Shown here: positions 1 to 64,000 of the stretch, one piece after another
Layout of the letters: the number at the start of each line of letters is the position of its first letter
Numbering within the stretch: the first letter of the stretch is position 1
Program-made: the position numbers and the translations under genes
Origin: Asterochloris sp. CNOR1
Taxonomy: Eukaryota; Chlorophyta; Trebouxiophyceae; Trebouxiales; Trebouxiaceae
NCBI GenBank assembly: GCA_963969365.1
Contig: OZ017747.1
Coordinates: forward strand, 3,968,001 to 4,032,000
Direction of reading: 5' to 3'
Length of the DNA: 64,000 nucleotides
Notes under the pieces: generated by a model
The model's input: the letters and a program-made list of their open reading frames with translations, nothing else
Told to the model about the DNA's origin: nothing
The model's database searches: none

Positions 1-177
1 TGTGGCGGGCAGCCCTCCATCTGGAAGCTGGGGCCCAGCAGGCGGACAAGTGTGGCACCAGTATGCATCAGGCAGCCCCAGCAGGGACCCCCACAAGCCC
101 ACTGGCACCCCAAAAAGAAAGCTATGTGTGGCTCTGTAACGTGTCCTGGGGCCGGTGTCTTATAAGCAGACACTCAC

Positions 178-3100
178 ATGTGGTGCCATTCCTCGCCCCG
201 CACCGCCCCCGCCACGCCCGCCTCGACCTCCGTAGCCTCCCCGCGGCCCGTCCTCATGCCACAAGCCCTGAGGCGGCGCCACATCCGACTCCTTCACCTG
301 GGGTGGGCCCAGCTTGGTGCCGGGCATGATGATGGGGTGGTGAGCCAGGTGGGGCTCCGGCAACCTGCACAGAGCAGAGCGTGATGTGCACAGTCCTGGC
401 AAGTGGTGTGTGTGGCGTCAAGGTGATGGGCCAGATGGGGCTCAGGCGCACAAGGAGTGCAGCAAGTCTCTTAGCACTGAGCGTCGACGAGGATTGTGGC
501 CCTCTCAGGAGTGATGACACTCGATGAATCCAGGCCAGGTGCAAGAAACAGAATCTTATGCCATGCCAGAGGCGCTTACAAGTCACCAGCAAAAGAGTAG
601 TGCATCGACAACATGGGGTTTCTGACCGCATGTGCTCGTGAGACAGGCAGTGGAGAGGTGCAGGAGAGGCAGAGGGTAGGTGCAGGGCAAGAGAGCAATG
701 GGCGTTCAGCAGCAAACAGCAGGACAGGGCTGGCACAGGAGGCAAACCTGTAACAGGCGCAGCAGACACCGTTGCTGGTGATGTCATCACCCAAGCCCAG
801 GGGCGCCGGAACGACTGTGGGGCAGACCTCGCCAGCAGGCATCAGCATGAGACCATTCATGCCGCCTGCATTGCAGCAGGCCGACTACTAGCTCAGCAGC
901 CTGCCAGCCATGGCCCCCACGACTTGATTGATGAGCAGCGCAAGACACTCTCCCGCACAGGACACCAGGGGCTGGCAGGCGCTGGCAGGGCGACTGATTA
1001 GCCTAGAGCACTTGATCGTGCAGGCATCTCAACTGTATCACAGACATGAAACATTGCTCAGCACACACATGCTATGTGGCCAGAAAGATGCTTGCATCGA
1101 GCAGCTGGCATCAGAGCCAGCCCCCATCCCTCCTCCCCTCTGAACCCTCTGCAGCAGTTAACTCTCACAAAGCCGACACACCCAGTTTGCCACTCACGCG
1201 TCAGCTCAGGGTTCATGGGCACTGTCTTGCGAGCGCGCTCAGCCGGGCTGAGACTGGCCAGCTCGTCAGCCATCTCAAAGATGTCGGGGGTCAGTGGGTG
1301 GGCGGAGGAGACATAGAACAGGTCCAGGCGGCGCCCGTTGCGGTGCGTCTCCTCCTCTGACAGCTGCTCCTCCAGGGGGCCCTACAGCAGGGGCAGCAGC
1401 AGTCTGGGCACTTGAGTCAATGCAGGGAGGGAGACCACAGTGGCCCAGCAGCAGCTGGTAGGGGTGGCCAGAACTTGGGCCTGGTGGTGCCGCAAAATGC
1501 CTCCCCTACAGTGCACCAAAACCCCGCTCACCGTGGCGTCCAGGAGGCGCCTCTCGTCGATGAAAGGCAGCAGCGCCACGCCCTGCCACGCAAAGCGCTT
1601 CCCGTTGATGTCCACAGCAAAGTGCTTGGGGTAGAAGTCGAGGACAGGGGAGTCCCACTCAGTGAACAGGGCCTGCAAGACAGAGAGGAGAAACCTTGAG
1701 GGCTGGACATCCACCGGAAGGATGGAGCAGTGTCCTGTGGGAAGAGGAAAATTGAGGGCTGGACATCCACTGGGAGAATGGAGCAGTGTACTGTGGGAAG
1801 AGGATGTTTGGGGGGCTGGGGATCGATTGGATAGACCCAAGGAGCAGTGCCCCCTGGGAGCTGAGTGCGGCTCAAACTGTGCAGGTTACTGAGAAGCAGT
1901 GCACTGTGCAAGAGCCCAGTATGCCTTTGAAGCGGAAGATCCATATCCTGCCGGGGCTCCCACTGCTGCCTGGACGAGCTGTACAGCTGCCCCACAGCTG
2001 CCCCACCAGGTAGCCTGTGTCTCAGCTTGGGAGGTCTTGCAAAAGTGAGGCTACAGATGGAGCTTGCTGACCATGATTCAGTAGACCTGGTGGCAGCTTG
2101 CCTGGTAGGGTTTGGGCAGGGCGTGGGCAGAGGCTGCAGGCAGCACGCCCATCAGCTGGTTGAAGGGCTTGAAGGGCTCCCCAATCTCAAACTTTATGTC
2201 CAGCTCCGGAAGCCTGACCAGGTCTGAGGCAAAGGGGGCGTAGTGGTAGGGGTAGAACCAGGTCCAGGAGGCCACACCTGCACAGAACATCTGGCACTTG
2301 TCAGCAGCATTCTTCACGAACTTGCATCATGAGGGAATGAGCACCCAGGTGGTATTGACAAGTGACGGGCAGCCCTGTGGCATGTGCTGAAAGCTGGGGT
2401 CCTGGCCAGCCCTGTGGCCTCTGCTAGATGCTTTGAGTGCGGCTGGTGCAGCCAGCAGCAGAGCAGCTCCTCCTTAGAGGCCTGTTAGGGCTAAAACGCA
2501 AGGGGGTACAGCTGGTGCTGCCTGGCCGCCAGAGTGGTCAGGCGCCAAAGCCTGCCAGGTTCCAGCTTGACCATGAACCATAGTATGCACATGTTGCCGA
2601 TAAATTGCTGATCTTCATGTGCTCTGGCAGTCAGTATGTGCAGCATGATGGGCAGGGCTGCCACGACAGCAGCCATTCTCACCATCATAGTAGTAGCTCA
2701 TGACCCAGCACAGCCCCTCCACATAGCTCTTCACCATATCCTGCACAATCTCTTGCTGCTCGGTGGGTGGGACCCCCAACTTCTCCTACAGTAGCAGGCA
2801 CTTTATATGACTTGACGCCCTAGCAGCACTGCAGGGATTGGCGTGCTGCCCTGCATGGCTGTCAGTCCAAGCATTGTGTCTTCAAGGCTGTGCAGCTTCA
2901 AGTACATGGCCACAGATGATAGATGAACAATGGTGCGCTCTCACTGCGTGGCCTGCAGCAGCTGGCCTGGCAACAGCAGGCACACTGCCAAGCCCCTGTA
3001 GCCGCCCATGAGACCCTGCCCTGAGCACTTTGCGCAAATGCAGCCAAGGCAGCCCCACCTGGTAATATCGCAGCTTCCAGCCGTCCTCTCCCAGGCGAAT

Positions 3101-6100
3101 TTTGCCTTCGTCCTCCACCATGCTGTCAAACATATCCGACTTGCCCTTCATTGTCTCCTCCATCTGAGCCTGCAGGACAAGGGTGCACACAACACTTTGC
3201 ACAAGGCCCTCAGATCTCAGAGGCCGGGCTGCTGGGGTTCAGGAGCAACGCTGCTGCTACAGGAGACCTGGACAAGGGCTGCCCTTCACGATTTTCTGGA
3301 AGACACAGAGGTGCAGGACCATGAACACAGCGGTGCAGGGCCTCCATTCACACAGCGGTGCAGGGCTTTTGTTCGCACAGCCAGATGCAGAGGTGCAGCT
3401 GCAAGATATCTCGCAAAGGTATTGCACTGCATGACCTTCTCCATCAGGGCCAGTTCATGGCGGTCCCAAGGTCTCAGCTCATGCTTGTGCCTTGCTGGCA
3501 GCAAGGGCAGATGCACTGGTGCTGCTGCATGAGAAGTGGCTGCTGTGCCTGCCAGTCTTGCCAACCTGCCCCACACTGATGGTTCTCTGATTTCCAATGC
3601 CATCCGAGCTGTGCAAATACGATGGAAAGGAGGCGCTGCAATACACCCACTTTCCCTGGTACACCTGACGCCTGCCGGGTGCCATGCCCACCTTGAAGTC
3701 GTCCCGAGCTTTCTGGAGCTCCTCTTCTGACAATTGGACCTCTTCCACTGAGGTGCTCAAGCCGTTGGGCTGGTCTGCCCCAAAGCCGTTGGGCTGATCT
3801 GTCCCAAAGCCGTGAAGCGAATCGTCATCAGGAATCTGCAGCAGCAAGGTGGGGCTCAGCCTAGATGAACTCAGCATCAGCGTGACACCACCAGCTTTGG
3901 AAGTTCATCAGGGGGAGCATGCAGGCAAGAGCCAGGCGCTGCAAAGGCCGTTGGCCCATGCAGTCAACAATAAGCCAGGCACAGCCAAGGACCACACATC
4001 TGCGCCTTGTAGTGCAAAACGCTGGCAACCTCAGGGCTCGTCACATGCTCAAGGATCACCCTGCTCATTTGTCCCCTCCAAACCCTCAGCAGATCCCAGC
4101 AAGGCGTACCAAGGAAGGGGCAATACCCTGCGGGGGTGCATGGACCTGCCTTGTGCATCAAGTGCCCAGGCAATGTACTGTTGGACACTTGGCAACCTCA
4201 CAGTGCACAGAATGACAGCAGGCACCCAGGCCCTGGACCTGCCTCATCCTTGGAGTCCTCCCCCATGCTGGCCAGGTCCTTCCAGTAGCTGGCTGCGTCC
4301 TGGCCATCCTTGGGTAGCTGGTGGCCGTTTGCAGGCTCTGCTGGCACGCCCTCTGGAGTGACCGGCTCAGCACTGTCGTCCCACCGCTTGCGGCGCTTGC
4401 GAGCACTGTCGTCCTTGGGGGTGTCCTCAGCAGGGTGCTTGCCTGGCGCAGGGCAGCAGACACGTCATGTTGCCAGACCATGAGCAGATGCAAGCATGCG
4501 GGGGTTTATGGCAATGCCCCAACAACCTCCCTTAGCAAGGTGCATGCCGGCTGCAGGAGTGGCAGAAAGCCTCAGCTGGAAGGAGCTGACGGAGTCAACA
4601 ATTGTCGCATACATGCTGCCAGAGCAGGCTTGGGAGAGGTCCAGGGTCACCTGGCTGGCCACGCTTGGCACTCAGCCTAAGCCCCTGACATGCCTCAAAC
4701 AGTCCTGGGCAGCACTTTCGAGAGAGGTTTCCTGCAAAGCTTTGCCTGCCGTCAGCCAGCTCTGGAACTAATACATGACCAGTAAAGCAGCCACAATGCT
4801 GACCTTGCAGACGCTGCTTGAGCATCTGAGCTGCCCCCTGGTTGCTGGCAGGCGCCGGGCGCCCGTTGGCTGGGGCACCGTTGGCTGGGGCGCCGTTCGC
4901 TGGGGCGCCATTGGTGGCTGCAGCATGCTGCTCCAGGAAGGCGGCTGCCTTCAGATTGAAGTGCATCTGGGCATTGGCGACCTGCCCAGTTGGTGCCAGC
5001 TGGATGGGGGCTCCTGCAGGCAACCATGTGGCTGCTGTGTCAGGGCACACAGCTGCTGTTACAGCCATGAAGACAACCATCACATCGCCATGGACACGCA
5101 TGTTATATTCATACAGCTCTCCTCACATCAGCCATGGAGGCCAGCATCGTCACATGTGACCCAGGCTGCAGGCACTTCCATGATGGCATTGAGTAAAAAG
5201 CTGGGGCTCGTGAGCAGCCGACTGACATGTGCCTGATCAGGGTGCATCTAGCATTGCTGGCAGGGGTACGCTACACTGCAGAGGTTCTGTTCATGTGCCT
5301 CACCTGGCTTCACCTGCTTGGCCGGCTGCAGTGCAGCCTTAAACGCATCGCTCTGCACTTGTGACTTCCACTTGGTGGCTGCCTGCCCAGACCCCGCCTG
5401 CTTCCTGCACAGTCAGACCCAGACAAGTCTGGCGTGGCCAACACATGCACTGTGCTGGTCACGCATGCAGCGGGTGCAGCAGAGCAGTCGGCACCTTACA
5501 AGAACGAGGCGTACCGGTCTGCATCTGTGATGCCACACTGCAGTGCAACCACTCAAGTGCACATCAACTGTCTGCAAAGAGGTTCCCTGCGGGCCCCAGC
5601 TGAAGCAGGTCAACATGGAACTCATGCAGGGCTGGGTCTTCCAGCTGCTCACCTTGGATTGTTGGCCTGCTCCCTGTCCCGCCGCTGCTTCTGCCTCTGG
5701 AGCAGGCGTGCCCGCTTCTGGAAGATCTGATCCTCGTAGGCGCCGACGACCTTGATGAAGTGCTCCACATGTTTCAGATCCACCTGAAAGAATTGGAGCA
5801 CAGGTTGAGGCGATTGCCTGAGCCAAGTAGAGGAGGCTAGTCAGACACGCAGCACATCATGCTCAAAGGATTCGTGCCTGCACAAGGCTCTCAGGCAAAG
5901 CCTGCCTGCCCCACAGATCAGGGGAAACAGACAGCAAAACAGTGGCTACGGAAGGTGCTGATGCTGAATTTCCTGTGTCAACTGCACCAGAGGCAGCAGC
6001 TCCCATGTTTGGGCTGCCCTGGTTGCACTAAGAGGGACCTCGGCAGCCAGCATACCTTGTTGCTCTCGGTGAGGTACCCCATGTGGGGCAGCTCCTGCTT

Positions 6101-9100
6101 GTAAACATGCATCAGGAGCTCGATGGCACCCTCGCGGATCTCCAGGGTAGGCATGTGCGGAAGGAAATCGTTCCCCACAAAGAAGCACATGAACACTGCA
6201 TGGAGGAACAGGGTAACACTTTCAAGCTGCAGATCAAGAGCACAGTGGTGATAGGTTGCAGGCAGGATGGATACCCTATGAGCCACGATAGGGTCCACAG
6301 GGGGGCCAGAGGGCCGCTGTCTAAGCATGAAGATGGACTCTGCTCTGACATGTACCCATCACTCTAACGCTTGGTGACATTGCAGCAACTGCAACTCACC
6401 GAAGTCGTCATATGCCCGCTCGGCGTCATAGTCAAACTTGGGCGTGTTGCGCTCGGGCTTGAACTCGTAGGCCAGGTATTCACGCAGCCTGTCCACCCAC
6501 AGATACTGGAAGGGCTTCTTGGCAACCTGGGGCTTCTCCACTGGCACAGGGGCTGAGGGATCATCCCGCGCAGTCAGCTGGGCCCGTAGCTGTGCCTCAG
6601 CCTCATTTTTGTTGGGCTGAAAGACAATCTGCAGTGACGAGGGGCAAGCTAAGTCAGGCACCTGCTCGCACGTGCCCATGTGGCCTGACCCTGCAGGCTG
6701 ATTCCCCAAGTCCAGCAGGGTTTGCGCCTGCAGCGTCAAGCTCATGCATGTGTTCAGGGCTTACTGAGAGGGTTCACCCTATCAGGAGTGCAGGCCCTGC
6801 TGGACGTATGACCTCTGCAGTGACGCACATTTTGCATGCCCAAAGAGAAAAGCATGATTATGTGGAGGCAGTCCTCTGAGACATGACTCCTCCTTATGCA
6901 GGCATGTGTAAATGCAAGCACTGAGGAAAGCAGCAAGGTTTGCGGGGCTGTAAGAACACCTGCAGGGCCAGAAGCAGGCACCTGGGGCATGCACACAAAA
7001 GCTCATACAAAGTTGCAGTCTGTGGCAGAGGCTGCAAGAAGCACTGCAGTGTGCGAATAACCCCCTTCATGCGACATAGTCAGGCAAAACCTCAGGCATG
7101 AATGCACAGTTTCCAGATGGCAGATTATAGCGTGCAGATATAAGCAGGACCTTGATGAGGAAGTAGGGGGCAGAGGTGATACTCCACCAAAGGAGAACCA
7201 AGAGGACTTGGCCCCCACATGAGGCCTTCCTGGAGGCTGGCACAAGCTAGCAGTGCTGGGCACAGACGCATCAGAGCTGTACCCAGGATGGGGCGCCAGA
7301 TGACATGGCAAACCTTTCTTGCAGGAGGTCATGCCAAGGCGCTGCCTGACTGGCTGAGCCAGACCCAAAGCGCGATGTGCCAGAGAGGCAGAAATGCTTT
7401 CGAAACATGCTTTGGCTGCCCAGCGAATAGATGGGTCACACCTGGCCACTGGTGTTTCTGCCTTCTGGCATCCCCTCACCTCTCTCAGAATGGCAAAGTG
7501 GGGCTCATGGGTGGCCAGCGCAAGCATGATCAGGTCTGCGTCCAGGCCGTACAGGCAGTGGCGAGTGTTGGGGTTCCACCCTGGGCGCCCGCGCTGCTGC
7601 CGGATGTAGGCCATGATCTTGTGCTCCCCCTCCCCAGGGGCATTGGCGTCAGACAGGATCACCTGCAGACAGCAGGCCGACAGTAAAAGGCACCCAGAGC
7701 CGCATCGTTATTGCGAGCCACGCCACAGATCAGCTGATGCTGGCAGGCAATATAGCCACAGACCAGCTAATACACCAGACTGCAGTGTGCGAGCCAGTGT
7801 GTGCGTCAGGGATTGCCATGCAGCACTGCTGTGGAAAGGCTGCAGACACAGACTGCACAGCAGACGACCTTGCCAGGCACGCAAGCTTCTGACAGGGTCG
7901 GAACAAGGAACTCCAGAGACTCTTTGCCTGCAGTTCTGTGCAGCAGAATGCGGGGTTTCGGGTTTAGGCATTAGGGTTTGCATGCTCACAGTTATGTCAC
8001 GCCAGCCAGGGTCGTTGTTCAGGCGCAGGTGGATGTAGTACTGCAGCGCAACGGACAGCCTGTGCATGAAGGGTGTCCCGGGCGTGATGGTGTTGCTGTC
8101 AGCGATGTCTGACTTCTCCTTCTGAGGAATCTTGATGCCCTGCAGACAGCAAGGAGGGCACATCATGGGCTGCCTGCCCTGCATGCCTGGCCCATCAGTA
8201 GATGGAAGCAGGCAGCAACTGCTGTAACCCAGCTCCTCACAGCATGTCTGAGACCAAGCTGAGAGTCCAGCCCCATGAATACCCCAAAGGTGAGCACAAG
8301 AAGCCGTGAGAGCGCGCTCACCTGCTCGGCAGATTTTTTGCCAAAGCATGGCCTGAGTTGAGCCTTGACGTAGCCTCTGTTCATGAACAGTCAGCAGTGC
8401 ATGGGAACACCTAATGAGAGTGGACAGCCCAGCCTTGCACCATTGCTCCCACCTGCTTGGCAAAATCCTCCCTGAGGCGCTCCTCCTCCTTTTCCTTCTC
8501 TTCTGCGTCCTGGGCAGCCCTGAAACGCCGCGAGCGCTGCTGGTTCATCTTTGCCCTGGGGGCCACGCCATCTGCAGGCAACAGATGCAGTTTGTATGAA
8601 GGGCCACATCAGGGGCTCATCGAGTGCCACCGACAGTTCTTGACCAAGGGTGCCACACCTTGATAGTGGCATGTCAGCATGCACATGAGGCACATCTGGC
8701 CAGCAGACTCAATAGGTCAGCAGGAGAGGCAGGCAGCGTGGCCTGGCCCTCTCAAGCTGCTTCCTGGTGTTCTTCTGCTGCTCAAGTCAACACAAGGCTG
8801 CACAGCTCACCAATAGCCATGTAGAGCAGCTTGCGCGGCCTGGCCATGCCAAACAGGCGGTCAATGTAGTCGAACATGGTGAGGAACACCTCTGTCTCGG
8901 TGGTGGGGGCAGGCTGCAGCATGGTCAAGATGGAGGAGTCATGCTGAGCCTCAGCTGGAGCTGAGCCAGCACACTTCAGACGCGTGCGCAACACAGACCA
9001 TGGTTTGATGCCTGGCAGGAGGCGCTGCACACGTGGGCTGCAGACCAGTGGCCTTCTCGGAGGGGTTGGGGTACCAATCGGGTGCTGTCTTGTGCAGCAG

Positions 9101-10036
9101 AATGGGCGGCAGGCACTACTGGACAAAGTGCGTGTCAGTGGGGAGCTGTCTGAACAGCTTGTGGTGAGCAACAGGTGATGACACAGATGGAGCAAGCCAT
9201 GGCCTCCTGCTGCTGCTCACCCTGTCCTCTGGGTGAAAGCAGGGATGAATGATGCCATTCATGTCCTGCAGCAGGGCACGGATGCAGTTGTCAGCCATGG
9301 TGCATTCCTTTGGTACTTGTTCAAGCTCCAGAAATTGAAGGCCTGCATGTGGACGCCACATACAAGTGGCAACAGCCGCCTGCAGGCGAGCATCCCCAGA
9401 AGGACTGATGCTGAGCTGTGCATGGACTTCTGCCGGCAGCATGCACACAGTACCCAGCAACTGTGCATATGAGGAAAAGACTCACCAGGTAAAGGTTGTC
9501 CAGCTCCACCCCATTAGGGTTGGGCTCTGCAGTGTTCACCGGCACCTCCTCGCCGTCCCCGTTGGTCCTAGGCTCCTCCTCAATGACATCCTTCACAATG
9601 AGCGGGTACCTGCAGGCCGGCGGGGGCAGCAGTGGGTACTGCTGCACCCATGCGTCTCCCTGGCTGCACCTGGCAGCATGGCTGCTGCTCTGGTAGTACG
9701 CAGCAGCTGCAAGGAGCAGCTCAACAGTGGGAAGGCAGTGCTGTAAGCTCCTTGCTGCTCAGTACACACTTTCAGCTGACCTGCCTGCTTGCCAGGCTCA
9801 AAGCTGGTGCAGCAAGCAGCCAGCATGGCGTGCTGCACAACATGCATGCAGGGTAATATGCAGATCACATTTGGCACGGTGGGGGTGCAGCACAGAGTGT
9901 ATGTTGGCAGTGGCTCAGCTGAGCTTCTGAGATGTGCAGTCTTCTTCTGCCTGAGCATTGCAGCGCTTGCTTGCACCCAACACTTTGCAGCAGCTTACTT
10001 CTGGCTCAGCCATCTGTAGAATGCTGGCACTCCCAT
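178..10036 (-). CDS. XRN-family 5'-3' exoribonuclease (XRN2/XRN4-like), 3' end outside window
   Basis: Processive 5'-3' degradation of 5'-monophosphate RNA, in the nucleus or cytoplasm. I trace 21 exons with matching phases: 10036-9999, 9609-9486, 9265-9221, 8913-8811, 8571-8453, 8139-7990, 7662-7480, 6628-6400, 6195-6056, 5783-5653, 5404-5304, 5013-4804, 4442-4243, 3835-3692, 3169-3059, 2785-2683, 2277-2102, 1672-1532, 1381-1198, 865-748, 364-178, giving about 979 residues. The first exon is only 38 nt and encodes [12 protein letters not shown]. Family blocks follow in order: [80 protein letters not shown] and [10 protein letters not shown]. The tail turns RGG-rich ([13 protein letters not shown]). 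Two introns look like GC-AG (after 4243 and after 2102). The CCHC zinc knuckle of plant XRN4 and animal XRN2 is absent from the model. Exons inside 1-177 are not resolved. Confidence 0.93.
1692..1862. repeat. 57-bp intronic tandem repeat, about three copies
   Basis: Within the exoribonuclease intron 1673-2101, a unit beginning ttgagggctggacatccac recurs at about 57-b spacing (near 1695, 1752 and a weaker third near 1810). The first two copies differ at only a few positions. It begins about 20 b from the acceptor of the exon ending at 1672. It looks like ordinary local tandem duplication. Confidence 0.8.
3765..3815 (-). repeat. In-frame tandem repeat in an exoribonuclease exon
   Basis: Two adjacent copies of a 27-b unit inside exon 3835-3692 encode GFGTDQPN and GFGADQPN. 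The repeat keeps frame and lies in a low-complexity linker just ahead of the second conserved region, so it is probably a neutral insertion in a loop. Confidence 0.75.
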
Positions 10037-10510
10037 GACCTGAGTTGCCGAAGCAGAGCTCTCTCAACTTGCTCCTGCTCTGCCTTCTGAGACTGCTCCC
10101 TGGCAAAGTGGTGCACACCAGGTTCGCCCTGTCGCACAATGGCCAGCTCAAGACCAGGGGTTCACACTGGAGCCCACTCCTCCGCGACTGAAGGCTAGTC
10201 CAGTGGTCATGCCCAAGGTATTAACCACTACACTCAAGCCAGCAGCAAATTTGTTCCGCTGCAGATCAATGCGTGGATCCAGCCAATAAGCTCCCCCAGA
10301 GCTTGCAGCAATGTTCAGCAAGCGGCAGGGTTCTCAGAGGTTTCGCAAAGTGTCTCTGGACTGTCCGGCTTGATCACGTTCTTGCTTGATGATGTCGCGA
10401 ACGTGCAGTGAAGCCCTGAAGACTTGCTGAAACAGTTTTGCAGACTGCTGCTTGTCGGAAGCCACTTCTCTGAGCTGGGCGGGGCTGGGGGCCCTCTAGC
10501 CCATCCAAAT
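10037..10510. promoter_or_regulatory. Divergent intergenic region between exoribonuclease and NF-YB
   Basis: These 474 bases separate the two outward-facing start codons, so both promoters and 5' untranslated regions must lie here. I see no clear TATA box. A tRNA-like fragment (separate entry) lies in its first half. The rest shows no coding signal on either strand. Confidence 0.55.
10148..10240 (-). other. Degenerate tRNA-like / possible SINE-head fragment
   Basis: Read on the minus strand, TGTAGTGGTTAATAC (10219-10233) resembles a tRNA D-arm / pol III A box. About 65 bases downstream AGTGTGAACCCC partly matches a B box (GGTTCGAANCC). I cannot fold a good acceptor stem or anticodon arm, so it is not a functional tRNA gene. 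It may be a tRNA-derived SINE head, a decayed tRNA, or chance. Confidence 0.25.
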
Positions 10511-12075
10511 ATGGGAGAGGACAGTGGAGATGAAAGGGTGGCAGTTCAAGTCAGGGAGCAGGTATGGCATACTGCCCTCAGCCTGCTCAATAACCTCATG
10601 CCCCCCTGTCTGTCCTCTCACTAAGCCTGGCGTGAGGTCTGTGCAGCCAACTGTGTGCTCTTCACTGTGCAGCCTTGTTGCATCAAGGTTGCAGCCTCTC
10701 GCCTCTGACCATGCTGCAGGATCGCTTCCTGCCCATTGCAAACATCAGCCGCATCATGAAGAAGGCCTTGCCATCAAATGGCAAAATCGCAAAGGACGCT
10801 AAGGAGACTGTGCAGGAGTGCGTATCTGAATTCATCAGCTTCATCACCAGCGAGTGAGTTGTGCCTGTGCTTCGGTTTGTGCTGGGTACAGGCAGGCTTG
10901 AGGCCTATGCAGCCCCGAAGACGGGCCTGGCACCACTGCCTGCATGGGCTGCTGCATGTGGTGGGGCTAGCTGCCTGCAGGGAAAGCGACTTGGGGCAGC
11001 TGCACCATGTCCTGCAGACATGCCAAAGCTGCTGCAGTTCCCATGCACGCCCTCTGGGGCCTCCACCTTGGAACATTGCTGTGCAGATAGGGCCTTGGTA
11101 GACAGCACTCCCAGGTGGTCTGCTGCCCGGTGCACCGGCCTCAGGTTGCAGAGGAACGGATTTGCTGCCCTGCTGGCTGCCCACAGCCTTCGTGCAGCAG
11201 ATGCATTTAATGCACCACAGACAGGCCACGGGCTTTCTGCAGCCCCCAAAAAAACTTCCGTAGGATAATAATTCCGGGAGCCGCAGCTACAGAGTCCACT
11301 CCTGAGGTGGCCCCTGTCTGGCTGCAGGGCCAGCGACAAATGTGCCCGTGACAAACGCAAAACCATCAATGGTGACGATCTGCTTTGGGCGCTGCACACC
11401 CTCGGGTTCGAGGAGTACGTCGAGCCACTTAAGGTCTACCTCCATAAATATCGCGAGGTGAGGTTCTCAGAGAGCAGGGTGTGCTTCATCAGCTGCAGCA
11501 AGGTAAGGAGGTGTGCTGCACAGGGCCAGTGCAGTCAATTCGCTGCGGCACACGGCTGTCGTGGTGCGCAGCTCTGACATCTTGCGCTGAGGCACAGCAC
11601 ACCACCGCATGCGTGTGCACACCTGCATGCCCCAGTCACCTGACTCCTGCTGCCATCCCTGCAGGCCGAGAAGGCGTCAATGGCCAAACAGGGCCAGCCA
11701 GACAAGTCCAAGCAGCAGCGCCAGGCACAGGAGGGTGCCCAGCAGCAGCAGCTTCAGCAGCAGCAGGCCATGCAGCAGCAAATGCAGATCAGCCAGATGC
11801 CCATGGTAAGCCTCTGTGAAGACTTGAGGTCGCCTGTTGGAGCCGTGCTTTGGGGACTGAGGTGGTTGTGCCAGGACAAGCCCTCCTTCAGAAAGTGGCC
11901 AAGAGGGTTGTGCTGCTGTTCAGGATCATTGGCAGACTCTTGGTGCCATTTCAGGCTGGCATTGGCACTGCAGGGCAAAACACATCTGACTGCATGCTAC
12001 TGCCTGCAGGGCTTCCCAGGATCATCTGTCATGATGAATCAATACGGCGGTTCCGGGTTGCCACCTCAGCAGTGA
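10511..12075 (+). CDS. NF-Y transcription factor subunit B (CCAAT-binding, HAP3)
   Basis: Histone-fold subunit that dimerises with NF-YC and, with NF-YA, binds CCAAT promoter elements in the nucleus. Five exons: 10511-10561, 10720-10853, 11328-11457, 11665-11805, 12010-12075, giving 173 residues. Exon 1 is short ([17 protein letters not shown]) and joins in phase to [18 protein letters not shown], the classic NF-YB core start. [18 protein letters not shown] and [14 protein letters not shown] follow. The core is close to plant NF-YB. After about residue 106 the protein becomes Gln-rich ([16 protein letters not shown]) and ends in GGSGLPPQQ, a plausible activation or low-complexity tail. An ATG at 10711 lies just ahead of the exon 2 acceptor, but it would drop the REQ that normally precedes DRFLP, so I prefer the 10511 start. 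It faces away from the exoribonuclease gene. Confidence 0.95.
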
Positions 12076-12221
12076 CACTTGGCCTGTATAATACTTTTGG
12101 TCTCCCCCTGTCACAGATCTGGCTGTACTGCTGTCTCTCCCTATTTTGCAACTTGATAGTTGAGAGCTTTCGACCGTTAAGGCACTGAATGAAACACTCA
12201 AAACGACTGCCTATGAAGCAA

Positions 12222-12915
12222 TCAGCTTTTGGGAGGATCTGGCGGCTTTGGCGGTTGCTGCTGGTCAGAGATCTTCTTGGCTTCCTCTTTGCCAGATCTG
12301 CAGCACAGCTGTTGCGTCAGCTATGGCCAACTGGAATGCAACAGGCTCAATGCAGGTCTAAGCTCACTTTGCAGCCTGGCTTCCTTCCTCCTCAAGCCAG
12401 GTGCGTATGTGCTTGAGGTTCTGCCGCAGAGTTGTGGTTCCTCTGCGCACATCTGTCTTCATGAGGTAGAAGACACTGCCCACCCCAACTGCAGCAGGAG
12501 AGCATGTCTTGTGTTCAGCTCAAAAATTGGGTGAAATTTGTGCAAACTTGTTGGCATGAACAGAGACTCGATCACTTGGACAAATGCAGCACAGCTCAGG
12601 GTCTCACTGACGGTGATGAGGAAGTTGCTCCAGGCCATGGTGTGCTGGGCAATGGCCATTGACTTTCGTTCAACCTCGACCTAGGCAGGCCATCGATGAT
12701 CTAGAGCAGTCTCGGCTCAAGCAAGCAATGCCCATCTCAAGCATACTGCTCCGACCCACATATTGAGAGAGGTTTGACTTATCATGCCCAGCAGCTGTGT
12801 GAACCTGCGTAATCGCTTTCAATGCACCGTCGGTGAGGACTTTGTAGCTACACAGAGCGCTTTTGGCCAACACGTCATCTGTGGCCTCTAGGCCAGTGCC
12901 ACCACCGTGTAGCAT
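12222..12915 (-). CDS. Small single-span membrane protein, function unknown
   Basis: Four short exons join in phase on the minus strand: 12915-12805, 12680-12608, 12488-12368, 12297-12222, giving 126 residues. The protein has a polar N-terminus (MLHGGGTGLEATDDVLAK) and one hydrophobic stretch (NFLITVIGVGSVFYLM). A basic amphipathic segment follows (KTDVRRGTTTLRQNLKHIR, then TWLEEEG), and the tail is Lys/Pro-rich (PPKPPDPPKS). This looks like a tail-side membrane anchor with a short coiled segment. I do not recognise the family. The phase agreement across three introns and the charged-then-hydrophobic pattern argue that it is a real gene. An upstream exon carrying a targeting peptide cannot be excluded. 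Its start codon is 57 bases from that of the divergent IPT/G8 gene, and its end converges on NF-YB. Confidence 0.7.
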
Positions 12916-12972
12916 TTACAGCAGCCCAGATGAAGCATTAAATGCCATAGTGACCATCGGTGGCCAGCCAGC
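12916..12972. promoter_or_regulatory. 57-bp gap between divergent start codons
   Basis: Only 57 bases lie between the ATG of the small membrane protein (minus) and the signal-peptide ATG of the IPT/G8 protein (plus). If both starts are right, the 5' untranslated regions overlap or are extremely short, and each promoter must lie partly inside the other gene. No motif stands out. Confidence 0.4.
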
Positions 12973-15900
12973 ATGCTCTCAATGTTATGGACTGGACTTC
13001 TATTCATGCTGTTGGCAAAAGCTGCAGCCCAGGCAGGGTCCCTGAACAGGCAAGAAGTGATTGATGATTGCACACAGCACATGAAAGTTGGATTCCCATG
13101 TGTTTAGCCTCCTGCAGGATAGATCCAGCCCCAGCACCAGCAGGCCAGCTGGTGCACTTCTCTGGAGATTTCAGCACTCTGCTCAGACAGGCTCCAGAAG
13201 GGCAGGGACTGCTCCTGCAAATTGGTAAGACATGCCTTGCAGTGCAGAGGCAGGAGCACTCCATTTATCAGGACCGCCATCGTCCATCCTGCAGGTTCAC
13301 GTGCGTGCACCATTCCTGCCCCCGACTCCAGCCTGCGGGGGCAGCTCACGGCCAGCAACATCAGCTGCTCAGCTCCTGCAGACCTGCCAGCTGGCGGCTA
13401 CAATGCTAGCATGCAGCTTGTGGGCAGTGGCTTGACACCCTTGCAAGTGAGTGCGGGGCATCACCCTCGCCCTTGTTAACACCACCCTTGCTGACTGCAG
13501 CTGACCAAGGCCCCCAGAGCAGCTGTCGTTCAGCTGTGCAGCTGGCTTTGTGCCAATGTCACCAGCTCACCCAACTGCCTCCTGTCCTGCAGCTGCCTTT
13601 GCTGGCAGGGAAACCCTATGCAGTTGAGCTAGTGCCCTTCATTGGCAACCTGTCACATCAGGCAGGAAGCAGAGCTGGGGGGCTCAACATCACAGCCTCA
13701 GGTGCTCCTCAGCAGCTGCCTACCTGATGCTGTGAAATCATGCGTGTCATCCTTGCAAGCTGCTTGCTCGCCCTCGGCTGCATCTCACCTGCCTCCTGCG
13801 GATGCAACCCACTCCCTTTTTATCCCCGTCATCTGCACCCTTGGTGCTGTGCATTCTGTTTGTGCAAATTTGCAGCTTTTGCTTGCTGGGCGGGTGCCCA
13901 TCTAATGCCTGCATGGCTGCAGGTGCTGGCTTTTTGGGGATGACGCCATCAGATATACAGGTGCTGGTTGGCGCTGCACCCGCCACAGTCCACACTGTTT
14001 CCCAGACCAGCATTGTCTTTGAGACACCACCGCTGGGCACTGGCACTGGGGCTGCCCTGGTGAGCTGCAGAGCCTGACGGCCACCAGCCTGCAAGTCAGC
14101 TAGCCTCGCAGTCCAGGGCTATCAGCGCAGGCCAACATCAGCACCATGCCCTTGTCAGCTGCTGCCTGCGGCGGGTGATGATGGTCATGTTGCTGCCAGC
14201 GCCGCGGGCTGAGCATCAGGCAGCCTGAAGAGGCTGCTGCCGCATGGTTCTGCTGACTGCACCAGCTTAATGGTGGCATGTCCTTACTCATAACTGGCCT
14301 CTTGCGTCCATGCAGGTCGTGGTCATGCAGAGCACTGCGCAGAGTATCTGTGGCAGCGGCGTCTGCCATTTCACCCCTGATCCCATTCTCACACCGAATG
14401 TGACAGGTGAACATGGCGGCCAGTTGTCTTGGCAATCCTTACCCGTAAAACGAAGCTCAAACTGGCACTAGCCCAGCTGATCCTGTCCCGAGAGCGCTGA
14501 CATGCAAGCAGCTTGCAGGTTTGCAGGTGACTTCAATGGCTGGTGCCCAGCAGCTGCAGCTGACTGGCAGCGGCTTTGGCCAGGACATGCGGGACGTCAG
14601 GGTCACAGTGGCCATGCAGGTGCGCGCCGTGTGACACATGGTTAAGCCTTCACGCAGCAGCCAGACTCTGCCAGCGGCAAGGGCATCATGGGTTCCTGCC
14701 CTCCGTCAAGTGCTGACCGAAGGTGTGCATCCAGGCAGACCATACAGCTGGCTTGGCATTGACATCTGCCGGTGCCTGGCATAAGTGTCTTTGGTGGAGC
14801 AGTCTTTCCTGAGGGAAGGCCAAGCAAAGCATCTGAGGACACCTGCAAACATGACCTGTCCCCTAACCCCAGACCTCTGCTCGGCAGGACTGCGCCATTA
14901 TATCTGGCAGCAACACAGCCATCACATGCAACCTGCCCAGCCAGACAGCTGCCGGCACTGTTGCAGTCAGGCTGCACAGGTATGGCTTAGGGGACGCCCA
15001 GCACCAGGGGCCGGGAGCGCCTTTTACTGTGACCAGCCAGCTGCGGCTGGGGGACCTGAACGTCACTGGAGTGTCGCTTTGGGGGGGGCTGCCAGTGTCC
15101 CTGTCAGGCAAGTTGCTGGAGTCCTCTCTTGTGGGTTTTGCACCAAACAAGCTGCCTGCTATCAGCGAAGCCAACCAGTGTGACTAGGCAATTGCTGCGG
15201 GGGATCTGAATTTCACTGGAGTATCTTCGGGTGCTGGGCCGTCACATTGGCCTGTCCAGATAACTTTAGGGGTTGCTTTTTCTTTGCATGTCAAGGACTA
15301 CGTTCAGCCCCTGTGCTGAATGTATGCTGGGCTATGCTTGCTGTAGCAGTCAAAACAGAAGGCCTGAGGAGTATTCAGGGCAGCAGGTACTTTGCAGGGC
15401 AAGTATGGAGCATTGCCATTGCTGACTTGAGCTGCAGGTGCCTGTTTCCCCACTGCCCTGTCAGCCCATTGAAGTCAGCTTGTTGTGTTTGCAGGCTCCG
15501 GCTTTGGTGCCAATGCGTCAGCCGTCAATGTCACAGTGGGCAATGCCTCAGCACAGGTGACAGGTGTCCAGCCCACGTCGTTGACATTCGTTGTTCCAGC
15601 CAAGGCAGACCAGTCCACAGATGGCCCAGTCACCTTGACTGTCGGGGTGAATGGCCAGGCTGCAAGCACTGAGGTTCCTTACAGCGCTGCCAACACCCCG
15701 GTTGTGTCCTCGGTGGAGCCGCTGCTGGTCTCAGCAGCAGCCGCTTCTCGGATCGCCCTGTTAGGGACTGGGTTCACTGCCAATGCAACGGAGGTGAGGC
15801 CGCATACTCTCTGTGCGTGCAGGCATGGGTGCTGGTTGGTGAGTCACTTGTGCACACGGGTCGGTGCAGCAGATGTGCGCACCACAGCAGGTGGGCCTTT

Positions 15901-18900
15901 CTGCTGATGAGCATGGGCAGGTCGCAACCTGCTGCAGGTGCACATCGGAGGCTGGCCCTGCCGTATCGCACAGCTCAGCGCCACAAACCTCACCTGCCTG
16001 GTTGGGCCCGGCGGCCCCACCGGGCTGGCCGCAGTAGAGGTCTCTGTGCATGGCCATGGCGCGGCCGTCGGCAACGCAACCCTGGCGCGTGTCTTCCAGC
16101 TCAACAGCGTGGAGCCCACCTCAGGCAGCCAGGCAGGTCAGCTGCGGCCCCAGCTGAAAATCTGACTTGATTGGGCCGCAGTAGGCTGACATCCCACTCA
16201 CAATGCCGCTACCAGCACAACCCCTGGATGACTGCTGCTTCCTGGCTGCCTATTTGCATGCAGCTATCAGTGTTTGCGGCGATGCCAGGCTCCAGTCAGA
16301 TTTTGCATGCTGCTGCAGGTGGCACCATTTTGAGTCTGCAGGGCATCGGCCTTCCCAGCAACCTCACGCAGGGGCTCAGCATCCTGTTCCCTGGTGTGTC
16401 TGGGGCATCCTGTGCCATCCTGAATGGGTCCACCACCAACTTGACATGTGTCACAGCCGCAGCGCTGCCAGCCACCAGCGATGCTGGCACCAGGAGCAGC
16501 ATCTCCCTGGTGCACCACAGGGTCACAGCAGACAGCCAGCCTCAGACGCAGCAGGAGGCTGCCGCCAGCTTGCAGGCTCTGGCACAGTCAGCCGCCACCG
16601 CAGCCTCATTGCCAGCCTGGGCTGCAGCGCTGCCTGCCAGCCCCAGCACAGGTGCAGGGGCAGCAGTGGCCGACCTGCTGCTAGCAGGTGCCACATATGT
16701 CGCTGGAAGGGACAGCCCCTTTGTCGAGCCCAACACGCTGCCTGCCCCCAGCACCACATCCATTGTGGTGCAGCCTGGGGCTGAAACTGAGGCTGAGCTT
16801 CTGGCTGCTGCCGCGGGGGCCAGCTCACCCAGCGCAGCCCCGGCTGAGGCCCCCGCAGCAGCCAGCTCCTTTGCTGGCTCTGTCTCTGCCGATGCACCCA
16901 CTGGCACCACTGACACGCCTCAGCCAACGACAACTCTTGCACCGAGCAGCCCAGCTGACAGCAGCGGCAGCCAGAGCCTGATTGATGGCCGCCGCCTGCA
17001 GCAGGCACCCCCAATGGACAAAGACGCTGGCAGAGGGCAGCTGTTGAGGGGGCACCATAGGCACCTCCTGCAGCAGCCTGCTGCTGGGCCCAGCTTCCTG
17101 TTTGCGGCTGCTGCCACGCCACAAGCTGGGCAGGTGTCGCCTGGTGCCTCCCCATCGGGGGCAAGCATCAGCATTGACCTCACCAACCTGCCCACAGGCA
17201 CCGCCCCCACAGCTGTGGACGTAAGGCTGCTGCAAGCGCAGGGTGGCGCAGCCCCGCCATCATGGGCTGACTTCCAGCAGCTGCCGCAGTGTGCAGTGCA
17301 GGCAGTGTCGTCCACTGCTGTCACCTGCACGCTTCCCAACACTGCCATGGGCGGCAGCTATGCAGCTGTGGTGCATGTCGACCCTGTGGGGTTTGCAGCC
17401 CAGATGCCGAGTTTCACAGTCCAGCCAGTGATCACGTCTATCAGCCCCAGTCAAGGTGGGCAGTGCTTGTACCTGTGCAGGGCACTTGAACCACGCTGTC
17501 CTGCATGCTGAGGCAATGATCAGCAGGTGCCGCAAGCCTCACCTGAATCCGCTGTTGCAGTGCTGTTTCCAGGAGTCCCGCTATATGTTGTTCCAACATC
17601 AACCGCAATGCTGCAGGCTCTCTGGCAGGGCGCCCACTGACAATCTTTGGCCGAGGGTTTGTGAACGACACCTCCAGCCTCACAGTGCTGGTGGGGGGCC
17701 AGCCCTGCGCACTTCAGGCTGCCTCTGCCTTCAACATCACCTGCAGGGCCCCAGCAGCTGCCCAGGAGCAGGCAGCAGCTGTGCAGGTGACCTGCCTGGC
17801 AAGGCAGGCTCATGCACACGCAGCTGTGATTGGGCGCTGATTTGAAGCTCCAAAGGATGTCTTGGCCCATCATGGCCTCCAGCTTGTCAAGGCTGTTCAA
17901 CATAAGCTGGCAGAACATCATCCGTGCTGCTGCACGCATCAGTCCACCTCATGTGCTTGGCTGAAGTCTTGTGCGCTTGACTGAAGCTCTGTTCCTGATG
18001 AATGTCTGCTGCCTGTGCAGGTGGCGGTGAACAGCGTCCTCAGCGGGACCAGTCTGCCCGCCCTGCAGCAGTGCAGCTGCGCCCCAACGGGAGCCGCTGC
18101 TCCCGCCCAGGCCGAGCCAAGTGCTCCAGAGGCGGCCCCTGCCTCTGAGCCGCCGTCACCTGCCGCAGCCAGCCTTGCAGAGGGGGCCCCCTCTGTGGTG
18201 GCAGAGGATGCCGGCACCAACCCCCCCTTGTCCACAGCTGCAAGCGGGCGGCGCCTGCTGCAGGCACCAGCCGCTGCGCCCAGTGCAGGTCAGCGTCCGC
18301 AAACTGCCCGGAACCCCCCTTCACTGTTCAGGACATGGTCACGGTTCTACCTGAAAGGCTGTAAGGCAGCTGACCAGGCTGCAAGCAACGCGTGGCTCCT
18401 CTTCAGATGCCGGTGCTGTCTGTGAGGGGCAAGGCCAAAGCCTGCACGCGGCCATCCTGTGGGCCATCCCTGTGGGAGGCCTGTGCCTGTCAGGCGGCTC
18501 TCCCGATCCTGGCACTGCTGACCTGCTTGCCTGGTGACCTGCAGGGTCTGGGCACAGCTGCTGCACATACAGCTACCTGAGCAGTCTGACACCAACAGTG
18601 GACTCTGTTGAGGGCCTGTCTGCTACCGGAGCAGGCGCTGGAGGGTTTGTCATCAGGTGGGCAGCATGCTTTGCCCCATCTGCGGCTGCTTGTTCCCGCC
18701 AGGCTGACAGTTAGGTTGCGGCGCTCCCATATGCAGCTGTGCAGGCGATGCATGGAGGGCGCAGCATGGTCTGTGAATGCTCATGGTGGCGTCTTGCAAG
18801 ATTGCTCTGCTGCCTGCAGGGGCCAGGGCTTTGGCAGCTCCACCACACAGAACCAGGTCACACTCACTGCAGGCAACCTCACCTTCACCACCACATTGAA

Positions 18901-21900
18901 CGCCTCGTCTTCCACTCAGGCAAGCTTACCATGCTGAAGATTAACAAGCTTTCGGGAACATACATGACCAGGACTTTTGAGTAGGGTCGTCAGTGCATCT
19001 GGCTGGCTTGTATGTGGGGCCTTCCAGCCAGTCAGATCATCACACTGTCTCAGCACCAAACGGCTTGAGACTGCAGCGCATCACCTTCCTGCCTGGATGG
19101 TGAAGTTGATATCTGGTGTGCTGCAGGTCTCAGGCTCCTTCCAGAATCTGCCGGCAGGCCAGTGGGCGCTGCAGCTGCTGGTGGCAGGAGCAGGCTACGC
19201 CCTCATGCCGGCAGACGCCCAGCACACCAGCACCCTGCAGGCTACAAGCATTTCACCTTCCACTGGTGGCCTCTTTGGGGGCCTCACAGTGCAGGTTCAG
19301 GGCAGCGGTATCGATGGCACCAACAGCTGGCGGTCCAGGTGGGTTAGATTATAAGCGCAGCTGTGTCACCTCACATGCTCCTGGATATGCCATCCCACAC
19401 ATGAGCTGCACATGTGCTGCATGGACTACAAAGCATGCTAATCGCAAGCACCAGAACTTCTACAACCCCTGTGCGGCCTTTGTTTACCTTGCATATCCCA
19501 GCGTCTGGCAGCATAGAACCAGCGTCTGGCAGCAGATGACGCCCACTGTGCCGCTGCTGCAGCGTGACGGTGTGTGGGGTGCCCTGCGCCTTTGTGAGTG
19601 CCAGCTACAGCAGCTACGGCTGTACGCTGGGCCCTTTTCCAAACTCCGCACCTGCCAGTGGAGTAGCAGCGTGCGATGTGGTGCTGACAGTGGGGACTTC
19701 AACAGTGAGTCCCTGCTTCAGCTTCCTGTGCTGACTGATACCAGAGCTTCCGCCAGATGACTCAGCTATTGAGGAATGCATTGCATGTGCAGCTGGCCTG
19801 CCCAGGCCATGTTGTTCAAGAGTACATGCTGCAGCTGGAGGAGCACCAACCCAGACCTCGTAGCACAGAGTACCCTGAGGCGCATAGGAACAGCTGTTGT
19901 GCAGCCTGAGAGGGCCTGCAGTGAAGCAGTGGCTCCTCATGCAGGTCACAGTGTCTCAAGCCTTCCTGCTCACTGCAGCCCTGTGGCAGCCTGAGACCTC
20001 ATGTGGCACTCTGCAGGGTGCCTGCATAGTGTAGGTCACAGTGCCGTAAGCCCTCCTGCTCACTGCAGCCCTGTGACAGCCTGAGAACTCCATGCAGCAC
20101 TCTGCAGGCCACCCTGCCCGCGGCATTCACCTTCAACAACACCCTGAGCCCCATAGTCACCTCAGTGGAGCCCGCCTACGGCAGCTCCAGCGGCGGCACT
20201 CTCATCACGCTGACAGGCTCTGCCCTGGCCCCCCTGGCTGCCAGGCCAGGTGGTGCGGTCATCCTGGAGACCGACTTCTTCCAGACGGCTGTGCAGATCG
20301 GGGGCGTGCCTTGCCAGGTCAGCATGGGTCCCCAAACACTCGAACCACAGGTTTGAATGCCCCAGCTGCTGCTTAGCTCAGGACATGCTGCAGCAACGTT
20401 GTGCACACTGCTGGGCTGGTCAGCCACGCAACAGTGTGGCTTGGCGCAAAACTCCCTGGCGCTCTCAGACCTGCAGTCCCTTGTTGGTCTCAGGCCGGGG
20501 TGGCATGGCGCCTGCCCAGCCCTGCTGCAGCCCACTGCCCTGTCCTGGCTGCCATGCAGGTGCTGAGCAGCAACCTCACGGCACTGACCTGCGCCGTGAC
20601 CCCCAAGACATCCGCCTATGACCCTGCAGCCGGCATGACAGTCCAGGTCGCCTACAGCGGGGCAGCCCAGCTGCAGGCCCCTGGCTATGTATACGCTGAC
20701 AGTTGGCTGGAGCCCAGTTCCTGGCCAGCAGGGTTGCCTGAGGAAGGAGAGGCTGTGCTGGTGCCTGAGGGTGTGACCCTGGTCGTCAACAGCAGCCTGG
20801 CTCCCGTGGGAGCACTTGTTGTCAGGGGAGGCCTTCTGCTGGACCCACAGGAGGTGCGCTGTGGTGCGGCGTCCTGTGCAGCAGGGAGCCCAGCAGGGGC
20901 TTGGTGCCTGCTGCTGCGCTGCATCTCTCTTACTTGCTGCCTGAGGGGGAAGTTCCTGTGCTGGGGTCGCAGTAGCACCCCTGATTGAGACTAGCAGCCT
21001 GGCTGACATGGCAGCCCTTCGCATCGGAGGAGGCCTTCTGCTGGACCCACATTTGGTGTGCTGTTATGTGGTACTGCGTGAAGCTTACAGCAGCATGGGC
21101 AGGCCCACCAGGCGCAGGCCCACCAGGCGCAGGCCCACCAGGAAGGCATGTGCATTGCGCCAATGGGCAAAGGAAGCAGCTTGAGACAGGAGTGGCAGCC
21201 AGCACCTGTCATGGCCCCTGCCAATGGGGGCCACCATAGCGCAGCCCTAGTGTGCGGAACATGTTGTGCTCGAAAATGTCCGGTGCCCTGCAGAAGCCAT
21301 GCACTGCTCATGACGCATCAACTGCTGCCTGCAGGACCTGACCCTGCAGGCCACTCACATTGTCTTGGACGGCCCCAACTCCTTCCTCCGCTGCCAGAGC
21401 AGTCAGCAGACTGCAGCACACACAGTGTCCATTGTTCTCGAGGCTGCAGGGGACTTGAGTCTGGGTAAGCTGCTGCCTCGCTGAGCGCTATGCCGGGCCT
21501 CCGTGAAGGGAGGCGCCATGTGTGACCTGAGGCACCTGGTCCTCCTCGTCTGGCTGACAGCTGTGTACTGGGACCCTGTGTGGCCTGGCATACGGCGCTG
21601 TGCTGGCGACCCGTCCACTTCTGTGCTTCTGGTGGGCATGCATCCCTGGAGTCACCTGGGCAGGCCGGCTTTGGCACCTCGCCACACTGAAGGGCAGCTG
21701 CCAAGCTGGCAAGCATGCGCTCTGCGTGTTGACAGGTGGCGCCTGTGTGCTACAGGGGGCAGGACATTTCCAGGGGGCACGCTGACAGTGGCTGGGGGCA
21801 GCCTGCAGCTGGAGGGGCCTGCACAGGAACCAGTCTGGACCACGGTGGCAGAGGACGCCCCAGTCGGATCCACGCTGCTGCAGCTGGCACAGGCGGCCAA

Positions 21901-24532
21901 CTGGCAGGTGGGTCCCACAGCTGTGCCCCCTTGTGCCTCCCCCATTCAGCACTTGCCTGGCTCGGCAGCTTGTCCCTTGTGGTGGCCCCTCCTTGTGTGA
22001 TACAGTACGGTGGACCCTTCCCTGATGTGTGTGTGGCATGTAGGATGGTTTATAGGCGTACCACTCTTAAACTAGAGTCAAACAGGCACACCTGCCAGGC
22101 AAGGCCACAGGTCTTGACGCTAGGCTCTCCCCATGCCTGCCAGTGATACTGTATTGCCACCTGCATGCTTCAGGGTAGGGACCCTGCTTGTTATGCTGTG
22201 CAGCCTGGCGACGAGCTGCTCATCACCACCACCAGTGCAGCCCCCTATGAGAGCGAGAGGCAGGTGGTTGCGGCTGTGAACGGCACCCAGGTGGCCCTGG
22301 CTGCCCCCCTGCTGTACACCCACGCCGGACCTGCTGCCGGCGGCAGTGGCGCAGAGGTGGCGGTGCTGTCACGCGCTGTGCGCGTGGTGGGGCACCAGGC
22401 TGCCTGCTCTCAAGCCGCAGGCACTGGCAGCCAGGCGGCAGGGTCCGGTGCCTCTGCGCAGAGCGAGCCGGAAGCGCCTGCGCTGCTCCTGGTGAACGGC
22501 AGCCAGGCCGGCCTGCAGCTGTCCCACGTAGAAGTGGTGGGCGGGCCTCAGGTGGGTGAGCGCTCGTGCCACCATGCCTCACCTTCTTCATTCTCTGGGG
22601 TGGTGGTGGAGCTTGATGAGCAATTTCTTGCAGCACCTCAAGGATGACTCTGGAGAGCCAGGGGCGCTGGGGCTTGTGAATGGGCCACTTTGCAGTACAT
22701 ACCCTGGTTGCCTATCTTGAAATCAGGGCTCCCTTGTGCCAGCAGCAGCATGCTCTGGCAAGTTGTGCTGTCCCACCCCATCAGATCTCATGTTATTTTG
22801 GCCCAATGTCATCTTGCCTTCTCTCATCTCATCTTGTGGCTTTAATCACTGCACCTCTCTCATCACATTTCATCTCATGGCGCCTGATGGAAGGGCTGCA
22901 GCTCATGCCATCAGTCTTGCACACGGCCACAACTTGCGCCCTTTTACAGGGTTGTAGTGCCGGAGCAGCAGTGGCGGTTGCAGCGGGGTCATCTCTGCAA
23001 GCCGGCTCCTACATGGCCGGCTGCGTGGTGCATGACAGCCCATCTGGCGGCCTGGCTGTGCAAGGGAATATGCAGGTGCAGTTGCCTGCGCAAGCTGCAA
23101 CCCCGCTGCAATATGTGACACCCAGGCAGATGCTGCCTGCAGCTTGGGCCATGCTTGTGAAACATCTGCCAAGCACCTGTGCCAGTGTTCACATGGGTCT
23201 CACCATGTCAGGCCTGCTTTTGAAGGGGGCAGCATCCCTCACAACCTTTGAAGGAGTGCTGCTGTCTGCTGAAGAGTGGCAACCTGCAGGTGACGTCCGC
23301 AGTGGTGCACAACACCACTGGGCATGGTCTAGCTCTGAGCAGCGGTAGCAACAGCAGCAACCTCACAGTGGCAGGCTGCCTGGTGTCTGCTGCACAGAGC
23401 AGCTCACTGCTGGACAGCAATGCTCAGACGTCAGCCTGCATTCACATCGCTAGCCCCACACTTGCCAAAGTCAGGTGAGAGTGCCCCCTGCGGTGTGCCA
23501 CAAAGCAGCCAGGTTGGCAACCAGCTGCAATCCTCCACTTTCAAGCCTGTGTTGCAATCCCACCCTAGGACTGCTCAATGAAGGGTGCAGCTGTAAGGAA
23601 ATGCTGAGGTTAATTTGTCTCACACCCAGGCACCCTGCCTGCCAGACCAAAAACACCAGTAGCTGCTGGCAGCCTCAGATGGCAGCTGTGCATGCCGTGC
23701 AGGGACAGTGTGGCCGTGGGGTCTGCAGCTTACGGCTTCTGGCTGGACGCTGTGCCCTTGGACAGCAGCGCAGCAGCAGCACCCTCCCAGGCAGTGTTGA
23801 CTCCCAGCAATGCGGTCTCAGGCAGCAGCCCCAGCGGCAGCTCCAGGCTGCCCAGCACCCTGCAGGGCTGCCCAGGGGCTGTGAGCGTCAGCAATTTCAG
23901 CGCCAATGCAGCTCGAGCTTGTGGTCAGCATGGACTGCGGTTGACGGGGTCTTGGCAGGACACGGAGGCGAGCACTGCTCTACAACCTGTCAAGCTTCTG
24001 CAAGTGCCCTAGGTCTGCCTGCAGATGCAGCAACACAGCAGCTTCGACCCAGAACTTGCAGGCCGCCTGTGCTGCAGCAGAAGCTCAGCCTGCCTCAGGC
24101 ACCAATCAGCGGCAGCTTGCCATTGCCAGGCATTGACACAGGCAAACACCTTGCATGCAGGCAAGCTGCCCTGCTGCTAGTCTGGAAGCTTTCACAGCTG
24201 CGAAGAACAGCCAGTATGCAGTGAGCAGCTTGCAGTCAGGTGAGTACTCTCTCTGCTGAGACGGCAGCTGGTGCTTGTCCCTTTCCCCTGCGTGCCCTGA
24301 GCGGCCTCTCTCTTGAATGTGTCCTGCAGGTCCTGTGGAGCTCACAGGGCTCAGCAGCCAGGGGGACTTGGGTGCAGTACAGCACATTGCTTCAAATTCA
24401 GCCCTCTCAGGGCAGCAGGCAGGTGGGAGTGCAGCCACACCTTTCCCAGTGGAGCTGGCGTCCCAGTGGCAAAGTCAGCTTCAGGCAGAAGCTCTGCCGG
24501 ATGGCGATTATCTCAGCATCTCCATGCAGTAA
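12973..24532 (+). CDS. Large secreted IPT/TIG-repeat, G8 and beta-helix protein (fibrocystin/PKHD1-like)
   Basis: Predicted extracellular protein of about 1,870 residues. Exons: 12973-13049, 13118-13224, 13295-13446, 13593-13701, 13923-14059, 14316-14406, 14519-14619, 14888-15107, 15495-15793, 15938-16136, 16319-17455, 17617-17786, 18021-18288, 18545-18656, 18820-18919, 19127-19338, 19563-19704, 20108-20317, 20560-20853, 21335-21464, 21774-21907, 22174-22551, 22950-23075, 23290-23474, 23703-about 24000, 24330-24532. Signal peptide: MLSMLWTGLLFMLLAKAAAQA. Nine or ten IPT/TIG units follow, for example SISPSQGSLAGRPLTIFGRG and SVEPAYGSSSGGTLITLTGS. A G8 domain begins near 20720 (LPEEGEAVLVPEGVTLVVNS) and continues through GGTLTVAGGSLQLEG and QPGDELLITTT. 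A repetitive beta-helix-like part comes last. Two low-complexity linkers carry GRRLQQAP and GRRLLQAP. Donors after 13049, 15107 and 18919 are GC. The last two exons and the C-terminus are uncertain. Confidence 0.85.
19939..20107 (+). repeat. 93-bp direct repeat ending at a splice acceptor
   Basis: In the intron before exon 20108, a block containing cctgctcactgcagccctgt occurs twice at about 93-b spacing. Both copies end in cactctgcag. The second is the acceptor actually used; the first is an equivalent but unneeded acceptor 93 bases upstream. Confidence 0.85.
20827..21060 (+). repeat. Exon-end copy inside the following intron (G8 gene)
   Basis: The last part of exon 20560-20853 (ggaggccttctgctggaccc, near 20827) is repeated exactly at about 21029, 202 bases downstream inside the intron. 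The sequence then diverges, keeping a GGTGTGCTG where the real exon has the GAG|GTGCGCTG donor. Confidence 0.9.
21101..21142. repeat. 15-bp minisatellite, nearly three copies
   Basis: The unit aggcccaccaggcgc is repeated in perfect tandem inside the intron between G8-gene exons 20853 and 21335. This is a simple intronic minisatellite without apparent function. Confidence 0.9.
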
Positions 24533-25246
24533 CCAGCACTGTGCCCACCACATGAGAGCCCCACACTGTATTGTGAATGCCCACAATAAGCACTGAATGA
24601 ATTTGCTTGCACTCTTGCTGATTACATGTGCATTTGCTGAAACAGGAGCGCACTGTCATGAGGCCATGGGTGGAGCCATGCAATTGGCATTTCAGTTGCA
24701 TTGCTACTCAAACGTCATTGACAACTTCAATAAAATCAAGGCCAACAGTCAACGGCAGGTGGCAGGCCAGACCCTGAGAGGACTGGGTGAAAGAGGGGTC
24801 GTGGCAGCCACTGCTGCCGGTCCTACAGGAGGGAGGTTTGTCCCGGTGCACCCAGTGTGCGCCAGACTGATAGCATTTCAGTACGGACTTTGGAAGACTG
24901 AGAATCAGAACGTGGGGCCAGCAGGCTGGTGCAGGGACTGTGCTGGTTGTGCTTGTGGTGAGGGTGCGGACTGTGGAATCGCACCGAGGGGAAGCCAGGC
25001 TGTCTGGTATATATGGTTATGGCTAGAAGGGGTATATGCGGAGCACGCACAAAAGGTCAAGGAGGCTGCCACAGAGATCAATGTCAGGAAGTTTCGAACA
25101 GGGGTTCTGTCTTCTCACTGCTGCTGCTGCTGGCCGGCGTCCTGCTCAGAAAGAGAGGCCGGGGTCGCCAAGCCTTCCTCATGTACAGTCTGCGCGGGCA
25201 GCGGGGCTGCTCTGTTCAAACTGATTGGTTGCAAAGCGGCCCCTTC
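24533..25246. other. Convergent intergenic region with possible C-terminal exon
   Basis: This lies between the tentative end of the IPT/G8 gene and the stop of the minus-strand Pro-rich gene. Most of it lacks coding character and it is relatively AT-rich in 24530-24760. Near 25105-25160 the plus strand can encode VFSLLLLLAGVLLRKRGRG, which looks like a membrane span followed by a basic stop-transfer segment. It could be a last exon that anchors the upstream protein, but I could not connect it by phase. Confidence 0.3.
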
Positions 25247-27814
25247 TCAACCATAGTACGGCCGCGCAGGAGTGGGTGCCCCATAGCCGCCCATGAAGGG
25301 CACTGCGGGTGGCACGATGCTCTGCCCAGAGCCAAACAGGCTGGGTGCGGGGGCGGACAGCTTGACTGGCGCGTAGGCTGGTGGAGGCGCGTAGGGGCTG
25401 CCATAGGCCACAGGCGCTGCTGGGGTGGCAGGCCCGGAGGTGAAGCCCTGCAGGGCGGAACATGAGAAGGTGAGTCATGCACAATCTGGGCACAATCGGA
25501 GCGGCCAGCAGCGGAGGGCAACACGTCAATGCAGCAGGGGGTACAGGATGCTGCAGCCCACAGGGCAGGGAGGCTGAAAGGCAACATCTGGGGTAGCACC
25601 AGGTTGAGGAGAGCTGACACAACCCCGCAACAAGGACTCGTACTGATTCTAAGCTAGCACTGGACAGTAGGGGAAGCAGTACAAGGACAACAGGCAGCTG
25701 CTGAGAAAAGGTGTCTGTGCCAAAGACCCACCTTCACAGCTGGCGCGGAGGTGGGGGCAGTGGCAGTGTAGACTGGCGCAGTGGGAGTGCTGTAGGCCAC
25801 TGGTGTTGCCACCACGGGAGTGGCTGGCGTCAAAGAAGATACTGGTGGCTGTGCAATTGGCTGCACAGCGGCGTAGGTTGGTGGCGGTGGGCTCTGCAGT
25901 GGCAGACAGACGAGTCTTAGAGCTTGCATGATGATCTGGTGTGGCCGGTCCAGCAGATGCTGCCCAAGCTGGGGTGCTGCCCCAGCACAGGCCATGTCCT
26001 GAAGAAATCCTGGCAGCACTTTGCAGCATGGGCCGTGTCCTGGAGAAGGCATGGCAGCACTTTGCAGCATGGGCAGAGCAGTGCAGCACACCAGTCACAA
26101 GATCATGCTGATAGCACTGCAGCTGGAGTGGTAAGCGGTGACGCAGCTCACCTTAGGGCTGTACGCGGCGACGACTGGGGAGGGTCCGCCGAACAAGGTC
26201 TGGAAGGGCGCCACAGCTGCTGGTGGCTGGGCCTGGGAAGGTGCATACACTGCCGGTGGCGGAGATGTGGTGTAGGCCACAGGTGTGGGGCTGCCAGCAC
26301 TGAAGGGAGCCACGATGGGGGCCTGAGCCTTTGGCGTTGGCGACACGCTGCTGTAGATCTGCAGCAGGCAGGGAAACAGGAGTGAGGTGCAACAGCCTGC
26401 TGCTGGTGGGTAGGGCTTAGAAGTAGTGGGCATTCAGTCATCGCTGACTGACACAACAGGCGGCTTGCCCTTACAAATCTGGGGCATCCATTTAGGCATG
26501 GAGGTCATGGGCTGGCAAGTGACATGGAGCTGGTCAGATGTGCAGCAGATGCTCAGACAATGCGGGCCATGCAGTACAGGCAGTGATGAAAAGGTGGGGC
26601 GCTCACCGGCAGAGGGGGAGGGCTGCTGTAGATGGCAGGCGTTGGTGGTGGCGCTGACACCACAGCGGCAGGGCCGAACAGTGGTGCAGGCGCAGTGAAG
26701 GGGGCTGCCTGGTAGGATGGTGAAGGCGTGCTGGGTGGCAGCCCATAGACTGCAGGTGCTGCCTGAGGTGGGGTGCTGCCCGAGGTGAAGCCCTTGACTG
26801 CGGGGCTGGCTGGTGAGGTGCTGCCATAGCTGGGCGGTGCTGCCTTTGGTGGCGCCCCATAGGCAACTGCAGGGCAGCGCAAGGGGACAGTCGGCACACT
26901 GAACTGCTAGCAATGGTCAGACAGCGTGACACTACTGGCCATGCTTGGCTGGTGGACTGGCAAGCAGCAACAAGCGGCTCATGCAGAGAATGACAGCAGA
27001 GTATGTGTACACAGTTATGCTCACCTGGCGCTGGGCTGCTGGCAGCTGGTGGGGTGGCAAAGCCCTTCACTGCCGGTGCGACTGAAGGCGAGGCGCTGCC
27101 GTAGCTGGGCGGCGCTGGTGTGGGGGGCGTGCCATAGGCGGTGGTGGCTGGCGCCGGGGGTGTGGCCATGCTGAACGGGCGCACCGCGGGGGAGGGCACC
27201 GCCGGTGTGCTGGGCGTCCCATACACTGCTGGTGCAGGGGAGGGGGGAGTGCCATAGGCTGCTGGCACTGTCGAAGGTGCAGTAGGGGTGAACCCCTTGA
27301 CTGCTGGTGCCGGCGGCTGCGCTGTCTGCCCGTAGACGACTGGGGCAGGCGTGCCGTAAGCGATTGGGGCCTGTGGCATGGGAGGCGGCAGGATCATCGC
27401 GCCTGCAGTAGCAGCACAAGCCTAGAGTGGGAAAATGGGATGAGCTCTTGAGCTGTGGCGATTTGGGAGCTGCGGCGAACAAATGCCAAAAAGCGCTGAG
27501 GTCAAAATGGCAGTTGCTCTCTGTGCAGCTGGCCACGCATCACACAAGGGTGCCGGCAGGACTGCAGCAGGCGGTGCAAGACGTACAGGTGGGACAGCCG
27601 CCAGCAGGGCCTCACCTGTGCCGAACAGCAAAGGAGTGGGTGCTGCAGCGCTCTGCACACCATAGGTTGGGGGGCTGGCGTAGGAGCCAGGCCCATAGCC
27701 ATAGCTGCTGCTGGACGCTTGTTGGAGTTGCCGCCGCAGGCTAGGAAGAGGCTGGGGTCTGTGGAGACCTGCGCCTGAGACGCACTGAGAGGCCAAGAGC
27801 ACCAGGCAGGCCAT
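25247..27814 (-). CDS. Pro/Ala/Tyr-rich repeat protein, possibly secreted or cell-wall
   Basis: Six exons agree in phase: 27814-27616, 27402-27025, 26866-26607, 26358-26152, 25893-25732, 25447-25247, giving 468 residues from the ATG at 27814. The start MACLVLLASQCVSGAG resembles a short signal peptide and is followed by LRRQLQQA. The rest is repetitive: units around AYGTPP, APAVYG, PPSYGS and APAVKGF alternate with Pro-, Ala- and Ser-rich spacers, and the chain ends GYGAPTPARPYYG. Composition resembles hydroxyproline-rich cell-wall glycoproteins of algae, but a cytoplasmic low-complexity protein is possible. The reading frame is open upstream of the ATG to an acceptor at 27847, which would join in phase to a candidate exon at 28355-28124. 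In that case the hydrophobic stretch would be internal. No enzymatic domain is visible. Confidence 0.75.
25996..26080. repeat. 41-bp intronic direct repeat
   Basis: Two copies of a unit containing tggcagcactttgcagcatg lie 41 bases apart in the intron of the Pro-rich gene between 25894 and 26151. They are nearly identical and not at a splice junction. Confidence 0.85.
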
Positions 27815-28123
27815 AACACCACCCCGTGGCCTCCTTGCCTCACTTGCCTGCAGCAGGGAGGGGCGCACACATTAGTTGGCGGTGGTTAGCACATGGGTCA
27901 AACCTGCCACCTGTCCACCATCAGGATCAAGATCTGCACCTGATGGGCCCCTGGCACCCCATCTGCTCATACACAAGGGCATGCAGGGATCTGGAGGGCC
28001 CTGCGCAGGCCACTGATGCCTGCTTGGGCAGTTGGAGGGTGCCTGATGCATGACCAAGCCCTTGTGCAGCAAGTGCTAAAAGGCAGGCAAACAGCCTGTG
28101 CTCACCCAACAGGGCTCCCTCAC

Positions 28124-28530
28124 GTCCATCTGATGCTTCCCAGCACCCAGCACTGGCCCTGTCTGTTCCTGCGTCCGTGCAGCGACCTGTCCCAGCTCCT
28201 CTGCGACCTGCAACGCCGCTGGATCCGGGCTGCCTGACGGCTTAGGAGCTGCGGGTGCAGCGCTCGAGGTCTTGCGCCGCTCTGAGGTGACGCAAGCTGA
28301 CTGACTTGAGCCCTGATTCTGCTCCTCTGGCTCAGCTCCTGTACGTCCTGGGAGACTGCAAGGGAAAGTGCTCGGCTGTTTTAGGGGGGAGAGGCTGATG
28401 AACCGACTCTTCGTCGGTTGGCCGGGAGTCTCTCTCCCTGTCCTACCTGGACTCCCTGTCCTTCTGCGCAAGCGCAATTCTCTGCTGCAGCTCACACGCG
28501 GGCACGGCGGGTGCCAGCTGCTCAGGATGG
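28124..28530 (-). other. Candidate upstream exons of the Pro-rich gene or of a small separate gene
   Basis: On the minus strand 28355-28124 is open and reads as a Ser/Glu/Gln-rich stretch (PGRTGAEPEEQNQGSSQSA, then AALQVAEELGQVAARTQEQ). It is bounded by a good acceptor and a GTGAGG donor. An upstream piece ending at 28447 (ELQQRIALAQKDRES) joins in phase through a GTAGGA donor. No start codon is evident, and a second frame of the same exon is also open. Treat this as unproven. Confidence 0.35.
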
Positions 28531-29106
28531 TAAATTACTTCGTATGGTGCTTAGGTCACCCAAATTGCTCAATGTTCATCCAAACCGTTTACATGCTTGT
28601 GGGTGTCAGGCCAGGAGGGGGTCTCGCGGCATGTGCCATGCCTCTGTCCGAGGGTTGCAGCAGCCTGTCCATGATTCCGGTTAAGCACTGCATCAACACT
28701 GGTGTGGGAGCCAAGCAGCACGTGGCATGTGGCCAGCTCTGCCTAGTCTGGGTGTGATGTTGATGCTTTTGTGAGTGCAGAGTTGCCATTAGATTGTGTA
28801 GTAGTCCGGCATTCCCCACGCTCATCATGCCACCCATAAGGCAACATCTCGCAGTTTATAGCCTAGGTTGTCACCCTTCCTATTGGTCCAGCCTGGGCAC
28901 ACTCACTTAACAGGTGGCGCCTGGGTTCTCACGCCACTTGAACATTGTGTCCACCCCAGTCCAGCCAGGAATTATAGCCTTACGAGCAGCGATTGGTCAT
29001 GTAAGTTCAAGCGCTGACTTGGAGAAGACAAGCAGCAATCTGGACGAAGGAGGATCAAGAGCAGAGGCAGTGGGAGGGGCCAGGTGGTTCTGGGGGCAGT
29101 CCTTTT
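28531..29106. other. Intergenic region upstream of the Pro-rich gene
   Basis: No supported exon on either strand. It lies beyond the 3' end of the minus-strand CPN60 alpha gene, so it should hold that gene's 3' untranslated region and the promoter of the Pro-rich gene. I see no recognisable control element. Confidence 0.4.
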
Positions 29107-32100
29107 CTACATGGTCAGACCAGCTGGCATGCCGCTGGGGCTGTAGCCTCCTGGCATGCTGCCGCCACCGCCGGCCTTGGCAGCCCCCTTCTCCTTGGGC
29201 TTCTCCACCATGACAGCCTGGGTGGTCAGCATGATGCCGGCAATGCCGCAGGCGTTCATGAGGCCGCTGCGTGTGACCTGCAGCAGAGACACCCCGCTGG
29301 GTGGGTGACTGATGCAGCCCGGGGATTGATGGGGCACTGCAAAGCTGCACCCTGGACACCCAGCAATGGCAGTGCTTGAGCATCAACTGCAAACCCTGCC
29401 GATGCACTCTCTTCACTCGCATGCCTCCTCTCAACTCGGGGAGCAGCTTGCAAAACGCATTCCATGACACGGCATGCTGGTGCTGGGGTTGCAAGGAAGT
29501 GCCCTTGGCCTAAGCCTCCCGCTGCTACTGGACATCCCGGTATCAGCAGCCTGAGCAGGCCTCCCGCTGCGCACCAGCGGCAGGTGCATTATCCCAAAGG
29601 GCAACAGGAAGGTGATGACATGCAAGGAGGCAGGCTGGGCGCGGGAGTTAGGGAGTGTTCAGCGGTGGGGTCTGCCCCCAGGCAGCAGGCTCCCCGGCCC
29701 CCCAGCAGGGACTGTACCTTTGCAGGGTCAATGATGCCAGCCTCCAGCAGATTCTGGATCTTGTCATCCATAGCATTGTAGCCCATGTAGAAGGGCTGGC
29801 CGGCAAGCTTCTGTACAATGACTTCGCCCTCCACGCCAGCATTGGTGGCGATCAGGCGACAGGGTGCCTGCAGTGGCAAGCATGCAACAGGAGCTGGGTG
29901 GTGCATATTACCTGTGCAAGGGGCAGAGACATCATCGGAGCAGTGCCAGCAGCATGCACAAGAGGGGTGGCCATCACCCTACAGCCTGCAGAGTTGAGGG
30001 CGGGGACTGCGAAGCAGGCATGAGAAGAAAAGGTGCTCAGGCTTGTGCCTGCATGTGTCACACAGTTCTGTAACAGAAGAAGCTCAGCACGTCGCCCCTG
30101 CCTGCAAAGGCAGCAGGCAGGACTGCTGTGGCTACACACCGCCCCCAAAGCAAGCAACTTAGCCCACATCCACCCCAGCAGTTACTGGTAAACAGGCATT
30201 AAGCCAGCCAGGCTCACCGTGAGGGATTTGAAGACAATGTCAGCGCCCAGCTTCTCCTCTGCATTGGTCAGCGTGTCCCTGAACTCGGGCACAAACTCCG
30301 AAAGGTGCAGCAGGGCTGCCCCGCCGCCGGGCACGATGCCCTCCTCCACAGCTGCAAACGTGGCGTTCTTGGCATCCTCGATCCGCAGCTTGCGGTCCTC
30401 CAGCTCTGTCTCTGTGGCAGCGCCCACCTGCAGCCAGGTTCAACGGAGGCCTTGTCAGGGTGCTGCTCAACAACCAAGGAAAGCAAATTGCTGGCAAAAA
30501 TTTCGAGGGGGCCGGACCGGATGGCATTGTGCTGCGTGAAGAGAGGCTCCAGCTTTTTCCCACCTGCAGCAGTGTTCAGACAGAGATTTTCCTCCCGGAG
30601 GACAGGTTGTATGGCTGCAGCACTGTAACGAGGCACTGGTAGGGCAAGACGATCAGAGTCTCAAGAAGTGTGCCCATTCGCTAAGAAAGGAGTGGTGGTG
30701 GAGGCTTCAAGGTGTTGACTGGGGCACTGCAAAACCAGTAGGTGTTTGAAATGGGACCTTGCTGCATGTGAGAGCTACTGTTGGCGGGCTATTAGCGGCC
30801 TTCAGTGGAGCGCTTAGGCTGGGGACAGCTCAAGATCAGAGCATGAATCCTTACCATCATTACTGCAACAGGACAGTTCCTGAAATGATTCCCTTCCCCT
30901 CCCTAGGAAGGCCAGGAGCAGCAAAAGGCATGCCCTTGATGACGACCGCCCTGCTGACCAGCTTTGTCGGGCGCTGAATCTGAACATCTGGCCACTTCAT
31001 GGCTTCTAGCAGCACAAGTCCAGCACAATTGCTTCTGGCAGCAGGCTAACCTTGATGACAGCCACACCGCCAGCCAGCTTGGCAATGCGCTCGCTGAGCT
31101 TCTCCGTGTCATAGACGGAGTCTGTCTCGCTGAGCTCCTTCTTGATCTGCTTGATCCGAGCATCAATCTCGTCCTTGTTGGCAGCGTCTGCAATGATGGT
31201 GCAGGTGGTTGCTGCCACCGTTGCCTGTAGGCAGACAGGCGCACAGGAGGTCAGAAACTGGGAGGTCTGAGAAATTAAGGTCAAAGATAGGCAAGAAGTT
31301 GCCAGCCAGGCGATGGAGTCTGGCCTTGCCTGACTCTGTGGACCAATCAGGACCGAGGGTCACATCTGGACAGCAAACATGCAAGCAGCTTTGCAGCACC
31401 TGGAAAGCCATTCAAGCTATCTCAGCAGGTGCATGCCCTTGGGTTTAGTGGCTGTTGCAGACACATCAATGAGTGGCACCCAAGTCCAACTGTGCAGCAT
31501 GTACATCATGGAACAACAAACCTCCACAGGACATCAGAGCAGGCCCCAGGGCAGGCCACCAGCCCAATGCGACGTCAACAGAGCCCATTTTCGGCCACAG
31601 CCACCTGAGGTTGTTCAGCCCCAGCGTCCAACCTCAGGCCTGGGACCTGCCCATATGGCCTCACCTTGCGGGCCACGCCCAGCTGCTCCACAGTGGTCTC
31701 AGCCAGCTTCATCCCCAGGTCCTTGCTGATGTACTCAGCCCCTGTGACAATGGCAATGTCCTGCAGCAGGGCCTTGCGCCGCTCCCCAAAGCCGGGGGCC
31801 TTGATGGCGCACACGTTGACGATGCCCCGCAGCTTGTTGACCACCAGAGTGGCCAGTGCCTCGCCTGCAGGTGGCGCATGTGCTTGGTCAGCTAAGACTG
31901 GGGGCAGCCTGGCAACGAAATGCTTGGGGCTTGTTGGCCTTCCCAGGGGAAAGAGCTTTGCCTGGAGGCAGAATGTAGTGTTATCAGCTGTGAGCAGCCT
32001 GGTGATAAGAGCTTGGGATGTTGGGCCCAACGAAGACGCCAGAGCCTTGCTTGAAGAAGGGTGGCACCTGGAGTCAGCCAGCTGCTGTAAGCCATGTGGT

Positions 32101-35100
32101 TCTGTGTCAGCAGCCTGGTAATGCATGAGACAGCGTGCAGGGCGCTTGCTAGCGACAGGGGTAGACAGAGATGCACCTGCAGGAGAGGGGAGCAGGCTTG
32201 AGGGCAGCCAAAACTGGTCCTTGCCGGAAGGAAGCTGTTGTGCTTGGCACTGCACAGTGTCACCAATGCCTTGCTTGTGGGGTGTGCAGTCATGCCCGCT
32301 GCAAGCAGCCTGGCAGCACGGAAGCTACTGCTCTTGAGCGGTCCTGTGTTACTCAAGATAGGGCCTCTGCCACGGGCCCGTCAGCTGCTCGGCTTCTGGC
32401 ACCCAGGCGGCAGCCTGGTCTGCAGATGACAAGCAGCGGGCTGTTTGTCCAGACAGGCTGCCAACACCCCACCGCCACACTCCTGCAGCAGCTGCGGCAC
32501 CACGGCCATCTGTGGTGCCCTCAATGACGAGGGCTGCACAGCTTGGGCAAACTCCGCAGAGCTCTGTGCAGTCAGAGGGCGCTTGCGAGCATGCTGGCGC
32601 ACAACTTCAGCAGCTGCCGCCCACCTGTGATGTCCTCAGTGACGATCAGCAGGGGCTGGTTGATGCGGGTCATCTGCTCCAGGACAGGAAGGATCTCCTT
32701 GATTGTCTCAATCTTCTGGTCAGCCACCAGCACACGAGCGTTGTCCATCTCCACCAACATGCGCTCCTGCACCCGCAGGGCATTCAGTCAAGGCAGGGCA
32801 TGTTGCCATTTGTTTTTGTTTGGCTGCTGTGGAGGGCGCCCTCAGGCTGTCACTCCTGGCTCTCTCCTGGGCCCCTGCCAGCAAAGTTACAAGCAACTGC
32901 TGCACCCCAGCCATGTGAACTGTGCTGCGTCTGGCCTTGACAAAGAGGCATTGTTAGATACCCCTAGCATGCGCTCCTGCATCACGCCAGGCAGCCTCTG
33001 GGTCACGGCTGTACTGTGGGTGCTCCTGCCCTGCTAGGGAAGGGGATTCCCTGAGGTGTCACCCTGTTTAGTCTCAAGTTGCCTGGGGGGCAACAGCTGC
33101 AGCCAGGATCATCTAGCCGGTCCCTGCCTGTAGGGCCACACCACAATGGCTGTGTGCAGTGGCCGAGTTGCTGACGTGCAGACTGCCTGCTGGTCCACAT
33201 ACACGACACCAGAAGGCCTGAAGCTGAAGCCAGGCCATGCCTGGAATCCAACCTCTCAGCACAAGCCACTGCATGCAGCCATCCATGTGCCCAGCTCACA
33301 TTGTTGGTGATGAACTGGGGGGAGATGTATCCCCGGTCGATCTCCATGCCCTCCTGCACATCGACAGTCGTCTCCAAGCCGCGGGACTCCTCAATGGACA
33401 GCACGCCATCGGCGCCCACCTGGTCCAGGGCCTCCGCGATCAGGGAGCCAATGAGCTCATCATTGCCAGCCGAGATGGTGGCAATGCTCTGCAGGCAGCA
33501 CGGCGGGTGTGTGAGTGGAGGGCAGGACGGCAGACAGGGCAGTGGTCAGCAAGTGCTGCCTGAGATGGCGGCGGGCTTCGGTGACAGGCAGCAGAAATAA
33601 GGGATGAGCTGGCAGGCCCCGAGAGGGAGACAGTGTGTGTGCGTCTGTGCAGGCGCAAAACAGACTGTACATTGCTTGATAGGGATTGGGGGTTGCTCAG
33701 AGGAGCGATGGCGATGCTCTGACAGGGGGCACAGCTATCAGGACGCTTGGGCAGGCAGTCCCCATGATGTGTAGGGCAGATGGAAGCTGTCACATATGAT
33801 GTGCAGGAGCCCCAGAGTTGGGGCTTGCGGGTGAGGCCCTTGTCAATTGGCGGAGAGGATGACACTATACTGCACAGGAGGGTCGGCAGTCACGACACTG
33901 GTTGGCAACTGATGCCCCACATGGCAGCCACCAGGCGCAGCCCACCTTGATGTCTTTGGTGCCGCTGATCTGGGTGGCATTCTCACGCAGCTTCTTGACC
34001 AGGAAGGCGCAGGTCTTGTCCAGGCCCTTCTTCACGGCAACTGGGTTGGCGCCGGCGCTGACAGCCTGGAGCCCAAAGTGGATCATCTCGCGGGCCAGCA
34101 CAGAGGCAGTGGTGGTGCCATCCCCAGCTGCATCGTTTGTCCGGCCAGCCACCTGCAGAGAGAAGGGGCTGTCAGAGGGAGGGCACTGGAGCAGTTGTCA
34201 TGCATCAACATGAAGGGAGCTGAAAGGAATGACAGAGGGGCTGGTGCCAGTTGCAGTGCTGCGTAATGGCAGCTGAAGGTGGAGGAAGAGTAGCTGAGTT
34301 TCTCAGCTGAGCAAATACTGTCAAACATGGGTAAGAACGTGTACTGAACAGCACATGTCCTTGCAGGCTGGAGACCAGACACACAGCAGCAAAGCAGCCG
34401 TCTTGCCACAAAGAGCATGTGAGGTCTGTATGGAGCACAGCTGCTCTGGGAATGCAGAACACCAGTGTATGCTGCCACGCCTCAAGCCGCCCTACTGACC
34501 TCCTTGATGAGCTGGGCGCCAGCATTCTCAAAGGGATCCTCCAGCTCGATGGCACGCGCAATGGTGACCCCATCGTTGATGACCTGCAATGGGGCGGTCG
34601 CTCAGGCATTGTAACAGGCACAGACCCCACAGCTGTGGATGTAACCTTTACGGCCACCAGCCCAGCAGCAGCTGTCCCTGTGGCAGTTTGCAGACATGGC
34701 ACGGCGTCTCAAGGCTTGCTGGTGCAGCAGCAGCCTCTGAGGTGGGCTCCAGCCCAGCAGTACCAAGCTGCAGAGACAATTGCAGGTTGCTCTGCGGCCG
34801 AGCCCACCTTGGGCACGCCATATGACTGCTCCAGCACCACATTGCGGCCTGCAGCAGCAGAGTGCGTCCTCCAGCATGATGCAAGGAAAGCGAGTGCGCG
34901 GGGAGCTTAGCATCCCGTCGGCTTCAGCATGCGCACAAGGCAGGGACACAAGCTGTGAGCCAGACACTGTGCTGACCCCTGCAGCCCAGCCAGACCCCAT
35001 AGAGACACATCAGAGCTGCAGCTATGCTTGCAATGCTGGCCACAGGGCACAGTTGCACAGCGGGCACGCTCTGATGCCCGGCAACCCACAAGCACCACAC

Positions 35101-35782
35101 ATCAGGCAGCAGCGCCTGCTGCTAGCCACTGAGCTCACCCCTGGGGCCCAGAGTGACGCCCACAGCGTCTGCCAGCTTGTTTATGCCGTTCTGCATGCGC
35201 CTGCGTGAGTCCTGGTCAAAGACGATGTCCTTGGCCTCAGCCCTGGCTGCCTGCAATGCAGTGCCTGGGTGCTGGGCATGGCTGTCAACATTGGCACAGT
35301 CTGCCCACTTGATTCAAAGCCTGTGGACTCTCTTTCACAGATTGTGTCACTCCTTGGGATCAGGGATGAAGCAATGGAGGTAGGCACTCCTGCCCTTGGC
35401 ATCAAGGATCACGCTTGCCAAGTAATGAGTGGCAGGACAGTGGCCTCACCAGCCTGGCTGCCCGGCGCTCCTGACGCCGACATCTGCTGGGCAGGGCGCG
35501 GCAGTTCCATGCAGCTGCCTGCTTCTGGGTGTGCACACCTTGCTGAGTCTGCAGGGGCAGGGCACGGCGCATTACACAGATGGCAGGGGCCAAGTTGACG
35601 GCTTAGCTTGACTGCTGCCAGCCAGCTGACTGTCTCCAAAAGCACTGAAACTTGCAGCAGGCACTGAAGTCGCAGCAGCCAGCATAGTATCTTCTAGAAG
35701 AAGAAACACTAAGCTGGTGCGGCTGCAGATCCTCAACGTGTGAGCTGAAACACTGAGATCAGCTCACCATCGGGCCTTGCAT
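29107..35782 (-). CDS. CPN60A: Chloroplast chaperonin 60 subunit alpha
   Basis: Group I chaperonin subunit of the stromal Cpn60 ring, which folds imported and plastid-made proteins including Rubisco large subunit. Thirteen exons in phase: 35782-35768, 35548-35450, 35250-35139, 34848-34808, 34583-34500, 34152-33946, 33488-33300, 32766-32625, 31864-31665, 31224-31051, 30427-30218, 29867-29718, 29277-29107, giving 597 residues. Conserved blocks include [68 protein letters not shown] and [21 protein letters not shown] and [14 protein letters not shown] near the end match plant alpha rather than beta or mitochondrial subunits. The first two exons (15 and 99 nt) encode an Arg-rich leader ([19 protein letters not shown]) suited to a transit peptide. 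The C-terminus is a Gly/Met-rich tail ([19 protein letters not shown]) ended by TAG. Confidence 0.95.
32748..32992 (-). repeat. Acceptor plus exon-start copy in CPN60A intron
   Basis: The start of exon 32766-32625 (minus strand gtgcag|GAGCGCATG) has a near-copy about 209 bases upstream in the preceding intron (gatgcag|GAGCGCATG, near 32965-32980). The shared core catgcgctcctgca is exact. The copy has an acceptor-like AG but is not followed by usable coding sequence. Confidence 0.6.
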
Positions 35783-37149
35783 GATGACGGTAAGGGGGGG
35801 GGGAATGCACTGCTTTGCAAAGTTGCAAACTAGTTGACCTTTACCCTCTTGTCTGATAGGTCATTGAACCATTGACAATCAGGCATCTCGCTGCACTGTA
35901 GTTGATGTTGCCTGTCTAATCCTGGAAAGCAGCATTGTAGAGGCTGACCCTTCAGCTTCAAGCCAGGTTGCAGGGCAGACAGGCATGGTGACTGTGAGGA
36001 GCCCTCCAGCAGGAAGCCTGGCAGAGGACTGTGGGTGGCCTCACCACGACGTGAGGTCTTTCTGCACACATTATGCTTGCTCTGCAACAGGCCGTCTCTT
36101 GCAGCACAGGGCAGGTATTCGCCAACTCAGTCCAGATTAGGACAGGATACTGTTGGCAGCTTGAAAGGAGCAGAGCAGCGTACATGCCTTGGTCAGTTGT
36201 ACAATGGCGAAGTTCTCACGTTGCATTGCTTGAGAAAGCCTTGCATTGTTGGTCGAAACGGCCTCCCACTTCATCTGCGAGAGTCAAGCCGCCCTTGGCT
36301 GCTGTCTGGAGACAGCAAGGGGCCTTGGCAACAACACAAGCAATGCTTGATATCAAAACAGTGCTGAGGGCCCCAGACCAAACTGTTAGAAGTGTGTTGC
36401 GCACACTTGCCGGTGCATGCTGACATTGACACTGCTGGCAATGCCCATGATGGCTGGCAGCTTCTGCAGGCCAGGACAGGTCTGTAAGGCTATGAAATGA
36501 TGCTAGTAGTGCGGCTGGGGCTGTGTCCTTGAAGACAAGCCTTGTTTGTGAGCTTGGAGTGTTCTGCTGCTTGAACTTTCTGCACCGCGGTGAGGCAAGA
36601 TTGCAAGCAGCATGTCTTACCTCATCTGCACCGCAGATGTGGGCCCCGGCAGAGAAGCAGTGGCAGCATGACTTTGTTGGAAACTATGCTTGTAGCTGCC
36701 AGCAGGTATTGCTGGCTGTGGGCATGGCCGCCAGTGAGGCTTGCTGGAAAAGGCTGACACACAAGCTGGCTGCACTGATAATCCACAGGCAGGTCTATGC
36801 CAGGCCGGTCTGCTTGCCAGCATCAGGCTGTGACCATTTTGACTGCCTCCAGGTGCTCCTCCACTGCCCACATTGCCTGGCCAAGAGCCCACAAACTGTC
36901 CAAGACCATTCAGCAGCTGCAGCAACCTCTTATTGCAGGCTCGCTGAGTCATTTGATCGTTGATGTGCAGTGCCCTCCATAGGTACAAGCTCATTCAGCT
37001 CTGTTGCAGAGTCAATCGCAGCGTCTGGGAAGAAGAATTTGGGGAATCTATGCATTCGCAATCCTGGCAAGCAAGGGATTCGATCTGACGGAGCTTCTTC
37101 TCCATGCGGGCATTCTGAAGGCCATGCTGCATGCCAAGGGCCGCTTGGC
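35783..37149. other. Divergent intergenic region, CPN60A to kinase
   Basis: No convincing exon. A G homopolymer of about ten lies at 35793-35802, just upstream of the CPN60A start. The stretch 36964-37149 is open in the kinase frame and may be coding if the kinase has an upstream exon. The rest shows no family resemblance on either strand and presumably contains both promoters. Confidence 0.4.
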
Positions 37150-39397
37150 ATGGATGCAGCAGCAGAGGCTCGTTGGGAAGCAATTCTGCGTTTGTTTGCC
37201 CAGCAAAACACATGGCAGCTTGTGGGCGACAAGCCTTTGGGCTGGGGTGCCTATGGCACAGTTGTGAGGGCCCAACTGCCAGCCCCTGCTCATGAGGGCC
37301 AAGCAACTCATGCAAGCCAGGAAGGGTCTGGCGAGACAGCGCAGGCTCAGGCGCAGGAGGACTTTGCCATCAAGTTTGTGCGGCCCTCTGACAGCAGCCA
37401 AGCGTTGCACATCATTGGGGCAGCCGTCCGCAACGAGGTGCTGCTCCAGACGCTAGTGGTGCACCATCACATCATTGGGTGAGCTGGGCACACACTGGTT
37501 GCATGCTTCGATGTATCGATCCTGCCTGCACTCTGTGTGCTGGGCTCACTCAATGTGATGAAGTCTGCTGCTTCCTGAGCCACACCGATGGCTCCAGATG
37601 CCAGCAATAGCCATACGCTTGGTGCCCAACAGCCACCAGAGCTCACAGCCATACATGCTCAACTTGCATCTTTGACGTCAGCCTGAACATCATCTGTTGT
37701 CAGGCGGTGTGGTTGCTTCAGACACGCTATGCGCAGGCCTTGGGCCTCATGCAGCAGGCTTTACCAGACCATGAAAATTGCCCTCACGCTGCTAGCAGGT
37801 TGCGGGAAGTCATTGTCTTTGAAGACATGCTGGGTCTGAAGCTCGAGTTTGCCGCCCATGGCAACATGCTGCGCCGATACGAGGCAGCCAAGGCGCTGGC
37901 AAGCCACCGGTACGGCCCTGGTAGCCATGGTCTGCTGTGGAGCGAGGAGGCTGCCCGAGAGATCGTCCGGCCCCTGATTGCCGCGCTGCACCACTGTCAC
38001 CACTTGCGTGTCGTGCACAGGTGCGCCTACCTGCCTTGCTGCCCGTCTAGGCAGGTGCTTGGATGCTACTGTGCACCAGTGCCATGCTGGAGGGCTGTGC
38101 CAGCTGGCTGCCCTGCAGCAGGTGCAGATCGAGTGCTGCAGCTGACATTGTTCACCTGTGTGCCAGGCTGCACCAGGCAGGTGCCTTGATGGTTCTGCTG
38201 CACCACTGCCACAGCCTGCGTGTTGTGCACAGGTCTAGCCTGGTTGCTCTGGCTGATGGGGCTACTGCAGAGCAATGCAGCAGCAGCTGGTTTGGCTGTG
38301 CCACATAGACATGCTTACGACACGAGGCTGTGCTGCATGCTCTGCCTTCCAGAATCAATTGGGCTGTGACAGGCTGCAGCGAGTCCTTGTTCAGGGCAGC
38401 CCAACTCTTGACACAGCAGCATTGACATGGGCTGCATTGTCCTGCAGGGACATAAAGCTAGACAACATGCTGGTGGCAGATGACTGGCTACAGCAGCCCC
38501 CTAGGCGCGTGCTGAAGCTGTGCGACTTTGGCTTTGCCGAGCAGCTGCCCGCCGGCAGCAACAATGTGCAGCACTGCAAGGGAACGCCTCCTTACATGGG
38601 TGAGGCCACCTGCGCTGGGGCAGCAGACTTGTGCTCAGCACCGGCACCCGTTCAAGGCGCTGCTGTGACTGGCTGGAAGCCCAGAGCACCTTCCTGCCTG
38701 CACAGCATTCCTAGTGTCCCTCAGAGCTGCTGTGGCTGGCATGCAGTCATGAAAGCACAGGCTGCCCGCTCAGCGCCTGGCTGGCTCAACACCCTTGCTT
38801 CAGCCGGCTGACTGTCCTCAGCACGGCAATCAGCTGCCCTTGCTTTGCAGCCGTCTTGACCCTCAGTGTGCCCCAACTCATGTTGTGACCTGCTGCAGCT
38901 GGGTTGACCCTCACTGCTGGTGTTGTGGGTGCCCTGCAGCCCCTGAGGTCATCACTGCGCTGCGCACTGGTGCCTATGATGGCTTCAAGGCGGATGTGTG
39001 GGCTGTTGGCGTCGTCCTGCACCTTCTGTTGGCTGGGCACCGCCCCTTCAAGTCTGGGCGCACAGTTCCCCCGGCAAACGAACTGTTGTATGAGGGCTGG
39101 GAGGCCTGCTTAAGACCCTATCAGCTCCCTGGCAACTGCCAGCTAACGCCCCACTGCCAGTCCATCCTGTTTGAGATGCTGGCGGCAGACCCTAGACACA
39201 GGCCATCCCTCTCTGAGCTCATTGGACGCCCTTGGTTCACAAAGGGGAGCGAGCAGCATGGCGATTTTGCCCGTGGCGTTGTTCAACTGAGCCTGTCTCT
39301 GCAGCACAGGCTGCAGCGGAATCATGCCAGCCTGGTGCAGAACCAGCAGGGCATCGACCTGTTGCTGACAGAAATGGGCCTGACTGTAAGACAATAA
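37150..39397 (+). CDS. Serine/threonine protein kinase, likely CaMK/SnRK-like fold
   Basis: Transfers phosphate from ATP to Ser/Thr of unknown targets. Four exons: 37150-37478, 37682-38020, 38448-38599, 38940-39397, giving 425 residues. Visible subdomains are the glycine loop PLGWGAYGTVV (from residue 29), the ATP-binding Lys in DFAIKFV, and the alpha-C Glu in RNEVLLQ. The catalytic loop HRDIKLDNML (about 222-231), DFGFA (about 249-253), GTPPYMAPEV and DVWAVGVVLHLLLAGHRPF follow. It ends the kinase core with HRPSLSELIGRPWF and a 60-residue tail. A 20-25 residue insertion (ALPDHENCPHAASRLRE) sits in the N-lobe before VFEDM. The exon 2 start uses an acceptor that keeps phase through LNIICCQAVWLLQ, so that region is less certain. 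The ATG at 37150 is the first in frame, but the frame is open 186 bases upstream. Confidence 0.88.
37976..38232 (+). repeat. Exon-end plus donor copy in kinase intron
   Basis: The end of kinase exon 2 (37976-38020, encoding LHHCHHLRVVHR) is repeated at 38188-38232, encoding LHHCHSLRVVHR and again followed by GT. Offset is 212 bases. The copies differ at about a quarter of positions, but the reading frame and the HR of the catalytic loop are kept. Confidence 0.9.
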
Positions 39398-39627
39398 TAA
39401 CCCTGCTGTGACCTGATGGCCCTTCCCTCTGTCATTTTTGCTTGCAACGACTTTCATGAACAGCTCACAGGCCATAATGATAACATAGCCACGAAGTACC
39501 TGACACTCACCAGAACACAAGCAGTGTGCGCTAACTTGAACATTGAAACAGGACACTGACTTCAGAGGTATCTAGCATACAATTCTGGCATACTTCAGAC
39601 CACATCTAAGAATCAGGGGCCTTCAGC

Positions 39628-40842
39628 TTAAGGGTCAGGGGGGGAGCTGCTATTGTATGCAGAGTCATGATGGAACAGACGCCTGCTGCCAGATTCAGAT
39701 GTTGTTCGGCGTGAGCTGCCGACTGCTGGAACGTCTCTTGGTTTGCTGGCGAGCTGTGAGGCACCTACAGACGCATCTGGCTCCACAAACAGAGAGGATG
39801 TGGTAGAGGAGGCGGGGTGTGCCTCTGCCGCTTTGGACTGTGCATCCAGGTAAGCTGAGTCGTGCAGCAGCGGCCGGTTGGGCTTGCCGATGCCAGAGCC
39901 CTTTGCAAGACCCTGCTCCTCCATTGCGGGGGCAAAGCACCGCAGCGCAAAACGCTTGACTCCCTGCCGGAAGCTCCTGTTCTGCCTAACAGGCTGGCTG
40001 GTGCTGGCCAGCGCCTCTGTCTCCTGATCAGACTCAAGGTCCCCCTGCTGGGACGATGGAGAGCCGGGCTCGGACCCACTGAGCCCCAGGCTCTCCATGG
40101 TGGTGGGCAGAAGTTCTGCCTCTACACGACTACCTCCCTTGCTTCGCGACAGCGCCCTCCCGTAGCTGGCAGCACTGTCAGACCGCCGCCACTCGGGCGA
40201 TCTGCTACTGCTGGGGGCGCCTTCGCTGCGGGCAGCAGCTTGCCCCAGGACAGGGGCACTGATGCCCCTATGCAGGGGGCCTGGAGAGAGATGCCTACTG
40301 CTGCTGCTGCTAGCGAGCTCCAGCGAGCCTGCAGGGCGCGAGTGCAGTAACCTTCAGGTCACAGCGAAGAAGTGACGGTCACCCGAAGGGGCTTGCCAGG
40401 CTGAGGCATGCAGGAAAGGAACCTTGGCGGTGAGCTGCAGCAGGTTGCCAGCCATATGCGTCATTGGCTGCTCACATACTTCACAAGCTTCATAAGGGAC
40501 GGCATTTGTACAGGTGCCTGCCCAGATGCCACTGCCTTATCTCATCCACGTTGTACGACAGCAGGTGCTGTTTGCTGCCACCCACAGAGCCATGCTCCCA
40601 GTGCACCTTGCACCAGATATGATGTGTGGCTTCTGCGCACCTTGATCATACTCGCCAACAGAATCGGCAAAGCCCAGGATGGTCTGGAAGCTGCTAAGGG
40701 GAGTGCTGACGTCGCTGGATGGCGACTCGCAGCTGGAAGGGATGGCCTGTGGGTCGGCGTCGGGCACTGAGGGGGCCGCATAGGCTGGCATACTCCACTG
40801 GGGTATAGTCAGGGACCGCAGCAAGTGGAGGCTGCTGCTCAT
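39628..40842 (-). CDS. Unknown Ser-rich protein with DSAY motifs
   Basis: Two exons (40842-40641 and 40280-39628) join in phase to 284 residues ending in TAA. No known domain is recognised. The chain is Ser-, Pro- and Arg-rich and probably disordered. A motif of the form R/H-x-DSAxY recurs: WRRSDSAASYGRAL, RPLLHDSAYL and LFHHDSAYNS. Basic segments lie between them (RQNRSFRQGVKRFALRCF). Repeated short motifs in a disordered chain suggest docking or phosphorylation sites, but that is inference. The donor of exon 1 (GTGCGC) is weak, and another small exon could lie between. The gene converges on the kinase and diverges from the Gln-rich regulator. Confidence 0.6.
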
Positions 40843-41313
40843 GCACAGGTCTCCTGCAGCAGACAGGCAGAAGCTTTTCTCAGAGAAAGGTGGCCAGGAC
40901 GCTCTTCTGCAGCTCAGCGCACATCAGTTCAGCACCACTCCCAGCACAAAAACGTCACAGCCCCTTGCAGCACTCACCAGGGTGGCCCACAGCTGTACTT
41001 TGGTTGGGGCGTTGTGTGCCCGGGCTCAGGCTGCAGAGTCCTGGCGGTGTTACAGGCCCCCAGCCTGTGGTCCGCCGTGGCTTTGAATGTGACGGGTTCT
41101 AAGCGAGAGAGCTGGAGTGGCAGTGTGGCCCAGCTTGGCAATCAGTCCTCAGTTCCCATATCACTAATGTGAGTTCAGATGGCTTCATCAATACGGGCAC
41201 CAGGCTCTGAAGCTGCTCCCATTCGGAGACCTTTTCGTTGAGACAGGGACGGCCATCTTGCCTGCAGATTGCTCATCAGCAACCTCAAGAAATCCAATCT
41301 GGTGTCAGGCACC
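40843..41313. promoter_or_regulatory. Divergent intergenic region, DSAY protein to regulator
   Basis: These 471 bases lie between the two outward-facing start codons and must include both promoters. No exon, TATA box or repeat is evident. The sequence is CAG/CTG-rich like the introns. Confidence 0.45.
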
Positions 41314-44300
41314 ATGGCAGAGGGCAGCAGGCCCACCACAACGGTAAGGCCTGCAGGAGCTGCTGGTAACAATTCGAGCTCTCCAAGAGCCTCTCCCCCC
41401 ATAGTCACGTCAATCTGTGTGATGTAGCAAGCCCTGCCTGTGCTGAGCTGTGCTGCACATAACAAACTGCACAGAGACAGTTATTTGAAGCAGCACTGCA
41501 TCTCCAAGACACCCAGGCCTCACCCCCCAGACAACTTGCAGATTGGGGAGCAGATGAGATTTGCAGCCTGGTTCCACGCCCTGGCTCCTGAGCTTGCCGC
41601 GCAGCTGCGGGCGCCCGTTGGCACAGTGCAGGCAGCCATGAGGGCAGTGGTGCCGTTCCATGGCATTGGGACCGCTGACGCAGCTCCCCAGCAGCGATTC
41701 CAGCTGCAATTCAGGCATGACTGCAGGTAGGCTACCGTATGTCACATTGATCCCATGATTCGACACTCAGAAGGGGTGCTGGCAGCCAGACGTGCTTAGG
41801 CGGAAGAGAGCTCATTGGCAGGCCCGATCTGCTCCCTGCAACCCTGCGCAGCACCGCAGCATCCAGTATGGTTAACTGCACAGTGGCAGCTGTGCAAAGA
41901 GAGAGGCTCCAGTCAGGCACCGGGGTGCAACATGTCTGCACAGCACTCAGCTTTGCCACCACGCGCCGATTGTATTCCTTGAATACTCCTGCACACAACA
42001 GCGCCTGGCCAGCGGAGTTGCGACATGTGCGAGGGTTGTCATACAGTGGCAACACAGGCCAAGTTGATGACTTTCTGCTGCAGCCCTGAATCTCTGGGCT
42101 ATTCATCACAGAATGCTACTCGTATGGCAGGATGTGCTCGCCCCTGCCGCAGGCACATTGGCTGCAACGAGGCCACCTGCAAGCTGTGCCGCCACAACCG
42201 GGCGCGTGTGTGCCAGCTGGACTTCCGTGCCCAGCAGTTCCTGGCTGGGGTGTCCACCGAGAAGGGTCTCAAGACGCCCTGCGAGGGCGGCAGCGAGCTC
42301 ACCCTGCAGGCCGTGGGGGCAGGCTCTCAGGACGTGCAGAAGGACTGGCCAGACGTGATCAGTGACCTGCAGCTTGAGGTAAGAGTCATGATGCTCATAA
42401 AATTTACCAGGCCAGCTGACAGCGCCCCTGCGAGCAAGGGTTCTTGGTGAGGGTTCCCCGAGTATGCAGTGCTTCAGCAGCAACCGCTCACCACTCACAG
42501 CCTGGGGAGGGGAGGGAGGCACGCGGGGTGGACGCAGGGTTGCCAACTTGCCACAAAAGCTACAGGGACGCAGCAGCAGCAGGCTGTGGGCCATGCAAGG
42601 CAGCTCATCTGCAGCGTGCAATGGCCAGCGGCCTCTAATACCACTGGTGGCAGCTGCTACATGCATTCCTGGCCTGCATGTAACAGCTGCGCAACTGACA
42701 GCCACACACCCACCAGCAGAGGGCCCCTGCTGGGGACCACACTGCGAGATGCAAGGCCACAGCAGCTAGCATTTGCTGACTGCTGTTGTTTTGTGTTGTG
42801 CAGCTGGGGGTGCTAGATGCTCGAAAACTTAAGGGGCTCAAGTCGCGACACCCTCAGACGCCCGAGGTAGAGCTTGCCCTGCAGTGCACCATCTCCAACA
42901 ACTCCAAGGTGAGAAGCCTGCAGTTGCCATGCTGCTTAAGCGGCATTGCATTCTTGAAATAGGTAAAAAGGCAGCAGCAGCCCTGACGTACAGAAATGGA
43001 CACCATGACCAGAGACTTGCGTGGCCTGTCACCCAGTACTTGATCTGCAGGCAGCAGGGCCTAAGCGTGCACGACCAGGTCTCTGCTGGAATCAAAAGCC
43101 CACATCTGCGAGGGGTTGTGATGATGCGCTTGCGGATGGTCAGTGATTGAGGATCAAATTATGTTGGGGTGTGTGCTCAGAGTCGGCTGGGCTGCCGTGT
43201 AGGCATCCAGAGGAGCTGCCTATCCTGCTGTGCAGGGCAAGCCCCTTCTGGTACTGTCGGGGGGCGTGCAGCAGGAGGCAGCGCCTCAGCTCCTGACTGT
43301 GGCGCTGCTCCCCCACGATGGCAAGGTCAACCTCAGCAGCCTGCAAGTGACAGGCGAGAGTGATTGTGTTGTCTTGCTTGTGTGGCATGTCTGCAGCGTG
43401 CAGCCTGGATACCAGGAATGGCAAGGGGCAGTGAGCAGCTGTGCAAGCTTCAGCCAAGGACTGCCACTTGTGCTTTTGTCCCCCAGCAATGTACAGGACC
43501 AGCAAGCGGAGTGTGTCTGGCTGCAGACAGCTCAGCCGGGCGGTGCAGCGTGAATCAGGGGGAGTTCCAGCTGCTGGCCATTGCCGTGCACCAGGGCACG
43601 GGTCGCCAGGAGCGTATAGTGGAGCACTGCATCTCCACTCCCTTCAGGGTGAGGCCTGCTGGTTGCTGCATATCCAATCGCTGACCCTTGTAGTGGACCA
43701 ACACAACACACAACAGCACAAACTATCGATGCACCAACACACAAAATGCAAGCAGCCCACAGGAGCTCTGCATTCCTATACGCGCCAGAGTGAAGCACAC
43801 AGCAGTGGCTCTTTGGCAGCCTTGCATGCCTGAGCTGCTGAGAAAAATGGCAACTGAGGTTATAGCTGCAGCAGGCAGCTTTCTTTTACTAGGGCAAGGC
43901 TTCAGCAGCCCTCTCTTCAATGCTAGCTGCCCCAGACATCACCACGTCACCTGTCCCTAACACCAGCACCTTTAACAAACATGCTGCATGCTCCTGCTGC
44001 TTGTGGCACATCTAATGTCACCCCATCCTTCTTGTCAGTGAGCTTTCTGGATGCAGGTGACCCACAGCAGGACGGCTGACGCTGCTAAGTCACCCCTGCC
44101 CCACGTCAACGACCCCGTGGGCGTCATCAAAAGCGTTGGCCCACAGGTGGACTGCCTGCATCGCACTCTGCTAGTGTCTGCTGCAGCCAGAGCTGCTTGC
44201 TTTATTGCTGTGGCTGCGCTGAGGGGCTGTGTCCCCTGGTGGCCAGCATGGAGAGGGGTGCCATGCAAAGATGGCAGGCTGAGCCCACAGGGCTGCCTCC

Positions 44301-47300
44301 CTGTGGCTGAGCAGGAAGGTGGCCATGCTGTCACGCTCTGTACTGGAGGATGTGCTGCAGATGCGCTAGCCTGCATATCGCAGCCATCCATACTGAACCC
44401 AAGCCATAATGAAGCCCTTCAGAACAGCACAAAAGCTGTCGGGGCGATGTGGTTCTTTGTGGCTGTGCAGGTGCAGGGCTACCTGAAGGATGTGCGAGCT
44501 TCAGGCAGCAGTGCTACCCCCGCCGTGAATTTGTCTGAGATCCCTCCTGAGCTGAACAGCATCACCACAGGTGCACTCACATATGAGTCCCAACCAAAGG
44601 AGTCTCTAAGTTCACTCTATCACAAGCATTGAGGCTCCAACTTGTGGGAAGTGAAGTGCGTAAGCAGCGTGCTCCATTAGAGCCTGCACGCCTGCACAAT
44701 AACATGCTTCAGTCCAGCTTTGGGTGCTGCAGTTGGGCAGTTCAGGGAGCTGGTTCGCATGATGGAGGCACAGGCAGCCCTGAAGGAGAAAGTCATCAAG
44801 GGCATACGACTGCACAAGGTGAGCACCCTGCATCAGACTCCTGAGAGCAGCGCGGCCTGTTGTCCAAGACAGGTCCTGTCTCACTCCTGCAGCACTCTCG
44901 ATGATGCAAATCAGGCTGACCAGGCCTGATCCCTGCAGGTGTGCAGTGTCTGCGCCCCCCCTGGCAGCATCATGTCCTGCCAAGAGTGGAACCCGTCTGC
45001 CTGACATCCTGCAACAGGGTTCCTGGCTTCTCAAGTCTGCAAGTCTGGCGTTCCCTGCCTGAGACACACGGCCACAGGCCGCACCTTTCTGTCTTTGCCT
45101 TGGCCGCATGCAAGAACTGATGTGGCTTAGCTGTCCATCCTTTTGTCTTCTGCTGCTGCAGGAATACATCGATGCCTGTGATCTGTATGCTGCAGACAGC
45201 CTCTGCTGGCTGGCTTTGGGTGCTTCACATTCTCTGGCCACCTGGTGCTGCAGGGATATGATGATGCCCGCGACCATGTCTTCTCCGCTGTGGAGCCGGA
45301 TGACATTGTGCGAGTGTGGCAGCCTGTACAGCCAGTGGGTGCCCTGGTGGCTGTGCTGTACATGGCTGAGGACGGCCTGGCCAAGCTGCAGCAGGGTCCA
45401 GTGGGTAAGTGTCAGGCAGGCTGCGTCAGGGTGCAGAAAGTCAGTGTGCAAAGCTGCAGCAGGGTCCAGTGGGTAATTGGCGGCAGGTTGCGTGAGGGCT
45501 GCATGGGTCAAGATTGCATGGGCGAACCAGTCCCTGCAGCTCAGTGCTGCACTTTGCACCAGCTTCATGCTGCTTCTGTGCCTGCAAAAGCCACAAGTTA
45601 TGCTGGTGCTGTGAGGTGTGTGTAGCGCCTGCTTGGGATGCAGCCTGAAGCCAAAGTGCCGAGCTGCACATGAGGTGGGGCATGCCTGCTGCACACTGGC
45701 TGCTGCAGTCACCTGACTGCAGCTGGTGCTGAGCACGCTGGACACGCACCTGTGCCTGCCTGTGCAGTGCTGGTGGCGCTGCAGCAGCAGGGCTCCCAGC
45801 TCGTCCCCGAGCTGCTGCCCGCGGCCAGCGTCCCTGCAGCCGCCCAACTGATCACCTACTACCACAGCACAGCGGTGACAGCTTGGCACAAACCGGGGCA
45901 CCCTGGGTGGTCACGCTGGGAGGAGGTGGGCTCACCCGCGCTGGCCAAGGCATTCCAGGGGCACACCCAGCTGCCCCGCCTCATCCTGCCAGGTGCCCAC
46001 GCCCAGTATGGGCAGCCGCTGGACGGCCTGGCAGGACCACTCCTGGCAGGCCAGGCGGCGGGGCAGCAGGGTGTGGGGGCAAGTAGAGCCCACCAGCAGG
46101 CTGAAGGCCTGCTGCGACGCAACTCGCAGCAGGAGAGCCACGGGCAGCGGCACCGCCAGCAGCCGCAGCAACAGCAACCCCTGGGAGGGCCCAGCTTCCC
46201 TGGCGCTCAGTCCAGCCCCCTCATTGGGGACATGGTGGCAGGTTACGGCTTGCTGGGGGATGCTCCCCCACCCCAGCAGCGGACAGGACTGCCGCCTGTG
46301 GGGTGGCCCGTCAAGCAGGAGCCACGGGGAGGTCCGCCCGAGCTGCAGGCGTCCTCCATTGCGGCATTCCTAGAGGGCGACGGAAACAGCGTGTTGGATG
46401 CGCTCTTAGGTGGGTCGTGGTGGAGTCCACACAAAGTGCTTTGCGGTCTGGCTGCAGACTGCCCTTCTTTGTGAGCCCTGTTGCAGGGTGGCCACAATCT
46501 TTGTTTGGCAGGCTGGTGCCTTGAGCCATGGCAGCACTTTGCTGTCACACCTGTGCACTCAGGCATGTCACGGAGCACTGGCCAGTCCCCAGCCTTTGGG
46601 AGGGGCCCACCTCCGTCTGCCATCTCCCAGTAAAGTGCTGAGTGGTGCCCATGACAGATACATGTGTGCTGCGCCGCAGAGGGCAGCGCCAGCGGGCTGC
46701 AGATGCACCAATCCAGCGACCAGCTGTCCTCCATCTTTCTGCCCTCCCTCAGCCTGTCCCAGCAGCAGGAAACCCGACAGCAGCCGCCCCCGCAGCAGCC
46801 AAACCCACAGGCCTCTTCGGCTGCTGCCCAGCAGCCCGTGGTGGGCCTGTGGGACCAGCAGGGCAGCCCCCCAATGTCTGACACATTCGGCCCCCTTGAC
46901 AGCCACCCCCAGCAGAGCAACAGGAAGCGCCCCTCTGAGAGCAATGCCTTCAGTGCCTCAATCGAGGCGACAGCAGCCAAGCGCGGGGAGGCCTCAGGTG
47001 CCCAGCCAGACCAGCAGGGGGGGCCCCACCAGCGGCGCTCCTCCCTGCATGACACAGACGCCCTGCTGCTAGACGGCCAGCTTGGCATGCTGGAAAACGA
47101 CTGGCAGCTGGCCAAGAGCCTGAATGCCATGTCTGTGGAGGATGGCACCCAGCAGAAGGGCGCCGCACCGGGGCAGCAGGACAAGGGGCAGCCATCTGGG
47201 CGAGGCACCCCGCAGCCCAATCCCGAGGACTCCAATGGACAGCAGCAGCGGCAAGAGGGGGTGCGGCGCCTGGCACTGTCAGGGCTGGATCTGCCGCTTC

Positions 47301-47739
47301 CTAGCATGAATGCGCAGCAGGTGCACGCCGGGCAGCACCAGATTGGGGTGCCGCCAACCTTCAGGCCGCCAGCTGTAGCAGGTGGTGGCTGCACTTAATG
47401 TCTGCCCACAGACCCTTCCTTCTTGCATGGAAAACTCCAGGCCACCAGCTGTGGCAGTTGCATGGGTGCACTTGACGCTGACTGCAGACCCATCCTTGTG
47501 GCGTGCAGACCCTCACACAGCTTAGCTGCATGCTATCATCATGCAGCAGGGCAACCGGTTGCAACACAATGTGAATCCTAGCTGCATAGGACTCCTGCAG
47601 CCTTCCACAAGGTGCACCACCCTTCCTGTGACATGGTGCACTGGCAGACTTGGCCGCCGGAATTGCGCAGCTGAGCCTGGCTGATGTCCTTTGTGCCTGC
47701 TGTGCAGAGGATGACTGGGCGCTAGGAGACTTCGGCTAG
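41314..47739 (+). CDS. Putative nuclear regulator, Cys cluster N-terminal, Gln-rich C-terminal; family unknown
   Basis: Thirteen exons agree in phase: 41314-41343, 41542-41726, 42153-42378, 42804-42908, 43236-43346, 43487-43648, 44057-44146, 44471-44570, 44718-44818, 45254-45404, 45768-46409, 46680-47381, 47708-47739, giving 878 residues. The first 110 residues hold a Cys pattern (DCRHIGCNEATCKLC, then RHNRARVC; C-x4-C-x4-C-x2-C-x7-C) that may bind zinc. A beta-rich region follows (LALQCTISNNSKGKPLLVLS, FQLLAIAV, CISTPFRVTHSRT, LPHVNDPVGVIKSVG), then a helical stretch (GQFRELVRMMEAQAALKEK). The last 400 residues are Gln/Pro/Gly-rich with a SUMO-type VKQEP and end EDDWALGDFG. The middle faintly recalls plant CBP60-type DNA-binding domains, but I do not claim homology. 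If the last intron is retained, translation stops at 47398. Confidence 0.72.
45162..45275 (+). repeat. Acceptor plus exon-start copy, 92 bases upstream of the used exon
   Basis: The used acceptor gtgctgcag|GGATATGATGATGCCCG (exon from 45254) has a decayed partner gctgctgcag|GAATACATCGATGCCTG at 45162, 92 bases upstream in the intron. Both are open for a short distance. Confidence 0.7.
45383..45500 (+). repeat. Exon-end plus donor duplicated 68 bases downstream
   Basis: The end of exon 45254-45404 and its donor (aagctgcagcagggtccagt followed by GG|GTAAGT, from 45383) recur at 45451 as the same 20 bases followed by GG|GTAATT. The similarity runs on into the intron (ggcaggctgcgt versus ggcaggttgcgt). 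Two potential donors result. Confidence 0.92.
47360..47515 (+). repeat. Exon-end copy, 76 bases downstream, near the regulator 3' end
   Basis: The segment aggccgccagctgtagcag at the end of exon 46680-47381 recurs at about 47439 as aggccaccagctgtggcag. The following 50 bases (including cagaccctt / cagacccatcctt) are also related. This supports the view that 47381/47382 is an exon edge. Confidence 0.8.
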
Positions 47740-48426
47740 TTGCGGCAGGATCATACTAAACGCATGCTGTGCACATCTCCGGACAAAATAAGCAAACAAA
47801 TCCCGCCCATTGCCATTTCAGTGTGCAAGCATTTGATTCCTCATTCCCAGTGTTTTCTTGAGCTCTTGTTCAATATAGTGCACATATTCCTTTACGACAG
47901 CACTGTGGTATCTGACTGCCGTAGTATGAGCGTCAGGCCATGATAAGGGGCTTGCCTGCTTGGCAGCCATCTTGGCAATTGACGTAGCACAACACACCTT
48001 TGCGTCAGGAATGCTGACTGGTTGCCAATAGCTGATTAGGGTCGCACAGTTGCTGATCTGCTGGCAGGCAGGCTGCCGGCCTGCGGCGCATTGCGGCTTT
48101 GGGCAGCACCTTCAGGCTGCATGAACAAATGATGGAAAGAGATGCAAAAAGGCTTCCAACTCCAGCACTGACAGTCTGTGATGCAGGGAGAGCGGCTATG
48201 TCCCTGCCACTTAGCTGGTCTTTATGCGTAAGCATGCCTTCACTAGCAGCCGCCCAGGACAGTGGGCCATCAGCGCTACTGTCCCGACAATTTCTGCAAG
48301 CACTGTAGTCTCACAAGCAGTACGTGAGGGCCCAGCAGACACCTGCACATGGCAAGCTGTTGCACACCATGCACAACAAGTGCCCCTGCAGCCCTGCCAA
48401 ATCATGCTTGTCTTCCAGGTGCTGTC
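47740..48426. other. Gap upstream of the UTP5-like gene
   Basis: No exon that I can support. 47740-47960 is relatively AT-rich and resembles 3' untranslated sequence. I looked here for WD40 repeat exons belonging to the UTP5-like gene and found none. A short open segment at 48130-48230 starting ATGATGGAAAGAGATG does not join the next exon in phase. Confidence 0.4.
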
Positions 48427-49699
48427 ATGCTGCAGGCCAGTCTAAGATGTGACCTCCGCAACACAGGGCTGGCAGATGTCACCTTTGCTTTCTTCTTGAA
48501 ACCTCTCTCCACAAACGGAGCCGCCATCATGGAAGCCATAGCGACTGCGCAGGCTGTGCCTCAAGTGTCAGAAAAATTGAGTAACACAGACTCACTGGCC
48601 GTTGTCCTTTCTCAGGCTCTTCAGGCTGGTGACAAGGCCCTGCTTGACAGATGCCTGGGAGTCAGCAACGAGAGGGTCATCAGGAACACAGTCAGCAAAC
48701 TGCAAAGCTCTCAGGCAGTGGTCCTGCTGGAGGCTGCCACACAGCGCCTGCAGTCCAGCCCGCAGAGAGGCAAGGAAGTGTCGGCGTGGCTGCGGGCTGT
48801 GCTCCTGGCACACACAGCTTCCATCATGGCATCATCAGGTGGGAGTGCAGCCCAGAATGCCACCATCACAATCTGCCAGCCTTGGTGCACGTGTGCCATC
48901 TCAAGGCCAGCTTCTGCAGCTGCGCCCTGACCATCATGATTTTGCTGCAGGAGCAAAGCAGATCCTGTCTGGCCTCTCAGATCTGATAGAGGAGAGGCTG
49001 GCCACACGAGACTCGCTGCTTCAGCTGCAAGGGCGCCTTGACCTGCTGTTTGCCCAGATTGCGGGCCGCCAAGCCACGGGTACAGCTGGCCTGCCACAGC
49101 CACTGGTGAGCGCTCCACAGGCATTTACAGCTGCAAGTACTCTACATACATGTTGCAGCACCCCACTGCTGCCGAGAGCTGCGCTGCTGCCCAGCCTGCT
49201 GGGCAAAATTTGGGCCTGCAGCAAGTCTCTGCGGCAGCCAACTGCTGCATTATATGTTGCCTCATGCTCAGCATCAGCTGCTCTTGGCCTGACTTGCGGA
49301 GAGGCTGGGCTGCTGCGGACCTGCTGTGCGCGCTGTGAGCCTGCAGGAGGCCACTTCCAACCTTCACCGCTTGCTGCATGCCTGGGTGCTGCATCCAGAC
49401 TGCAGTTGCCATATGTCAGAGTGCAGCACCCACTGCACCTGCAGCAGGAGCACATTTTCAGGCATGTAAGCATGCAACAGTCTGTGTGCTGCCTGCAGTC
49501 TCTTATTTTATGCCCTCAGCTTTCTTGGCTGCAGCTCAAGTATGACGAGCGTGATGAGCAGCTTGAGGTGCAAGACGTCCTCAAAGCTGGTGACGCTGAT
49601 AATTCAGACCTCTCAGAAGAGGACATGGAGGAAGTAGACAGTGGTCGCAGTAGTGAGGAAGACAGCGAGGACGACTCTGAGGCAGATGGGGAGGACTGA
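48427..49699 (+). CDS. UTP5/WDR43-like small-subunit processome protein, C-terminal domain only
   Basis: UTP5 (WDR43 in animals) is a t-UTP component of the U3 processome acting in nucleolar rRNA transcription and processing. Three exons: 48427-48838, 48951-49105, 49535-49699, giving 243 residues, or 209 if the better-context ATG at 48529 is used. The Utp12-type helical region is clear: TDSLAVVLSQALQAGDKALL, ERVIRNTVSKL, LLEAATQRLQSSPQRGKEV, WLRAVLLAHTAS, then LSDLIEERLATRDSLLQLQG and RLDLLFAQ. The tail is very acidic (SDLSEEDMEEVDSGRSSEED). The usual N-terminal WD40 propeller is not encoded in the 1 kb upstream. The gene is therefore a truncated or split form, or a far-upstream part has been displaced. 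Confidence 0.8.
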
Positions 49700-50193
49700 G
49701 CACCAGAGCTGTGCCTCAGTGGAAGGTCCCACCTCACCAAACTGCCTGGAGTTGGGCTCAGCTGGACCTTCCCAGAGCCAATGAAGACACAGAATCCATA
49801 CTGACAGCAGCCAGGCTGTCAGATGGCAGCAGCCTGTGCAGCAGTTGTGGCATCCCTCTCCCTGCAGTCCCAACCGGTGGCCACGCGTCTGTACCTGCTT
49901 GTCGAGCTCCTTTCAGGCCCGCCTAGAGCAGTCCCCAATTGATCATTTCATTCAGCTTACATTTTGAGAGGAAGACATGAAATGGATGCATTCCTTATGC
50001 ACCTTGTTCAATCGTGGGATAATTCCACACAGCAGGATGCTGAGGTGCTGAGCAGCATCTGAGAGATGATTCAGGTCACGAACAGGGGGCCAGGTGGGAA
50101 GCAGTGTTTCAAAGGAGGGGTGATGGGCAGCGCAGCCAGCATTTGCGCTTATATAATTCACAGCACATGACAAACTTGTAGACTTGAGCACTT
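49700..50193. other. Convergent intergenic region, UTP5-like and THOC1
   Basis: This should contain the 3' untranslated regions of both genes. No open frame of note. Around 49930-50190 it is lower in GC than the flanking exons. I could not identify a polyadenylation signal with confidence. Confidence 0.4.
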
Positions 50194-53100
50194 TCAGTGC
50201 CGGGTGCGCCTTGTGCGTGTGGCAGGGCCTGACGACACTTCCGGCTTAGCAGCCTCAGCGCTAGCAGCAGTGCCGCGATGGCCATGCCCCTCAGCTGGGG
50301 AGACTGTTCCTCGGCCGCGGCTGCCCTCAGCTGCTGCTGCGGCAGGGGATGCACTGGCACGACCCCTACGTCGCCTGTCAGGTGGCGCCTGGGCAGTGTC
50401 TGCAGGAGACTCGGCCCTGCGCTTGCGCCCAGATGCTGCCTCTGCACGGGGCTGCTGGTCCTGCAGACAGAGAGAACCTGGCTCAGGAGATTCAGTGTCC
50501 CGCTGAGCTGTGATTCTGCAGAAAGGCACGGGCAGACTGATGTTGGCCCAAGCCAGGCACAGGATAGCACCTCTTTGAGACAGGCGACCTAAGCTGCATG
50601 ACAGCATTGCACTTGTGACACAATATATGAAGCCATGCTGTAGTGATGGCCAACTGAAGGCGCAGGATATGGCTGCCAGCCAAGCACGCACTGGTGGCAG
50701 GCCCTCTTCCTCTTTCACAGCCGCCGCCTCTGTGCTGGCTGCCTGGAACGCAGCAACGCTGCCCTTCCCAACCTCAGCCGCCGTCTCCACAGGCGCGCCC
50801 TCTGCTGCGCCAGCAGCCTTGCGCCTCCTGCCAGCTGGGCCTGAGCTGCCCTTACCAGCGTCAGCTGCTGCAGCGTCAGCATCAGGGGCATCCACCTCTG
50901 CAGCCCCAGCTTCCCCAAGGCCTTCAGCCGCAGCAGCAGCCGCCGCTGGCGCCTGGCCAGCCCCTGCTGCTGGCGGGTCTGCACCGTCCACATCCATGGG
51001 GGCAGGGGCATCTGCTGCGTTGGCTGCAGCTGCCACCTCAGTCGTGTCTGCAAAGAAACAAGGCAGACGTAACAGCTTACCTCACTGTTCATAACGAGCA
51101 AAAGCAGATGCTGACATGCAGGCACCGTCCAACAGCTTGACTGAGAGTTCTCAGCGGCAAAGCTGTCACCTCCTGAGGACCGCTGTCTGTCAGCCCAGCA
51201 AGCAGCCCTCAGTGTGAGGGCCTTGCTCATAGCAGCAGACGCTCAGACACGCCATCTGAGCCTTGCGCATACAGTCCAGAGGGAGTGCCCCAGAAGCCCC
51301 ACAGCCAATCAGCTGCTGACCCCAGCGCTGATGCGCACATAGGCCATCTCTACAAATTCCAGCAGCGGGCATTACAAGCAGGAAGCACTCCTGGCAGGTG
51401 GGGGAGATGACTGTACCTCTAGATTAAAATCAGGCCTGGCCGCCAGCAGGACACAGTTGGGTGCATCAGCGCCAACACTGCCACCCCGCAAGCAGGGTTG
51501 AAGCTCATTCCACGCGGCAGATGTGCAGCCCACAGCCACTTGCTGCAGTGTTGCTCCCAACGCTCACCCCTGACGGGAGACTGCGCCTCTGAGGCCAGAT
51601 CTGTCGCCCCATCCAGCCCCTCCACCTCCAGCGAAATCTCATCCGCTGCCCCCTGCTTCGCTGCTGACGGCGAGGCCAGACTGCTCCTGCCACTGGCCTG
51701 CATTTGGGTGGATGCAAAGTGTTGGCCAGGGCGCTGAGCGCAGCGACGAGTCTCTGTGTGAGGGCAGCAGGGCGTCCTGCAGAGTGGGGTGTCCAGCAAG
51801 GTTGCAGGCGCATGCGCGCTGCACAAAGCTTAGCCGGCATTGTGCTGTGTCCCTGCGGTGCCTGCCAGTCCCCCGCCTGTGCATGTGACCAGTGCGATCT
51901 CCAGCTGACAATCAGCGACAATGGAATGCGCTGGCACCAGCAGTGGGGGCATCAGCAATCTGCAGAGGGGCCATCTTGCACCCCTTGTCAGTGCAGTTCA
52001 CAACCTTAACACCACCTCCACAAGCTCAACATCTTGCAGAAGGGCTCGGCCCAGCCTGCTCACCCCTGCCAGTGCAGGTGACAAGAGGTTGTCACCTTTG
52101 AGGATGGGACCAGCAAGGCTTGACTCAGCCTATTCATCCTGCCACAGTGCAGCTCCTCAGTACACAACCAGACAAACAACAGACGCATTTATCACCAGAG
52201 GCTTGCCGCAGTACAGACCACAACCTCACCTGCAGCAGTGGGGCCAGCACCCAGTAGACAGTCTCATCCCGTCCTGTTCTTCACTGCCAGCAGAGTTTCC
52301 TGCTATGGTTAGCACCAATCCAACATACCAGCGCCTGCAGCGGCTTGCCAGTGCCACTCCCGACCCACAATCACCAGCACAAGCCGAATTCCACCTGCGG
52401 TGGTGGGGCCAGCATCTTGCGGACGGGGCCCTCCGGCAGGCGCGCCTTGACCGCCTCGCTGACAGAATCACGGAAGAGGGCGGCGTACAGGCACTCCAGG
52501 TTGCCCTCCGTCTCCTTCTGCTGCCACGTCAGCATCCAGAGCTTCACAGCCAGGCGCCGGGCCTTGCGCCGCAGGGCGGTCTTGTACAGCAGGTCGTTCT
52601 TTTTCTGCAGGAGCACACGGCAGTGAGCACAGTGCCACACAGTGGATTGAGCTTCCTCTTGCACAGCAGGTCGTTCTTTTTCTGCAGGGCCAGGGGAGAG
52701 GCGGGCGCAGTCAGCACAGTGCCACACAGCGGGGGGCGCCTCTTCTGCCAGAGTCCCCGGGGGTTGCACACAAGAGCGTAATGTGGGCAGCAGGTTGACC
52801 CGGATCAGGCAGGTGAGGGGCTCATGGTACACTTGTCAGAGGAGGGCAGTCAGACCCAGGCCGCTGAGGAGCATGTAGCAGTGGGGGTTGAGGCCAGTGA
52901 GGCATCACTCGGTCAAAATCCCAAGACATGGCGCAAGACCACTGTGCTTCTCCTCGACACCCACAGCAGGATCACAGCCTGACCAAACAACCCCCTTGCC
53001 ACACAGACAAGAACAGCGTAAGCCTTTGAAGCTTGCTGTGTTCGCATTGAATGGCAGCAAAACCCAGCATAGGCCCCTGAAGCACAAAAGACAGCAAGTA

Positions 53101-56100
53101 GACTTACCCTATACTGCTCGTCCACATCCTCCTCAGGGTCCATCTCCTGCCCAACGGGCGCCAGGGCACTTTCCAGGGGTAGGATCTGCCCCTCTAGCTC
53201 GCCAGCGTCGCTGGGCGGCGGCCGGATCGCAGGGCGGTCTAGCTTTGGGGGCCTATATGCAATGTCTGCAAGCAGGTGCAGGAGGGGCGTGAAGGCGTCT
53301 GAGGGAGTGCGAGAAACAGAGGTGGAGGGTGACAGGGTGACGGCGTGAGGCGGTGAGTGCGCTGGGGCTGCAGGGCCAGGCAGATGTGCACAGCCCGCGC
53401 CCGCCGAGCCCACCAGTGCACATTGTTGCAGCCGTTGCAGCACTGAGCCCAGAGCCCCTGCCGCGCATGGCCGCCCGCTTCTCATGGCATGCACCCTCCA
53501 GCTGCGCCAGGTCCCTGATCTACCCAGGTCAGCATACACATAAACATACAGCCCCCCCAAGTCAGCAGCCCCTGAGGCACAACACACGCACAGCCCTTGC
53601 AGCATGCAATGCGCTGCTCTCCGACTGCACCCTCTGACAGAGCCAGCGTGGCAGACCCTGCCCGCCAGGGTCAGCACTGCAGAAACGTGCCATCTGTCCA
53701 GGAGGCAGCCCCGCGGTCTCACGTTTGACATCCTCTGACAACGCCTCGCACGGCTGCTTGACGAAGTCCGCTGTGATGGTGTTGGCTGGGGAGCTCAGCT
53801 TGGGCTTGCACTTCCAGCGCATCCAGTGGTGCTCCTCCCTGAAATGAGCCTTCAGGGCAGCGACATATTGGGGCCCGTCATCCTGAATGCTGGCCAGGCG
53901 GGTGAAAGCGGCCGTCATCAAGGTGAGCGTTTTGTCCACCTGCATGCGCCAGGCTGTGCTGGTTGGACAAGGGCCCGTGACAGAACTGCAAGTGATCGGA
54001 GCCAGCACAGGTGTGTTGTGGTGTTCAGGGCAGGCTGCTCTCCATCACGACCATGTGCGGCAGGGGTGGGTGCTTTGAGATGGCCTGGCTGCCCTCAGCT
54101 GGGGAGCGGCTGAGCAGTGCTTGGCCAGCAAGGACATGCAGGGCAAGCAGTGCAAGCAGAGACTGCTGATGTTTAGAAGCACCTCAGGACGTGCTGCAGC
54201 TTGCAGAGAACACATGCAGCAGCACAGTGGCGCTGCTGCCTTCTGCTGGCTTTCAACTTGGGGGTTGCCAATGGTCCCCATGGGCATGACAGCGTCAACT
54301 CAATATCTGAGGCATGTCACCAGCGCCAGCTTCAACACTCATCTTCCCCAAGGAAGAGGCAGCTGTAGACATGTTCACAGAAGGCTGTGCTCTTCTTGGC
54401 CCCCGAGAGGGCACCCCACCTGCGCCTCCTTGAGTCCAGGGGGGTTCTGCTCATCCGCAGGAAAGGGGCGATGCAGGCAGGCGTCCAGGAAGATCAGACA
54501 CTGCGTGAGCACGGTGCGCTGGAAGGCCGAGTCTGCCAGCTGCAGCTTGGTCAGCTTGGAGGAGGTCAGGTATTTCAAGTGCAGGTCGCCGACGCCACCT
54601 GCAGGTGCAGGGGACAAGGGGCATTGAACGCACAGGAGTGTGAGCGATTGGAGACAGCCAACCTTTGTGAAGGACTTGCACTGAGACCCAGCTGCCTATT
54701 GTTGAAGTAGCTTCATGGTAGAGGACTTGCACAGACGACTGAATCCCAGCTGGCGAGGCTGCTGCCAGGTGGATGGCCTGGCGGCGTCAAATCATGAGGG
54801 GTTGCTTGCAGCAGCCTACAAGCTGCCTGTAGGCAAGAGGCCAAGCTTGTGCGTGGCCAGCCAGCCTCCTGGCAGTCACCCAAGCAACCCTTTTTAGGCT
54901 TCTTGTCAGATGCATCCAGAAGCAGCCTGCTGCTGGACAACATGCTGCAGTTGCACCAGGCTGGCTTCCACGCCGGGGACTAGAGCCTTGCAGAGAATGA
55001 GGAGGTACACCGAGCAGCAGCGGCCAGTGTTGTGCAGCTAAAAGTATACAGGCCATTGGTGAATGCACAGCCGTGCGCCAGGAGGCAGCCTCCTAGAGCA
55101 GCAACAGCTGCAGCAATGTGCGGCTGTGCCTGTAGGCCCCCGCGTTTGCAAGGATCACAGCAGGAGTCCAAAGCAGTGACGGCAGCAGCTGCTGTATGCA
55201 TGAGACATGTGCGAGCCTACCTTTTGGCGGCACTGCTGTGCTCCGCGAGACGACCTTGATGGGCGTGGCTGCCATGACCCTCAGCGCCTCCTCAATGAGA
55301 TTTGTGGCGCCCTTGTAGGAGTCATTGTTGACCATGCAGCCCCAGGGGTTCTGCAGTATGGACTGCAGATTCCATAGGTCCTCATACACACTCGCGGCCA
55401 CGGGAGATGTCCCGTCCACTGAGGGCTGCAGGCATCAGAAAGATGGTTATCCTTCACTGCCTTTGAGGACTGTACCAGCTGCATCTCTGACGAGCGTACA
55501 GTCAAGCAGGGTCACACAGGTAGGGAGGGCAAGCCGCCTGCAATTTGGCAGGGTGACTTGCCAATCTTGCCTGCATCTCGGTGTCCAGCACGTACTCCAC
55601 TTTGCTGAAATCTCCTGTTGAGTTGACGCCTGACCGATGGTTGAGGGTCAGAGCCTCGGCTGCCAGAAGCAGCACCTGCAAGTGTAACATCAACACTGAA
55701 CCAAATTACAAGTGTTTCCAGTCAGCAGGATGGGGCTGACCACCGCACAGCAGGGCAGGACGCTGAGCAGATACAAGCTGAGATGATGCCTGGAGTACAC
55801 GACCACAGTGCCCTGAGGGTCGAGCTCACCTCCCCACGAATGCCAGGGTCTGAGGTCCCGCTGAAGCGCGTGAGCAGCTGCTTGGTGGCCCTCTGCACCT
55901 GGAGGGTGGCCTGCACGCTGCGTGCCGCCAGACCCAGCAGGCGCCTCATGTGAGCAAAGCACTCTCTCACATCCACCATGTCGCACACCGCAATGATGTC
56001 CTCCACCATCTGGAACAGCAGGGCTGCAGAGGGTGGCAGAGCATCAGTGACACTGGGTGTGTTCAGCAAAATCCTGCAACCTCATGTTCTTTTTGCAGAG

Positions 56101-57165
56101 CCCCTGAGCCAGCGGCACGGTGCAGCAGGGCTGCAGGTGAAGGCAACACAACGCCGGTGCGGCCATGCGCAAGCATGATCACAAGCCTACAGCATGTGCA
56201 TGGCACACAAAGCTGGCAGACTAGATGGGCAGGTCTGCAGAGGCACAAGGCATAGTGATCACCACCCATTGCACTGAATGCACAGCAAGCTCGTCAAAGT
56301 TCTAGATGAATGGGGCTGCAGCATCAGGAGCTGGAGCACAAGAGCTTTGTGTGTGTGGTCTGGCCACGAGCAAGTATGTTAAGTTGGCATGCAGCCTGTG
56401 CACAGCGCAAAGCCAGCAGCAGGGGCTGCAGAGAAGCAGAGCATGGCTTTGCAGCATATGCACCGCAGGCATTGCCAGCAGCACAGGAGGCACATGCCGT
56501 TACTGAGTGTGCTGATTGGCAGCAGCTGTTGCGCACGGACAATGCCTGTGTCCAGACAAGGCTTGCAGGCATGGTCACATTACAGCAGATAAGCTGGCAG
56601 AGTCTCTAAGCTGGCAGACTCACCTTGCAGAGACTTGTTGCTGTTGCGCCGGCCCAGAGCAGCAGCCGCCTCTAGCAACCGCACCACTGCCGGGGTCGAG
56701 GTCTGCTGCTCCTGAAGATGGTACTCCATGACCTGCTCGCACTTCATGTCGTCGTTTGCCTCTTGCAGCACCGCCTGCAAAGTGCTGCGGAAGGCCAGGG
56801 CCAGGAAGTCTGCATCGTCAGTGCTCTGCAGCAGAGGAACAAACAGCAGATCGGGGAGGCTGCAGACTGCCCTGCACACTGGACAGGCAGAGAAGCCCTG
56901 GACATGGATGAGCTGAGCATCTATCGTCAGGACCCTGCACAGGGATGTGCAAAGTGTGTCTCACCCGCTCCTGCTTGATGAATGAATTGTCATCAGGCTT
57001 CTCACTGCCCTTCACATAGTCCAGAATGGCTGCCTGCAGCAGGCAGGTGGCAATCAAGCCTGCCCAGTATGCTTGGGTACTGCATGCTCAGCAAAGGCTC
57101 ACCTGGAGGTCGCTCAGGTCCTCCTTGACTGATGACGGGAACTGGCCATCTGCAAGCCACTCCAT
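50194..57165 (-). CDS. THO complex subunit 1 (THOC1/HPR1)
   Basis: Subunit of the nuclear THO/TREX complex that couples transcription to mRNP packaging and export. Thirteen exons in phase: 57165-57103, 57033-56965, 56825-56624, 56023-55830, 55675-55571, 55425-55221, 54598-54420, 53939-53723, 53265-53108, 52604-52395, 51697-51568, 51047-50692, 50460-50194, giving 784 residues. Family matches: ADFLALAFRSTLQAVLQE near the N-terminus, LTLNHRSGVNSTGDFSKV, YEDLWNLQSILQNPWGCM and KYLTSSKLTKLQLADSAFQR. Further on come DGPQYVAALKAHFREEHHWM with RWK, and RRLAVKLWMLTWQQKETEGN. The last three exons add an Ala-rich acidic linker and a basic tail (GRKRRAESPADT, PATRTRRTRH), absent from animal THOC1; their attachment rests on phase only. 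The donor after 55571 is GC (CAG|GCAAGA). Confidence 0.9.
52388..52420 (-). repeat. THOC1 exon end with a decayed copy at 52215-52247
   Basis: On the minus strand the exon end and donor read TGCTGGCCCCACCACCGCAG|GTGGAA. About 173 bases further into the intron (52215-52247) TGCTGGCCCCACTGCTGCAG|GTGAGG repeats it, with a stronger donor consensus than the junction I use. Confidence 0.75.
52585..52730 (-). repeat. 77-bp tandem duplication at a THOC1 acceptor
   Basis: The minus-strand acceptor plus exon start ctgcag|AAAAAGAACGACCTGCTGT (exon from 52604) is duplicated exactly 77 bases upstream at 52681 with GTGCAAG in place of GTACAAG. A linked block agcacagtgccacacag also recurs. Because 77 is not a multiple of three, use of the outer acceptor would change frame. 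Confidence 0.92.
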
Positions 57166-58248
57166 AACAACGAGAGGGGGGGTGTGGGGCACTGTTAGAA
57201 GTAAAGTGCTTAAGACTTTCATGACTCGGTCAGGACCGTGACATGTCTGTGTGAGCCTTGGTATGGGAGCTCACCCGGGTCACAAACTGGAGCGAACCTA
57301 GATCACAAAGGCCCCAGGCTCTCAAACTTGTACCCACCGGCACCCTTGGGCTGCTGTGGGTCTTCCCATACGACGGCTGACACATGCTCACCTGCTGAAC
57401 ATCAAAATCCATGGATCTGCAGGTTTGTGGGCACCTTTGCTTGTGGGTTCCAGCAGGGCCGGAGGCTGTGCTAGCCTGGCATGTACTCAACAAGCTTGTA
57501 ATGGCTGCCCTGCTGCACTCCTCTGGCATGAAATGCTGTTCACTGATGTGCTCCATTGCCTTACACAGCATGCACCCCCTGCTTGTGCTGCCCTGCGCAC
57601 GGTGTCCTTCTGCAAGCAATGGGCTGAGTTGCTAGGCAACTGCCCTGCTGACACAGCCTGGTCCCTCATGCACCTTGCATTCTGGCATAGCATCAGCTTC
57701 ATGAGGCCAACGCATGCTGCGCTCAATGCTGCACTGTGACAGCGCATGAAGAGCTTCGTTTCCCTCAAGCTGCAGGCTTGCTGACAAGATAGACATGGTC
57801 CCTGTCTTGTTGTATGTCATGCAGCCTCCATGATGCAGCAAGCGAGGCCACCACTTATGCAGAGCATAGCAGAGGATCACTGTGATGATCCCTTCATCTA
57901 TACTCAGCCATAGTGGTGTACTTATTTGGTCACAATGGCAAACAGATTGCCAGATGTCAATTTAGCACCATATGCCTCACCTTGCTGCCCAAGTCCCTAG
58001 ACTCCTATGTGCCTCTAATGTATTTCCTCAACAGTAGTCATCATGGGCATGTGTTGCCATGGTATGCATTCATATGTATGGACTGTCTTTCAGATCTGCT
58101 GACAAAGCCAAATGTGGTTTTGCTGGAGGCCTTTGCAAGTCTAATCAAACAACGGCAGCTCTAGGAAAATGTCATAGTCACAATAGTCAGCACAACTTCA
58201 CGGGGAGTCTCCTCAGAAGAGCTGCTCTGAGTGAGAGAACTGCATATG
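57166..58248. other. Intergenic region between THOC1 and the ankyrin pseudogene
   Basis: No supported exon on either strand. 57790-58250 is clearly more AT-rich than the window average. The THOC1 promoter should lie near 57170-57400, where I see only a run of seven Gs at 57176-57182. Confidence 0.45.
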
Positions 58249-59262
58249 TCATCTCTGTTGCAACGACCTGAGCCCGCATAACTTGTCTGACAGGCAAGAA
58301 CACTCGCTGTTGTACAAGGTACAAAAATACACAGGGGCTAAGGTTGAGCCACTGGATCGAAGGAGACCAGTCACAGCACTCCTGGTAGGACCACCGAGGG
58401 CAAGGAGGTTGCTGTTGACAGCCCATTTCCAAAAGTTCAAGATGCTTGTAGACAGCTGCCCTGTGAGTCGTGTGGCTATCCCACTGGCATTCATGTTGGC
58501 GCAGCCACTTCAGAATGCTGAGGTTGCCACGCTCAGCAGGTGCACTGCAGACCGCTGGACCCCATTGACAGCCATTCTGATGGGCAACCTGCAGCACTGC
58601 CAGGTGGCTTTCTCTGGCTGCAGCCTCGCACGTGCGCCAGTCCAGGCACAGCCGTGCTGATGGGCCAACTGCAGCACTGCCAGGTGGCGTCCGCTTGCTG
58701 CAGCTTTGCACGTGCCTGAGTCCCAGGCACAGCCGTTCTGATGGGCAAACTGCAGCACTGCCAGGTGACCCCCTCCGGCTGCAGCCTCGCACGTGCTTGC
58801 GTCCCGGGCACAGCCGTGGTGCCGCGCCCATCTCAGCACCGCCAAGCACCCGTTCTGTGCGGCAGCTGCACAGGTGCGCTTATCCCAGTGGCAGCCCTGC
58901 TACCATGCCCACTGGAGCACTGCCAGGTGGCCCCCTCTGGCTGCAGCCTCGCACGTGCCTTTGCTCCAGACACAGCCGTGATGCCGTGCCCAGCTCAATG
59001 CCGTCAGCTGTCCATAGCGAGCAGCAGCTGAACAGGTGCGCTCGTCCCAGTAACAGCCCTGCTCCCATGCCCATTGGAGCACAGCCAAGCGGCCTTCTGA
59101 TGCTGCCGCAGGGCACGTAAGCTGGCTTTGAATAGCCTGTTGGCGCAACCACTGCAGCACTTCCAGGTGGCCTCCTCTGGCTGCCAAGCAGATGATCTGC
59201 TCACGTTGCAACCGATCAAGGCGGTGAGCCTCTGACTGCAGGACCTGCAGATCTTCAGCCAT
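58249..59262 (-). pseudogene. Ankyrin-type repeat protein, broken
   Basis: Starts at a clear ATG (MAEDLQVLQSEAHRLDRLQ) and runs without introns through about ten ankyrin-like units of 26-27 residues with the pattern G-x-LAVLQWA-x3-GC-x-W-x3-TC-x-AAA, for example AARGGHLAVLQWA. Three lesions interrupt it. An in-frame TAG at 58902-58900 stands where GAG is expected (WAW then QGCHWDKRTC). A one-base loss near 58643 moves the frame before DWRTCEAAARESHLAVLQ. A one-base gain near 58433 moves it again before WAVNSN. Read across these, the frame ends at 58249. Such repeats are common in algae, amoebae and large DNA viruses; nothing else here is viral. Sequencing error could account for one lesion, hardly for three. 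Confidence 0.7.
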
Positions 59263-59580
59263 GGCGGCGTTTCAACGCCTGCAAGAGCATCATGAAGTGT
59301 GTATGAAAGTGGGGTTTCATCATTGACCGTACTTGAGCCATTTGACGAGGCGCTACACATGCAATTGGCCTGACCCAGCACTCGCTGAGTGTTCAAACTC
59401 ATGATGTAGCGGCAAAGCCGTTTCCATTCTTGCTGAAGAGGTATCAGATAGGGGCATCAGCACCATAGGTGTTGCTTTACTGCAAGCCGCTTCTTTTGAC
59501 AAGAAAGGCACCTTCATGCTACCAAAAATAACGAGAAAGAAGACTGTCTCCATATTGTGAGCCTCCAAATGTGAGCCAGA

Positions 59581-61096
59581 TCAGTCCACAAACTCAATGA
59601 CAGCCATCTCTGCTGCATCGCCCCGCCTGAGTTGGATCTCAGCTGTGATCCTGGTGAAACCGCATTGCCGCTGGGCAAACCTCTCAGGGGCACCTTCAAA
59701 TAGGTTGGCCACGAGGTCCTTATCATAGATGTATGCCTGGGCCTGCATTGGGACTCAAACTGGGTCAGCAAGAGTGTGGTGTGCTGGACCTGACGAGTGC
59801 AGAGCGATCCATTCTCAAGGTTGAGTGCGTGCTAAGCGCAGCAGCCGACAAGGCTGGGAGCACAGGGGCTGCGCTAGCTGGTTGCTGGGCATCAGCAGAA
59901 TGTTTGGCTGCCTCTGACGCCTACCATGCTCGCTGTAGTACACCCTGAGGCTTGTCGCAGCTCATGCCTTCGCAAAGCTGACACAAGGCCAGTTGCAAGC
60001 CATGCTTGCACAGCTGGCATGGTGCCTGGCACTGTCCAGCTTTGCTGCACAGTACAAAGCGGCAAGCGTCACAGTAAGCGCACCTGCCGCCGGGCGTGGA
60101 GCGTGCCCCTTTTGGCTAAACCAATCATTTTGTCCACAGGCTTTCGCATAGCTTTGGCCTTGATCTGCATCAGGCAGCAGCTGTCAGCACCTGGCAGCTT
60201 GAGACTGCTGGGCAGCTTGAGGATTACTTGCCTAAGCCTTTAGGAGCAGCAGACAGCCAGCAGGCAGCAGGTGTCCATGCCTGGTGGCTTGCAAGTGCTC
60301 CACAGTTGAGGGCAGCAAAACTGTCGGCAGGTCACCAGCTGCCGGCGCATGGCAGCTTGTGAGCAGCTTCAGAATTGGCGAAGCAACACAGCAGCAAGCA
60401 GGGCAGCAACTTCCCCAATGCGTGTTGAACAGAGGTAAGCTGGAGAGTATGCACCCCTGAGTGCTGCCTGCCGTGCATAAAGACGACGACATAGCCACAG
60501 CTGACGTAGCAAGAGCACAAAGCCTGCCTCTTCTCAGACTACACCCGCCCTCAGTGCCCGGCAAGTTTCTTGCCACCAGGCCTCTTCGCAAGGCTTGTCT
60601 GTTATCAGATCTCCACGAGATACAGAAGAGCTGGCTTTCCTGCCATGCCGTGCTGGCAGCTCGAGGTGCCGCACCTTGGTCGTCCGAATCTTGCCATGAC
60701 GAATCAGCTCTGTAACAAGGCCTCTGAGTAGCGCCTTGCGCTGGTCTGCTGGCCTACCAAGCCGGGCCTTCCTGACGCCATGCCTCATAGCAAACCAGAG
60801 GCTGCCATTCTGGGGCAGCAAGCTCATGCTGTTACTGGTACAACACCCTGCAAGCATGAGAGGCGACTGCGGCTCAGCCCTGCCTGTATGAAGACATTGA
60901 TAGCAGCAAGCTCTGCCTGTGGCTTTCGGCACCTGACCTCCACAGACTCACCTGGAAAGCTCACACCTAGCCTCTGAGACCGTGCCATGCCCTGGTACTG
61001 AGGCATGAGGCGCATCTGTGGGGCGGCAGCTGCTCGTGGCCTGGGTATCGTACAGGGCAGTGCAGCCTGCAGGGCACCCATGGTAAAGACGGACAT
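59581..61096 (-). CDS. Plastid 50S ribosomal protein bL17
   Basis: Component of the bacterial-type large ribosomal subunit near the exit tunnel, here nuclear-encoded and targeted to the plastid. Four exons in phase 0: 61096-60965, 60809-60675, 60164-60084, 59742-59581, giving 169 residues. The first 48 residues form a basic, Ser/Ala/Met-rich leader ([20 protein letters not shown]). The mature protein starts [20 protein letters not shown] and continues [31 protein letters not shown] and [19 protein letters not shown]. It ends [21 protein letters not shown] and the insertion-free core match plant plastid L17 rather than a mitochondrial form. The ATG is 100 bases from that of the divergent aminotransferase gene. 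The exon 3 donor (GTGCGC) is weak but the join is supported by family alignment. Confidence 0.93.
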
Positions 61097-61196
61097 GGCT
61101 TACTGTGGTGGTCCTTGGCATCCAGCAACCTAAAAGTCTACATGACACAATGTCTCAAACTTAGCCTGACTGCATCTCACGGGATCCTCAGTCAAG
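61097..61196. promoter_or_regulatory. 100-bp shared divergent promoter region
   Basis: Exactly 100 bases separate the initiation codons of plastid bL17 (minus) and histidinol-phosphate aminotransferase (plus). It is AT-richer than the flanks. No paired TATA boxes are visible. Both transcripts must start here or inside the opposite gene. Confidence 0.6.
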
Positions 61197-63772
61197 ATGC
61201 ACCTCGCACCAGCAGGTCGATCGGTGTGCATTATGAGTATGCCAATTGCTGGTCATCAGGCAGCACCAAGACCCACGGCAGCTGCTCCCCTCTCAGCCAT
61301 TGCTGAGCGCCTCCAGTCAGGGCAGCAGGCCTCCACCAGTGGCAGCTCATTCATCAGGCCTCACCTCAGGGACATGGACCCCTACACCCCCATCCTGCCC
61401 TTTGAGGTGCTCAGCCTGCAGCTGGGCCGCCGGCCAGAAGACATTGTCAAGCTGGACGCAAATGAGAACCCCTATGGGCCCCCACCTGAGGTGCTGCAGG
61501 CATTGGGCAGCATGCAGTTCCCAAACATCTACCCTGACCCCCAGAGCCGGAAGCTTAGGGAGGCCCTCTCACAGCTCACTGGTGTCCCCATTGAGCACTT
61601 TTTGGTGAGGCAGCTCAACTTGCACATTGTCGACCTGCCAGTGGCAGATATGCAAGGCCCTGCATAGCTCTCAGGAGCCCTGCCTGACGCTAGGCAGTGT
61701 ACCGATGATGGTGTCCTCAATGCTCCTGTTGGCATGCTGCGGTGCCAAGCTGCACCTGGACCTGCACATGAACCTGCTCAATCTTCAGGCCGCACAGCAG
61801 TGGGCAGAATTGCTGTTGACCCTGATTTACAGGCTGACTGCAGCCTAGCGTGGGCTTTCTCCAGTGCACAGTGCGGCTGATACTGACATGTTTGCCTCTG
61901 ATCTTTATCTTTACTGGTCAACTCCTGCAGGTGGGTTGCGGCGCCGATGAGCTGATAGACCTGCTCATGCGCTGCATCCTGGACCCTGGGGACAGCATTG
62001 TAGACTGCCCTCCCACCTTCACCATGTACGCCTTTGACGCCGCTGTCAATGATGCTCAAGTGATAACCGTGCCCCGCCGGGAGCACTTCCAGTTGGACGT
62101 GGCAGGTGAACCGATGCTGTGGCCAGCTTGCTTCTGCTGGGCCCACATGGCCCTTGCGCAGTTGTCATGCCACTCATTCAATCTGGCGCGTGCGGGATGA
62201 CTAAGCTATGGTGCAGTGCCTCATGACCTCTTTGGCAAAGGGAGACTTTGGTCTCACAATTCTTTGTCAAGTGTAAGCTCACCAGGCGTCGCTGCCTGCT
62301 GTTGAGCCGTCCTGTCCCCATGAAGCACTGCAGGCACTTTGACATTCAGCCGCAAGCAGGACACATATCAGCTGCTCATGCTGTGCCGTGCCGACCCTCA
62401 TGCTCCTCTGCGCAGGCCATGACCTCCCTGTGCTGTGCAGGCATTGCTGGCGCGGTGCTGTGGCGATGCTCCTAAACCGCATTCTCTCCACCTCACTGCC
62501 ATCCCTCGCCGGCAAACCCCTGGCCTGCGCAGGCATCATAGCCGCAGGCAGCAGCTCTGGCGGTTTTCCGGCGGTTTTCCCGAGCTATCCCTTGAACCCT
62601 GCCAGACCTATGCGGATGTAGCTCTCTGCCCTGTGCAGGCATCACATCAGCAGTGCGGCAGCACCGCCGCAAGGCAGTCTTCCTGACCTCCCCCACACAG
62701 GCAGCTAAACAGCTGCCCTGCATTATGTGCAGGCATCACGTCTGCGGTGGAGCTGCACCGCCCTAAGGCGGTCTTCCTGACCTCGCCCAACAACCCTGAC
62801 GGCAGCCTCATCGCTGAGGCAGACCTGCTGGCAGTGCTGCGGCTGCCCGTGCTGGTGGTGCTGGATGAGGCCTACATTGAATTTGCAGAGGAGCCCTCGC
62901 GCATGGACTGGGTGCAGCTGCATGACAACCTTGTGGTGCTGCGCACCTTCAGCAAGAGCGCGGGACTGGCAGGCATTCGTGTGAGTGGGGTTGTTTCTGG
63001 TGCCTTCTGGGGGCTGGCATGTGGGTGGCTGTTGGGGCGTTGTAGGTGGCATTGCTATACAGCATGGGTGGAAAGGCATGACAAACTGGTGGTGCTGCAC
63101 ACCAGTAACGACATGGTGGTGTCAGCAGGCATCTGGGGGGGTAGTTTGGTGACTGCCTTCTCAGGTACTTTCTCAGATAACTTGGTGAGGCAGCTGGCTA
63201 TCTGGTCAGGCCTGGGCGGGCTTGCAGTGGGTGTTGATGATCCTCACGCGGCCTTGTTGTGCACCAAATCACTACGTGGTGGTCCTGCACACCTTTAGCA
63301 GGAGCGCAGGGCTGATGGAGTGGAGTGAGTGCTTGGCTGCTTGCATAGCATAGCTGGCCTTGGGTAGGTTGCTTTGTCTGGCTCAGTCAGCCGGCCTTGT
63401 TGTAATTCATCAGGTCGCTTTGCAGCGTCTGTGCTGTTTGTAGCCTGCATGAAGGGCGTCACTTGGCTGCCGACATGAGCACCTCAGACTTTCCCGACGT
63501 CAGACTGTCAGCGCTGCTGCTGCTGCTGCAGTCCGCTGCCATAAGGGTCTGAGGACCTTCAAACAGTACTTTCTGGGATCGCGCCCCACTCGTGTCCCCA
63601 GCTTGCCCTGTGCTACTGCTGACTGCTTGAGCATCCGTAACTGCAGGTGGGCTATGGTGCCTTCCCTCTCAGCATTGTGGAGTACCTGTGGCGGGCCAAG
63701 CAGCCCTACAACGTGTCAGCAGCGTCAGAGATAGCAGCATGTGCTGCCCTGACTAATATGTCGTACCTTCAG
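61197..63772 (+). CDS. Histidinol-phosphate aminotransferase, 3' end outside window
   Basis: PLP enzyme of histidine synthesis: imidazole-acetol phosphate plus glutamate to histidinol phosphate, plastidial in plants. Four exons seen: 61197-61604, 61931-62105, 62733-62980, 63647-63772; more must follow past the right edge. Motifs: [91 protein letters not shown] with the PLP-pairing Asp, [12 protein letters not shown] with the Schiff-base Lys, then [20 protein letters not shown]. About 50 leader residues rich in Ser, Ala, Gln and Arg fit a transit peptide; a second in-frame ATG is at 61233. Both introns flanking exon 3 carry decayed copies of its ends. Confidence 0.95.
62441..62800 (+). repeat. 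Four-unit array of acceptor plus exon-start copies, about 95-bp period
   Basis: Units begin at 62441, 62533, 62639 and 62733, each directly after gcag and each starting GCATY. The last is the real exon 3 start. The third is close to it (aaggcagtcttcctgacctc versus aaggcggtcttcctgacctc) and the first two are more decayed. Spacings are 92, 106 and 94 bases. Confidence 0.85.
62912..63335 (+). repeat. Copies of the aminotransferase exon 3 end within the next intron
   Basis: The exon end encoding [20 protein letters not shown] (from 62921) is echoed about 156 bases downstream (63077, readable as [20 protein letters not shown]). A further copy about 345 bases downstream (near 63270-63330) is readable as [16 protein letters not shown]. 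In the last copy the PLP lysine is arginine. Neither is needed for the gene. Confidence 0.85.
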
Positions 63773-64000
63773 GTAGGCCTGAAACATGAGTTGACATGCG
63801 ACCATGCAGCCACCACTCTGCTACAGGTCCAGGCAATCATGACAGAAAGTGGTGGCGTGCACTGCCCAGCCCCCATGCAAGTCAGCTACCATCTGTGCAT
63901 AGCAGCTCCCTGCAGGCGGCTCCAGTGCTCCCTCATTGTGCTGGCCTTTCTAGATAGGTTTTGTTTTGCTGGCCTGATGACACTGGCTGATTGTGCTGGG
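63773..64000. other. Intron of the aminotransferase gene at the right edge
   Basis: It begins at a GTAGGC donor after SYLQ. No further exon of the enzyme is recognisable before the window ends. Confidence 0.6.

Follow-up and report, generated by a model that had tools for sequence, protein, structure and literature searches.

Local tandem duplications in the genes and introns of an alga, probably the source of exon-edge copies in introns

The window, a stretch of 64,000 nucleotides from Asterochloris sp. CNOR1 (C2:3968001-4032000), carries predicted genes for a protein with G8 and TIG domains, the chaperonin CPN60A, a kinase, a protein here called the regulator, THOC1 and the aminotransferase HisC, and in each of these genes an intron holds sequence similar to a neighbouring splice junction. 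Twelve sites, listed in Table 1, were matched to those of an earlier note on this DNA, which had reported splice junctions copied into their own introns; THOC1 and the aminotransferase had been named there without coordinates, and their assignment to sites was made in this analysis. The copies were found at the places described, ten of the twelve with a score of at least 16, and only those at the acceptor edges of CPN60A and of the regulator exon 45254-45404 are weak. The G8/TIG site at 19939-20107, taken earlier for the copy of an exon edge, is a real duplication, but it consists of intron sequence up to the acceptor and includes one exon base at most.

Table 1. Duplications at exon edges of named genes in the window, with ungapped score, paired start positions in brackets where given, and alignment.
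Feature	Span (strand)	Unit or offset	Copies and gene context	Score and match
G8/TIG gene, acceptor duplication	19940..20108 (+)	unit ~90 bp	copies 19940-20017 and 20030-20108; 3' intron end with acceptor; exon start 20108	45.6 (19940/20030); 89% over 61 bp; TRF period 90
G8/TIG gene, donor duplication	20655..21071 (+)	unit ~203-224 bp	spans donor 20853/20854; ~200 bp of exon copied into intron (20879-21071)	40.2 (20777/20979); 71% over 193 bp, 6 gaps
CPN60A, acceptor-edge copy, weak	32751..32981 (-)	offset 210	exon 32625-32766, backed by chaperonin alignment; copy 32961-32981	14.4 (32751/32961)
Kinase, donor-edge copy	37948..38248 (+)	offset 212-217	exon 37799-38020 into intron 38021-38447	27.0 (37985/38197); 77% over 83 bp, 4 gaps
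Regulator, acceptor-edge copy, weak	45136..45273 (+)	offset 92	exon 45254-45404	15.2 (45136/45228)
Regulator, donor duplication	45380..45498 (+)	unit 68 bp	spans donor after 45404; intronic copy from 45448	27.6 (45380/45448); 94% over 32 bp; gapped 88% over 52 bp, one gap
Regulator, donor duplication	47356..47505 (+)	unit 76 bp	spans donor after 47381; copy has TT instead of GT	18.0 (47356/47432); gapped 76% over 75 bp
THOC1, donor-edge copy	52227..52414 (-)	offset 165	exon 52395-52604	16.4 (52227/52392)
THOC1, acceptor-edge duplication	52580..52688 (-)	unit 77 bp	spans acceptor edge of exon 52395-52604	29.8 (52580/52657); 97% over 32 bp; second block of unit seen by eye
HisC, acceptor-edge duplication, upstream	62620..62789 (+)	unit 91-94 bp	exon 62733-62980	42.0 (62632/62726); 83% over 76 bp, 2 gaps
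HisC, donor-side exon segment copy	62909..63103 (+)	offset 156	into intron 62981-63646	23.6 (62909/63065); 82% over 39 bp
HisC, donor-side segment, second copy	62922..63314 (+)	offset 346		25.0 (62922/63268); 79% over 47 bp

The sequence analysed amounts to 314 kb, made up of the window, 200 kb of contig C1 and 50 kb of contig C3, from a genome of 56.4 Mb in 21 contigs. Gene models were ab initio, from a self-trained exon-intron model and predicted from sequence alone; two earlier models merged genes, and the second and looser of them was retained for a robustness check. A few very small predicted exons were omitted in joining exons, such as one of 3 bases (38119-38121) within the kinase intron. 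The model gave 634 introns, with a GT donor in 632 of them, donors often reading GTGAGC, GTGAGT or GTGAGG and acceptors mostly TGCAG (CTGCAG in 352 of the 634) across the 314 kb. Reuse of the TGCAG motif could raise the number of short chance matches at acceptors. For the named genes, the predicted HisC fragment aligns without gaps to Coccomyxa across 272 residues, and among the best 120 of 7281 relatives Coccomyxa (76%), Elliptochloris (75%) and Klebsormidium (73%) rank near the top, none of those listed exceeding 78%. Residues 6-324 of the 325 in the CPN60 model align with bacterial chaperonins, the kinase domain is continuous over the junction both by domain match and by protein alignment, and THOC1, TIG and G8 domains were detected in the predicted proteins. 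A Pfam search with the regulator protein gave no match, and its exon edges are those of the gene model. With the exception of the regulator, the exon edges at the named sites thus come from gene models whose proteins align well, and these models appear credible.

Ungapped direct repeats were scanned for with scores of +1/-1.2, offsets of 15-614 and a threshold of at least 16, and 218 were found in the 314 kb, compared with 6, 4 and 4 in three control bands of the same sequence (offsets 3000-3599, 6000-6599 and 9000-9599). Once collapsed they make up 130 loci, of which the window holds 25 (39.1 per 100 kb), C1 71 (35.5) and C3 34 (68.0), so the pattern, which the earlier note had presented as one of this window, is no peculiarity of it. 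In the window the 25 direct loci (offsets 15-614) compare with 3 inverted loci within 1200-base stretches, roughly the chance level when judged by the control bands. The duplications are accordingly local and direct and are present in all three sampled stretches, where they occur in exons, introns and intergenic DNA. Similarity by chance, from the biased composition of CAG/CTG-rich introns and TGCAG acceptors, might be invoked for weak hits such as that of CPN60A, which rest on the common TGCAG context, but with 4-6 hits at the control distances against 218, and none at score 16 in comparisons with other introns (below), it was rejected as a general explanation of scores of at least 16 and is given next to no probability here.

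An event set of 110 duplications with offsets of 40-450 was compiled by reducing overlapping ones to the best per locus. After gapped alignment the median coverage of the unit by the match is 70%, with 44 of the 110 events reaching at least 80%; the head-to-tail arrangement is evident for these 44 with near-full units and is inferred for the remainder. Matches shorter than the unit would be given by decay as well as by copies that are not adjacent, and partial matches of this kind are to be expected once head-to-tail duplicates decay. Many duplications look short because indels split the decayed unit, as at the THOC1 acceptor edge, where a second block, judged by eye, follows the 32 bp block after an indel. 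Among 22 full-length units, several of which are protein repeats or arrays, the match length minus the unit, a measure of microhomology at the ends, ranged from -4 to 99. An example of the intron-internal class is the pair at window positions 1685-1814, with a unit of 56 bp and both copies inside a predicted intron (TRF, 92% matches at 1696-1804). The duplications appear to be unevenly distributed, repeated exon-intron sequence being dense at 112-125 kb of the C1 stretch (L013-L014) and at 7-23 kb of the C3 stretch (L022-L024).

Exon edges were compared with introns by means of 60-mers that take 40 bases from the exon and 20 from the intron, confined to the 238 of the 634 introns in which both flanking exons have at least 60 bp and a good coding score, and among these to introns of at least 90 bp. 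At a score of at least 16, 27 of the 462 junction 60-mers matched their own intron (donors 13/231, acceptors 14/231), whereas 2772 comparisons with other introns gave no such match; at score 14 the latter rate was 0.0007 per comparison. The enrichment of exon edges in their own introns over other introns, which the earlier note had anticipated, was therefore borne out. Among the 1093 60-mers taken from exon interiors, 3 matched a flanking intron. Of 1008 tiles cut from the introns themselves, 32 matched another part of the intron they came from (32 hits in 20 introns), and this, like the random distance of duplication centres from junctions described next, shows that duplication is not confined to exon edges. 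Duplications are common away from them, which goes largely against the proposal of the earlier note, for which equal frequency elsewhere had been named as the adverse outcome.

The distance from the centre of a duplication to the nearest junction did not differ from that of random points (KS p=0.91 and 0.70 for two sets of gene models). By class, 66 of the 110 events are exon-intron duplications (45.3 expected from placing the same units at random), 28 are intron-intron (34.1), 12 exon-exon (19.4) and 4 intergenic (11.3), so that intergenic duplications lie below expectation. The exon-exon units are divisible by three in only 4 of 12 cases, which points to some exon labels being wrong or to indels within exon-exon repeats. 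Exon-intron events make up 66 of the 94 exon-intron and intron-intron events (0.70), against an expected share of 0.57 (p=0.006). Because selection holds the exon copy, exon-intron pairs remained detectable in simulation for about 1.5 times as long as intron-intron pairs, and with this factor the expected share becomes 0.67 and the excess is gone (p=0.26). The looser gene model, with 72 exon-intron and 21 intron-intron events, gave p=0.01 and, with the same factor, p=0.28.

Such an excess is also what would be seen if duplication were directed to junctions, with splice sites, RNA-DNA structures or the motifs TGCAG/GGTG promoting breaks or slippage, and several tests lean that way. Junction 60-mers matched more often than intron tiles, at score 16 (27/462 vs 32/1008, p=0.013) as well as at score 20 (14/462 vs 9/1008, p=0.003), the rate ratio at score 16 being 1.84 compared with 0.75 under a simple uniform model. 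A test made before gapped alignment found the junction inside the match in 39 of 130 loci, compared with 29.5 (sd 4.1) by random placement, and within the region of the 238 introns there were 29 exon-intron and 17 intron-intron events, with 17.4 and 18.5 expected by placement of units or 21.1 and 15.2 by placement of matches. Simulations also returned fewer junction hits than observed: with implanted duplications the ratio of junction to tile hits was 0.21-0.24, against 0.84 in the data at score 16 and 2.0 at score 25. Counted per intron, the simulated junction share was 0.49-0.69 at score 16 over four settings and 0.50-0.65 at score 20, and the observed shares were 27/37 (0.73) and 14/21 (0.67). 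At score 16 an affected intron had on average 2.4-2.8 tile hits in the simulation and 1.6 in the data, so part of the mismatch lies in how completely intron-internal pairs have decayed. Against a directing role of junctions stand the duplication centres, no closer to junctions than random points, the loss of the event excess once detectability is allowed for, and the lack of any preferred size outside the window. Targeting is therefore regarded as unlikely, and the duplications are probably not aimed at junctions, a modest or weak real preference for them being possible. The distinct mode of intron growth acting at exon edges that was proposed earlier is not upheld, as the class counts fit uniform placement with slower decay of exon copies; a residual excess persists in some of the tests.

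As to size, the loci scoring at least 18 numbered 75 per 100 bp of offset at 40-99, 50 at 100-199, 15 at 200-299, 10 at 300-399, 5 at 400-499 and 0.9 at 500-614, a distribution that is broad from 40 to about 200 and declines beyond. The preference for offsets near 70 and 93 that had been read from the window did not recur among the 90 events outside it, where offsets of 68-77 accounted for 4 events (flanking ten-base bands, 7 and 9) and offsets of 92-95 for 2 (flanking four-base bands, 4 and 2). The clusters at 68-77 and 92-95 in the window are best explained by the small number of sites.

The fate of the intronic copies was followed in 56 exon-edge hits scoring at least 15, in which mismatches numbered 94/490, 85/494 and 117/489 at codon positions 1, 2 and 3; the tally of codon positions and splice dinucleotides was restricted to introns of 80 bp and more. 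Third positions thus hold 39.5% of the mismatches (117/296), and by arithmetic from the constraint values of the simulation a neutral intronic copy should give a share of about 44%, and two coding copies one of 81%. The intronic copies look neutral in their decay. Splice dinucleotides were retained in 12 of 22 copies for the donor GT and in 11 of 15 for the acceptor AG, about what general identity predicts, in numbers too small to show a loss beyond drift. Translated in the exon frame, several copies do give credible protein sequence, stops in that frame occurring in only 2 of 25, and the upstream HisC copy and, by eye, the kinase copy are protein-like, as would be seen if the copies were used as mutually exclusive exons or alternative exon ends and kept by selection. 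However, the third-position share falls short of the constraint that two coding copies would impose, the splice dinucleotides are kept at about the level of general identity, and HisC aligns to a relative without the copies. Use as alternative exons was rejected on the share of 39.5% and is held to be very improbable, and the protein-like look is taken as the mark of moderately old exon copies.

Duplication contributes measurably to intron length. At least one duplication was found in 42 of the 238 introns (45 by a looser overlap rule), and the duplication units total 5740 of 76959 intron bp (about 7.5%). Affected introns have a median length of 465.5 bp as against 270 bp, and longer introns being the larger target does not account for this, since length-proportional sampling gives a median of only 363 bp (95% range 313-426); the earlier suggestion that duplication lengthens introns thus finds support. 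The best reading is that head-to-tail duplications, mostly of about 40-200 bp, lengthen introns that already exist. Whether these could instead be by-products of intron birth, as in the model of Rogers, in which tandem duplication of exon segments bearing AGGT creates an intron, bears on how the earlier note is to be read; the mechanism is established elsewhere, according to the relevant passages of PMC3443670 and PMC4974935, but its predicted signature, matching surroundings of donor and acceptor displaced by exactly the length of the intron, was seen in none of the 634 introns at a score of at least 12. At a score of at least 10 it was seen in 2 of 634 (0.0032), compared with 0.0011 at shifted offsets. 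Recent gain of this type was hence rejected, and as an account of the copies it is exceedingly improbable, although traces of old gains would have faded; the introns grow and are not recognisably born in this way.

Taken together, these results make it likely that tandem duplications arise genome-wide with little regard to gene structure and that copies covering a junction persist as intronic fossils. A head-to-tail duplication, mostly of about 40-200 bp, would arise irrespective of gene structure, and where it covers a junction the outer copy of the exon edge would stay in use and the second copy would turn intronic, so that the intron gains one unit and the protein is presumably unchanged. 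The intronic copy would then drift neutrally and the exon copy be held by selection, and exon-edge pairs, with the roughly 1.5 times longer recognisability seen in simulation, would come to dominate what a reader notices. By analogy with other organisms, the initiating step is probably the repair of staggered or paired-nick breaks by fill-in synthesis and end joining. Paired-nick duplications occur in plants, and similar insertions in rice.

A further and rather doubtful reading is that small tandem duplication may be the main engine of intron lengthening here and that junction-spanning duplications are over-retained about 1.3-2 times above uniform placement, either buffered by splicing or by providing briefly spare splice sites. 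Intron length varies widely between lineages, and the causes are often sought in transposons. Each exon offers a reference copy by which a duplication can be dated. If over-retention should hold, the exon copies would form a dated fossil record, and the turnover of intron length could be measured from one genome. The comparison of exon edges with their own introns, with other-intron, interior and placement controls, is applicable to any annotated genome and would allow rates of intron growth to be compared.

The duplications are numerous examples of an already known kind of mutation, quantification being the added angle. In the tandem genomic duplication model of intron origin (Rogers 1989), outlined in parts of PMC3443670 and PMC4974935, a short head-to-tail duplication in a gene is likewise followed by splicing out of the extra copy, but there new introns are made, whereas in the alga existing ones grow. 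For the potato RdRp gene, PMC4974935 describes a duplication over an intron-exon boundary that made a new intron, and mentions that a different intron of the gene contains a duplication of 83 bp; the duplicated stretch crosses an intron-exon boundary as in the alga, where, in contrast, the second exon-edge copy becomes part of an intron already present and decays. Small tandem duplications are the commonest short (<100 bp) insertions of the human genome and contribute to genome expansion, and their formation by repair of staggered breaks with fill-in is reported for mammalian cells, according to PMC8355091; that system is one of induced breaks in mammalian cells, and the alga is known here from its DNA sequence. 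In the green algae Chlamydomonas and Volvox, introns are the densest in tandem repeats, which are more numerous near intron-exon junctions (PMC3887541), but the units are only 1-50 bp, and exon-edge copies are not treated in the parts of that paper dealing with these repeats. Among the matches listed in a search of open-licence literature, no title was noticed that dealt with introns growing longer through copies of exon edges.

One repeat array, at 58.4-59.3 kb of the window, was retained in the class totals of the 110 events and left out of the class counts made without the array, the codon tally, the counts of affected introns and the junction-distance test. At 58470-59262 (-) lies an ankyrin-like repeat gene with units of 81/162 bp and a match to Ank_4 (E=1.6e-5), placed on the plus strand by the gene model. 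It has an in-frame stop near 58902 and changes of frame beyond, and is a decayed or intron-bearing copy.
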